DNA of 64,000 nt, from contig LSAX01000012.1 in NCBI GenBank assembly GCA_001557505.1, positions 62,001 to 126,000 on the forward strand, read 5' to 3'. The stretch comes from Reticulascus tulasneorum (lineage: Eukaryota; Ascomycota; Sordariomycetes; Glomerellales; Reticulascaceae). Numbering within the stretch: the stretch's first letter is position 1; each line of letters begins with the position of its first letter. A model generated the notes under the pieces. It was not told where the DNA came from and ran no database searches. It worked only from the letters and a program-made list of their open reading frames with translations. A program made the position numbers and the translations under genes. Shown one piece after another: positions 1 to 64,000 of this stretch.

Positions 1-2095
1 GTGTAATCATACCGACACGGACGCCCTCCTGCTTAAAGATGCTTGTAAGCTGTACTGTATCTAACACTGTCATAGTGTCGATACAGACCAACTTATGGCC
101 GTTGAGTAGCGCGGTACACATTTCAAATATTGACGGGTCAAAAGCGAGATTTGTCATGTGGGCTACAGGTCCATATGCCGGCCGTTGTTTGACGACGTTG
201 ACTAAACTGCGATGTGGTACCATAATTCCCTTCGGACGACCTGTTGAACCAGAGGTGAAGATGACGTACGCGAGGCTTGTAGCTGTAGGTTGCTGGGCGG
301 TGTCTGCAAGTTTAACTAATTCATGGTGGCCAAGGGTATCGCCGATATATACCAGCTCCACGTCTGGCATCTCGATAGCCGGAGTAGCTACGTCGCCACC
401 GAGCAACACAAGCTTACGTCCATTAACAGCCGACAAGATCGCCTCGATGCGAGCTGCGGGAACATTGACATCGAGCGGTAAATATGCCAAGTTCGCCTTG
501 AGGATTCCGATGAAGGCAACGACCGTACGGCATGACCGCGGAGCCAGCACGCCAACAAGCGTCTCGGCCTCCATCCCACGCCGGCGAAGCCAACCAGCCA
601 TCTCGTCTGATTGTTGGTCAAGCTGAGCATAGGTCATCTGCTCTGACGAGTCCGTAACAGCTATCATATCCGGATATACGGCCATCTGATCGCGGAAGAC
701 GTCAACCACGCTTGACTCACGCGGGTAGTCAGTTCCCTCGATGTCGAGCAGGCCCATACTACGAAGATCTGTTATCCCGTCGGTGAGCGGCATCGACGTG
801 ATCGGTGTTTCGGGCTTATCGAGCCCACGACGTAGGATCTCTTGGAAGACGGCGATCATGGCCTGGATGGTCTTGAGCTCGAACAAGTCTGCAGCGAAGA
901 CGACGTTGCCAACTAGCCTCCCGGCCTCTTGGAACAGATGGAACTCAACATCGAACCGAGTGGTCGCAGCAGTGGGTATTTGCTCCCCTGCGAGGCCTTC
1001 CAGCAGGATTCTCCCGAGATCCTGTTGAGAGTGCACGGCAAACATGAGCTGCACCAGCGGGTTTCGTGACGTGTCCCTAGATCCTGGGATAACAGCAGAC
1101 ACGATGCGCTCGAATGGCACATCTTGGTTAGCGAATGCGGTTGTTGTCGTAGACCGAGTCTGACGCACCAATCCCTCAAATGTGTCATCTTCGCCGACGG
1201 TAATCCGCATACACTGAGTATTGACGAAGAATCCTATCATATTTTCTAGCTCTGGTCGGTTACGGTTGGCAATAGGTGTTCCAATGGTGGCATCTTCCGC
1301 ACCCGTGAGACGATAATGTGTGGCGCGGAATGCCGCGAGCAGGGCCACGAACGATGTTACCTGATGAGCTCGGCAGAACGCTCGGAGACTCTCATAAATC
1401 GAGCCCTCGATCACCAGCTGCACCACGCCAGCCTGACTAGAGAGCACGGTCGGCCGGGCGTGGTCTGTAAGAAGCTCGGCGGGAGAGCTGTCGGCGAGCT
1501 GGTTGGTCCAGTACTCAAGCTGGCGTTGGTGCTCGGCTACCTGTTCGTCTTGCTTCTGCCACAAGGCAAAGTCACGGTACTGGATCGGGAGCGGGGCCAC
1601 GCTTGACAGAGGGTCCTGGCCTCGGAGCGCCATAGCATAGAACTGGCCCAACTCCTGCCGCAGAATATCGATTGACCAGCCATCAGAAACGATGTGGTGC
1701 ATGACGATGGAGAGGATATGGTCGTCGTCCCCGAGCCGTAGTAGTGACACCCTCCATCCTGGCTCGGATGTCAGATCGAACGGAGTTGTCTGCTCCTGCT
1801 CTAGCGCCTGGATGTAGCTGCCATCCTGACCAGTAGGCACATCGATCACTCTGAGCTGCTTTGGGACGCTTGTTTGGATGGCTTGCATGCCAACACCATC
1901 TTGCTCCATAAACCTTGTGCGCAGGGTCTCGTGGCGTTCCTCCAGAGCGTGCAGGGCAGTAACAAGCGCATCGACATGAAGGGGTCCGCGCAAGCGCACT
2001 GCGAGCGGCATGAGATACCATGTTGCTCCGAGATTCAGCTGGTCCAAGAACCACAAGCGGCCCTGCGCAAACGACTGCTCTATAGGACCGGAGTA
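1..2095 (-). other. NRPS2 module 3 (C and partial A)
   Basis: C3 is complete with HHIVSDG. The A domain runs off the left edge after the region equivalent to the [14 protein letters not shown] segment of NRPS1 modules 2, 6 and 9 (here [14 protein letters not shown]). The visible part of the pocket (D-P-F-M) agrees with the same substrate as those modules. Confidence 0.8.
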
Positions 2096-5000
2096 CGCAG
2101 TAGAACGTATTTCACTATGCGGATTTGAGCCTCGCATAATGGTAGCTGCAAGGTCGGTGAGTATAGGCTGGTCGAATACATCTTTGACAGAAACGCGAGT
2201 ATCAAGCTGGCGGCTGATGCGGGCGGCAAGCTTTGTCGCCATGAGCGAATGGCCGCCGAGGTCGAAGAAGTTATCGGTGATGCCGACCTCCACGCCGAGC
2301 ACATCAGCAAACTCTTCGCAGAGCAGTATCTCAATCTCGTTACGTGGAGCCACGCGTGCGGATGGCGACTCGCTGCACGGAGCGATATGGGCCTTCCGAG
2401 CAAGCTCTGTGCGGTCAACTTTCCCGTTAGCATTAAGAGGCATCTGGTTCAGTACCACAATTCGCGCTGGGATCATATAGGACGGGAGCATGCCATACAA
2501 CCGATTACGGATCTCTTTTTCTGTACGACCTACCAATCCCTTGTTATTATTGTCGCCGACCAAGTCCTGGCTAGTAGAACTGTCTCCCCGGGTAAGGATG
2601 AACCCAACCATTTCTGGCTCTTGGTCTTCTTCCTTCCGAAGGATGACAGCAGCGTCACGGACAATATCGCAGCTGAGCATGGCATGTTCCACTTCGGCCG
2701 GCTCGATCCGGTGGCCACGGATCTTGATCTGCTGGTCCATGCGGCCAAAGAACTCGATCTGGCCGTCATTTGGCCGGTAGCGTACGCGATCACCCGTCCG
2801 GTACGCCCGCACCAGCTTGCCGTCGATGTTTACCTGAATGAAGCGGTCTTGTTCCAACGCCGAGTCCGTGTATCCTCGAGCAAGCCCGTCCCCTGTGACG
2901 ACAAGCTCTCCCATGACGCCAAGAGACACCAGCTGCTGGCGTGGGTCCATAATGAAAGCCCCGGAGTTACTGACAGCCCGACCAATTGGAACCCCGTTTG
3001 CGAAGGATTCACGGTCGCGAATACTATATATTGTGCTGAGGATTGTGTTCTCCGTTGGACCGTATGCGTTGTAGACGCCAGCCCGTACAAGTGTTTGCGC
3101 CTGGCTCGCGTCCCGACCATCAAACCGATCGCCGGCGGCGAATAGGACGTCTAAACGGCCTAGCATGGTTGGCATATCAGCCAGACACCGCTTGATTAGC
3201 GAAGGCGTAAGCATGGCTGCGCAGACTTGTTCTCGCTCGAAAACAGCCCCGAGAGCCTTTATATCAATGGTGGTAAAATAGTCGATGCAGACCACTGTTC
3301 CTCCATTTAGAAGCGCGCTATAGATTTCCCATACTGATGCATCGAAAGCAATGTTCGATAAGTGGGCCACATGAGCGCCTCGTGGTAGTTTGGAGACAAC
3401 ATTGCTTTGCTTCACGAGTCGTACAATGCCACGGTGGTCGACCATTACGCCCTTAGGCCGGCCTGTAGAGCCAGATGTGAAGATTACGTAGGCGAGGCTT
3501 GTAGCTGTAGGTTGCTGGGCGGAATCTGCAAGGTCAACCACTTCATGATTGCCAAGGGCATCGCCGATATACACTAGCTCCACGTCTGGCGTCTCGATAT
3601 CCGGAATAGCTACGTCGCCACCAAGCAACACAAGCTTATGTTCATCAACAGCCAATAAGATCGCCCCGATGCGAGCTGCGGGAACGTTTACATCAAGCGG
3701 TAAATATGCCAGGTTCGCCTTGAGGATACCCATGAAGGCAACAACTGTCTCGCAAGACCGCGGCGCCAGCACGCCAACAAGCGTCTCAGCCTCCATCCCA
3801 CGCCGGCGAAGCCAGCCAGCCATCTCGTCCGATCGCCGATCCAGCTGAGCATAGGTCATCTGCTCCGACGTATCCGTCACAGCTATCATATCCGGGCAGG
3901 CGGCCACCTGATCGCGGAAGACATCAACCACACTCGACTCGCGCGGATAGTCAGTTCTCTCGATGTCAAGTAGGCCCATGCTGCGAAGCTCCGCCATCCC
4001 GTCGGTGAGCGGCATCGACGAGATCGGCAAGTCGGGCTTATCGAGCCCACGACGTAGGATCTCGTGGAAGACGGCGACCATGGCCTGGATGGTCTTGAGC
4101 TCGAACAAGTCTGCAGCGAAGACGACGTTGCCAACTAGCCTCCCGGCCTCTTGGAATAGATGGAACTCAACATCAAACCGAGTGGTCGCAGTAGTGGGTA
4201 TTAGCTCCCCTGTCATGCCCTTTAACTGAATTCTCCCGAGATCCTGTTGAGAATGCACGGCAAATATGAGCTGCACCAGTGGGTTTCGCGACGTGTCCCT
4301 AGATCCAGGAAGGAGGGCCGATACGATGCGCTCGAACGGCACATCTTGGTTATCGAATGATGATGTTGTCGTGGACCGAGTCTGCCGCACCAATCCCTCA
4401 AATGTGTCGTCTTCGCCAACGGTAATCCGCATACACTGAGTATTGACGAAGAATCCTATCATGTTTTCTAGCTCTGGTCGGTTGCGGTTGGCAATAGGCG
4501 TTCCAATGGTGGCATCTTCCGCACCCGTGAGACGATAATGTGTGGCGCGGAATGCCGCGAGCAGGGCCACGAACGATGTTACCTGATGAGCTCGGCAGAA
4601 CGCTCGGAGACTCTCATAAATCGAGCCCTCGATCACCAGCTGCACCACGCCAGCCTGACTAGAGAGCACGGTCGGCCGGGCGTGGTCTGTAAGAAGCTCG
4701 GCGGGAGAGCTGTCGGCGAGCTGGTTGGTCCAGTACTCAAGCTGGCGTTGGTGCTCGGCTACCTGTTCGTCTTGCTTCTGCCACAAGGCAAAGTCACGGT
4801 ACTGGATCGGGAGCGGGGCCACGCTTGACAGAGGGTCCTGGCCTCGGAGCGCCATAGCATAGAACTGGCCCAACTCCTGCCGCAGAATATCGATTGACCA
4901 GCCATCAGAAACGATGTGGTGCATGACGATGGAGAGGATATGGTCGTCGTCCCCGAGCCGTAGTAGTGACACCCTCCATCCTGGCTCGGATGTCAGATCG

Positions 5001-8000
5001 AACGGAGTTGTCTGCTCCTGCTCTAGCGCCTGGATGTAGCTGCCATCCTGACCAGTAGGCACATCGATCACTCTGAGCTGCTTTGGGACGCTTGTTTGGA
5101 TGGCTTGCATGCCAACACCATCTTGCTCCATAAACCTTGTGCGCAGGGTCTCGTGGCGTTCCTCCAGAGCGTGCAGGGCAGTAACAAGCGCATCGACATG
5201 AAGGGGTCCGCGCAAGCGCACTGCGAGCGGCATGAGATACCATGTTGCTCCGAGATTTAGCTGGTCTAAGAACCACAGGCGGCCCTGCGCAAACGACTGC
5301 TTCACAGGACCGGAGTACGGCGACGGGCGGATTGGATTATGTGGGTCCCAGCCTCGTATGATTGTAGCTTCAAGGCTAGAAAGGGTGGGGTTCCGGAATA
5401 TGTCGATCATATTTAAGGTTATTCCAGATGATCTCGCCATGTTCACTAATTTAATCGCTGCAATCGAGTCACCGCCTAAGTCGATGAAGCTAGCCGTGGG
5501 GCTGTTGGAGTTCGGATCGAGATTTAAGCTCCGGAACCATAGTTGTCGCAGTTTTCCTTCTGGACTGGCTTTCGAATCGAACTGTTCTTTTTGTGGAGAG
5601 GTGTTGTGCTTTTTTATTTCATCTAATAACTCAAGGCTGATGAACCGCAGCCTCTTCCGGTCCGTCTTTCCAGTCGTAGTAGTTGGAAAACTGGTCATGC
5701 GAATATAGTACGACGGAATGGAATACCGAGGGACTACCTGTTGTAGCTTTGTGCTTATTTCTCTCGCAGCACTGTTCTCCATTATGTAGGCACCCATGGT
5801 CGATAGGCTCTGCGGAGTCTTCTCTCCGTTACATAGTGGGCCTGTCAGGAAAGCAAGTAAAACCATGGTGTTTGACGAGCCAGATCGTCTGACGGCTTCC
5901 ACCACGGGCATCAAGTGGCTGGGCAGTTGTTGTCGCAAATGACTTTCCACATCCCCAAGCTCTACCCGCTGCCCTCGAATCTTGACCTGCAAGTCTCCAC
6001 GTCCAAGGTACAAAACAGTACCATCTGATCTGTAACGTACAAGATCTCCAGTCCTGAATAAACGAACAGAGTCGGGCATGTGATTTCCTGGGTACCAGCC
6101 AGGCGCCGTCGCGAGGAAAGGGCACTTGTCCTGCGACGGAACGACGAGATATCCTCGTGCAATCCCTGGACTTTCAACCATCAACTCACCAATGCAGCCA
6201 ATTGGTGCCAGTTGATCAGGATTGTTTGGGTCAGTAATCCAGAAGCGCGCGCCTGCGGCGCGGCCAATATTATTTAGCTCAGCGGTGTCTGGATTGACTG
6301 TATTAACGCTGCAGGCAGTTGAACTCTCACTTTGGCCGTAGGCATACAGGAGCTGGACCCGCGAGGCCCAAGTGTCTCTCATTTCTGCTGACATTTGTTC
6401 TCCACACAATACTAGCGTTCGTAGTCCATGAACACTTTCTGGCTCAATAGCCGCGACAAAAGAAGGAGTAAATAGCGCCCAGTTGACTCCCACACGATTG
6501 ATAAAAGCTGGAATGCTATTCACCCGGTCGTTCTCAGAAGGAATGCATACGCAGCCACCATGCATTAAGGTAGTCAAGATTTCTACCAGACATGCGCCGA
6601 AAGCATACGAGGCGAATTGAAGAGCGCGCGTTTGCCTGGTAATCGCCAATGCGGGGCCAAACTCGAGGGAACATGACGAAAATCCTCGATGCTCAATCAT
6701 ACTACCCTTTGGCTCCCCTGTGCTTCCAGAGGTGAAGATAATATAGGCCAAATCTTTCGGCTCCGCGATAGGTGAGAGCTGACCTTCATCATTTAACAGA
6801 GCCTGTGTAAGGTCGTCGTCGAACACAATGCAGTGGGACACGACAGTACACATAGTGCTGTATTGGAGCTTAGAAGTGAGAGCAAGCTTGGCAGAAGTTT
6901 GATGACAGATCTGCGCAATTCTAGCCGGCGGCTGGGAAGGGTCAATGAGTGTAAAGGCCTGGCCAGCTTTCAGCACCGCCAGCATTGCAGGGACGATCCA
7001 TTTCGTCTTCTCAAAACATAGCGGTATCGCCTGCCCTAATTCGAAATCAAGCAACCTGATATGCCGCGCGAGGCGTGAAGACAGGCTGTCCAGCTCGGAA
7101 TATGTCCACTCTCCATCCCAAGCAATCACGGCAGTCTTGCGTGGCGTCTCAGCAGCCCTCTTGGCTATTACCTCGTGGATGCATTCATCGTGTGTCTGGA
7201 GCAGTCCCGCATTCCAATCCTGGATTTCTGCTTGGTCCTCTTCCGTAATAACGTCAAAGTCTTTGATAGGCCCATCGACTTCGTGGCTCCGAAATTGCTT
7301 GATCAAGCACCCAAACTGCCTGAGGAATCGAGCCATCTGAGGGGCGTCAATCACGCCCGGATCGTGTCGTGCAAACAGTTTAACTGAGTCGTCAGCCATC
7401 TGGCAGTTGATTAACAGAGCACGATCGTTATAGGGTACGAATCTATCTAATTCAGTAACACCATGATGAAGCCAAGAGCTCGGCTTTTGTGGATTGCCGC
7501 TAGTGGTGACTACTAGCACCGTTTGGAATCCACAAGCGGCGGGCCCGAAGTCTCCAGCGCGACGGATGCCTTGAAGGCCAGTTTGTTCAAACTCGCGCAT
7601 GGCAGCGTTTTGCGTTGTGATCTCTTGCATAAGACCTGACCCGGATTGATAACGAGCGCAACGCACGCGTGCCGGTATCACGGTTCGTGTTGGGCCATCG
7701 ATCGGCTGCTCCCGCCCCCGGAACAAGGGAGGACGCTCCACCACGATGCCAAAAAGGGCTTCGGAAGCGTGCGTATATCGAGCAAGGAGCACCGCGAGCG
7801 CTGCTTGACAAATCACCGTGTTGTCCCATTTCTGCTGGACCGAGCCGGGACATGAAAAACGATACTCTGCCTGCGCGTCAGGACGAGGCACAGTCGAGGG
7901 GGACGGCAACGGAGGAAATGCAGAGGCATCTAAGCCGTCAAAGTACTGCTGCCAAAAACGGGCCGCGACTTCCGGATCCCCGGTGAGGGGCCCCGATAGT

Positions 8001-8578
8001 ATTCCTGCCCCTGGAGAGGGTTGGATTTTGCCGCCGTCATAGGCTGTGAGTACGTTTTGAAGGATGCGCTCCTGGAAAGCGCTGTCTACTTGGATATGAC
8101 TGAATGTCCAAATGAGCAGCCTCTGCTTTGTGCTCGGGTCCTCGAGGACAGTATATCGATTGCACTGAGATCCAGTCACTGCGGCAGCCGCCTCATCTTC
8201 GCTGACTGTCTTGTCTATGTCCAGACGTGGCCCGTACTTCCACAGGAAGCTCTCTAGTAGCACGACCTGGAAATAGTCCCCCGATTCTAAAGTGAGCATG
8301 CAAGTCCGCAAAGCCGGGGTCCGACGCACAACTTCCTTCCAAGCTGCGGCCAAGCGTGCGACGTCGACATTTTCCGGGATCTCGTAGATGACATGGCCAA
8401 CAGCCCGCCGTCCATCCTTGGCAGCATAATCCATGACGTCGCGTTGGAACGGCAGGCATGGTAGGATGCTCTCAATCTTGCCTGGGTCTAATCCATACTG
8501 TCGAATCGCTTGCAAGTAACGAGTGTCGCGATCCTTGTGGGCATCATCAGATGCGACGAAGATGTTGGATGCTTCCAT
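1..8578 (-). CDS. NRPS2: N-methylated-peptide-type nonribosomal peptide synthetase, 5' part
   Basis: The ATG is at 8578-8576. The frame stays open to the left edge, giving about 2859 residues without a stop, so the 3' part lies outside the window. Visible order: degenerate starter C domain (about 8490-7240, SHIQVDS in place of HHxxxDG), A1 (about 7170-5660), T1 (LGGDS near 5470), C2 (from about 5316), A2 (FTSGSTG near 3475; no methyltransferase insert), T2 (LGGHS near 2255), C3 (intact HHIVSDG near 1690) and the start of A3. It is a close paralog of NRPS1 on the same strand, and its first module matches that of NRPS1 motif for motif. By my alignment to the GrsA pocket, the A1 code is G-A-V-F-V-C-A-T-A-K, lacking the usual Asp; A2 reads D-A-W-M-F-A-A-I-L-K; A3 begins D-P-F-M, like modules 2, 6 and 9 of NRPS1. 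The product is unknown. The number of further modules cannot be told from here. Confidence 0.93.
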   Translation of the reverse strand, partial: MEASNIFVASDDAHKDRDTRYLQAIRQYGLDPGKIESILPCLPFQRDVMDYAAKDGRRAVGHVIYEIPENVDVARLAAAWKEVVRRTPALRTCMLTLESGDYFQVVLLESFLWKYGPRLDIDKTVSEDEAAAAVTGSQCNRYTVLEDPSTKQRLLIWTFSHIQVDSAFQERILQNVLTAYDGGKIQPSPGAGILSGPLTGDPEVAARFWQQYFDGLDASAFPPLPSPSTVPRPDAQAEYRFSCPGSVQQKWDNTVICQAALAVLLARYTHASEALFGIVVERPPLFRGREQPIDGPTRTVIPARVRCARYQSGSGLMQEITTQNAAMREFEQTGLQGIRRAGDFGPAACGFQTVLVVTTSGNPQKPSSWLHHGVTELDRFVPYNDRALLINCQMADDSVKLFARHDPGVIDAPQMARFLRQFGCLIKQFRSHEVDGPIKDFDVITEEDQAEIQDWNAGLLQTHDECIHEVIAKRAAETPRKTAVIAWDGEWTYSELDSLSSRLARHIRLLDFELGQAIPLCFEKTKWIVPAMLAVLKAGQAFTLIDPSQPPARIAQICHQTSAKLALTSKLQYSTMCTVVSHCIVFDDDLTQALLNDEGQLSPIAEPKDLAYIIFTSGSTGEPKGSMIEHRGFSSCSLEFGPALAITRQTRALQFASYAFGACLVEILTTLMHGGCVCIPSENDRVNSIPAFINRVGVNWALFTPSFVAAIEPESVHGLRTLVLCGEQMSAEMRDTWASRVQLLYAYGQSESSTACSVNTVNPDTAELNNIGRAAGARFWITDPNNPDQLAPIGCIGELMVESPGIARGYLVVPSQDKCPFLATAPGWYPGNHMPDSVRLFRTGDLVRYRSDGTVLYLGRGDLQVKIRGQRVELGDVESHLRQQLPSHLMPVVEAVRRSGSSNTMVLLAFLTGPLCNGEKTPQSLSTMGAYIMENSAAREISTKLQQVVPRYSIPSYYIRMTSFPTTTTGKTDRKRLRFISLELLDEIKKHNTSPQKEQFDSKASPEGKLRQLWFRSLNLDPNSNSPTASFIDLGGDSIAAIKLVNMARSSGITLNMIDIFRNPTLSSLEATIIRGWDPHNPIRPSPYSGPVKQSFAQGRLWFLDQLNLGATWYLMPLAVRLRGPLHVDALVTALHALEERHETLRTRFMEQDGVGMQAIQTSVPKQLRVIDVPTGQDGSYIQALEQEQTTPFDLTSEPGWRVSLLRLGDDDHILSIVMHHIVSDGWSIDILRQELGQFYAMALRGQDPLSSVAPLPIQYRDFALWQKQDEQVAEHQRQLEYWTNQLADSSPAELLTDHARPTVLSSQAGVVQLVIEGSIYESLRAFCRAHQVTSFVALLAAFRATHYRLTGAEDATIGTPIANRNRPELENMIGFFVNTQCMRITVGEDDTFEGLVRQTRSTTTSSFDNQDVPFERIVSALLPGSRDTSRNPLVQLIFAVHSQQDLGRIQLKGMTGELIPTTATTRFDVEFHLFQEAGRLVGNVVFAADLFELKTIQAMVAVFHEILRRGLDKPDLPISSMPLTDGMAELRSMGLLDIERTDYPRESSVVDVFRDQVAACPDMIAVTDTSEQMTYAQLDRRSDEMAGWLRRRGMEAETLVGVLAPRSCETVVAFMGILKANLAYLPLDVNVPAARIGAILLAVDEHKLVLLGGDVAIPDIETPDVELVYIGDALGNHEVVDLADSAQQPTATSLAYVIFTSGSTGRPKGVMVDHRGIVRLVKQSNVVSKLPRGAHVAHLSNIAFDASVWEIYSALLNGGTVVCIDYFTTIDIKALGAVFEREQVCAAMLTPSLIKRCLADMPTMLGRLDVLFAAGDRFDGRDASQAQTLVRAGVYNAYGPTENTILSTIYSIRDRESFANGVPIGRAVSNSGAFIMDPRQQLVSLGVMGELVVTGDGLARGYTDSALEQDRFIQVNIDGKLVRAYRTGDRVRYRPNDGQIEFFGRMDQQIKIRGHRIEPAEVEHAMLSCDIVRDAAVILRKEEDQEPEMVGFILTRGDSSTSQDLVGDNNNKGLVGRTEKEIRNRLYGMLPSYMIPARIVVLNQMPLNANGKVDRTELARKAHIAPCSESPSARVAPRNEIEILLCEEFADVLGVEVGITDNFFDLGGHSLMATKLAARISRQLDTRVSVKDVFDQPILTDLAATIMRGSNPHSEIRSTAYSGPIEQSFAQGRLWFLDQLNLGATWYLMPLAVRLRGPLHVDALVTALHALEERHETLRTRFMEQDGVGMQAIQTSVPKQLRVIDVPTGQDGSYIQALEQEQTTPFDLTSEPGWRVSLLRLGDDDHILSIVMHHIVSDGWSIDILRQELGQFYAMALRGQDPLSSVAPLPIQYRDFALWQKQDEQVAEHQRQLEYWTNQLADSSPAELLTDHARPTVLSSQAGVVQLVIEGSIYESLRAFCRAHQVTSFVALLAAFRATHYRLTGAEDATIGTPIANRNRPELENMIGFFVNTQCMRITVGEDDTFEGLVRQTRSTTTTAFANQDVPFERIVSAVIPGSRDTSRNPLVQLMFAVHSQQDLGRILLEGLAGEQIPTAATTRFDVEFHLFQEAGRLVGNVVFAADLFELKTIQAMIAVFQEILRRGLDKPETPITSMPLTDGITDLRSMGLLDIEGTDYPRESSVVDVFRDQMAVYPDMIAVTDSSEQMTYAQLDQQSDEMAGWLRRRGMEAETLVGVLAPRSCRTVVAFIGILKANLAYLPLDVNVPAARIEAILSAVNGRKLVLLGGDVATPAIEMPDVELVYIGDTLGHHELVKLADTAQQPTATSLAYVIFTSGSTGRPKGIMVPHRSLVNVVKQRPAYGPVAHMTNLAFDPSIFEMCTALLNGHKLVCIDTMTVLDTVQLTSIFKQEGVRVGMIT
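2096..5316 (-). other. NRPS2 module 2 (C-A-T)
   Basis: C2 keeps the HHxxxDG motif. The A domain carries VMVDHRG, FDASVWE, YGPTENT and NGKVDR. The T domain has NFFDLGGHS. There is no methyltransferase between A8 and A10; a linker of about 30 residues with an Asn run sits there instead. The pocket code (D-A-W-M-F-A-A-I-L-K) is closest to that of module 8 of NRPS1. The C2 coding stretch 4501-5257 is identical to 1279-2035 in C3. Confidence 0.8.
5317..8578 (-). other. NRPS2 module 1 (C0-A1-T1), putative hydroxy-acid starter
   Basis: The start resembles NRPS1 from the motif LPCLPFQRDVM onwards. The C0 domain has lost the first His and the Gly of HHxxxDG, so a normal condensation role is doubtful; an N-terminal C domain is also known in cyclosporin synthetase. 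A1 has FTSGSTG near 6730, then AFGACLVE where amino-acid domains have FDxxxWE, then YGQSES and an A10 motif GKTDRK. The missing Asp that binds the alpha-amino group suggests a hydroxy or keto acid substrate. T1 carries LGGDS, not the LGGHS of all later carriers. Confidence 0.8.
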
Positions 8579-8781
8579 GATGCTAAGTGTCAGTTCGTGG
8601 CTGGAGGTTAGTTGCTGTGTCTAGTTACGTGTAAGTGCTAAGCTATCGCTAGAGATATATCACTTTCTGGCCAGGTAACAAGAAGAGCACCCAGCGTTGG
8701 GGTACTATTGCGTATATATTTGAATCCGTTTAATCGCAGCGTTGCATCGGAAGTCAACACGGGATAGAGAGGATAGAATAA

Positions 8782-8890
8782 CGGATGTTACACAAAACAA
8801 TAGCAAACGTTACACAAAGTACAACGGATGTTACACAAAGAATAGCAGATGTTACACAAAGAATAACAGATGTTACACAAGAATAGCAGG
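8782..8890. repeat. 21/22-bp minisatellite, five copies
   Basis: The core GATGTTACACAAAGAATAGCA recurs about five times. The TTACACAA element starts at about 8788, 8810, 8831, 8852 and 8873, giving spacings of 22, 21, 21 and 21 bp. It lies about 200 bp upstream of the NRPS2 start, so it may sit in its promoter region, although a regulatory role is only a guess. Confidence 0.85.
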
Positions 8891-10485
8891 TTGCATAAAT
8901 CAAAGAATCCGTGGCTTTCTGATATTTCAGGGCTCTATTTGCTTAAAGACCTTGGATCTTTGTTGAACCGAAGCTGATACGTAGCACGAGCTCTTGTCAG
9001 TCGAGGCCATAAGACCACAAACAGCCAGAATAAACAGGTACGCGGTAATCTCCACTGATCACTACCAAGACGGCGACGATGACAAGAACAACAACAAGCT
9101 CCTGACCATTCAAGTGAGTCTACAAGGCATCCGAGGACTGGAGCAATGGAATTAAGGCCAAGACCCTCAAACTGCTAAGTGCTGGAATTCTCTCAGTAGA
9201 GGGATGAATCGAATCCGCGAAGACACGCCCCGTGTCAAAGAACGGTTCGGAGCTCCACATCGAGGCCTGCACTGTACATTGTCCTTTGCCAAGAATTTAA
9301 ATACGCAGCGTGCTTTATAGCGATGTAGAGCTGCGCCTCTGTATGACGATGAAGATTCTACCAATAAATGCTATTGATAAATCGCAATGACCTCCCCCCA
9401 CCCGTGCTACGGATGATTAGCCGCTGGTTACAGCTGTACAAGAGATGGTCAGTACGGTACCTAGGCTACATCCAAGTCAGATGGGCTATCCGCGCTAGGC
9501 TAATTCAGTAGCACAGCGATATGGACATTGCCAGTGCGGAACAACCATATTGGATAGGTGTTAAATGTACTTAGTACTTATTTAGACGCGGAGGATACTA
9601 CAAATACCTGTCCAAGTAACATCATTTTTATAAAGTTACTTATTAGAATCCTCGAGGTACCTATCCAGTATTCCAGCACGGACCATCACTCCGAGCTCGA
9701 TGGTCCAAGCTTCGTCACAAATCGGTACCTGAACGACTATCATCAGGTAATGTGTTCTTGAGAATGATGTTCTCCAAGCGGGACACGAATGCGTCTCGTC
9801 GCCGAATTAACCCTGTGCAGGGAATCCTGATTGGACAGGTTGACATTTGTGTCTTGGGTCCACAGGATCGATGTCGACCCCTCAACGTCGTGAGCCCAGG
9901 GCGATAAATGGGTTTCATCATTTTGGAGACTGACGGATGAGACCTCACAGGTTGGCTATTTTAACTGTGGTTTATTCCAAAGTGGACTTTTTCATCCATT
10001 CAAACCTTCCTGGTTAGTACAACCCTTTTCATTTTATCGGATTTTCAGCACCGACACGTTGTTTCGAGCTAAGAATTGTTGCCAAGCCTCTCTTTACCTG
10101 GTAAAGATGCAAGAAAAATGTTCGCTGTGTTGCCTAATTTCGGACAGTTCTATTTTATTTATTCATTTTATAATAGCAATACTGTCTCTTGTGCTAATTG
10201 AGGAGTGCCTAACACTGCTTTGAACGATTCATTGATATTGTCTACGTCCATCGTGTTATTATCCTAGATCGCATTACTACCCACAAACTCGATCTCTGCA
10301 TATTGTCGATGAACCAGATTGGAGTAATTTGTGATACATTCATGGCATCACGCTATGTCGCGACACCTCAGGTCGCCAGTCATCCCCAAAACCAGCTTTA
10401 GGGCTATAATCTAGTCCGAATAAGCCGCGTTCTTCCTCCAGCATTCTGTATTTAAATGCTAGCTCGTTCGTAGTTGGAAGTACCA

Positions 10486-10598
10486 TGATTGTCGTGTATG
10501 CAGTGATTGTCGTGTATGCAATGATTGTCGTGTACGCAGTGATTGTCGTGTACGCAGTGATTGTCGTCTATGCAGTGATTGTCGTCTAGGCAGCGATT
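10486..10598. repeat. 18-bp minisatellite, about six copies
   Basis: The unit TGATTGTCGTGTACGCAG recurs about six times with a few substitutions (TATG/TACG, GTGT/GTCT). The last copies diverge into GCGATTACCG. It lies in a gene-free stretch between NRPS2 and the pyrroline-5-carboxylate reductase relic. Confidence 0.88.
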
Positions 10599-10884
10599 AC
10601 CGCACAATCTGCTAGTGGGCAAATTCTAGGTAAGGTACTTAGGTACATTATGTACAGATAAGCGGTCAGGGCCAATCAGTGCGCTTAACGGCGAAGGGGC
10701 CAGGCCAATGCGTCACTAATCATCCCCTCGATTGCGGATGCCCGACTTTACTGAGGTACCAAGCAGGGATATTACCCAACCAATCAATTACTGGACGCTG
10801 GTCAATCAATTTTTACAGGGCATTTAGCGCGATCGACCACTGAAGGCCGATGAAATTCTCGGGCATTCAGGTTCTCTGTTTCGT

Positions 10885-11250
10885 GTCACCGACACTCTTC
10901 CGTTGCGTAAGGTAGGCACTGTTTTCTACATCAAAACACCGATCATCGATGTATGCACTGCTCTCTGCGGCTCTTCGCCTGCTTTTCTTGCCGTTATTAT
11001 CAATACCATGGTGGACGGAGCTGTAGCAATGGGACCGGATCATCTAGATGCTTTGCAAATGGCGGCACACGCGATGAGAGAACTGCAAATGTACTCTAGA
11101 TGGTCCCAAGTCTTGGACAATACGACATGAGTTAACCTCACCTGCAGGTCCAACTACCTATGCAAGGCCTCCTGACGCTCGAATAAGGAAGTTTAAGATC
11201 AACCGTTTCCAACGCACAGTCGCTACGAGTAAGCGAAGAAGCTTGGAATA
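10885..11250 (+). pseudogene. Pyrroline-5-carboxylate reductase relic (C-terminal dimerisation part)
   Basis: Frame 10903-11130 reads GTVFYIKTPIIDV, ALCGSSPAFLAVI and VDGAVAMG. These match the conserved ALxGSGPA and DGAVxxG signatures of the P5CR C-terminal dimerisation domain. A stop at 11128 is followed in another frame by LTSPAGPTTYA (the family's VTSPGGTT) and then, in yet another frame, GSLRSTVSNA. I find no NAD-binding N-terminal half upstream. This is therefore a broken fragment. The intact enzyme would make proline or, from a six-ring imine, pipecolate; P5CR-like genes are known in the apicidin cluster. Confidence 0.75.
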
Positions 11251-12423
11251 AAACAGCAGGAGTACTAATGCCGGATGGATGCAGAAGTAAGATTGGCAGT
11301 CTGATTTTGGCGGCGTTCAAGTTATGAAATGATTTAGACGTAATGAATCTTGGACTCCACGGATCTCGTATGCACTACATGTAGAGGCGAGACGTATAGT
11401 CTATTGTTGGCGACCAGAGCTTCGTAACGAGAAGACCATTCCGAATAAGCTATGTTAAGAGGGACGACTCTCCTTGCAGTCAGGCGCGCCCCTGGCCCTT
11501 ACTAGCCGTTATATTGAAGTGGGTGCTACATAACTGAGGGAAACTTTGTTAAATGTGCTATGTCAAGCTCCCATATTCCGCAGCCATCCCTTTCTCCGCC
11601 GTGATGAAAATCATCCCAAGCGTCAACAAGGTCCTAATAGATGCAGCCGGCCCAGGATAATGTGTTTAAGTCCGCGAATATAAGTTGCAGATGCCTTCGC
11701 CTAGTTGTGCTCTCGGGGCAGTTGCACTGCCGCTTGTCTCAGACGAAAATCGTCACTCGGTTATTGGTGTTTTGACAGTTGCTAAGAGCTAGGATTGGGA
11801 TGAGGAAAGCACTGTATTGAACTTGGAAGGATGACCCGGTCATAGATATATTATGCAAATTTAGAAACACCTTAAGATCAACGTACGGAGTAGTACAGCA
11901 GACCTATTGTGTTGTTACAGCCTAGCCTTCGCTCTTCTATCGGGAAGGTTATTCCGATGATCAGAGATTTCACTAGTCTAAGTGGAGTGGAGGTTTCACG
12001 TCGCCCTAGCTCTGTGAAGAGCAATGCAACATGGGTCTCTCGCGGAGTGCTCACTCCGTAATTTAGATCACCTTATGTGAGGCTAGGCACAAGTAATGGA
12101 CTGGCTATATTCGAATTACTTGGGACGAAGTTTAGAGACTGTGATCTTCGGAGATTCTTGCTCCAACGTTTCCTACGGTTAAGAGAATATAAAATTGAAG
12201 ATATTTACTTTGAATACGTCTTTCTAGATTTCTCATTTCTCCCATAATATCGCGATAAATTCTAGCTCACTTAGACTATTATATATACCTAGGTGCTAAT
12301 AATACGTGTGAGAGTCGATGTTATTACTGTTAGCTACTGAAACTAAATTCTTTTAGATTGGAATCAGAGCTACTTGGAGGCTATCTAAATCATAATTAGT
12401 GATTGGCAGGTTTATGTCTAGGC
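11251..12423. other. Gene-free stretch, AT-rich toward the right
   Basis: No convincing coding frame. A short plus-strand frame near 11580 (AIPFSAVMKIIPSV) faintly resembles the middle of P5CR-like reductases, but it lies in the wrong order relative to the P5CR relic and is too short to call. The 12170-12420 part is AT-rich and lies downstream of the oxidase gene's stop. Confidence 0.5.
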
Positions 12424-13899
12424 TTAGAGATCTTTGAGCTCAAACTTGGGCCAGTTTCGACTAGACTGAGGACTAGGACGTTTCCGATCCCAAGCCCACT
12501 TAGATGCAACAGATTCTTCTAGTTGGCCCTCCAACATTTGTAACACATATTTCCCAATCACGGGTAGGAACTTCCAGCTATGAAAGGAGCCACATGTTGC
12601 TATGTAGAGTCCTTTACTTGCTGGATGAGGCGAGATAATAAAGTCATCGCTAGGCGTCACCGCTTCCCTAGTAGCACATCACATATAAAGTCAGCGGTGA
12701 ATACAACTTTCCTGCATCCTCGATTTCCAGTCTTGACTCACCAGCATAATCTATAGTTTTCAACATGAAAGGCGCGACCTCTCTCCCCGAAAAGGTACTC
12801 TCCGGCTGATGAAACGTCGTCCTTCAAAGACTGCGGTACATTCAATTGATCGTAGTCAGGCTTGGAAGGAGGCGTTGAAATACGGATCCCAGTTGCAAGG
12901 TCCTCGACCATATTGCCAATGACTTTTGCCCCCCAGAACTTCAAGAACTTATCCTTGGAATGCGGAACGCTTCCCACAGTGCTTCCCGCGGATGCGCCTG
13001 ATAAGTGTATGAGATTAACGACACGCTCCCTGCTAGGGCAACGAGTTATGGTGCTTACCTGGGCGGCTTGCTGGCACATCCGAACTCCCAACTGGACCAT
13101 GACAAAGCCACACCTCGTCATCTTTCATGCGAGCCAACCCTTCCGCCACTGCGGCGGCGAAAATCCGCTCTCCCGCATGTAGCTCTGTCCAAGCAGGATC
13201 ACTATCAAGTAACAATTTGGGCGTGTAGGGGCCTGTGCAGAGTATGATACGGTCTGCCTTCAACTCCTCACCCATACTAGTCCGAACTCCTACACATGCC
13301 CCTTCTGTGCCTAATAGCAGCTCCCTGATCTCAGCTACGACGTATTTCACCCCAAGGTCGACCGCACTTTCGATGCCGCTTCTGAGTGCTTCCTTCGCTT
13401 CTGCCCAGCCGCCCCTTTCGTTTACTAGCACCTCTGTTACTCCGTCGTATACAGCATCTTTAAATGCACCGTTGTATCGGGTTTTCGCATCCTCCACATT
13501 CAAGACACTCACTCCCATATCGACCGCTATATCATCATAGTTGCGGCGCACACGCTGCGCCCCATCACCAGCCATAACACATAACCTTCCCCTCTCATGA
13601 TAGAATGGCTTCCACAATGGCTTGGTGCGCCAACACTCTTGGGCTTCGACGGCGAGTTTCATATAGAGGGGGTCAATGTAGTCGGCACGAATGACTTTGT
13701 TCCAATCCCATGACGCCGCCACACGAATTGGGGCAGTGTAGCTATCGCGGTCAAGCAGAATGATGGATGCCTGAGGATGTTCTTGGATAAGATGGAGGGC
13801 CGTGGAAGCGCCAAAGACGCCGGCCCCAACTATAATATAGGAGTGAGGAGAATTGGCCATCATTGCTAATGATGGAAGTGCGATCGATTGTGCGTTCAT
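12424..13899 (-). CDS. FAD-dependent amino-acid/amine oxidase (amadoriase/sarcosine-oxidase family)
   Basis: Three exons on the minus strand: 13899-13059, 12997-12742 and 12667-12424. Intron 1 (13058-12998) runs GTAAGC to TCAG and intron 2 (12741-12668) runs GTGAGT to TAG; both joins keep the frame. The product is 446 residues, the usual family length. Evidence: an N-terminal dinucleotide fold IIVGAGVFGAS; LKFWGAK and NVPQSLKDDV; ENYRLCW, whose Cys is the expected covalent-FAD site; and the C-terminal SPHP..GLYIA, GSFHSWKFLPVIGKYV block. The family oxidises secondary amines or N-alkylated or imino amino acids (fructosyl amino acids, sarcosine, pipecolate, saccharopine). The substrate here cannot be told. 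It lies between two NRPS genes with a P5CR relic nearby, so a role in imino-acid supply or in tailoring is possible. Confidence 0.87.
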
Positions 13900-14590
13900 C
13901 CCAGATGTTCATTGGAGTGGCAAGCAGGCTAGTAGGATGAGGATGCTACTTGGCGGGATATGATGATATGTATGTCTGGTTAATAATGCTAAGAATATTA
14001 CTCGTTATAAGGCAGATATACCTGCATACACGGCCTGATAAAGGACAGGGATCCGTAGTATGCTTACATATGAACATGAAAACTATTACTACGTAGCTTT
14101 GTTATGCCTGCGGGCGCCCGTAAGTATTTAAAATATCGTTCTGACTACCGGTCTATTAGCTCTGGCTTGACATCACCCCGATTTGTCTTGGAAATCTGAG
14201 TAGCTACCTCTACGATGTCTACTTCCTTCACCTGAGGAAACTGGTGCCTTTCGATTACAACGCTTGCCTTGTCGGATCTTGTCTGTAAATAATGTCAATA
14301 ATTATTATGAACGCTACAGACCAGTCAGTATCTTTGAAACTCTTATCTTCAGATCTACCTAGGGTCATTCTATCACAAGTCTGTAGATCTTCGACTAGGA
14401 GATTGACATCGATTTCTCAAAATACCCCCTACCTTCTGTCATCCATGCCGAAAGAAGGTATGGTAAAATCAGGCGGTGGTTTGGGTGAAAGGCGCAGGGG
14501 GCGAGATATTTACTATCATATTCGTGCGCTTAAACTCATGTGGTCCGTAGCGCTGAAATGAGTGATGTCCTATCCAGCCAACGCCGTACC
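13900..14590. other. Intergenic, upstream of the oxidase gene
   Basis: This should contain the minus-strand oxidase promoter. A plus-strand open frame at 14292-14561 shows no recognised motif and borders the NRPS relic. Nothing else is supported. Confidence 0.5.
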
Positions 14591-14599
14591 TCTGGCCTA

Positions 14600-16640
14600 T
14601 CGAGCGGTCATACGCTAAGAACCGCTCGTGGTTCCTGGATCAGCTCAATCTTGGCGAGTTGTCATATATCATGTCGCTCGCCGCGCTGCTGGCTTTAGGA
14701 CAGCGACACGAGACTCTGCGGACGACATATGAAGTGCTTGACGGTGTGGGAGTGTGGATCGTTCATCCCCAGTCGCACGAAGGAGCTTAGGGTGGTCGAT
14801 GTATTAGGGGATCAGGATGTAAACTACCCCCAACTCCAATAGCAGGAGTAGGCAACCCCATGTGATCTGGCATTCCTGTCGGGGTGGAGAGCATCGCTAC
14901 TACGGATAGAAGAAGATGACCACTGCCTCTCCACTGTCATGCACTACATCATCACTGATGGCTAGTCTATTCATATCTTGCACCAAATGCTTGGCTAATT
15001 CTATGCTGCAGCGTTCCGGGGCCAAGACCAATTGTCGCATGTGACTCCAGTCTCTATCCAGTACCGCGACTTTGCCGTGTAGAAGAAACATGATCACCAG
15101 GCGGCCGAGTATCAGCCGCAACTTGAGTACTGGACCAGAAATCTAGCAGACAGCTCACCAGCCGAACTTCTGACCGACCGGTCCGGGCCAGCAACAGTAT
15201 CTAGCCAAACTGTCTAGCTCACCATCGGTGATCCAGTGTGCGAGAGCCTTCAGGCATTCTGCCGCACTTACCAGGTAGCCTCGTATGCGGTGCTGCTCGC
15301 GGCGTTCCATGCGACCCACTACCATCTCACGATGGCGGAAGATGCAACTGTCAGTGCGCCATTTTGCCAACCATAACCGGCCAGAGCCTGAGAATTTGAT
15401 CGGCTTCTTTGTTGACACTTCCTGTATGCGAGCTAACGTCGGAGACGATGACAATTTGACAGATTAGTACGGTAGGTCCGGTCCACAGCAGAAGCTGTGT
15501 TAGAAAACCAGGATGTCCCGTACGGGCCAGTCATGTCATCGATTCTACCTGAGTCTTGATGATACCTCTCATAACCCGCTGGTGCAGTTCATGCTTGCCC
15601 TTCACTCGCAGCAAGATAAAATTAGAAGTTTTAACAGCTGGTCTTATACTGACCGCTGTGTCGACTCGATCCGATCTAGAGTTCCACATGCTGCAAGAGC
15701 TAGGATGACTTATTGGTAGTGTGCTCTTTGCGACAGACCATTTCGAGCTCGAGACTATCCATGATGTGGTTGCTGTCTTTCAGGAGGTCTTACGCTGGGG
15801 ACTCGAGCAGCCTCAGACGTCGATCGCCACCCTCCCGCTCACTGATAGGTTAGCAGAAGCTCACTCTGCGGGCCTACTTAATATTGGGACAATAGACTAC
15901 CCCCGTAAATCAAGCGTAATTGATGCCTTCCACGAGCAGATATCCGCTTGTCCGAACGTAACAGCTGTCACGAACTCGTCCTCGTAGCTGACCTATTCTC
16001 AGGTGGACCGGCAATCGGACTAAGTTGCTACTTAGCTACACCGGCGGCATATTCCAGCTGAGTCGCTCATTGGGTTGCTTGCACCTTGATCATCTTTAAT
16101 AATTGTCGCCTTCCTCGGCATCCTCAACAGGAACCTAGCATATCTACCCCTCGATATCAATGTTCCGGCTCCCCGCCTCAAAGCAATCTTGTCGGCTGCT
16201 ACAGGACACAAGCTGGTCCTCCTCTGCCCTGACGTATCTACTCCAGATATTCAGCTGGTAGACGTCGAGTTGGTACGGAGAGATGACATTTGGGTCACAA
16301 CGGGTGTGAGTCATTACTTCGACGCGTTTCTACAAGCTTCGGCAAACGAGCCTCAGACATGTCGTCTTTATATCTCGGTTGACCGACAGGCCTAAATGCG
16401 CCGTGGTCGAGCATCGTGCCATCATACGGCTCGTGAAGCAGAGCAATGTCTTTTCCACGCTCCCAGGAGCAGTTCGAATGGCACAGTTGACGAACCTTAC
16501 GTTTTGATATTTCTATTTTGGATTTGCTGGCAGACAGCCACAAACATATCTGCGGATCACCAGCAACTTAAGTCTGACGGCAAAATCTTTATGGAAAACG
16601 TCATCATTCCAGGCAGATATGCGGCACGGAGAATGCGACC
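14600..16640 (+). pseudogene. Decayed NRPS fragment (C and partial A domain), opposite orientation
   Basis: The plus strand carries, in shifting frames and order, clear pieces of an [13 protein letters not shown] and [10 protein letters not shown] (about 14630-14720), QYRDFAV and LEYWT, ADSSPAELLTD, AFCRTYQV and LLAAFHATHYHL (about 15240-15330), then 15721-15987 (LFATDHFELETIHD, LPLTD, ACPNVTAV) and 16189-16280 (GHKLVLL, PDIQL). Many stops and indels interrupt it. Several stops sit at former Gln or Trp codons (CAG to TAG, TGG to TAG) when compared with the intact modules. It resembles the C-A junctions of NRPS1 and NRPS2 and is dead. Confidence 0.88.
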
Positions 16641-16659
16641 GGCTCTTTCCTGACTGCGT

Positions 16660-18995
16660 CTAATGCTCGGCGGCTTTCTTGTAATACCTATCTACAACAG
16701 ATTCCAACGCAGCAATCGGCACTGGCGAAAAAGAGGATGGGAACGGTTCAGCAGCCGCGTTGTGGAATACTTACAGAGGAGCCTCATTCGGAGCTATATT
16801 TAGAGAGATCACGCTAGTCCACCTAGAAACAGTAACTCAGTTGATCAAAAGCCGCAAGTAATTTCGGTATATAATCGTAGCAAATTTCACCACATATCGT
16901 TAGATAGCAACAGGGGGAGATGCCGCCAAAGGTGAGGGTAGCCGGTGGTTAGGTTAATTGCCCGGAGAAGCAAAACATCACTTCTTAAGTAGGAACCTCT
17001 ATTTGTCTCGCAAATCATACAGAGATGCCGGTAGCCATGTAAGAGCCTAAAATAAGTCAACGGCCAACACTTGGCGAATGATCGCCTATGTGACTGAATA
17101 ACATTCGTATGGGTTTGTAGAGCTTGATCCACGTACAGCTACATATTGGTATTGCTAACAACGCCCCTGGTGGTTGGCTCATTGCCGAAATCGGACCAGA
17201 GGGATCTATTTAGGCCACCCCCCCATTTTCACATTCATAGGCTCCTTTCCGTAATCGCGTGCTCAATTCCATGTTACTGAACGTAGCTTTGTCGCTGTCC
17301 CTACAGCTGAATTGCACTATAGGCCATACCATAGCCTATTATGTGACTATGCCGCCAAGAGTGGGGGGGCTTATCATATCCCGCATGTGAAGGGTATATG
17401 CGAGGGTGGCAAACTTCTGGCAGCTTATCGCAGCACACGGGAACTCTGCAGATACTGCAGATCTGGCGTGCCAATTTTCTTAAACTGGCGAAATAACGTC
17501 ATTGATAACTTTGATTGTTCATTGCTGTCGTAGTGAATTCGGTGTGCCCTGCACCGGCGATGCGACATGATTGTGGGGTGATCGTTGCTTTCTCCATGAG
17601 CATGTATGTGGACCGTGTTGCTACTGACACATGTATGTGTTTTAAGCCACAGTATGCTAACTTCGTCAGCGCCGTCAGGTGATGTCGATGGAGACTGCCC
17701 TCCTCATGGGGCCAAAATTTCCAACCCAAGCAGCCGTCCTCAGCTCCAATGATTTGACCGCGGCAGCTTTCTCGTCAGCCACACCATCATGTGCGCAGAA
17801 TACGTCACACGGAGTCGCACTGATCGTAAGAATCCGCACCTTCTGTGACATGTTCAGCGGCCGATGTGCCAGGGATTTTGGATTGGAGGACGCATTCTGC
17901 TCGTCACAAAGCCTGTATGGTCCGAGCACCAACGAAGACGCTCAACAACACTTCAGTGACTCCGCCGCCCATAAGTCACAACAGGACGTAACGTTTAGCG
18001 GCACATAGACGCTAACGTACAAGCTCCCGTTCAATACCGCATCCGTCAGGTTATAGATCAGGCCGCAGCTGTGAGCTTAGAGAAGATCGACGAGGCTGCT
18101 GCGGCATACAGAAATATTTGAATACACTTCACCACTGTGTCTGGATCAGAGTTCGAGTCCCAACCGACAGGTGCCTCAGCGTCTGAGCACCCTCCATAAT
18201 GCCGCCAAAAACCGGAGAGAATGGAAGCGAAGACATTCTTGTTGAGGCGCTGATTTCGTTCGTTGCACAGCATTTAATAGGTCTGCTGTTGGAGAACCCG
18301 CAAACTACAATATAGCAGATCAGCCACTAGGAAACAGGAGAGTCCACAAGTAGACAGGAAGGTTCAGGACGACGAGGTAATATTTTCAACTGCAGTTTGT
18401 GAGTAACCAAAAAAGTAGCTGCCAAACCTTTGGGATCTGACAACAGCTCTACAAGCAAAAACCAATGTACTTCAAGTAAAACTCCCGACCAGATGTAGTG
18501 CTTGCCGCCATCGAGACTCAGTGCTTTGACCGGAGGGAAATTCTCAGAGCGTAATTGTTACTGGTACAGAATACTGTTGACATCAATCGCGTCAGAAATC
18601 ATTCAAATCAACCTAATAAAGCCTAAGCTGTTTCTTACGTTTGCATTCCGTATGCTACTCTACCAGTTGCCTTGCTTGGCCAGAACATTACACATATAAC
18701 GACCTCTTCATCTTCTAAGATAACTATTTTATATAATATATCTTAATTCTTAAACTCCTGCATGCCCTTCGCGATTCGACAGGCTCTTTCGTTCAATATC
18801 GTTGATGTCGTATCTCTGCTGTTGGACGACGTCCATCATTAGATGGACGAAATTATGCTGCCTTGAGCTTCAACGTGCTCCACCTTGTTTGTAATGACCT
18901 AATACGTGTATACTGGATTTTTCTATCTTGATATGATTTGTCTGAATGGAATAAACCCGTTTATTCACTGTAATAACTCTACTACTAATTATTGT
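16660..18995. other. Gene-poor stretch downstream of NRPS1
   Basis: This includes the 3' flank of NRPS1. Overlapping short frames at 17312-18273 on both strands (the longest is 109 codons, plus, 17679-18008) show no motif I recognise. The minus-strand pieces between 17500 and 18273 could be remnants of a broken gene, since several open stretches follow each other in one direction, but no family suggests itself. The 18700-18990 part is AT-rich. Confidence 0.45.
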
Positions 18996-20440
18996 TCAAA
19001 TACCTTCCATCTCTCTTGTGGATAGATCTTGCAAAGCTGAGTTCAAGCTCAGAATTCTCTCACAAAGCTCTTTGATCATATGGTCCACCGTCTCTTCTTC
19101 ACAAATTCGTCGGTTGGCAACTATAGACACCCGCAGTCGAAGTCCGTCGGGCTCAGGAACTCCTGCTATATCCACGTCGTGAATCGGTGTCTCATCCAGA
19201 GTTCCCTTGCTCAGAGCAGTATCGCACTCGCTGGATTTTCCTGCTCGAGAATCTCGTGCTAAAGTCTCCAGCCGAATCCGCTGGTCTTGGATATGACTTT
19301 CAGGATGAATGTTAAAGTTTTGATATACCGTGCAACAACCGTAGTTAATAGTCGTGTCTGGCCAGTCTGTGCAGTTTTCTCTCACTTCATCGAATCCTAG
19401 AGTCTCAAAAGGCAAGCTGTTGATATACTGGTCTTGCACCTCCTGGAGTAATTCTCTCGGAGTGGCGGCCCCATCTATGGAAACTCGCACAGGCACATTA
19501 TTAGTGCAAGGGCCAACGATATGTTGGCAACCGACAGGCAAGCACTGGCGTCCAGACACGACTCGACCAAAAAGGACATCCCTTGATCTGGTCTCTTGTG
19601 CAAGCATTAGAGCGCAGGCAGTAGTAAACACTGTTGCCTGTGTGATGCCGCCTATATTGGCCTGAAAAGGAGCGTTAATGAGCTTTTCCACAAACCATGC
19701 ACCGTCAGCTCCTGGTTTTGGTTGACGGCCATGGCTAGCACTACCGACGACTGTCATCGAGGAATTCTGCAGAACAGAGCGCCAGAACTCGTAACCGTCT
19801 TTGCGGCTGTTAATCATATGTTGAACATATTGAGCAAATTTGGGAGGTGTTGGAAGCTGATTGCCGTTGTATAGAGTATGAAGTGAATGCACAATGTGCT
19901 CGAAACTCAAGCCATCATACAATGCATGAGACATTCGAAGCACTACTCGCACCGTCGATTCCCGATTCTTCAGAATGGCGATGCGTAGCAATGATTGTCC
20001 TAAACGAAGAGACTGTTGTCCATCCATACCCAATGATGGACGGGTCGCACTGGTGATATCTTCGTCGATTTCGACAACCTCAATCGGCACGTCAAGATGT
20101 TCCAGGACTACCTGGTAGAACGCACCGGCCGCCATGAAGAACACGGTCCTAAAGATGTCGTAATGTTGGACTAGAGCCGTGCAGGTTTTAACTAGCCGAG
20201 CACAATCCGAGTTAGGTGGGAAGTCTATGAAAAAGAGCGCCGGAGTGCGTGGGTGACCCGTCACTGGATCTTGGAGGAAAGTCTTTTGTGTCATTGTTGC
20301 AGGGTAGACGTCTAAGATTCTACCATGGCAGTCCTCAAGTCGCGGGGAGATTTCGCGGAGCACAAATGTCCGCGGATCTTCAAAAGGAAGTAGATGGAAT
20401 GGAGCGCTTTCTGGTGTTGGTAAAACTCCATTGCTTGCTG
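18996..20440 (-). other. NRPS1 terminal C domain (C_T), expected ring closure
   Basis: After T10 the protein ends with about 480 residues of C-type domain with SHALYDG (catalytic His kept) and [11 protein letters not shown]. There is no thioesterase or reductase domain. In fungal NRPSs with this ending (cyclosporin, enniatin types) the terminal C domain releases the peptide by cyclisation. With a hydroxy acid at position 1, ring closure would give a lactone. A relic of a similar domain lies at 63740-64000. Confidence 0.85.
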
Positions 20441-23400
20441 TGTGGGCCCGCAATTGATTAATCTGAATCTTGTTCGCGAGGTCGGCGGGCACCGGCTGGT
20501 CGAATATATCTTTGACGGACACTCGGACATCCAGCCGGCGGCTGAGTTGCCCTGCAAGCTTCGTGGCCAAGAGCGAGTGCCCCCCGAGATGAAAGAAATT
20601 GTCGGTAATGCCGACCTCGACGCCGAGGACATCGGCAAACTCCTCACACAACACGACTTCTATCTCGTTGCGTGGAGCCACGTGAGAAGACGCCACATTC
20701 CTTATTGGTGCAACCTGGGCCCTTCGAGCAAGTTCTCGCCGGTCGACCTTGCCGTTTGCGTTGACAGGCATCTGGTCTAGCACCACAATACGCGTCGGGA
20801 TCATGTACGGTGGGAGGAGAGCCCGCAGTCTTTCACGGATCTGTCCCTCGATCCGCCGGCCCTGTAGCCGCTGTAGCGGCCGGTTCGTGAAAGAGCCTAC
20901 TGGCCGGGTCTGGTCGTCAGTCGGGAATTTAATCATAACGCGCTGCCCACTCGCGGCAGGTGTATAGTGGTGGAAGACGGCATCAAGTGCGCCGTTCTGG
21001 GACTGCTGTCGCGCCCAACTGACCTCCACGCTGAAGCCTGTCTCTTCGCCTACTTGCAGGAGGTCGGTTGCGGACATCGACGCGCACCGATCCGCTCTAT
21101 GGTGGACAGCAGAGACCCAGGCCACCTCATCCATTGCGTCGTCATCGTCATCGTTTTCATCAAGCGACATCCTAACATGTCGCTCTACAATGGTCTTGCT
21201 ATAAGGGATGTTGCTGACGGAGACAGTCAAGGCGTCTGGCGAGCTCTGTAGAAGGCGGAGTAGGGCCTGACGGTCCATCTGAGAGGTTTTGAAATCGATC
21301 CAAGCATCTGCATCGATCTCATGCACAGCCTGCACTTGCTTGTCGGGATCGCCCACATGCACGACAGCAGCATACCTGTACGAGCTAAGCTCGTTCGTCG
21401 CTATCATTCTTTTGGGTAGAATCTCGACATGCTGGATTTGACCTGGGAGCCGGCCTGCTAGGCTCGTGAAAAAGGCCGGGTCGACTAGCAGCTCCTCTTC
21501 GCGCACTTCGATTTCTGCCATCTTATGTCGCACTCCATCTCTAGTCGCCTTTCTACCTAGCATATGTAAAGCCCTGGCCGCGAGGAAGTCTTTGTTAAGA
21601 GAGTGGGGTCGTATGTCACCAAAGAATAGACGCTTGACGCCTGGTAGTCGAGTGAGAGCGTCGACGACTTCGATCAAATACTCCGGCGTGGGGAAGTACT
21701 GGACCACGGAATTGACCACGACCAGGTCTGGATGGAGCCCATCTAGACGGCCTGCATCCGTGGCCGTGCCGACATGTACCTCAGCCCTGCCTGCGAGAGC
21801 AGGGATTGACTTAATGGCATCGTTGACGAAGGCAGCCGCGGATCTCGACGGTTCGACGCCAATGTAGCTCTGTAGGCCGTCGCCGAGATTGAATAGAACC
21901 ATACCAGTGCCGGTGCCTATCTCAAATACATGGACAGGGTCCTGACCGTTGAGGAGTGTCTGCATAGTGTCATCGAGCCACTCCTGCATCTCAGCCTTGT
22001 CAATCTCGCTCTTGTCATACATGGATGTCCAGCCAACGAAGTCGCTGCCGATGGCAGTCTGGCCAATGGTCTTGATATCTACATATGTGTTCGCTTCAAA
22101 GAAGTCTCCCCAACCTTCCACGTGACCGCTAGCCGCGTCCTGCTCGACGGATTCGTCGCCCCGGGCGGCGACAAAGCCAACCATTTCCGGTTCTTGACCG
22201 TCTGGCATCCGGACGACGACAGCTGCGCCGCTGACCGCATTGTGGCTGAGCATGGCATGCTCCACCTCGGCCGGTTCGATGCGGTGGCCTCGGATCTTGA
22301 TCTGCTGGTCCATGCGCCCAAAGAACTCGATCTGACCATCCTTCGGCCGATATCGTGCTCGGTCGCCCGTTCGGTATGCCCTCACGAGCTGGCCGTCGAT
22401 GGAAACCTGGACGAAGCGGTCTAGGTCCAGCGATGGATCGGTATACCCTCTGGCAAGCCCGTCTCCTGTGACGACAAGCTCTCCCATCACACCGACAGAG
22501 ACAAGCTGTTGACATGAGTCCATAATGTAAGCGCCAGAGTTGCTGATAGCATGACCAATAGGAACCCCATTGACGCTATCCTCACATACTGGGAAGCGGT
22601 AAACTGTACTGAAGGTTGTGTTTTCGGTCGGGCCGTAAACATGACAGAAATTGTACCGGACTAATTGTGCCGCGTTGAGGGCATCTCGAGGCCGCATTAT
22701 CTCTCCGCCGGCGAATAATATATCTAACTCACTGATTATCGAAGGTATTTCATCAAGGCGCTGTTTCAGTAAAGCTGTTGAAAAGAAAGCAGCTCTGATG
22801 CTATGTTTTGAAAAGGAACGGCCGAGAGCGATAGGGTCCAAAACCGTCATGTAGTCGATACACACCACTGTCCCGCCATTTAGAAGCGGCGTATAGATCT
22901 CCCATGTTGCCGCGTCAAAAGCGAGGTTAGCCTGATGAGCAACAGAAACAGCTGCTCCAGCCTGCGAGATCAAATTGGTCTCCCTGACCAGCCGCACGAT
23001 GCTGCGGTGCTCGACCATGACACCCTTCGGCCGGCCAGTCGATCCAGATGTAAACATCACGTACGCAAGGCTCATCGCCGCGGGCCGCAGGGCGGGGTCC
23101 GTAAAGTCAAATACATTATCATTGCCTAGCGTGTCGCTGATACGTACCAGCTCGACGTTTGGAAGTTGAATATCCGGAGCAGCCACATTGGCACCGAGAA
23201 GAATCAGTTTGTGCCCTGGTACGTTTGATAGAATCGCTTCGATACGAGCCACTGGAACATTGACGTCGAGCGGGAGATATGCTAGGTTCGCTTTGAGGAT
23301 GCCCAAAAAGGCAACAACCGTCTGACACGACCGCGGGGCCAGCACCCCGATCAGCGTCTCGGCCGGCATACGCTGCTGGCGCAGCCAGCTAGCAACCTCG

Positions 23401-26400
23401 TCGGATTGCCGGTCAAGGTCAGCATAAGTCAGCTGCTGCGACGAATCTATCACAGCTGTGGCGTCAGGACAGATGGCCACCTGGTCGCGGAAGACATCAA
23501 CCACGCTGGACTCGCGAGGGTACTCGGTCCTCTCGATATCGACGAGGCCCATGCTACGAAGCTCGGCCAGACCGTCGGTAAGCGGCAGGGACACAATTGG
23601 CGTCTGGGGATCCTCAAGACCCCGACGTAAGATTTCCTGGAACACAGACACCATGCCGTGGATAGTCTCAGGCTCAAACAGGTCTGCAGCAAAAAGTACA
23701 TTGCCCTCGAGTCTTCGAGTTTGTTGGAACAGGTGGAACTCCAAGTCGAAACGAGTGGATACGGTGGTTGGCATAAGCTCACCTACCAGATCTTCTAGCT
23801 GAATCTTGCCAAGATCTTCTTGAGAGTGTAAGGCAAACATGAGCTGCACCAGTGGGTTCCTCGACGTGTCTCTCGAGCCTGGTAAGAGGGCTGAAACGAC
23901 GCGCTCGAATGGGACATCCTGGTTGGCAAATGCGGCTGTCGCTGTTGACCGGGTCTGCAGAACTAGCCTCTCGAATGTATCGTCATCTTCGACGGTAATC
24001 CGCATACACTGAGTGTTAACGAAGAATCCAATCATGCTCTCCAGCTCTGGATGGTTTCGGTTGGCGATCGGCGTACCAACAGTCGCATCTTCCGCACCCG
24101 TGAGACGGTAGTGCGCTGCACGGAATGCCGCGAGTAAGACCACGAAGGATGTTACCTGGTGAGCTCGGCAGAATGCTCGGAGTCTCTCGTACACAGCGCC
24201 CTCGATGGTGAGCTGGACGACACCGGCCTTGCCGGACAGTACGGCCGGCCGGGGGAGATCGGTTAGAAGTTCGGCAGGAGCGCTGTCAGCGAGTTGCTTG
24301 GTCCAGTACTCGAGCTGCCGTTCGTGCTCGGCTACCTGATCGTCTTGCTTCTGCCACACGGCAAAGTCGCGGTACTGAATCGGGAGCGGGCTTTCCTGCG
24401 ACAACGGGTCCTGGCCGCGGAGTGCTATGGCATAGAACTTTCCTAGCTCTTGACATAAGATATCAATAGACCAGCCGTCGGAGATGATATGATGCATGAC
24501 AATGGAGAGGATGTGATCATCATTTCCCAATCGTAGCAACGAGACCCTCCATCCTGGCTCAGATGCCAGATCGAATGGAGTGGTCTGCTCAATCTGCAGC
24601 GACTGGATGTAGTTACTATCATCTGCGCCGGCCGAGACATCAATTATCCTCAGCTCCTTAGTGCGGCTCGTCTGGATTAGCTGCACGCCCACACCATCGT
24701 GCTCTTCGAATGTCGTTCGCAAAGTCTCGTGCCGCTGCTCCAGAGCAGCCAATGCGGCGGTTAGCGCATTGATGTGTAGCGACCCTCGCAGGCGCATGGC
24801 GAGCGGCATGAGATACCACGATGCACCGAGGTTGAACTGGTCTAAGAACCATAGGCGGCCCTGGGCAAACGACTGCTCGACAGGTCCGCGGTACGCTGTT
24901 GCGGGGATTGGGTTATGTGGGGTTGAGCCTCGGCGGATGATGGCTGCAAGATCGACGAGGACAGGGTGGTCAAAGACGTCTTTGACGGACACACGGGTAT
25001 CCAGTCGACGGCTGATGCGAGCAGCGAGCTTGGTGGCCATGAGGGAATGTCCTCCGAGATTGAAGAAGTTATCAGTGATGCCTATCTCGACGCCGAGGAC
25101 ATCAGCAAATTCCTCGCACAGTGAAACTTCGATCTCATTACGGGGGGCGACAACGGTGCGTGATTTTTGGTCTGTTGTCGCGCCCAATGTCAGCCGTGCC
25201 AGCGCCCGCCGGTCAACCTTGCCGTTCGTGTTCAGCGGCATCTGGTCCAACACAATAATCCGCGATGGAACCATGTACGACGGTAGAGTGGCTTGAAGCA
25301 CAGAGCGTAGATTTGCCTCAACATTCGGATCCAGCTGCGCCATCTTCACCTCATCGTCCTCCTCCTCTAGCTGGGCGGATTCTCTTGCATGGTCGGTTGA
25401 CATTTGATTAGCTCTTATCATACTCTGGTCCTCTACTACTGTGATAAAGCCAACAAGTTCGACATCTTGCTGTGTATCTCCGTCGCGCTTCAGTAAAACA
25501 ACAACATCTTTTACGGCGCTGTGTCTGACTAGGACGCGTTCTACTTCTGCGGGCTCGACACGGTGACCTCGAACCTTCACCTGATTGTCCATACGGCCAT
25601 AAAACTCTAGTTGACCGTCCGTCGGTCGGTATCGCACCCGGTCGCCTGTTCGAAAGGCCTTCATCGGCTTGTCATCGACTATGATCTGTACGAAACGGTC
25701 TTGGTCTCGGTCAGGGTCGGTATATCCTCGTGCGAGCCCGTCACCGGTCACGACCAGCTCGCCCATGACACCGAGAGAGACCAGACGCTGCTGCGGATCC
25801 ATGACATACACGCCCGAGTTGTTTATCACTCGACCAACAGGTACGCCGTTGGTACACATTACACCGGGGGTGATGTGAAAAGAGGTTGTCAGGATCGAGT
25901 TCTCGCTTGGCCCGTAGCCATTAAACACGGCTGTTCTCACCAGTTCTCTAGCCTTGGCTGCATCTTCGGCAGGGAACCGGTCTCCGAGGACATACAGTGC
26001 CTCAAGTTGGCCTACCGCCTGAGGGGCTTGGTCGAGGACTCTGGTCAGCAATGCAGGCGTAATCATCGCGACGCGGACATCCTCCTGCTTGAAGATATGT
26101 GTGAGGTGTACCGCATCTAACACTGTCATGGTGTCAATACAAACTAGCTTGTATCCGTTTAATAAGGCCATGCATATTTCAAATATTGACGGATCGAAAG
26201 CGAGGTTTGTCATGTGGGCGACAGCGCCATATGCGGGTCGTTGGGTGACGACGTTAACCAAGCTACGATGTGGGACCATAATTCCCTTTGGCACGCCGGT
26301 TGAACCCGACGTGAAGATGACATATGCCAGGCTTGTCGCAGAGGGTTGCTTTCCAACAGTAAGAGAATCAACTGCACCAGGGTTACCAAGCGTGTCGTCG

Positions 26401-29400
26401 ATACGTACAAGCTCCACGTCCGGAAGCTGAACATCCGGAGCAGCCACGTCGGCGCCAAGAAGAACTAACTTGCGCCCTGGTAGGTTTGACAGGATTGTTT
26501 TTATACGAGCTGCGGGAATATTGACGTCGAGCGGGAGATATGCTAGATTCGCTTTGAGGATACCAAAAAAGGCAACAACCGTTTGACACGACCGCAGGGC
26601 CAGCACCCCGATCAGCGTCTCGGCCGCCATGCGCTGCTGGCGCAGCCAGTTAGCAACCTCGTCGGATTGTCGGTCAAGCTCAGCATAAGTCAGCTGCTGC
26701 GACGAGTCTATCACAGCTGTGGCGTCAGGACAGGCGGTCACCTGGTCGCGGAAGACATCAACCACGCTGGACTCGCGAGGGTACTCGGTCCTCTCGATAT
26801 CAACAAGGCCCATGCTACGAAGCTCGGCCAGACCGTCGGTAAGCGGCAGGGACACAATTGGCGTCTGGGGATCCTCTAGACCCCGACGTAAGATTTCCTG
26901 GAACACAGACACCATGCCGTGGATAGTCTCAGGCTCAAACAGGTCTGTGGCAAAGAGTACGTTGCCCCCTAGTCTTCCGGTCTGCTGGGACAGGTGGAAC
27001 TCTAAGTCGAAACGGCTGGTCACTGCGGCTGGTATAGGCTCACCTACCAGATCGTCTAGCTGAATCTTGCCTAGATCTTCCTGAGAGTGCAGGGCAAACA
27101 TGAGCTGCACCAGTGGGTTCCTCGATGTGTCTCTCGAGCCTGGTAAGAGGGCTGAAACGACGCGCTCGAATGGGACATCCTGGTTGGCAAATGCGGCTGT
27201 CGCTGTTGACCGGGTCTGCAGAACTAGCCTCTCGAATGTATCGTCATCTTCGACGGTAATCCGCATACACTGAGTGTTAACGAAGAATCCAATCATGCTC
27301 TCCAGCTCTGGACGGTTTCGGTTGGCGATCGGCGTACCAACAGTCGCATCTTCCGCACCCGTCCAACGGTAGTGCGCTGCACGGAATGCCGCGAGTAAGA
27401 CCACGAAGGACGTTACCTGGTGAGCTCGGCAGAATGCTCGGAGTCTCTCGTACACAGAACCGTCGATGGTGAGCTGCACAACACCAGCCTTGCCAGACAG
27501 TACGGCCGGTCGCGGCTGGTCGGTTAGAAGTTCGGCAGGAGCGCTGTCGGCAAGTTGCTTGGTCCAGTACTCGAGCTGCCGTTCGTGCTCGGCTACCTGA
27601 TCGTCTTGCTTCTGCCACACGGCAAAGTCGCGGTACTGGATCGGGAGCGGACTCATTTGCGACAGCGGATCCTGGCCTCGGAGTGCTACGGCATAGAACT
27701 TTCCCAGCTCTTGGCAAAGGATATCGATGGACCAGCCGTCGGAGATGATATGATGCATGACAATGGAGAGGATGTGATCATCATTTCCCAATCGTAGTAA
27801 CGAGACCCTCCATCCTGGCTCAGATGCCAGATCGAATGGAGTGGTCTGCTCAATCTGCAGCGACTGGATGTAGTTACTATCATCTGCGCCGGCCGAGACA
27901 TCAATTATCCTCAGCTCCTTAGTGCGGCTCGTCTGGATTAGCTGCACGCCTACACCATCCTGCTCTTGGAATGTCGTTCGCAAAGTCTCGTGCCGCTGCT
28001 CTAGAGCAGCCAGTGCGGCGGTTAGCGCATTGATGTGTAGCGACCCTCGCAGACGCATGGCGAGCGGCATGAGATACCACGATGCACCGAGGTTGAGCTG
28101 GTCTAAGAACCATAGGCGGCCCTGGGCAAACGACTGCTCGACAGGTCCGCGGTACGCTGTTGGGGGGATTGGGTTATGTGGGGTCGAGCCTCGGCGGATG
28201 ATGGCTGCAAGATCGACGAGGACAGGGTGGTCAAAGACGTCTTTGACGGACACACGGGTATCCAGTCGACGGCTGATGCGAGCAGCGAGCTTGGTGGCCA
28301 TGAGGGAATGTCCTCCGAGATTGAAGAAGTTATCAGTGATGCCTATCTCGACGCCGAGGACATCAACAAATTCCTCGCACAACACGACTTCTACCTCGTT
28401 GCGTGGAGCCACGCGAGAAGACGATACATTCCTTTTTGGCGCAACCTGGGCCCATCGAGCAAGTTCTCGCCGGTCGACCTTGCCGTTTGCGTTGACAGGC
28501 ATCTGGTCTAGCACCACGATACGCGTCGGGATCATAAATGGTGGAAGCAATGCCTGCAGACTAATTCGAACCTCGCTCTCTGTCTGCGCTGCGAATCTTT
28601 CTTCTCGACGTTTTCGGTGCCCAGTTTGGTCTAGGTTGACCCAAGCCTGATTGACAGATCCGTCGCCCCGTGCGGCAACAAAACCGACCATTTCCGGCTC
28701 TTGACTCTCTTGGCCCTCCGGCATCCGGACGACCACAGCTGCATCGCGGACCGCATCGTGACTGAGCATGGCATTCTCCACCTCGGCGGGCTCGATGCGG
28801 TGGCCTCGGATCTTGATCTGCCGGTCCATGCGCCCAAAGAACTCGATCTGGCCATCCTTCGGCCGATATCGCGCGCGGTCGCCCGTCCTGTATGCCCTCA
28901 CGAGCTGGCCGTCGATGGAGACCTGAACGAAGCGGTCTAGGTCCTGCGATGGATCAGTGTACCCTCTAGCAAGCCCGTCTCCTGTGACGACAAGCTCTCC
29001 CACTACTCCAGAAGATACGAGTTGCTGGCGTGAGTCCATAATGTAAGCGCCGGAATTCCTGACAGCGCGACCGATAGGGACACCATTTGCATGTTTCTCA
29101 TTCTCCCCGACATTATATAAAGTGCTAAGAATCCCGTTCTCAGTGGGTCCGTATGCGTTATAGACATCAGCTCCGACCAGAGCTTTCGCTTCGATTGCAT
29201 CGCGGCTATCGAATCGGTCTCCGGCTGCCAAAAGAACATGTAGGGAGCTAAGCATAGCAGGATTGTCAACTAAGCACTGTTTTAGTAAGGCTGGGGGAAG
29301 TGTGGCCATGTGGATCTTTTCTCGTTCAAATACATCCGCAAGAGCTTTGCTGTCCAAGGTGGTAAAATAGTTAATACAAACGAGTGTTCCCCCATTCAAT

Positions 29401-32400
29401 AGCGTTGCAAAAACCTCCCACACTGATACATCGAAGGCAATGTTGGTCAGGTGCGCAACACGAACTGCCCCTGGGAGCTTAGCAATGATGGTATTTTGCT
29501 TCACAAGCCGTAGGATATTACGATGCTCGCACATTACGCCTTTGGGTATGCCAGTCGACCCAGACGTGAAGATGACATATGCAAGGCTTGTTGCCAAAGG
29601 CTGCACAGCGGGGTCCGTGAGGTCAACTACATTATCGTTGCCTAGCGTGTCGCTGATACGTACCAGCTCTATGTTCGGAAGTTGAATATCCGGGGCAGCC
29701 ACATTGGCACCGAGAAGAACCAGTTTGTGCCCTGGTACGTTTGACAGGATCGCTTCGATACGAGCCGCTGGAACATTGACGTCGAGCGGGAGATACGCTA
29801 GATTTGCTTTGAGGATGCCCAAAAAGGCAACAACCGTCTGACACGACCGCGGGGCCAGCACCCCGATCAGTGTCTCGGCCGCCATACGCTGCTGGCGCAG
29901 CCAGCTAGCAACCTCGTCGGATTGTCGGTCAAGCTCAGCATAAGTCAGCTGCTGCGACGAGTCTATCACAGCTGTGGCGTCAGGACAGATGGCCACCTGG
30001 CCGCGGAAGACATCAACCACGCTGGACTCGCGAGGGTACTCGGTCCTCTCGATATCAACGAGACCCATGCTACGAAGCTCGGCCAGACCGTCGGTAAGCG
30101 GCAGGGACACGATTGGCGTCTGGGGATCCTCTAGACCCCGACGTAAGATTTCCTGGAATACAGACACCATGCCGTGGATAGTCTCAGGCTCAAACAGGTC
30201 TGTGGCAAAGAGTACGTTGCCCCCTAGTCTTCCGGTCTGCTGGGACAGGTGGAACTCTAAGTCGAAACGGCTGGTCACTGCGGCTGGTATAGGCTCACCT
30301 ACCAGATCGTCTAGCTGAATCTTGCCTAGATCTTCCTGAGAGTGCAGGGCAAACATGAGCTGCACCAGTGGGTTCCTCGATGTGTCTCTCGAGCCTGGTA
30401 AGAGGGCTGAAACGACGCGCTCGAACGGGACATCCTGGTTGGCAAATGCGGCTGTCGCTGTTGACCGGGTCTGCAGAACTAGCCCCTCGAATGTATCGTC
30501 ATCTCCAACGGTAATCCGCATACACTGAGTGTTAACGAAGAATCCAATCATGCTCTCCAACTCTGGACGGTTTCGGTTGGCGATCGGCGTACCAACAGTC
30601 GCATCTTCCGCACCCGTGAGACGGTAGTGCGCTGCACGGAATGCCGCGAGTAAGACCACGAAGGATGTTACCTGGTGAGCTCGGCAGAATGCTCGGAGTC
30701 TCTCGTACACAGCGCCCTCGATGGTGAGCTGGACGACACCGGCCTTGCCGGACAGTACGGCCGGCCGGGGGAGATCGGTTAGAAGTTCGGCAGGAGCGCT
30801 GTCAGCGAGTTGCTTGGTCCAGTACTCGAGCTGCCGTTCGTGCTCGACTGCTTGCTCGGCCTGCTTCTGCCACACGGCAAAGTCGCGGTACTGAATCGGG
30901 AGCGGGGTCACTTGCGACAACGGGTCCTGGCCGCGGAGTGCTGCGGCATAGAACTTCCCTAGCTCTTGGCAAAGGATATCGATGGACCAGCCGTCGGAGA
31001 TGATGTGGTGCATGACAATGGAGAGTATATGATCATCATCTCCCAATCGTAGTAACGAGACCCTCCATCCTGGCTCAGACGCCAGATCGAAAGGAGTGGT
31101 CTGCTCAATCTGCAGCGACTGGATGTAGTTACTATCATCTGCGCCGGCCGTGACATCAATTATCCTCAGCTCCTTAGTGCGGCTCGTCTGGATTAGCTGC
31201 ACGCCTACACCATCGTGCTCTTCGAATGTTGTTCGCAAGGACTCATGACGCTGCTCCACAGTAGCCAGTGCGACGGCAAGTGCATTGATGTGTAGCGACC
31301 CTCGCAGACGCACGGCGAGCGGCATGAGGTACCACGATGCATCGAGGTTGAGCTGGTCTAGGAACCATAGGCGTCCCTGAGCAAACGACTGCTCGAAAGG
31401 TCCGCGGTACGCTGTTGGGGGGATTGGGTTATGTGGGGTCGAGCCTCGGCGGATGATGGCTGCGAGATCAACGAGGACAGGGTGGTCGAAAATACCTTTC
31501 ACGGACACGCGGGTATCCAGTCGGCGGCTGATGCGAGCAGCGAGCTTGGTGGCCATAAGGGAGTGCCCCCCGAGATGAAAGAAATTGTCGGTAATGCCGA
31601 TCTCGACGCCGAGGACATCGGCAAACTCCTCACACAACACGACTTCTATCTCGTTCCGTGGAGCCACGCGAGAAGACGCCACATTCCTTATTGGTGCAAC
31701 CTGGGCCCTTCGAGCAAGTTCTCGCCGGTCGACCTTGCCGCTTGCGTTGACAGGCATCTGGTCTAGCACCACAATACGCGTCGGGATCATGTACGGTGGG
31801 AGGAGAGCCCGCAGTCTTTCACGGATCTGTCCCTCGATCCGCCGGCCCTGTAGCCGCTGTAGCGGCCGGTTCGTGAAAGAGCCTACTGGCCGGGTCTGGT
31901 CGTCAGTCGGGAATTTAATCATAACGCGCTGCCCACTCGCGGCAGGTGTATAGTGGTGGAAGACGGCATCAAGTGCGCCGTTCTGGGACTGCTGTCGCGC
32001 CCAACTGACCTCCACGCTGAAGCCTGTCTCTTCGCCTACTTGCAGGAGGTCGGTTGCGGACATCGACGCGCACCGATCCGCTCTATGGTGGACAGCAGAG
32101 ACCCAGGCCACCTCATCCATTGCGTCGTCATCGTCATCGTTTTCATCAAGCGACATCCTAACATGTCGCTCTACAATGGTCTTGCTATAAGGGATGTTGC
32201 TGACGGAGACAGTCAAGGCGTCTGGCGAGCTCTGTAGAAGGCGGAGTAGGGCCTGACGGTCCATCTGAGAGGTTTTGAAATCGATCCAAGCATCTGCATC
32301 GATCTCATGCACAGCCTGCACTTGCTTGTCGGGATCGCCCACATGCACGACAGCAGCATACCGGTACGAGCTAAGCTCGTTCGTCGCTATCATTCTTTTG

Positions 32401-35400
32401 GGTAGAATCTCGACATGCTGGATTTGACCTGGGAGCCGGCCTGCTAGGCTCGTGAAATAGGCCGGGTCGACTAGCAGCTCCTCTTCGCGCTCTTCGATTT
32501 CTGCCATCTTCCGTCGCACTCCATCTTTAGTCGCCTTTCCGCCTAGCACATGGAGAGCCCTGGCCGCGAGGAAGTCTTTGTTAAGAGAGTGGGGCCGTAT
32601 GTCACCAAAGAATAGACGCTTAACTCCTGGGAGTCGAGTGAGCGTGTTGACGACTTCGATAAAATACTCCGGCGTGGGGAAGTACTGGACCACAGAATTG
32701 ACCACGACCAGGTCTGGATGGAGCCCATCTAGACGGCCTGCATCCGTGGCCGTGCCGACATGTACCTCAGCCCTGCCTGCGAGAGCAGGGATTGACTTAA
32801 TGGCATCGTTGACGAAGGCAGCCGCAGACCTCGACGGTTCGACGCCAACGTAGCTCTGTAGGCCGTCGCCGAGATTGAATAGGACCATACCAGTGCCGGT
32901 GCCTATCTCAAATACATGGACAGGGTCCTGACCGTTGAGGAGTGTCTGCATAGTATCATCGAGCCACTCCTGCATCTCAGCCTTGTCAATCTCGCTCTTG
33001 TCATACATGGATGTCCAGCCAACGAAGTCGCTGCCAATGGCAGTCTGGCCAATGGTTTCGATATCTACATATGTATTCGTTTCAAAGTAGTCTCCCCAAC
33101 CTTCCACGTGACCGGTAGCCGCGTCCTGCTCGACGGATTCGTCGCCCCGGGCGGCGACAAAGCCAACCATTTCCGGTTCTTGACCGTCTGGCATTCGGAC
33201 GACGACAGCTGCGTCGCTGACCGCATCGTGGCTGAGCATGGCATGCTCCACCTCGGCCGGCTCGATGCGGTGGCCTCGGATTTTGATCTGCTGGTCCATA
33301 CGTCCAAAGAACTCGATCTGGCCATCCTTCGGCCGGTATCGTGCTCGGTCGCCCGTCCTATACGCCCTCACAAGCTGGCCGTCAATAGAGACCTGGACGA
33401 AGCGGTTCAGGTCCAGCGATGGATCGGTGTACCCTCTGGCAAGCCCATCTCCGGTGACAACAAGCTCTCCCATCACACCAACAGAGATAAGCTGTTGAGA
33501 TGAGTCCAAGATGTAGGCACCAGAGTTGCTGATGGCACGGCCGATAGGAACCCCATTAACAAATAGATCATGCTCCTTAATGGCATAAATAGTACTGATG
33601 GCCGCATTTTCGGTAGGGCCATACACATTGTAGACGGCACTCTGGACAAGCGCTCGCGCCTCGGCCGCATCACGACTGTCTAGCCGATCTCCACCTGTAT
33701 AGAGTACTTCTAAGGCCGCAATCGTAGCAGGTATGCTGGCTATGCACTGTTTGAGCAAAGCAGGGAGAAGTGTGGCCACACGGATTTGTTCTTGTTCGAA
33801 CACTGCCTCGAGAGCCTTGCTGTCCAAGGTTGTAAAGTAGTCGATACAGATCACCGTTCCACCGGTCAGGAGGGCGGAATAAATCTCCCACGTCGAGGCA
33901 TCAAAGGCAATACTTGAAAGATGCGCTATGCGAGGTGCTCGTGGTAGCCTAGATACGACATTACTCTCCTTCACAAGCCTTAAGATGCTACGATGCTCGG
34001 CCATAACACCCTTTGGCACGCCCGTTGAACCTGACGTAAAGATGACGTATGCTAAGCTTGTTGCAGAAGGTTGCTTTCCGACAGTAAGAGAATCAAACGC
34101 ATCAGGATTGCCCAGCGTGTTTTTGATACGTACTAGCTCCACGTTGGGAAGCTGAATATCGGGAACAGCCACGTCGGCGCCGAGAAGAATCAGTTTGTCC
34201 CCTGGTACGTTCGAAAGGATTGCCTTTATACGAGCTGCGGGAACATTGATGTCGAGCGGGAGATACGCTAGGTTCGCTTTGAGGATGCCCAAAAAGGCAA
34301 CAACTGTCTGACACGACCGCGGCGCTAGCACCCCGACCAGTGTCTCGGCAGCCATGCGCTGCTGGCGCAGCCAGCTAGCAACCTCGTCAGATTGTCGGTC
34401 CAGCTGAGTGTAGGTCAGCTGCTGCGACGAGTCCTTCACAGCTGTGGCGTCAGGACAGGCGGCCACCTGGTCGCGGAAGACATCAACCACGCTGGACTCG
34501 CGAGGGTACTCGGTCCTCTCGATATCGACGAGGCCCATGCTACGAAGCTCGGCCAGACCGTCGGTAAGCGGTAGGGACACGATTGGCGTCTGGGGATCCT
34601 CTAGACCACGACGTAAGATTTCCTGGAACACAGACACCATGCCGTGGATAGTCTCAGGCTCGAACAGGTCTGCGGCAAAGAGTACGTTGCCCCCTAGCCT
34701 TCCGGTTTGCTGAAATAGATGGAACTCTAAGTCGAAACGGCTGGTCACTGCGGCTGGTATAGGCTCACCTACCAGATCGTCTAGCTGAATCTTGCCTAGA
34801 TCTTCCTGAGAGTGCAGGGCAAACATGAGCTGCACCAGTGGGTTCCTCGATGTGTCTCTCGAGCCTGGTAAGAGGGCTGAAACGACGCGCTCGAACGGGA
34901 CATCCTGGTTGGCAAATGCGGCTGTCGCTGTTGACCGGGTCTGCAGAACTAGCCCCTCGAATGTATCGTCATCTCCAACGGTAATCCGCATACACTGAGT
35001 GTTAACGAAGAATCCAATCATGCTCTCCAACTCTGGACGGTTTCGGTTGGCGATCGGCGTACCAACAGTCGCATCTTCCGCACCCGTGAGACGGTAGTGC
35101 GCTGCACGGAATGCCGCGAGTAAGACCACGAAGGATGTTACCTGGTGAGCTCGGCAGAATGCTCGGAGTCTCTCGTACACAGAGCCCTCGATGGTGAGCT
35201 GGACGACACCGGCCTTGCCGGACAGTACGGCCGGCCGGGGGAGATCGGTTAGAAGTTCGGCAGGAGCGCTGTCGGCAAGTTGCTTGGTCCAGTACTCGAG
35301 CTGCCGTTCGTGCTCGGCTATTTGATCGGCTTGCTTTTGCCACACGGCAAAGTCGCGGTACTGAATCGGGAGCGGGCTCATCTGCGACAACGGGTCCTGG

Positions 35401-38400
35401 CCGCGGAGTGCTATGGCATAGAACTTTCCCAGCTCTTGACATAAGATATCAATAGACCAGCCGTCGGAGATGATATGATGCATGACAATGGAGAGGATGT
35501 GATCATCATTTCCCAATCGTAGCAACGAGACCCTCCATCCTGGCTCAGACGCCAGATCGAAAGGAGTGGTCTGCTCATTCTGTAGCAACTGGATGTAGTT
35601 ACTGTCATCCGCGCCGGCCGATACATCAATTATCCTCAGCTCCTTAGTGCGGCTCGTCTGGATTAGCTGCACGCCCACACCATCGTGCTCTTCGAATGTT
35701 GTTCGCAAAGTCTCGTGCCGCTGCTCCAGAGCTGCCAGTGCGGTGGTTAGCGCGTCGATATGTAGCGACCCTCGCAGACGCACGGCGAGCGGCATGAGAT
35801 ACCACGATGCACCGAGGTTGAACTGGTCTAGAAACCATAGGCGGCCCTGAGCAAACGACTGCTCGACGGGTCCGTGGTACGCCGTCGGAAAGATTGCACT
35901 ATGTGGAGTCGAGCCTCGGCGGATGATGGCTGCAAGATCGACGAGGACAGGGTGGTCGAAGACGTCTTTGACGGACACACGGGTATCCAGTCGACGGCTG
36001 ATGCGAGCAGCGAGCTTGGTGGCCATGAGGGAGTGGCCTCCAAGATTGAAGAAGTTGTCAGTGATGCCTATCTCGACACCGAGGACATCAGCAAATTCCT
36101 CGCACAGTGAAACTTCGATCTCATTACGGGGGGCGACAACGGTGCGTGATTCTCGGTCTGTTGTCGCGCTCAATGTCAGCCGTGCCAGTGCCCGCCGGTC
36201 AACCTTGCCGTTCGTGTTCAGCGGCATCTGGTCCAACACAATAATCCGCGATGGAACCATGTACGACGGTAGAGTGGCTTGAAGCACAGAGCGTAGATTT
36301 GCCTCAACATTCGGATCCAGCTGCGCCATCTTCGCCTCATCATCTTCCTCCTCTAGCTGGGCGGATTCTCTTACGTGGTCGGTTAGCTTTTGGTTAGCTC
36401 TTATCATACTCTGGTTCTCTACTACTGTGATAAAGCCAACAAGTTCGACATCCTGCTGTATATCTCCGTGGCGCTTCAATAAAACAACAGCATCTTTTAC
36501 GGCGTTGTGTCTGACTAGGACGCGTTCTATTTCTGCGGGCTCGACACGGTGACCTCGAACCTTCACCTGATTGTCCATACGGCCATAAAACTCTAGTTGA
36601 CCGTCCGTCGGTCGGTATCGCACCCGGTCGCCTGTTCGAAAAGCCTTCATCGGCTTGTCATCTACTATGATCTGTACGAAACGGTCTTGGTCTCGGTCAG
36701 GGTCGGTGTATCCTCGTGCGAGCCCGTCACCGGTCACGACCAGCTCGCCCATGACACCGAGAGAGACCAGACGCTGCTGCGGATCCATGACATACACGCC
36801 CGAGTTGTTTATCACTCGACCAACAGGTACGCCGTTGGTACACATTACACCGGGGGTGATGTGAAAAGAGGTTGTCAGGATCGAGTTCTCGCTTGGCCCG
36901 TAGCCATTAAACACGGCTGTTCTCACCAGTTCTCTAGCCTTGGCTGCATCTTCGGCAGGGAACCGGTCTCCGAGGACATACAGTGCCTCAAGTTGGCCTA
37001 CCGCCTGAGGGGCTTGGTCGAGGACTCTGGTCAGCAATGCAGGCGTGATCATCGCGACGCGGATATCCTCCTGCTTGAAGATATGTGTGAGGTGTACCGC
37101 ATCTAACACTGTCATGGTGTCAATACAAACTAGCTTGTATCCGTTCAATAAGGCCATGCATATTTCAAATATTGACGGATCGAAAGCGAGGTTTGTCATG
37201 TGGGCGACAGCGCCATATGCGGGTCGTTGGGTGACGACGTTAACCAAGCTACGATGTGGGACCATAATTCCCTTTGGCACGCCGGTTGAACCCGACGTGA
37301 AGATGACATATGCCAGGCTTGTCGCAGAGGGTTGCTTTCCATCAGTAAGAGAATCAACTGCACCAGGGTTACCAAGCGTGTCGTCGATACGTACAAGCTC
37401 CACGTCCGGAAGCTGAACATCCGGAGCAGCCACGTCGGCGCCAAGAAGAACTAACTTGCGCCCTGGTAGGTTTGACAGGATTGTTTTTATACGAGCTGCG
37501 GGAATATTGACGTCGAGCGGGAGATATGCTAGATTCGCTTTGAGGATACCCAAAAAGGCAACGACCGTCTGACACGACCGCGGCGCCAGCACAGCGATCA
37601 GTGTCTCGGCAGCCATGCGCTGCTGGCGCAGCCAGCCAGCGACCTCGTCAGATTTTCGGTCCAGCTGAGCGTAAGTCAGCTGCTGCGACGAGTCTATCAC
37701 AGCTGTAGCGTCAGGACAGGCGGCCACCTGGTCGCGGAAGACATCTACTACGCTAGACTCGCGAGGGTACTCGGTCCTCTCGATATCGACGAGACCCATG
37801 CTACGAAGCTCGGCCAGACCGTCGGTAAGCGGCAGGGACACGATTGGCGTCTGGGGATCCTCTAGACCACGACGTAAAACTTCCTGGAAGACAGATACCA
37901 CGCCGTGGATGGTGTTGGACTCGAATAGGTCTGTAGAAAAGAGCACGCTGCCGACTAGCCGTTCAGCCTCCTGGAACAGGTGGAATTCAACATCAAACCT
38001 GGTGGTCGCGACGCTGGGCAACAGCTCCCCTGCCAAACCCTGCAGCTGAATACTGCCAAGGTCCTGTTGAGAGTGCAAGGCGAACATGAGCTGCACCAGC
38101 GGGTTCCTCGATGTGTCTCTCGAGCCAGGTAAGAGGGCTGACACGACACGCTCGAACGGGACATCTTGGTTTGCAAATGCGGCTGTCGCTGTTGACCGGG
38201 TCTGCAACACTAATCCCTCAAATGAATCATCGTCTCCGACGGTAATCCGCATACACTGAGTGTTAACGAAGAATCCAATCATGCTTTCCAGCTCTGGACG
38301 GTTTCGGTTGGCGATCGGCGTACCGACAGTCGCATCTTCCGCACCCGTGAGACGGTAGTGTGCCGCACGGAATGCCGCGAGTAAGACCACGAAGGATGTT

Positions 38401-41400
38401 ACCTGGTGAGCTCGGCAGAATGCTCGGAGTCTCTCATATACAGAGCCCTCGATGGTGAGCTGCACGACACCGGCCTTGCCGGACAGTACGGCTGGCCGGG
38501 GGAGATCGTTCAGAAGTTCGGCAGGAGCACTGTCGGCGAGTTGCTTGATCCAGTACTCGAGCTGCCGTTCGTGCTCGGCAACTTGATCATCTTGCTTTTG
38601 CCACACGGCAAAGTCGCGGTACTGGATTGGGAGCGGGCTCATCTGCGACAACGGGTCCTGGCCGCGGAGTGCTGCGGCATAGAATTGGCCGAGCTCTCGG
38701 CACAAGATATCGACGGACCAGCCGTCGGAGATGATGTGGTGCATGACAATGGAGAGGATGTGATCATCACCTCCTAATCGTAGTAATGATACCCTCCATC
38801 CTGGCTCAGACGCCAGATCGAAAGGAGTTGTCTGTTCATTGTGTAGCGACTGGATGTAGTTGCTGTCATCCGCGCCGGCCGATGCATCAATTATCCTCAG
38901 CTCTTTAGTGCGGCTCGTCTGAATGAGTTGCACGCCTACACCATCGTGCTCTTCGAATGTCGTTCGCAAAGTCTCATGCCGCTGCTCCAGAGCAGCCAAT
39001 GCGATGGCGAGCGCATTGATATGGAGCGACCCGCGCAGGCGCACGGCGAGCGGCATGAGGTACCACGATGCACCGAGGTTGAACTGGTCTAGGAACCATA
39101 GGCGGCCCTGAGCAAACGACTGCTCGACAGGTCCGCGGTACGTTGTTGCGGGGATTGGATTATGTGGAGTCGAGCCTCGGCGGATGATGGCTGCGAGATC
39201 AACGAGGACAGGGTGGTCGAAGACGTCTTTGACGGACACACGGGTATCCAGTCGACGGCTGATTCGAGCAGCAAGCCTGGTGGCCATGAGGGAGTGGCCT
39301 CCAAGATGGAAGAAGTTGTCGGTGATACCGACCTCGACGCTCAGTAAGTGCGCAAACTCTTCGCAGAGAGCCCGCTCCGCGTCGCTCCGCGGGGGAACTA
39401 TCGTTCGTGCACTTCTAATTGTCGCTGGCCCCACTGCCATCTGCGCTAGAGCTCGCCGGTCGACCTTTCCGTTTGCATTGACGGGCATCTCGTCCAGCAC
39501 ACTAATCCGTGCTGGGATCATGTAGGATGGCAGTGTGACCAGCAGCTGGGCGCGCAGGTAGGCTTCGACTTTCTGGGTTTCCTGCCGCCGGAGTGGCCGG
39601 TTAGTAAATGAATCCTTTGAGCAGCCTTGATAATCAGTGGGGAAACGAAACAACGGCCTCTGCCCTTGAAAACGGTGGAAGACGGCGTCCATGCCGCCCC
39701 GTAGAGACCGTTGGCGCGCCCAGCTGACCTCCACCCGGAACCCGGCCTCCTGAGCCAGCTCTTCTATGTCAAAAGCTGACAACGCAGGGCACGCGTGAGC
39801 TGCATCGCGGATCGACATAAGCCAGTCCCCAGTCACTTCGGTAGGCCCTTCCGCAGCTTCGCTGTCCAGTGAATTGACGAGATCCCGTTCTAGGACGGTT
39901 TTGCTGTAAGGAATGTGGCTCACAGCTACGATAGACGAAGCAGGAGAGTTTTGCAAGAGGCCAACAAGTCCTACACGGTCAAGCTGATGCGCCTGGAAGT
40001 CGATCCACGCGTCCTCCGCCACCTCGAGGATCCGCCGGGCCTGCCCGCCTTTGCGTCTAGCGTGTATCACTGCTGCAAAGCGGTAGCAGCTCAGCTCATT
40101 TGTCGCCTTCATCTTTTTTGGCAGAATCTCAACGTGCTCAACGAGATCGGGCAATCGGCTTGCCAGGCTTGTAAAGAAGGCCGGGTCGACGAGTAACTCC
40201 TCCTCAGCTTCTTCCATGCCCACTAGCTGCCGGCAGAGGGTTTCCTTGGTGGCCGATGCGCCGAGCACATGCAGGCCCTTGGTAGCTCCGAAGTCCCGAT
40301 AGAGGGGATAGGAGCGCACATCACCGACGAAGATACGGTCCAGGTCATTTAACCGAAGGAGCCGTTCCACCGTGGTAGACAGGTACTCTGCACTAGGGAA
40401 GTACTGCACCACCGAGTTGATCACAACTAGCTCTGGAGAATTAACCTGCCCCAGTTGGCCAACATCTGCCGCCGTGCCAACTCGGACATCGATCTTCTCT
40501 GTCAGGCCAGGCTTTGCCTTCGACATTTTGGTAACCCACGTGGCAGCCGATGCAGATGGGTCGAGCCCGACATAACTCTGAAGTCCATCGCTGAGGTTGA
40601 ACAGAATCATGCCGGTACCTGTTCCAATTTCAAAGACGTTGGCCGGCTGCCCACCACTTTGAATGGCTGTGATCGTGTCGTGCAGCCACTCGTTCATCTC
40701 GCCGCGGTCAATCGGCTCTCCATCATACATTGACGTCCATCCCATAAAATCTCTTCCAAGCTTGGCAGTGTCGATAGTGTTGATATCGGCATAGGTGTTA
40801 GAATTGAAAAGGTCTGCCCATGCCTCCACCTGGCCTCCTTCCCCGCTCTCCTCTCCCTGCTTGGGCTGGAACAGAGTCTGTCCGGAAAGGATGGTGACGA
40901 AGCTGACTAGCGCCGCCTCCTCGCCGTCCGGCTCTCGGACCAAGGCAACGGCATCGCTGATGGAACTGTTGCGGAGCAAGGCGTGCTCGACCTCTGCCAG
41001 CTCGACACGATGTCCACGTATCTTAACTTGATGGTCCATGCGTCCGAAAAATTCGAGCTGGCCGTCCACCGGGCGGTAGCGCACGCGGTCTCCAGTGCGA
41101 TATGCCTTAACGGATCCCCCGTTGACCGTTACCGTGATAAACCGGTCACGGTCTAGTGCCGGGTCAGTGTACCCTCGAGCCAACCCATCACCCGTAAGAA
41201 TGAGCTCGCCCATCACCCCGAGCGGCACAAGACACTGCTGCGAGTCCATCACCAGCACCCCAGAGTGGCTGATCGCGCTGCCGATAGGCACGCCATTAAC
41301 GCTGCTCTCGTTTTGTGGAACACGGTAGATAGTACTAAATGTTGTGTTTTCCGTATGTCCACATGAATTGATAAGATCGCCGTTTAACAACTTCCTCGCC

Positions 41401-44400
41401 TGGGTTGCGTCACGGGAATCCAGCCGATCTCCTGACGCCAAGAGGGTTGTCAATCCGGCAAGAGCCGCAGGTGCATCCCTGAGGCACTGTTTCAACAAAG
41501 CTGGCGTAAACAGGGCAGCCCGGACTTTTTCTCCTGCCAATACTTGGCCCAAGGCGGCGGCATCCAGCACCGTCATGTAATCGATACACACTACCGTGCC
41601 GCCGTTCAGAAGGGGCGCATAGATCTCCCAGGTTGCCGCGTCGAAGGCGAGGTTGGATACGTGAGCTACGGGAACCGCCGCTTCTGTTTGTGAGATTACA
41701 TTCGTTTCCCTCACCAGTCGCACGATGCCCCGATGCTCGATCATGACACCCTTCGGCTGGCCAGTCGATCCTGATGTGAACATCACATATGCAAGGCTCG
41801 TCGGCGAAGGGATCGGGAGCGCGGCAGCAGTTTCCTGCCACCCCACAACTTGCTGGCCTTGTATCTTCGTAATGGCGAGGAACTCGATGTCACTCAGCCC
41901 CGTGGTCGGAGGGGCGACGTCCGCGCCGAGGAGAACGAGCTTGTGGCCATGGACTGCGGACAGGATGCTCTCGAGTCGGCGAGGCGGCACGTTCACATCG
42001 AGCGGCAGGTATGCCAAGTTGGCCTTGAGTATTCCGAGGAAGACCACAACTGTCTCGCAAGAGCGCGGGGCCAGCACACCAATCATGGTCTCGGGAGCAA
42101 ATCCTCGCTGGGCCAGCCAGCAGGCCACCTGGTCCGATTGGAGGTTTAGTTCTGCGTATGTCAACTGGGTGGAACCGTCTTTGACGGCTACCGCTTCTCC
42201 GCAAATGGCCACCTGCTGGCGGAAGAGGACCGGCACGCTTGAATCCCGTGGATAGTCCGTCGGCTCTATGCACGTGAGTCCCATGTCCGTGAGCATGGAG
42301 AGGCCATCGGTCAGGGGCATGGTCGCAATACGGGCTGTCGGATCCTTGAGCCCACGGGTGAGAACTTCAAAGAACACCGATGTCATAGAGTGGATGGACA
42401 TTGGATCGAAAAGCTCGTCGGAGAATATAACGGCGCCGCGCATGCGGTCATCTTCCTCGTAGAAATGGAACTCGAGATCAAATCTTGACGTCGCCACTTC
42501 TCCGAGAGGTTGTGTCTCTAACCCATCCAAGCGAAGGTAGCCGATGTTCCGCTGGGAGTGAAGCGCGAAGGTCATCTGGACAAGAGGATTGCGAGAAAGG
42601 TCGCGGGCGCCAGGTCGAAGTTCTGCAACAAGCATCTCGAATGGTACGTCCTGGTTTGCAGACGCTGCTGCAGTCGTATTCCGAACCTGCCGCACAAGCG
42701 CTTCAAAGGTCTCGTCCTGGACATGAATACGAATACACAGCAGATTGACGAAGAAGCCAATGAGGTCCTCCAGCTCCTGCCGGTTCCGGTTCGCGATTGG
42801 CGTGCCTATTGTCGCATCTTCCACTCCGGTGAGGCGGTAGTGTGTCGCCCGAAATGCGGCGAGCAGCACTGCGAAGGGCGTTACTTGATGAGACTTGCAA
42901 AACTGCTGGAGATTACGATATAGGGCGCCGTTGATTACGATTTCGTGCACTTCAGCCTTCCCGGATAGCACGGCTGGCCGGGGCTTGTCGTAGAGCAACT
43001 CAGCCGATTGGCTTCCGTCCAGCTGCTGTTTCCAATAATCTAGTTGATGTTGATGCTCAACATTCTGCGCTTCCTGCTTCTGCCATACGGCAAAGTCCCG
43101 GTATTGGATTGGTAGAGGACGCGCAAGTGACAGCGGGTCTTGGGCCCGGATTGTGGCGGCATAGAACGCGGCTAGTTCACGTTGGAGGATATCAACAGAC
43201 CACCCATCAGAGATGATGTGATGCATCATAATTGAGAGCACATGGTCCTCTTCACCTAGGCGGAAGATTGATGTCCTCCACCCAGGCTCGATCTCGAGAT
43301 TGAAAGGCGTAGTGTGCTCCTGCCGCAAGGCTTGCGTAAGAATCTTCCAACTGCCTTCAGGCACGTGGATGAAATTCGGCTTCTTCGGTGCAAATGGATG
43401 CACAACTTGGAGATTTACGCCATCGCGGTGCTCAAATGTGGTCCGAAGCGGTTCATGGCGTTCCTCTAGCGCCTGAAGCGCCGCGCTGAGAGCATCCAGG
43501 TGCAGGGGCCCTCGCATTCGCGTTGCAAACGGCATGAGATACCAGGTCGACTGCGGGTATAAGCGGTCAAGGAACCAAAGGCGGCCTTGCGCGAACGACT
43601 GTTCAACCGGGCCGTCGACCTGAGTGCGCGGGATGGGCACGTATGTGGTCGCTCCGAACAACTGGCAGAGAAGGTCCGCTAGATCGGCAACAACCGGGCG
43701 AACAAAAACATCCCTCACCGTGATCAACGCATTCAGCCGCCGATTAATCCTGGACGCCACACGTGTGGCCATCAGGGAATGCCCACCGAGATGGAAGAAA
43801 TTGTCGGTAATGCCGACCTCGACGCCAAGAACCTCGGCAAACTCCTCGCACAACACGACTTCTATCTCGTTCCGTGGAGCCACGCGAGAAGACGCTACAT
43901 TCCTTTTTGGTGCAACCTGGGCCCTTCGAGTAAGTTCTCGCCGGTCGATCTTGCCGCTTGCGTTGACAGGCATCTGGTCTAGCACCACAATACGCGTCGG
44001 GATCATGTACGGCGGGAGGAGAGCCTGCAATCTTTCACGGATCTGTCCCTCGATCCGCCGGCCCTGTAGCCGCTGTAGCGGCCTGTTCGTGAAAGAGCCC
44101 ACTGGCCGGGTCTGGTCGTCAGTCGGGAATCTAATCATAATGCGCTGCTTACTCGCGGCAGGTGTATAGTGGTGGAAGACGGCATCAAGTGCGCCGTTCT
44201 GGGACTGCTGTCGCGCCCAACTGACCTCCACGCGGAAGCCTGTCTCTTCGCCTACTTGCAGGAGGTCGGCTGCGGACATCGACGCGCACCGATCCGCTCT
44301 ATGGTGGACAGCAGAGACCCAGGCGATCCTATCCAATGCGTCGTCATCGTCATCGTTTTCATCAAGCGACATTCTAACATGTCGCTCTACAATGGTCTTG

Positions 44401-47400
44401 CTATAAGGGATGTTGCTGACGGAGACAGTCAAGGCGTCTGGCGAGCTCTGTAGAAGGCGGAGTAGGGCCTGACGGTCCATCTGAGAGGTTTTGAAATCGA
44501 TCCAAGCATCTGCATCGATCTCATGCACAGCCTGCATTTGCTTGTCGGGATCGCCCACGTGCACGACAGCAGCATACCTGTACGAGCTAAGCTCGTTCGT
44601 CGCTATCATTCTTTTGGGTAGAATCTCGACATGCTGGATTTGACCTGGGAGCCGGCCTGCTAGGCTCGTAAAAAAGGCCGGGTCGACTAGCAGCTCTTCT
44701 TCGCGCTCTTCGATTTCTGTCATCTTCCGTCGCACTCCATCTTTAGTCGCCTTTCCGCCTAGCACATGGAGAGCCCTGGCCGCGAGGAAGTCTTTGTTAA
44801 GAGAGTGGGGCCGTATGTCACCAAAGAATAAACGTTTGACGCCTGGTAGTCGAGTCAGAGCGTCGACGACTTCAATCAAATACTCCGGCGTGGGGAAATA
44901 CTGGACCACGGAATTGACCACGACCAGGTCTGGATGGAGCCCATCCAGACGGCCTGCATCCGTGGCCGTGCCGACATGTACCTCAGCCCTGCCTGCGAGA
45001 GCAGGGATTGACTTAATGGCATCGTTGACGAAGGCAGCCGCAGACCTCGACGGTTCGACGCCAACGTAGCTCTGTAGGCCGTCGCCGAGATTGAATAGGA
45101 CCATACCAGTGCCGGTGCCTATCTCAAATACATGGACAGGGTCCTGGCCGTTGAGGAGTGTCTGCATAGTATCATCGAGCCACTCCTGCATCTCAGCCTT
45201 GTCAATCTCGCTCTTGTCATACATGGATGTCCAGCCAACGAAGTCGCTGCCAATGGCAGTCTGGCCAATGGTTTCGATATCTACATATGTATTCGTTTCA
45301 AAGTAGTCTCCCCAACCTTCCACGTGACCGGTAGCCGCGTCCTGCTCGACGGATTCGTCGCCCCGGGCGGCGACAAAGCCAACCATTTCCGGCTCTTGAC
45401 GTTCTTGACCCTCTTGACCATCTGGCATCCGGACGACAACAGCTGCGTCGCTGACTGCATTGTGGCTGAGCATGGCATGCTCCACCTCGGCGGGCTCGAT
45501 GCGGTGGCCTCGGATTTTGATCTGCTGGTCCATACGTCCAAAGAACTCGATCTGGCCATCCTTCGGCCGGTATCGTGCTCGGTCGCCCGTCCTATATGCC
45601 CTCACAAGCTGGCCATCAATAGAAACTTGGAAGAAGCGGTTCAGGTCCAGCGATGGATCGGTGTACCCTCTGGCAAGCCCATCTCCGGTGACGACAAGCT
45701 CTCCCATCACACCGACAGAAACAAGCTGTTGAGATGAGTCCAAGATGTAGGCACCAGAGTTGCTGATGGCACGGCCGATAGGAACCCCATTAACAAATAG
45801 ATCATGCTCCTCAATGGCATAAATAGTACTGATGGCCGCATTCTCGGTAGGGCCATACACATTGTAGACGGCACTCTGGACAAGCGCTCGCGCCTCGGTC
45901 GCATCACGACTGTCTAGCCGATCTCCACCGGTGTAAAGTACTTCTAAGGCCCCGATCGTAGCGGGTATGCTGGCTAAGCATTGTTTGAGCAAAGCAGGGA
46001 GAAGCGTGGCCACACGGATTTGTTCTTGTTCGAATACTGCCTCGAGAGCATTACTGTCCAAGGTTGTAAAGTAGTCGATACAGATCACCGTTCCACCGTT
46101 TAGTAGCGCGGAATAGATCTCCCACGTCGAGGCATCAAAGGCAATACTAGAAAGGTGCGCTATGCGAGGTGCGCGTGGCAGCCTAGATACGACATTACTC
46201 TCCTTCACAAGCCTTAAGATGCTACGATGCTCGGCCATAACACCCTTTGGCACTCCAGTTGAACCCGACGTGAAGATGACGTATGCAAGACTTGTTGTGG
46301 TAGGCTGCAAGGAGGCGACTGGAAAATCAACTGGAGAATCTTGGCCTAGAGTGTCGCCAATACTTACCACCTCCACTTCCGGAAGCTGGAGATCCGGAGC
46401 AGCCACGTCGACACCGATGAGAACTAACTTGTGCCCTGGTACGTTTGAAAGAATGGTTTTAATACGAGCTGCAGGGACATTGACGTCGAGCGGGAGATAT
46501 GCTAGGTTCGCTTTGAGGATGCCCAAAAAGGCAACAACTGTCTGACACGACCGCGGCGCTAGCACCCCGACCAGTGTCTCGGCAGCCATACGCTGCTGGC
46601 GCAACCAGCTAGCAACCTCGTCGGATTGTCGGTCCAGCTGAGTGTAGGTCAGCTGCTGCGACGAGTCCTTCACAGCTGTGGCGTCAGGGCAAGCAGCCAC
46701 CTGGTCGCGGAACACATCCACCACGCTAGACTCGCGTGGGTACTCAGTCCTGTCAATGTCGACGAGACCCATACTACGAAGCTTCGCCACACCATCGGTA
46801 AGTGGCAGGGACACGATTGGCGTCTGAGGCTCCTCAAGACCCCGTCGTAATATTTCTTGGAAGACAGACACCATGCCGCGGATGGTGGTGGACTCGAATA
46901 GGTCTGTGGAAAAGAGCACACTACCGCTCATCCTTCCCACTTCCTGGAATAAGTGGAACTCAACGTCGAAGCGAGTTGATACAGTAGGGATCATATGCTC
47001 GCCTACCAGACCTGATAACTGGATTTTACCGAGATCTTCCTGAGAGTGGACTGCGAACATAAGCTGCACCAGCGGATTTCGTGATGTATCTCTCGAGCCG
47101 GGTAAGAGGGCCGAAACGACACGCTCGAACGGGACATCCTGGTTTGCAAATGCGGCCGTCGCTGTTGACCGGGTCTGCCGCACCAATCCCTCAAATGTAT
47201 CGCCATCACCAATCGTAATCCGCATGCACTGAGTGTTGACAAAGAAACCAATCACGCTTTCCAGTTCTGGACGGTTTCGGTTGGCTATTGGCGTACCAAC
47301 AGTCGCGTCCTCCGCACCTGTGAGACGGTAGTGCGCTGCACGGAACACCGCGAGCAGAACCACGAAGGATGTTACCTGGTGAGCCCGGCAGAATGCTCGG

Positions 47401-50400
47401 AGTCTCTCGTACACAGAGCCCTCAATGGTGAGCTGCACGACACCGGCCTTGCCAGACAGTATGGCCGGCCGGGGGAGATCGTTCAGAAGTTCGGCAGGAG
47501 CGCTATCGGTGAGCTGCTTGGTCCAGTACTCGAGCTGCCGTTCGTGCTCGGCTACCTGATCGTCTTGCTTTTGCCACACGGCAAAGTCGCGATACTGAAT
47601 CGGGAGTGGGCTCACCTGTGACAACGGGTCCTGGCCTCGGAGTGTTGCGGCATAGAATTGGCTGAGCTCTCGGCATAGGATATCAACGGACCAGCCATCA
47701 GAGATGATGTGGTGCATGACAATGGAGAGGATGTGATCATCATCTCCAAATCGTAGCAGTGATACCCTCCATCCTGGCTCAGACGCCAGATCGAAAGGAG
47801 TGGTCTGTTCATTCTGTAGCAACTGGATGTATCTGCTATCATCCGCGCCGGCCGATACATCAATCACTCTTAACTCCTCAGTGCGGCTCGTCTGGATGAC
47901 CTGCACGCCTATACCATCATGCTCTTCGAATGTCGTTCGCAGAGTCTCATGCCGCTGCTCCAGAGTAGCCAGTGCAACGGCGAGCGCGTCGATGTGGAGC
48001 GACCCGCGCAGGCGCACGGCGAGCGGCATGAGGTACCACGAGGCACCGAGGTTGAACTGGTCTAGGAACCATAGGCGGCCCTGAGCAAACGACTGCTCGA
48101 CGGGTCCGTGGTACGCTGTCGGAAGGATTGCACTATGTGGAGTTGAGGTTCGGCTGATGATGGCTGCGAGATCGACAAGGACAGGGTTGTCGAAGAGATC
48201 TTTAACGGACACGCGGGTATCCAGTCGACGGCTGATGCGAGCAGCGAGCTTGGTGGCCATGAGGGAGTGGCCTCCAAGATGGAAGAAGTTATCATTGATG
48301 CCTATCTCGACACCGAGGACATCAGCAAATTCCTCGCACAGCGAAACTTCGATCTCGTTCCGTGGGGCGACAACGGTGCGTGATTCTTGGTCTGTTGGTG
48401 CGCTCAATGTCAACCGTGCCAGCGCCCGCCGGTCAACCTTGCCGTTTGCATTGACTGGCATCTGGTCTACCACCACGATACGCGTCGGGATCATGTATGG
48501 TGGAAGCAAGGTCTGCAAACGAATTTGTATCTCGTTTTCTGTCTGCGCCGCGAAGCCTTTTTCTCGACTTCTTCGATGCTCCAATCCGTCTTGGCTGACC
48601 CAAGCATGGTTGATAGATTCATCGCTCCGGGCGGCTACAAAGCCTACCATTTCCGGCTCTTGCCTTTCTCGACCCTCTGGCATCCGGACGACGACAGCTG
48701 CGTCGCTGACTGCATTGTGGCTGAGCATGGCATGCTCCACCTCGGCCGGCTCGATGCGGTGGCCTCGGATTTTGATCTGCTGGTCCATACGTCCAAAGAA
48801 CTCGATCTGGCCATCCTTCGGCCGGTATCGTGCTCGGTCGCCCGTCCTATATGCCCTCACAAGCTGGCCATCAATAGAAACTTGGACGAAGCGGTTCAGG
48901 TCCAGCGATGGATCGGTGTACCCTCTGGCAAGCCCATCTCCGGTGACGACAAGCTCTCCCATCACACCGACAGAAACAAGCTGTTGAGATGAGTCCAAGA
49001 TGTAGGCACCAGAGTTGCTGATGGCACGGCCGATAGGAACCCCATTAACAAATAGATCATGCTCCTCAATGGCATAAATAGTACTGATGGCCGCATTCTC
49101 GGTAGGGCCATACACATTGTAGACGGCACTCTGGACAAGCGCTCGTGCCTCGGTCGCATCACGACTGTCTAGCCGATCTCCACCGGTGTAAAGTACTTCT
49201 AAGGCCCCGATCGTAGCAGGTATGCTGGCTAAGCATTGTTTGAGCAAAGCAGGGAGAAGTGTGGCCACACGGATTTGTTCTTGTTCGAACACTGCCTCGA
49301 GAGCCTTACTGTCCAAGGCTGTAAAGTAGTCGATACAGATCACCGTTCCACCGTTTAGTAGCGCGGAATAGATCTCCCACGTCGAGGCATCAAAGGCAAT
49401 ACTTGAAAGATGCGCTATGCGAGGTGCGCGTGGCAGCCTAGATACGACATTACTCTCCTTCACGAGCCTTAAGATGCTACGATGCTCGGCCATAACACCC
49501 TTTGGCACTCCAGTTGAACCCGACGTGAAGATGACGTATGCCAGGCTTGTCGCAGAAGGTTGCTTTCCGACAGTAAGAGAATCAGAATCAACTGCACCAG
49601 GGTTACGAAGCATGTCGTCGATACGCACAAGCTCCACGTCCGGAAGCTGAACGTCCGGAGCAGCCGCGTCGGCGCCAAGAAGAACCAACTTGCGCCCTGA
49701 TACCATTGAAAGGATTGCTTTTATACGAGCTGCGGGAACATTGATGTCGAGCGGGAGATACGCTAGGTTCGCTTTGAGGATGCCCAAAAAGGCAACAACT
49801 GTCTGACACGACCGCGGCGCCAGCACCCCGACCAGTGTCTCGGCAGCCATGCGCTGCTGGCGCAGCCAGCTAGCAACCTCGTCGGATTGTCGGTCCAGCT
49901 GAGTGTAGGTCAGCTGCTGCGACGAGTCCTTCACAGCTGTGGCGCCAGGACAGGCGCCTGCCTGCTCACGAAACGCATCCACCACGCTAGACTCGCGTGG
50001 GTACCCAGTTCGCTCGATATCAAGTAGGCCCATGCTACGAAGCTCGGCCAGATCGTCGGTCAGCGGCAAGGATACGATTGGCGTTTGAGGCTCCTCAAGA
50101 CCCCGTCGTAAGATTTCCTGGAAGACAGACACCATGCCGCGGATGGTGGTAGACTCGAACAGGTCTGTGGAAAAGAGCACACTACCGCTCATCCTTCCCA
50201 CTTCCTGGAATAAGTGGAACTCAACGTCGAAGCGAGTTGATACAGTAGGGATCATATGCTCGCCTACCAGGCCTGATAACTGGATTTTACCGAGATCCTC
50301 CTGAGAGTGGACTGCGAACATAAGCTGAACCAGCGGATTCCGTGATATATCTCTCGAGCCGGGTAAGAGGGCCGAAACGACACGCTCGAACGGGACATCC

Positions 50401-53400
50401 TGGTTTGCAAATGCGGCCGTTGCCGTTGACCGGGTCTGCCGCACCAATCCCTCAAATGTATCGCCATCACCAATCGTAATCCGCATACACTGAGTGTTGA
50501 CGAAGGAGCCGATCATATTTTCCAACTCTGGACGGTTTCGGTTGGCTATTGGCGTACCAACAGTCGCGTCCTCCGCACCTGTGAGACGGTAGTGCGCTGC
50601 ACGGAACACCGCGAGCAGAACCACGAAGGATGTTACCTGGTGAGCCCGGCAGAATGCTCGGAGTCTCTCGTACACAGAGCCCTCGATGGTGAGCTGCACG
50701 ACACCGGCCTTGCCAGACAGTATGGCCGGCCGGGGGAGATCTTTCAGAAGTTCGGCAGGGGCGCTATCGGTGAGCTGCTTGGTCCAGTACTCGAGCTGCC
50801 GTTCGTGCTCGGCTACCTGATCGTCTTGCTTTTGCCACACGGCAAAGTCGCGATACTGAATCGGGAGTGGGCTCACCTGCGACAACGGGTCCTGGCCTCG
50901 GAGTGTTGCTGCGTAGAATTGGCTGAGCTCTCGGCAAAGAATATCGATAGACCAGCCGTCAGAAATAATATGGTGCATGACAATGGAGAGGATGTGATCA
51001 TCATTTCCCAATCGTAGCAATGATACCCTCCATCCTGGCTCAGACGCCAGATCGAAAGGAGTGGTCTGCTCATTCTGTAATAACTGGATATAGCTACTGT
51101 CATCCGCGCCGGCCGATACATCAATCACTCTTAACTCCTCAGTGCGGCTCGTCTGGACGACCTGCACGCCTACACCATCCTGCTCTTGGAATGTCGTTCG
51201 CATAGTCTCGTGCCGCTGCTCCAGAGTAGCCAGTGCAACGGCGAGCGCGTCGATGTGGAGCGACCCGCGCAGACGCACGGCGAGCGGCATGAGGTACCAC
51301 GATGCACCGAGGTTGAACTGGTCTAGAAACCATAGGCGGCCCTGAGCAAACGACTGCTCGACGGGTCCGTGGTACGTTGTCGGAGGGATTGAATTATGTG
51401 GGGTTGAGCCTCGGCGTATAATAGCTGCGAGATCGACCAGGACAGGGTTGTCGAAGAGATCTTTGACGGACACACGGGTATCCAGTCGACGGCTGATGCG
51501 AGCAGCGAGCTTGGTGGCCATGAGGGAGTGGCCTCCAAGATTGAAGAAGTTATCAGTGATGCTTATCTCGACGCCGAGCACGTCGGCGAACTCCTCACAC
51601 AGCGAAACTTCGATCTCGTTCCGTGGGGCGACAACGGTGCGTGATTCTCGGTTTGTTGGTGCGCTCAATGTCAACCGTGCTAGCACCCGCCGGTCAACCT
51701 TGCCGTTCGTGTTCAGCGGCATCTGGTCCAACACAATAATCCGCGATGGAACCATGTACGACGGTAGAGTGGCTTGAAGCACAGAGCGTAGATTTGCCTC
51801 CACATTCGGATCCAACTGCGCCATCTTCACCTCATCATCTTCTTCCTCCTCTAGCTGGGCGGATTCTCTTGCGTGGTCGGTTAGCTTTTGGTTAGCTCTT
51901 ATCATACTCTGGTCCTCTACTACTGTGATAAAGCCAACAAGTTCGACATCCTGCTGTGTATCTCCGTGGCGCTTCAATAAAACAACAGCATCTTTTACGG
52001 CGTTGTGTCTGACTAGGACGCGTTCTATTTCTGCGGGCTCGACACGGTGACCTCGAACCTTCACCTGATTGTCCATACGGCCATAAAACTCTAGTTGACC
52101 GTCCGTCGGTCGGTATCGCACCCGGTCGCCTGTTCGAAAGGCCTTCATCGGCTTGTCATCGACTATGATCTGTACGAAACGGTCTTGGTCTCGGTCAGGG
52201 TCGGTATATCCTCGTGCGAGCCCGTCACCGGTCACGACCAGCTCGCCCATGACACCGAGAGAGACCAGACGCTGCTGCGGATCCATGACATACACGCCCG
52301 AGTTGTTTATCACTCGACCAACAGGTACGCCGTTGGTACACATTACACCGGGGGTGATGTGAAAAGAGGTTGTCAGGATCGAGTTCTCGCTTGGCCCGTA
52401 GCCATTAAACACGGCTGTTCTCACCAGTTCTCTAGCCTTGGCTGCATCTTCGGCAGGGAACCGGTCTCCGAGGACATACAGTGCCTCAAGTTGGCCTACC
52501 GCCTGAGGGGCTTGGTCGAGGACTCTGGTCAGCAATGCAGGCGTAATCATCGCGACGCGGATATCCTCCTGCTTGAAGATATACGTGAGGTGTACTCCGT
52601 CTAACACTGTCATGGTGTCAATACAAACTAGCTTGTATCCATTTAGTAATGCCATGCATATTTCAAATATTGACGGATCGAAAGCGAGGTTTGTCATGTG
52701 GGCGACAGCGCCATATGCGGGTCGTTGGGTGACGACGTTAACCAAGCTACGATGTGGGACCATAATTCCCTTTGGCACGCCGGTTGAGCCCGACGTGAAG
52801 ATGACATATGCCAGGCTTGTCGCAGAGGGTTGCTTTCCGACAGTAAGAGAATCAACTGCACCAGGGTTTCCAAGCGTGTCGTCGATACGTACAAGCTCCA
52901 TGTCCGGAAGTTGAACATCCGGAGCAGCCACGTCGGCACCGAGAAGAACCAACTTGCGCCCAGGTAGGCTTGAAAGGATTGTTTTTATACGAGCTGCGGG
53001 AACATTGATGTCGAGCGGGAGATACGCTAGGTTCGCTTTGAGGATGCCCAAAAAGGCAACAACCGTCTGACACGACCGCGGCGCCAGCACCCCGACCAGT
53101 GTCTCGGCCGCCATACGCTGCTGGCGCAGCCAGCTAGCAACCTCGTCAGATTTTTGGTCCAGCTGAGCGTATGTCAGCTGCTGCGACGAGTCTGTCACAG
53201 CTGCGGCGTTAGGACAGGCTGCCACCTGGTCGCGGAAGACATCTACCACGCTAGACTCGCGAGGGTACTCAATCCTGTCAATGTCAACGAGGCCCATATT
53301 ACGAAGCTTCGCCACACCATCGGTCAGTGGCAGGGACACGATTGGCGCTTGAGGCTCCTCAAGACCTCGTCGTAAAGTCTCCTGGAAGACAGCGACCATA

Positions 53401-56400
53401 CCATCGATGGTGGTGGCCTCGAACAGGTCTGTGGAGAATAGCACTCTGCCTACCAGCCTTTCAGCCTCCTGGAACAGGTGGAATTCAACATCAAACCTGG
53501 TGGTCGCGACGCTAGGCAACAGCTCCCCTGCCAGACCCTTCAACTGGATTTTGCCAAGGTCTTGTTGAGAGTGCAAGGCGAACATGAGCTGTACCAGCGG
53601 GTTCCTCGACGTGTCCCTTGAGCCGGGGAGAAGGCAGGATACAATGCGCTCGAAAGGCACATCTTGGTTGGCGAATGCCGCTGCTGTCGTAGACCGAGTC
53701 TGCCGTACCAATCCCTCAAATGTGTCGTCTTCCCCAACGATAATACGCATACACTGGGTGTTAACAAAGAATCCAATCATATTTTCCAACTCTGGACGGT
53801 TTCGGTTGGCTATTGGCGTACCGACAGTCGCGTCTTCTGCACCCGTGAGGCGGTAGTGTGCTGCACGGAACGCCGCGAGCAGCACCGCGAACGATGTTAC
53901 TTGATGAGCTCGGCAGAATGCTCGGAGGTTCTCATACACCAAGCCTTCGATGGTGAGCTGCACGACACCCGCTTGGCTGGAGAGTACGGCCGGCCGGGGT
54001 AGGTCTGTTAGAAATTCGGCCGGCGAGCTGTCGGTGAGCTGCTTGGTCCAGTACTCGAGCTGCCGTTCGTGCTCGGCAACTTGATCGTCTTGCTTTTGCC
54101 ACACGGCAAAGTCGCGGTACTGGATCGGGAGTGGGCTCACCTGTGACAACGGGTCCTGGCCTCGGAGTGTTGCGGCATAGAATTGGTCGAGCTCTCGGCA
54201 TAGGATATCGACGGACCAGCCGTCAGAGATGATGTGGTGCATGACAATGGAGAGGATGTGATCATCATCTCCCAGTCGTAGCAATGATACCCTCCATCCT
54301 GGCTCAGACGCCAGATCGAAAGGAGTGGTCTGTTCATTCTGTAGCAACTGGATGTATCTGCTATCATCCGCGCCGGCCGATACATCAATCACTCTTAACT
54401 CCTCAGTGCGGCTCGTCTGGATGACCTGCACGCCTACACCATCCTGCTCTTGGAATGTCGTTCGCAGAGTCTCGTGCCGCTGCTCCAGAGCAGCCAGTGC
54501 AACGGCGAGCGCATTGATATGGAGCGACCCGCGCAGGCGCACGGCGAGCGGCATCAGATACCACGAGGCACCAAGGTTGAACTGGTCTAGGAACCACAAG
54601 CGGCCCTGGGCAAACGACTGCTCGACGGGTCCGTGGTATCTTGTCTGAGCAATTGGATTATGTGGAGTCGACAATCCTTGGATTGTAGCTGCCAGGCCGG
54701 TGAGCGTAGGGTTCTGCAAGATGTCTGCTATTTCTAGCGCTATCCCAAGCGACCTCGCCATATTCACCAGTTTGATCGCCGCAATAGAGTCTCCGCCCAA
54801 TTCGAAAAAGCTTGCACCGTGGCTGTTGGAGCTGGGATCGATATTTAAACTTCGAAACCATAGTTGTTGCAGCGTGACCTCTGCACTGGCTGTTGGAGCG
54901 AACCTCTCTTCGGGCCAGGATCTTCCATTCACATTCATTTCATCCAGCAGCGTAGTGCCGATGGATCGAAGTCTTCTTCGGTCTGTCTTTCCGGTTGTAG
55001 TGGTTGGGAGATGCTTCATACGAATAAAGTGCGATGGAATGCAATGCTGAGGAATAACCTCTTGCAGTTTTATCTTTATCCGCTTGGCAGCACTAGTCTC
55101 TAAAATGCAGACATCCATTGCCGACGTAGTATGGGGAGTGTCCTCTCCATCGTAGAACGGACCTATCAGAAACGCAAGCAAGGTTGTGCTGTTGGACGCG
55201 TTGGATCTCCTGACAGCTTCAACCACGGGCATCACGTGGCTAGGCAATTGTTGTCGCAAATGACTTTCTACGTCGCCGAGCTCCACCCGTTGTCCTCGGA
55301 TTTTGACTTGCGAATCTCGGCGCCCGAGGTACACAACAGTACCATCGGATCTGTAACGGACGAGATCTCCGGTCCTGTAGAATCTGACAGAGCCGAGCTG
55401 CTGGCTCGCGGGATACCAAGCAGGGGCGGTAACAAGGAAGGGGGATTTCTGCTTCGGGGGAGCAACAACATATCCCCGTGCGATTCCAGGACTTTCAATA
55501 ACCAACTCGCCAACGCTGCCGATCGGTGCTAATCGATCAGGGTTAATAGGGTCGGTAATCCAGAAGCGGGCGCCTACAGCGCCGCCAATGTTATTCAACT
55601 CAGCCGTGTCTTGTTTGACTTCAGTAACACTGCACACACTTGAGCTTTCACTCTGGCCGTAAACGTATATGAGCTGAACCTTTGAGGCCCAGTTGTCTCT
55701 CATTTCTGCTAACATCGGTTCTCCCCCTAAAACCAGTGTTTGAAGTCCAAGCACACTTTCTGGCTGAATAGCCCCAATAAACGAAGGAGTGAACACGGCC
55801 CAATTAACTCCTACGCGGTTGATGAAGCCTGGAACATCGTTCATCCGGTCGTTCTCGGAAGGAATGCAGACGCAGCCGCCATGCATTAGGGTTGCCAAGA
55901 TTTCTACCAGACACGCACCAAAAGCATAAGAGGCAAATTGAAGAGAGCGTGTATGTTTGTTAATTCCCATTCTAGGACCAAACTCAAGGCAGCATGATGT
56001 GAATCCTCGATGCTCAATCATACTGCCTTTTGGTTCCCCTGTGCTTCCAGAAGTGAAGAGAATATACGCTAGATCTTGCGGCTTCACAATAGTTCTGAAA
56101 TGATCTTCATCATGCGGCAGTGACTGAAAAAGTTCATCATCCACCGCAATGCACTGGGGTACGACAGTACATATAGCCTCATATTGAACTTTGGAAGCGA
56201 GAGCAACTGTTGCGGATGTTTGCTCACAGATCTTGGCGATCCTCGCTGCCGGGTAAGCTGGGTCAATGAGCGTGAACGCCCGGCCAGTTTTGAGCACAGC
56301 GAGCATCGCAGCGACGATCCATTTCGATTTCTCGAAGCATAATGGTACCACCCGCCCTAATTCCAAATCATGTGTTTGAATATACCCCGCAAGGCGCGAG

Positions 56401-57956
56401 GACAGACGATCCAGCTCAGCATATGTCCATCCTCCATCCCAAGCAAGCACAGCGGGTTCATATGGCGTATCAGCTGCCCTCTCCTCTATCACATCGTGGA
56501 TGCACAACTCACTTGCCCGGAGTAGTCCCGAGTTCCACTTCTGGATCTCTGCCTGATCCTCTTGCGTGACGACATCGAGTTCTCGTATAGGCAGTTTAAC
56601 CACATGGCTCTGGAATTGCTGTATTAAATAGCCGAGTTGCTTCAGGAAACGAGCCATTTGACGGTCATCAGTTAAGCTCGGGTCATATCGTGCGACAAGT
56701 AATGCTGACGTATCGGCCATCTGGCAGTCGAGTAAAAGGGCACGATCCGTATACGGTATAAATTTATCGGATTTTGTATCGGCCCGATGAAGCCTAGAAC
56801 TATGCGCTTGTGGCACATTATTCGCAGTGACTAGTAGGACGGTTTCAAATCCACAAGCGGCAGACCCAAAGTCTCCAGCACGGCGGATGCTATGAAGACC
56901 GGCCTGCTCAAACTCACGTACAGCCATATCTTGGGCACTGATCGCTTGCATAAGATCTAATCCGGATTGGCGAGGATCGCAAACCACACGTGTGGGCACG
57001 ATGGTTCGCGTTGGGCCATCGAGTGGTTGCTCTAGACCATTGAATAAGGGGGGCCGTTCCACCACAACGCCAAAAAGTGCCTCCGAAGTATGGGTGTATC
57101 GAGCAAGGAGCACTGCGAGCGCTGCTTGACAAATGATCGTGTTGTTCCATACCTGCTGGGCCAAGCCTGGATAGGAAATGCGATGTTCTGCGTGCGCATC
57201 GGGGCGGGGCACAGTCAGGGGGGACGGTAGAGCAGGAAATGCAGAGGCGATCAGACCGTCAAAGTGCTGCTGCCAAAACCTGGCTATCCGTTCTGGATCT
57301 TTGGCGAGGGAGTTCACTATTAACTCTGTCCCCAGAGAGTGTTGGATTTCTCCGCCGTGGTAGACTTTGAGCACCTTTACAAGGATGCGCTCCTGGAAAA
57401 CGGTGTCCACTAGCGCGTGGCTGAATGTCCAGATGAGTAGTCTTTGCTTTGTGTTGGGGTTCTCGTAGACGGCATATCGGTTGCACTGGCTCCTAGTCAC
57501 AGCGGCTGCGGCCTCTTCCTCTTCGGCGACTGCCTCGTTCATGTCCAGACCACTCAAGTACACCCACTTAAAGCTGTCCGACAGTATGACTTGTAAATGG
57601 TCCCCGGATTCCAACGTAAACATGCAAGTCCTCAGGGCCGGAGTCTGGCGCACAACCTCCTTCCAAGCGGCGGCCAAACGCTCGATGTCGACATTCTTCG
57701 GGATCTCGTAGACGACATGGCCGACAGCACGCCGCCTATCCTTGGCAGCGTGCTCCATGACGTCACGTTGGAACGGCGTACATGGCAAGATGTTCTCGAT
57801 CATACTTTGGTCTAAGCCAAGATGGCGACTGGCTTGCATGGAAAGAATGTTACGGTTGTTGTTGTTGTTGTTGTTCTTGCGGTTGTGGTTAGCAACTCCA
57901 GTCGTGAAGGATGCTGTAGCAGCTCGGACTGAGAGCTTGTTGTTAGTTGATGCCAT
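18996..57956 (-). CDS. NRPS1: ten-module, four-N-methyltransferase cyclic (depsi)peptide synthetase
   Basis: A single open frame of 12,986 residues with no intron. I start it at the ATG 57956-57954; the frame extends 10 codons upstream but without an ATG. Order: degenerate C0, A1, T1, then nine C-A-T modules, with N-methyltransferase domains in modules 4, 5, 7 and 10, and a terminal C domain in place of a thioesterase. This is the layout of fungal cyclosporin, aureobasidin and enniatin-type enzymes. Internal C domains keep HHIISDG, carriers keep LGGHS (T1 LGGDS), and MT domains keep the SAM motif FEIGTGTG. There is no epimerase. Each A pocket can be read, and modules 2/6/9 and 3/4/7 form two near-identical groups. 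I predict a cyclic ten-unit product with one hydroxy acid and four N-methyl amino acids; the structure itself is not known. The N-terminus carries a seven-Asn run near residue 30. The gene is divergent from a D-2-hydroxyacid dehydrogenase. Confidence 0.96.
20441..24891 (-). other. NRPS1 module 10 (C-A-MT-T), substrate group e, N-methylating
   Basis: The A core ([22 protein letters not shown]; code D-A-W-F-F-G-V-T-F-K) resembles module 5. The region after [14 protein letters not shown] and the methyltransferase (about 22125-20955) match modules 4 and 7. This is the pattern of an A-core exchange inside a duplicated module. The carrier differs from the others: [19 protein letters not shown]. Confidence 0.84.
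24892..28152 (-). other. NRPS1 module 9 (C-A-T), substrate group a
   Basis: A core of the IMVPHRS/FDPSIFE type, code D-P-F-M-Y-L-G-I-L-K. It is a near-copy of module 6 (10,986 bp away) and module 2 (26,484 bp away). No methyltransferase. The carrier is NFFNLGGHS. Confidence 0.85.
28153..31406 (-). other. NRPS1 module 8 (C-A-T), substrate group d
   Basis: A: VMCEHRN, FDVSVWE, YGPTENG; code D-V-W-T-L-A-A-I-L-K, unique within NRPS1 but close to module 2 of NRPS2. No methyltransferase; the linker is [17 protein letters not shown]. The flanking C and T sequences are of the common type, so only the A core differs from the neighbouring modules. Confidence 0.84.
31407..35877 (-). other. NRPS1 module 7 (C-A-MT-T), substrate group b, N-methylating
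   Basis: A core as in modules 3 and 4 (VMAEHRS, FDASTWE, YGPTENA). The methyltransferase at about 33115-31940 keeps [10 protein letters not shown]. The stretch 31787-32237 appears identical to 20801-21251 of module 10. The carrier is NFFHLGGHS, followed by KGIFDHP instead of KDVFDHP. Confidence 0.85.
35878..39136 (-). other. NRPS1 module 6 (C-A-T), substrate group a
   Basis: The A core is nearly identical to modules 2 and 9 (IMVPHRS, FDPSIFE; code D-P-F-M-Y-L-G-I-L-K). No methyltransferase. It sits exactly 10,986 bp from the matching part of module 9, the same spacing as between the MT domains of modules 7 and 10, so modules 6-7 and 9-10 look like copies of one block. Confidence 0.85.
39137..43618 (-). 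other. NRPS1 module 5 (C-A-MT-T), substrate group c, most divergent module
   Basis: The C domain has [17 protein letters not shown] in place of the [16 protein letters not shown] shared by the other modules. A: VMIEHRG, FDAATWE, code D-A-W-L-L-S-S-T-F-K. The A5 core motif is SCGHTEN rather than NAYGPTEN. The methyltransferase (about 40835-39640) starts [11 protein letters not shown] and keeps [10 protein letters not shown], but it differs from the near-identical MT domains of modules 4, 7 and 10. Codon choice looks GC-richer here. This module seems to have escaped the homogenisation seen elsewhere in the protein. Confidence 0.83.
43619..48112 (-). other. NRPS1 module 4 (C-A-MT-T), substrate group b, N-methylating
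   Basis: The A core is as in modules 3 and 7 (code D-A-W-T-Y-G-V-A-I-K). The methyltransferase (about 45330-44150) starts at [11 protein letters not shown], with SAM motif [10 protein letters not shown] and NSVVQYFP. Its T domain is unlike the other carriers outside [24 protein letters not shown] and an unusual linker before the next C domain. This suggests that the T4-C5 junction is older or was acquired separately. Confidence 0.85.
48113..51372 (-). other. NRPS1 module 3 (C-A-T), substrate group b, not methylated
   Basis: The A core (VMAEHRS, FDASTWE, YGPTENA) has code D-A-W-T-Y-G-V-A-I-K and is nearly identical to modules 4 and 7. Unlike those two it has no methyltransferase: the linker [15 protein letters not shown] joins A8 directly to A10. 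The same residue is therefore expected unmethylated here and N-methylated at positions 4 and 7. The carrier is NFFHLGGHS. Confidence 0.85.
51373..54638 (-). other. NRPS1 module 2 (C-A-T), substrate group a
   Basis: C starts at [48 protein letters not shown]. Code D-P-F-M-Y-L-G-I-L-K. No methyltransferase; the A8-A10 linker is acidic (QLEEEEDDE). Its A core is nearly identical to those of modules 6 and 9: 52084-52564 matches 25600-26080 base for base as far as I can follow. The carrier is NFFNLGGHS. Confidence 0.85.
54639..57956 (-). other. NRPS1 module 1 (C0-A1-T1), putative alpha-hydroxy-acid loading
   Basis: C0 starts at [11 protein letters not shown]. It has SHALVDT instead of HHxxxDG, so peptide-bond formation is not expected. 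A1: FTSGSTG near 56050, [29 protein letters not shown]. Pocket code by my alignment to GrsA: G-A-V-F-V-G-V-S-V-K. Asp235 is replaced by Gly, as in the D-hydroxyisovalerate pocket of enniatin-type synthetases (recalled code GALMIVGSIK). T1 reads FFELGGDS and is the only LGGDS carrier in the protein. The D-2-hydroxyacid dehydrogenase next door fits this substrate class. An aryl or keto acid cannot be excluded. Confidence 0.75.
57853..57880. repeat. GTT microsatellite coding a poly-Asn run
   Basis: About seven GTT/GTTG units, read on the minus strand as AAC codons, encode the KNNNNNNNR run in the NRPS1 N-terminus. NRPS2 lacks it, so the run is probably a replication-slippage product in a flexible leader. 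Confidence 0.75.
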
Positions 57957-58370
57957 ATTGCTAGGTGATACTTTACTGCAATTCAAACGTGTTTGCAGAT
58001 GTTCGTAGGTGTGTGTAAATGTTAGGTTGTTTCTTGATATTTGTCATTATGGAAGCTAAAGCAATATACGCCTAGCTATTAGTAGTATGAACGTGTATGA
58101 GAATAATATTCTTAGTCAGGTAAACCTTTATATGCTAGCACATTTGTCAAAATGCCTAATAGCTATCAATATAATACCTGATATGTTTATGCAGCTTACT
58201 TACCAGCCGTCTCCGCCCTACACCAGAACAATAAGGCGACAGGACAGGATAGAGAACTACTGGGAAGAGGTTGTAGTTATATATTTGATATGTCCAGTAA
58301 TATATAATATAGGCAGATGGCAAAGTAGTGCTAGTTTGTTTATAAATATCGTTATTAACCTGCCCTTCCC
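57957..58370. promoter_or_regulatory. Divergent promoter between NRPS1 and the D-2-hydroxyacid dehydrogenase
   Basis: Only 414 bp separate the two start codons, which point away from each other, so a shared promoter is likely. Visible elements: a 13-bp perfect palindrome AGAATAATATTCT at 58100-58112 and a TATATAATATA-type run near 58300. I recognise no known factor site with certainty. Confidence 0.6.
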
Positions 58371-59531
58371 ATGGCTCCTCCCATCTTAAGGTCGACAGGG
58401 AGACTGATGCTACGATTTGCCAGTTATCGAACCGTAGGTGAGAGACTTACACTTATGCAAAAACGCCAGCGTCACACCACTGTGACAAAACATCACATCG
58501 TCGTTTTGGACAATTATTTCCCACACTATCTTCCTCTCGACTTCGACCACACTATTGAATATCACACCTCCACCCGACCTGACCAGCTTCCTTCTCGCAT
58601 TAAAGACTCCACCATTATTATCGTCTCCGACACGCAAATTACCCGTGAGAGCCTTCTTGCTGCTAAAAGACTTCAACTCGTGGCCACCAATAGCACCGGC
58701 ACCGATACTATTGACAAGGCCACTCTCAGTGAGCTTGGTATCGCACTGTGTAATGTTCCTGCGCAAAGCACTGAATCGGTAACCGAACACGCCTTGGCCC
58801 TGTATTATGGACTGCGGAGGAACTTGCTGGAGATGCACAGGGTGACAGTAGAAGGTAAAGCGTGGACATTGTCTGGAGATACGCAAGCCAGACTGCAGCG
58901 TATTGGAAAGCCGTCTCGAACGAATGCCGAGGAGATAATGGTCGTATTTGGGTATGGAGCTTTAGGTATGCCTCATTAGCGGAGTTTAACGAAACCGAAC
59001 CGCGAGCTAATGAAAAGTGGAAAAGGCAAGAAAATCGAATCCTTAGGTAAAGCTCTAGGCATGCAAGTCCTCATCGCCGAACGCAAAGAGGCGTTGGAGA
59101 CCCGTCCCGGCCGTATGCCTTTCTTACAATGCCTGAAACCAGGTACTCTCTTCATTATCACAGCACCTCTCACCGAAACCACCCGTGGTATGATAGGTGC
59201 CTCAGAAATCGCTGCTATGGATCCCACTTCCCTCCTGATTAATGTTGGCCGCGGCGGCATTATCGACGAGCTCGCTCTCGTAAACGCGCTTAGGCAGGGC
59301 CTTATCGGCGGCGCTGCGACAGACGTGTATGAAGAGGAACCAGCTACCAAAGTTAACTCACCGTTGCTTGATCCGTCGATCCCGAATTTGTTGCTTTCGC
59401 CGCATATAGCATGGTACTCAAAGCGGACGATGGAAAACACGCTGCGTACCCAGAAGGCTAACCTAGAAGGGTTCGTTTCAGGGAGAATGATCAATATTGT
59501 GATTCCTCCCAGCAAGAACAAGAAAGACTAA
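58371..59531 (+). CDS. D-2-hydroxyacid dehydrogenase, likely supplier of the hydroxy-acid unit
   Basis: Two exons, 58371-58965 and 59026-59531; the 60-bp intron (58966-59025) runs GTATGC to AAG with a GCTAATG branch-like site. Joining restores the nucleotide-binding motif GYGALGKKIESLGKALG. The product is 366 residues. Catalytic residues of the D-isomer-specific family are present: Arg in NVGRGGIIDE, Glu in YEEEP, His in LSPHIAWYS. The family reduces 2-keto acids to D-2-hydroxy acids with NAD(P)H. The first 35 or so residues are rich in Arg and Ser and nearly free of acidic residues, like a mitochondrial leader; a later Met (residue 25) is an alternative start. Being divergent from NRPS1, whose first A domain lacks the amino-binding Asp, it most likely makes the D-2-hydroxy acid starter, for example from 2-ketoisovalerate or 2-ketoisocaproate. 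Confidence 0.88.
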
Positions 59532-59771
59532 CCATGTAAGAAGCAGAGACTTGCTGCATAAATCACCCATCGCGTAGCTGTTACGAATGGCATTAATGAT
59601 GGAATGCTTGTCTAAGATATTTGGGATGGAATAATAACAATAAGAACGTGAGATCATCGACGCATGATCCGTAAGTGTGAATATCTACTCGCCATTGTGG
59701 CAGACCTCTAACGGCTGCAAGATCCCTGTTTAAACTACCTTAAGGTAAGGTAAGGTACAGTACCTTATTAG

Positions 59772-59851
59772 TAACTGTCGCACTGTAACCCCTACGACAA
59801 AAAGGGAATCCCCTAGCGTCGCCAGAGGTACAGTGATATATAAATGCCACA
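59772..59851. repeat. 80-bp direct repeat, copy 1
   Basis: Identical to 60113-60192 over all 80 bases, 341 bp apart. It begins TAACTGTCGCACTG and ends AAATGCCACA. TG...CA ends inside it would suit a small terminal-repeat element. Confidence 0.9.
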
Positions 59852-60112
59852 CACCCCCCAGGCCGATAGGCTACAGAATAGAGGCCTGAAACCAAAATAA
59901 CGATTAAGTTCTTCTTTCTTTAGTGTCGTATCTTTAATACCATCGTATAGCACTTATGGCTCATAACGGTTGGTGTCTCCTTCAAAAGACAGCGAAGGCT
60001 CCTTAAACGTCGGGACGATAGGCGATTCGAACCTACGGCGTGGCGTAAGGTAGTAATGGCGGTGGAGGTAATGCAGAAGCTCCCATTTTTGGCTAGGGAT
60101 TTCCCGGGCTCA

Positions 60113-60192
60113 TAACTGTCGCACTGTAACCCCTACGACAAAAAGGGAATCCCCTAGCGTCGCCAGAGGTACAGTGATATATAAATGCCACA
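60113..60192. repeat. 80-bp direct repeat, copy 2
   Basis: Perfect second copy of 59772-59851. A degraded third copy (CCCCTACGACAACAAGGGAA onwards) lies at about 60662-60715. Confidence 0.9.
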
Positions 60193-60661
60193 GTAACTTA
60201 ATACTCATCGAGAAAGCTTGGGCCATCAATGGTGGATCGATGGTCCGTGCAGGAGTAACCGAGATTTCGCCGGCACGCGTTTACCCTTGAGGAACCAGGC
60301 TCACAGCCTCAAACTGGACGTTGCCTCGGAAGCTTTGTGCCAATTGCCTGCTGTAGTGAGCCCGCCAGTTGTGGTTCAGAGTGTTACTCATTTTACCAAT
60401 ACCCGACGTTGTAGCTTATAGGGGTGTGCACAAAGGTCATCCGAATTACCGAAGTATGCCATTAGGCCAGATGCAGCTGGCGATCAGCCCTGCACTCAAC
60501 CCAACCAAGTCCAAAACTCCAGCGTGGAGCTTGGATTTAAAAGAAATCCGTGAACCCAATTGTGAGACTGCGGCCCAGAAACGGCCGACATACCAGACTG
60601 CGCAGACCATGACGTGCGCTCTGCTGGTCGCTGCAGTGGCAGAGTCGATTGTCGCATTTTT

Positions 60662-60715
60662 ACCCCTACGACAACAAGGGAAGCCCCCTAGGTCACCAGA
60701 GGTACCGTATAAAAT
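60662..60715. repeat. Degraded third copy of the 80-bp repeat
   Basis: It shares CCCCTACGACAA, AAGGGAA, CCCCTAG and CACCAGAGGTAC with the two intact copies, with substitutions and one inserted base. Confidence 0.7.
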
Positions 60716-61072
60716 ACCCACGTATGAAAGTCTTGATGCCATATGCTCTATAGATTTCAAGTTTTCTTCGGCTCACTTGCTTTAGGCAGATGTGTCTGCA
60801 TTGTAGTCAGACGATGATAGTAAACAAAACGATATATGTCTGTGGTCTTACGAAGTCATTCAGCCATCACGTGAAAGCTGACGGCGATACTCTACATCTA
60901 TAGGACTACTGGTTAAACCGCCACCACTAGTTTACTCGTATGAGAAAGTCTCTTTACGTCACTCGCAGAAGTCAGGCTACGGTATACGCCCACATAACTA
61001 TACCCATAATCCTCTGGCTTGACTCGATCCTCCATGAACTACTTTTCTCCAAAGCCAAGGCTTAAGTTAGAC

Positions 61073-62524
61073 ATGCCATTGTCAGTTTCCTCCTTTCGCT
61101 TGACGTTCCCCTGGGTTATTACCATGATGGTCTGACGATGCTTTTGACAGGCTCAAGAATCCTTCAAGCAAATATACAGCCTTCGTCGGCCCGGATCTGC
61201 CCGACAGAACCTGGCCGTCTAGGAAATTGACTAAACATCCAAGATGGCTGTCAACCGACCTCCGTGACGGAAATCAGGCTTTGGCTTGTCCGTTGGTGTG
61301 CACTGAGTGATTCCTTTGTGGTCAACCCTTGATCTAACCATATATTTCCAGAACGTCGACCAGAAGTGGACCTTCTTCCAGCTGCTAGTCAAGATGGGGT
61401 TCAAGGAGATCGAGGTTGGGTTTCCAGGTGCATCAGACACTGACTTCCAGTTCACGCGCAAATGCGCAACCGACGCTCCATCTGACGTGTGGCTCGAGGT
61501 CATGACGCCGTGTCGTAAGGACTTCATCCACCGCACGGTTGAGAGCGTGGCCGGGGCTAGCAAGGTTATCATCAGTTTGTACATTGCGACTAGCGATAAC
61601 TTCATCGATACCGTCTTCAACACTACACGAGAGAACCAGCTCCGCACCGCGGTCGAGCACGCTGCCTACTTGAAATCCATCACGAAGGACGACCCGGCAC
61701 ACAAGGAAACGACATGGACCCTCATGTGGAGCCCCGAGACTTTCTCTGACACTGACCCTGACTTTGCTGTTGAGATCTGCCGTGCGGTCAAAGAGATATG
61801 GCAGCCAAATCCTTCGGTTCCCATCATCCTCAATCTCCCGAATACTGTCGAAATCTCGATGCCAAACATATACGCTGACCAGGTCGAATTATTCTGCCGT
61901 AGCTTTGCCGACGACGATACGGTCTGCGTCTCAATTCACGCACACAATGATCGCGGCTGTGCAGTAGCAGCGAGCGAACTAGCACAGCTTGCTGGAGCAT
62001 CGAGGGTTGAGGGTTGTCTTTTTGGCAACGGAGAGCGCACGGGTAATGTAGACCTCGTAACACTGGCGTTGAACATGTACACACAAGGCATCGACCCTGG
62101 TCTTGACCTCTCGGACCTTCCCGGCATTCGCAAGACAGTCGAGGAGTTGACACAGATTCCAGTCCACACTCGTGCGCCATATGCTGGGGACTCTGTCTTC
62201 CGCGCATACAGCGGCGGTCATCAGGACGCAATTAGCAAGGGCTTCAAGAAATGGAAAGCAGATCCTCGTCTGTGGAAAGTCCCCTATCTGCCCATGGACC
62301 CGCGCGATATCGGCAGCTCCTACGAAGCAGTCATTCGCGTAAACTCGCAGAGTGGGAGGGGTGGTATTGCTTGGGTGCTTGAGCGCGGTCTAAATCTTGA
62401 AGTTCCCAAAGATCTACTGCAGGAGTTTTCCCTGACTGTAAAATCCGAGTCCGAGGCCAAACACCGGGAACTCGAAGTTGACGAGATTATTGAACTGTTC
62501 CAGGGCAAGCACTGCGCGGATTAG
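61073..62524 (+). CDS. leuA: 2-Isopropylmalate synthase lacking the leucine-regulatory domain
   Basis: Three exons: 61073-61080 (only ATGCCATT), 61151-61295 and 61352-62524. Intron 1 is 70 bp with branch-like CTGAC; intron 2 is 56 bp with CTAAC. The joined start reads [14 protein letters not shown], typical of fungal isopropylmalate synthases. Active-site motifs: [11 protein letters not shown] (metal-binding Asp), [19 protein letters not shown] (metal-binding His pair), [20 protein letters not shown]. The enzyme joins acetyl-CoA and 2-ketoisovalerate, the first committed step to leucine. The protein ends at 441 residues after [12 protein letters not shown], in the linker; the usual C-terminal dimer/regulatory domain of roughly 130 residues is absent, and I see no continuation downstream. 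It should therefore be insensitive to leucine. In this cluster it probably raises leucine or 2-ketoisocaproate supply; a related extender enzyme (HtyA) exists in the echinocandin cluster. Confidence 0.88.
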
Positions 62525-62949
62525 AGTGTATTATTTCTGTTCAAGTCTCAAATCACAGCCAGGGATGGTCTCTGTACTGTTGTAGACGCCAATATCGTGG
62601 GATACAACACTGCAGAGTGCTCGTGGTTTCAGCGCTTGCTGACTCATGCACCCTGGCGCTGTTTTCAGCTACATGAATGAGCTGCCCGTATGAAGGCGAA
62701 TTACAGCGTCTACTTTTCGTCTAAATGTGTTTAATGTCCTATGGCTATGTATTATACGTAGACCGCCTACTGGAATATGTGCTTAGTGATTCAGCAGAGG
62801 AGACCGGTGTCCCTTAGCAAGAAGCTTATCTATATAACTCGTCACGAGAGGTCTGCAGACTTGACTATTTCAGAGTGCGTATTTGCAGCAGCCTGTGATA
62901 CCTGCGCACTCCTTGACTTCAAATGAACCCAACCCTTACTTACCGCCTC
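62525..62949. other. Intergenic between the synthase and the dehydratase relic
   Basis: 3' flank of the isopropylmalate synthase. No coding frame that extends the protein into a regulatory domain is visible in any plus frame. Confidence 0.5.
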
Positions 62950-63600
62950 ATCCAACCACGGTCGATTTGACGCCTTTACTCTCTCAGAATAACAAATCTG
63001 TTCTTCAAAGAGTAGACTGAGACCAATCTCGCCAACACCATCAAGGAGCATCTGCCTTCGCCTTAGACCCACCGTAAATATGCATTTTCTTTCCCCCGCC
63101 GCCCAGTATTTGCTGGCTTTGCAAGCACGACTGTGATACTTCGACCAGCTCTAGCTTCGACTTCAAGGATGGCCATATCCTGGTCGTTGACGCGTCCTGG
63201 TAATAATCCGTTCTTGGACGAGTTATTGTAGAACATGTCGGCAAAGGACAGTGCCAAGATGACCCTTATGCCAAAGTCTAGCAGAGCCCAAGCTGCGTGC
63301 TCACATGAGCGCCCGCATGCGAAGCTGGGACGTGTGCAGAGTAGAATGCTGGCCTTGGTGTACAGAGACTGATTGAGGATAAGGCTAAAATCTTTTAAGC
63401 CGTCTGGACGCCATCGAGGATTGTAAGAGACCATCGCCCAAACCACGTCGGCGGACTGTGGTGCAGAACTGCTTTGGTAGAATGCAGTCTATGTCGGCGT
63501 CAGCGTGGCCGAGAGGCGCCCCTATACCAGATACTGCAGTAAAAGGACCAACGGCAATTACATCATCATTTCCGATGACCTGGAAATCCTTATACTGTTG
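62950..63600 (-). pseudogene. LEU1: 3-Isopropylmalate dehydratase relic (swivel/LeuD part)
   Basis: The minus strand contains, in three successive frames, the swivel domain of isopropylmalate dehydratase: SGIGAPLGHADADIDCILPKQF (first frame, about 63530-63465), then RWRPDG, LILNQ, CEHAAWALLDFGIRVI, SFADMFYNN, KNGLLP (63446-63100), then VGLRRRQMLLDGVGEIGLSL and WLDEAV (63070-62950). At least two frameshifts break it, and the expected FGCGSSREHAPWA has become FACGRSCEHAAWA. The aconitase-type catalytic half expected upstream in fungal Leu1 is missing. In its intact form it would catalyse the step after isopropylmalate synthase, its neighbour here. Confidence 0.82.
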
Positions 63601-63739
63601 ATTATCGATTTATGCTTCGTTAATTTTTTCGGGATAGCTAGAAGGAAGCTGTGAGAAGGAAGCTGGTCGTCCTCAGTATGCAGGATTTTTCGCAAATCGC
63701 TCAGCCTTCCGTTTGATGGCAGCTGCGGCTGCCATGATT
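63601..63739. other. Short spacer between two relics
   Basis: No feature recognised; it marks the join between the dehydratase relic and the NRPS C-domain relic. Confidence 0.4.
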
Positions 63740-64000
63740 CTCGACGTCAGGTAGGCCCGACCAAATACGACCGACGTCTGTTGAACCGGTCTTTCAGCAA
63801 GTTTTAGAGCATAAGCCGTGGTTCACCTTATTGCTTATGTTAGGCCGTCTGCATTCGCCTGAATAGGGGCGTTAATAACCTTCAATATCCTAAGCGGAAA
63901 GGTTGTTGTTTGTCCCAGTAATGCAGCAGTCGCACCGATGATATCTTCGTCGACTTCGATGAGCTCGATAGGCACTTCAAGATACCTATTCTGAGACCGC
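63740..64000 (-). pseudogene. NRPS terminal C-domain relic
   Basis: The minus-strand sequence parallels the NRPS1 terminal C domain: VVFGRAYLTSR (NRPS1 [11 protein letters not shown]), VINAPIQAN (NRPS1 LINAPFQAN), then, after a deletion of about 300 bp relative to NRPS1, the stretch corresponding to SATRPSLG and VEIDEDI. It has stops and frame changes and runs off the right edge, so more NRPS-derived sequence may follow. Confidence 0.75.

Follow-up and report, generated by a model that had tools for sequence, protein, structure and literature searches.

A ten-module N-methylating synthetase in a seven-gene array is a probable source of a ten-unit cyclic peptolide

The 64,000-nt stretch of Reticulascus tulasneorum DNA analyzed here (the window) contains a giant N-methylating peptide synthetase gene, G2, which raises the question of what compound it makes. 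On the basis of its domain order, pocket residues and neighbors, G2 is very probably a linear-reading synthetase of the cyclosporin type, making a ten-unit cyclic peptolide with a hydroxy-acid starter, and one of seven paralogues of an array. The predicted ring would combine a hydroxy acid with nine amino acids, four of which carry N-methyl groups. G2 predicts one concrete, testable compound class.

Domain architecture of G2

The open frame extends over positions 18996–57986 of the minus strand (12,996 codons counted from TTG). An ATG first occurs at codon 11, position 57956, which is also the end coordinate of the original prediction. Since the longest opposite-strand open reading frame listed inside it has 276 aa, the frame is not due to chance. 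The claim of an intronless 39-kb gene is borne out by the single open frame of 12,986 codons from ATG, as read from the frame alone.

A motif scan located ten A3 motifs and ten carrier motifs, together with four methyltransferase (MT) motifs, in modules 4, 5, 7 and 10, where each sits between the A8 and A10 motifs, such that the MT domain is inserted in the A domain. Eleven condensation-type motifs are present: one starter form (SHALVDTVF), nine HHIISDGWS and one terminal form. The scan of the whole frame found no GxSxG thioesterase motif and no extra epimerase-like copy beyond these eleven. G2 is one uninterrupted multi-module NRPS chain of ten modules (Table 1), in which a starter C-like domain, A1 and a carrier are followed by nine C-A(-MT)-carrier modules and a terminal C domain.

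A Pfam scan, run on three overlapping protein pieces, identified the Condensation, AMP-binding, AMP-binding_C, PP-binding and methyltransferase families, as well as two unrelated matches, both below cut-offs (Viral_P18 and Terminase-T7_RNaseH-like). In the middle piece the methyltransferase match scores 50.2 bits, above its curated cut-off of 30. The other two pieces fall narrowly below it, at 27.1 and 26.0, so the number of MT domains was taken from the motif and from homology search. The motif and Pfam scans agree with the ten A domains, four MT domains (modules 4, 5, 7 and 10) and terminal C domain previously recognized, and the motif scan with the proposed lack of a thioesterase and an epimerase.

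The best match of the C-terminal 497 aa among solved structures (PDB) is TqaA (E 3.7e-32). By sequence, the terminal condensation domain is of the ring-closing type, and closure itself is predicted. Judged by its domains, G2 belongs to the cyclosporin/KK-1 kind of N-methylating cyclic depsipeptide synthetases. Its activity is presumed, and the originally proposed cyclosporin-type logic, with a ten-unit ring, four N-methyl groups and a hydroxy-acid starter, stands as a supported inference.

Table 1. Features of the G2 locus (positions in the window)
Feature	Position	Strand	Details
Ten-module N-methylating peptide synthetase (G2)	18996..57956	-	12,986 codons from ATG
Module 1	54741..57806	-	Starter C-like domain; A1 code GAVVVGVSV (Gly at 235, read as hydroxy acid); carrier
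Module 2	51480..54740	-	Residue a, code DPFMYLGIL, without methylation
Module 3	48219..51479	-	Residue b, code DAWTYGVAI, without methylation
Module 4	43731..48218	-	Residue b, predicted N-methylated; MT about 44067-45464
Module 5	39246..43730	-	Residue c, code DAWLLSSTF, predicted N-methylated; MT about 39585-40967
Module 6	35985..39245	-	Residue a, without methylation
Module 7	31515..35984	-	Residue b, predicted N-methylated; MT about 31851-33230
Module 8	28260..31514	-	Residue d, code DVWTLAAIL, without methylation
Module 9	24999..28259	-	Residue a, without methylation
Module 10	20529..24998	-	Residue e, code DAWFFGVTF, predicted N-methylated; MT about 20865-22244
Terminal condensation domain	19017..20429	-	Ring-closing type, SHALYDGLS; best PDB match TqaA
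D-2-hydroxyacid dehydrogenase	58371..59528	+	PF00389 then PF02826; two open stretches, intron inferred
2-isopropylmalate synthase paralogue	61307..62521	+	PF00682 and PF22615; candidate precursor supply
FAD-dependent amine-oxidase-type gene, first part	13036..13908	-	PF01266 positions 2-210 of 353

Hydroxy-acid starter and neighboring genes

A-domain pocket positions are numbered after GrsA. In A1 of G2, position 235, where an amino group would be bound, has glycine in place of aspartate. This aspartate is missing from all seven starters of the array (Gly in six, Ala in one). Four destruxin- or leualacin-type proteins likewise have Gly at 235 in their module 2 (GANLIGATV), which we take to load hydroxyisocaproate. 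Directly upstream of G2 lies a D-2-hydroxyacid dehydrogenase gene, a candidate source of the starter. Sister G1 has a neighboring copy of its own, with 80% identity across residues 11–181, and a remnant lies at 194.7k. The relatives of the 2-isopropylmalate synthase paralogue reach 76% identity with partial cover and 73% over the full query, among the best 120 listed, and none of these entries appears to come from the host species itself; PF08502 has no match in this stretch. A tie between the FAD-dependent amine-oxidase-type gene and the G2 product is uncertain.

The loss of Asp235 alone says only that an α-amino group is not gripped there, which would also suit another starter unit lacking this group. 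Such a starter, or a ring closed elsewhere, is nonetheless improbable, given that the dehydrogenase gene adjoins G2 and that sister G5, whose starter is of the same type, is consistent with a peptolide containing D-Hiv (see below).

With a hydroxy-acid starter, G2 would be read linearly and non-iteratively. The neighboring dehydrogenase would make a D-α-hydroxy acid from a 2-keto acid, A1 would load it, and the nine further modules would extend it by the amino acids a-b-b-c-a-b-d-a-e in turn, with the built-in MT domains methylating the nitrogen at units 4, 5, 7 and 10. The starter hydroxyl would then attack the final thioester on the terminal condensation domain, releasing the ten-unit cyclic peptolide. 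Relics of the same synthetase family on the contig indicate that genes there do decay, and G2, even with an intact frame, could be silent or redundant and give no product under normal conditions. We regard this as rather unlikely, as G2 is intact over 39 kb, its domains carry the expected motifs and the dehydrogenase gene adjoins it.

Sister G5 and calibration of the residue codes

G5 contains 11 modules, with MT domains at 2, 4, 5, 7, 8 and 10, and a hydroxy-acid-type starter, the region of which is 68% identical to that of G2. We compared G5 with the synthetase of SDZ 214-103, which we take to be a cyclosporin peptolide of Cylindrotrichum with D-Hiv, taking the structure of this compound and the unit order of cyclosporin as background. 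Leu-like codes were found at all five predicted places (2, 3, 8, 9 and 10), which had been fixed before testing. All five codes had been expected to be identical; three are, and each of the remaining two departs from them at two positions. The code DAWL.GAV. presumably means Leu. A polyketide synthase beside G5, with its KS domain at C4:357122-357927, 1.4 kb past the last G5 domain match, presumably makes the Bmt unit.

A cyclophilin gene beside G5 was looked for, but none of the 17 cyclophilin (PF00160) matches lies on contig C4. The cyclosporin cluster contains a cyclophilin gene, and Cylindrotrichum is described as producing just one cyclosporin-related compound, often a new one (PMC3688495). 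Such a gene is not known to be required in the SDZ 214-103 cluster. In a 27-row protein tree (the query and 26 named proteins chosen from the best 120 listed), the host falls beside Colletotrichum, Verticillium and Sodiomyces with support of 98/94; its RPC2 relatives show at best 89% identity among the matches listed. Its order, Glomerellales, is that of Cylindrotrichum.

By its sequence features, G5 appears to match the SDZ 214-103 synthetase, given the structure taken above, in the number of modules, the positions of MT domains and Leu units and the type of starter, as well as in the polyketide synthase and host order. In contrast, G2 differs from that synthetase in its ten modules, four MT domains and other residues. 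The fit of G5 suggests that our way of reading the family works. G5, with its seemingly known peptolide, and its six relatives form a calibrated set, in which one structure helps to read the others.

Residue assignments in G2

The pocket residues of G2 return exactly the letters of the original pattern, OH1-a-b-Me(b)-Me(c)-a-Me(b)-d-a-Me(e), with modules of the same letter sharing their A cores. At the DNA level, module 5 is only 60–61% identical to each of the remaining extension modules. Hints as to the residues come from the A-domain codes and a tree calibrated on G5, and are weak; the residue orders of destruxin and leualacin used in the reading are those we assume. Residue b may be large, being near a module read as Bmt and also similar to a leualacin module read as N-Me-Phe. 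The A domain for residue c falls in the clade of a module read as Thr, and that for residue d lies near modules read as Ala, Val and Leu5. Residue e is possibly branched aliphatic. The G5 code read as Val (DAWMFAAIL) is unlike that of the destruxin module read as MeVal (DAWFYGGTF), which is closer in look to the code of residue e; because of this difference, the residue calls are insecure.

Residue a is unmethylated in all seven of its occurrences (chance 0.005, or 0.04 with a single occurrence taken from each gene), and is perhaps an imino acid, for which pipecolate or proline was considered. Counter to this reading, the window contains only a fragmentary pyrroline-5-carboxylate reductase. 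Since the code DAWFFGVTF is methylated in 7/7 occurrences, all-or-none runs also arise by module duplication.

The seven-gene array

Seven homologous giant synthetase genes, including G2, are located on 0.55 Mb of contig C4, an arrangement not visible to a reader of the 64,000-nt window. The array totals 87 modules and 49 MT domains, with 8–18 modules per gene (8, 10, 10, 11, 14, 16 and 18). Its largest member is an uninterrupted chain of 18 modules and about 24,600 aa, which to our knowledge exceeds known NRPSs; a literature search on giant or largest fungal NRPSs found no relevant comparison for a chain of this length.

Compared in bins of 100 codons, C and MT sequences from different modules are up to 97–100% identical at the DNA level. 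Within each gene, the C and MT domains look homogenized and the A cores stay distinct. Stretches this alike could be miscounted in assembly; sister G4 is split into two frames, and the terminal-domain match of G1 contains one stop. That the module number or order of G2 is distorted in this way, making the ten-unit pattern partly an artefact, is nevertheless very unlikely. Every module pair still differs, the 13,000-codon frame survives, and in all seven genes the module spacings are regular beyond the first interval, with MT presence accounting for each long one. Furthermore, G5 comes out as an 11-unit product of the SDZ 214-103 type, and the assembly, with 35 contigs for 42.8 Mb, was probably built from long reads.

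The array genes seem to diversify by module duplication, within-gene homogenization of C and MT domains, and exchange of A cores. We consider it likely that C4 is a peptolide-diversifying island, consisting of the SDZ 214-103 synthetase gene (G5) and six sisters including G2, which evolves by within-gene C/MT homogenization around exchangeable A cores. If so, the fungus could make rings of as many as seven sizes or patterns (8, 10, 10, 11, 14, 16 and 18 units), and the array would show in one place a natural module recombination, with constant C and MT and exchanged A cores, of the kind that cyclic-peptide engineers try to copy.

Comparison with known synthetases

The best database matches of G2 are P0001 (60%) and P0002 from Clonostachys solani (59%), over the first 5000 residues and among the matches listed. 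Both resemble G2 in having a hydroxy-acid-type first A domain and, with two MT modules, in N-methylation, but contain six A domains in about 7,900 aa. No homologue among the best 120 of 446 exceeds 7,997 aa; the database may be without longer relatives, so this search is silent on a close relative of 13,000 aa.

Aba1, the aureobasidin synthetase, has nine modules and comes from a fungus of a class other than that of the G2 host. It is similar to G2 in its N-methyl units and near-identical A domains within one gene, and has the hydroxy-acid start predicted for G2. One account mentions module duplication for Aba1, reports evidence of it for SimA of Tolypocladium, and places SimA, like G2, at a single (45.8-kb) locus with MT domains in many modules (PMC3688495). 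As originally noted, G2 is unlike the cyclosporin synthetase in module number and methylation: SimA has 11 modules and 7 MT domains (PMC2613160), starts with D-Ala, with a racemase in the cluster, and belongs to a host in Hypocreales rather than Glomerellales.

Ten-unit depsipeptides are closer in size. Clavariopsins, originally suggested for comparison, consist of nine amino acids and one hydroxy acid (PMC10301978). Sch 217048 and the phaeosphamides, given as Hmp-Phe-Pro-Gly-MeVal-MeGln-Ile-Pip-Val-MeGlu or close variants, were rejected as the G2 product, as their N-methyl groups are at 5, 6 and 10 counted from Hmp, versus 4, 5, 7 and 10 in G2. KK-1, methylated at 3, 5, 6, 7 and 9, is rejected likewise (PMC10512319). 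Although clavariopsins share the composition expected for G2, and the KK-1 synthetase its size, module number and neighbor kind, the methyl positions of KK-1 and Sch 217048 differ from those of G2, and an orthologue of a KK-1, clavariopsin or Sch 217048 type synthetase making the same compound is very improbable.

KK-1 is a closer documented match to G2 than the clavariopsins. Its synthetase Kk1B from Curvularia clavata has ten modules in 39,125 bp, and its cluster pairs this NRPS with a D-2-hydroxyacid dehydrogenase (kk1H) and also holds an O-methyltransferase, an ABC transporter, a type II thioesterase, a bZIP factor and a P5C reductase (PMC10512319). Compared by description rather than sequence, Kk1B and G2 differ in their MT places and are alike in their ten modules, 39-kb gene, N-methyl units and dehydrogenase neighbor, while Kk1B has the hydroxy-acid start predicted for G2 (PMC10512319).

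Domain organization and product pattern

A single open frame of 12,996 codons spans 18996-57986 on the minus strand, with its first ATG at codon 11 (57956). The ten adenylation (A) domains, four N-methyltransferase (MT) domains and terminal condensation (C) domain of the original prediction were all located by motif, along with ten carriers; condensation-type motifs number eleven in all. Pfam scans of the gene in three pieces agree with this set. The MT family match was above the curated cut-off in one piece and narrowly below it in two, and a homology search recovered all four MT domains. Module 1 opens with an altered condensation domain (SHALVDTVF), all nine internal C domains carry HHIISDGWS, and the final one reads SHALYDGLS, with TqaA as its best match among solved structures. 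Neither a thioesterase motif nor an extra epimerase-like copy, both of which had been claimed to be absent, was found in motif scans of the gene.

The nine pocket residues read per A domain reproduce the predicted pattern OH1-a-b-Me(b)-Me(c)-a-Me(b)-d-a-Me(e), in which OH1 stands for a predicted hydroxy-acid starter and a-e are residue types. In hydroxy-acid A domains the first Asp is replaced by Gly, as it is in module 1 of the window gene. At this position (Asp235) the starters of the array of seven giant genes (G1-G7) have Gly in six cases and Ala in one (G6). Four destruxin- or leualacin-type proteins, taken to load hydroxyisocaproate, show this replacement by Gly in their second module (GANLIGATV). 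The leucine-feedback domain had no match in the window's isopropylmalate synthase stretch.

Nine-residue A-domain codes of the window gene (G2) and of its sister G5
Module	Code	Reading
G2 1	GAVVVGVSV	
G2 2, 6, 9	DPFMYLGIL	a
G2 3, 4, 7	DAWTYGVAI	b
G2 5	DAWLLSSTF	c
G2 8	DVWTLAAIL	d
G2 10	DAWFFGVTF	e
G5 2	DAWLYGAVI	predicted Leu
G5 3	DAWLYGAVI	predicted Leu
G5 4	DAWMFAAIL	predicted Val
G5 5	DAWTYGGVI	
G5 6	DAWMYSAVF	read as Thr
G5 7	DIQMFVAIQ	predicted Gly
G5 8	DAWLFGAVM	predicted Leu
G5 9	DAWLLGAVL	predicted Leu
G5 10	DAWLYGAVI	predicted Leu
G5 11	DVWMFAAIL	predicted Ala

An array of seven giant genes

The window occupies C4:62001-126000 of a 42.8-Mb genome. Seven genes within 17.8k-563.6k of this contig share a homologous starter module and a homologous terminal domain; those of the other six are 66-77% and 64-68% identical, respectively, to the window gene's. 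Domain matches put in order total 87 modules and 49 MT domains, from an A-domain search that scored 83 of 213 candidates. Module spacings are regular past the first interval and each long one is explained by the presence of an MT domain; therefore, no module seems to have been overlooked. The longest open frame has 24,626 codons (G7), G4 consists of two open frames, and the G1 terminal-domain match contains one stop. G1 is adjoined by another D-2-hydroxyacid dehydrogenase, which shares 80% identity with the window copy. Two further giant frames, with starter-type matches of only 30-33%, are, judged from sequence, synthetases of another type.

Features of the window (w, window positions) and of its contig C4
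Feature	Location	Remarks
G1	C4:17.8-70.5k	14 modules, 5 MT
G2 (window gene)	C4:81.0-120.0k	10 modules, 4 MT
G3	C4:130.7-172.0k	10 modules, 6 MT
G4	C4:222.1-255.5k	8 modules, 5 MT
G5	C4:311.3-355.7k	11 modules, 6 MT
G6	C4:400.8-469.0k	16 modules, 12 MT
G7	C4:489.9-563.6k	18 modules, 11 MT
Further giant frame	C4:637-667k	10,248 aa
Further giant frame	C4:693-726k	11,406 aa
Second polyketide synthase (KS) domain (L037)	C4:476.4-478.0k	between G6 and G7; by eye near-alike to KS beside G5
Third KS match	C4:671.7-672.5k	
D-2-hydroxyacid dehydrogenase	w 58371-59528	divergent, upstream of window gene
2-Isopropylmalate synthase paralogue	w 61307-62521	without regulatory-domain match
Second isopropylmalate synthase copy	C4:808.6-809.8k	83% identical to window copy; one stop within matched stretch
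Pyrroline-5-carboxylate reductase fragment	w 10828-11127 (+)	dimerisation-domain positions 4-48 of 105
Fuller copy of this dimerisation domain	C4:192.9k	
Decayed condensation-adenylation remnant	w 14569-16504 (+)	array family, between G1 and window gene; pieces 41-57% identical to window modules 1-2, 4, 10
Further broken synthetase remnants	C4:6.7-7.7k, 125.9-126.4k, 777k, 815-825k (L071); C34 (another contig):196k	
Broken synthetase carrying an MT	C4:822.5-825.2k	

Evolution of the modules

In 100-codon bins, the C stretches of window-gene modules 2-4 and 6-10 share 73-100% DNA identity, and in modules 4, 7 and 10 the MT stretches share 94-100%. The A cores (columns 700-800) of modules 2-4 and 6-10 are 94-99% identical in DNA between modules of the same letter and 49-66% between different letters. 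Module 5 is 60-61% identical to all other compared modules. Its MT domain is 69% identical to that of the broken synthetase at C4:822.5-825.2k, compared to 49% for those of modules 4 and 7, and is therefore assigned to another lineage. Across G1-G4, excluding piece-border domains and starters, a domain's nearest relative belongs to its own gene in 30 of 35 cases for A, 14 of 16 for MT and 29 of 30 for C domains, against maxima of 24, 10 and 17 in 2000 label shuffles. Thus, the genes seem, from these sequence comparisons, to homogenise internally, although a partly similar picture would arise if modules were duplicated with no conversion.

Possible residues and the sister gene G5

Codes were obtained for 85 of the 87 array modules (none from module 4 of G1 or of G4), and a tree was built from 78 extension-module cores and seven reference cores. 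Residue a forms a separate clade of seven rows (100/100) spanning G1, G2, G3 and G7, and is unmethylated in all seven occurrences across the array, which an imino acid would suit, if only tentatively. Residue b falls near the G5 module read as Bmt; c clusters with G5 module 6 and three others (98/94), and e with G3, G6 and G7 modules (100/98). Residue d joins one G4 module and modules 4, 9 and 11 of G5 in a loose group (81/92). Six rows, including G2 modules 5, 8 and 10, have long branches and are of unsure placement.

G5 bears on SDZ 214-103, the cyclosporin peptolide of Cylindrotrichum, which we take to be [Thr2, Leu5, D-Hiv8, Leu10]cyclosporin. Provided that synthesis begins at unit 8, the MT places among the 11 G5 modules (2, 4, 5, 7, 8 and 10) equal those of this structure. 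The MT pattern was observed, a residue prediction (Leu at modules 2, 3, 8, 9 and 10; Val 4; Gly 7; Ala 11) was recorded, and the A cores were fetched last. The codes of the five predicted-Leu modules are alike, albeit not equal, and their form is absent from all other G5 modules. The Val, Gly and Ala calls are predicted assignments, not independently confirmed: the module 11 code resembles that of a destruxin module read as MeAla (DVWIYAAVI), whereas the module 4 code is unlike that of one read as MeVal (DAWFYGGTF) and has no outside support. Despite its Leu-like code, module 9 has a core that shares 83% identity with the module 4 core and 70-74% with the cores of the other Leu modules, which is what the change of a Val5 module to Leu5 would leave; the module tree agrees with this origin, at a weak fork (80/38).

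The final G5 domain match is followed, 1.4 kb on, by a polyketide synthase KS, and the cyclosporin cluster is described as also holding a polyketide synthase gene (PMC3688495). Cylindrotrichum belongs to the Glomerellales, and an RPC2 tree places the present genome beside Colletotrichum, Verticillium and Sodiomyces. No cyclophilin was found on C4, which counts against G5 being the SDZ 214-103 synthetase. G5 agrees with SDZ 214-103 in the number of modules and in the positions of N-methylation and of Leu-like codes, and the polyketide synthase directly follows it (region C4:311.3-357.9k).

Comparison with known synthetases

Among the database proteins listed as matches to the window gene, the best (P0001 and P0002, one from Clonostachys solani) are six-module synthetases in which a ketopantoate-reductase-like domain (PF02558), possibly a built-in maker of the hydroxy acid, shares the chain with a hydroxy-acid-type A domain.

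The KK-1 synthetase gene is described as 39,125 bp long, with ten modules and MT domains at 3, 5, 6, 7 and 9, in a cluster that includes D-2-hydroxyacid dehydrogenase and P5C reductase genes (PMC10512319). Sch 217048 and the phaeosphamides are given with N-methyls at 5, 6 and 10 (PMC9604837; PMC11822689). SimA is described with 11 modules in a 45.8-kb locus, in a 2013 study that reports finding no complete SimA homologue (PMC3688495). From these comparisons, we therefore consider the window gene to be a previously undescribed synthetase of a known type.
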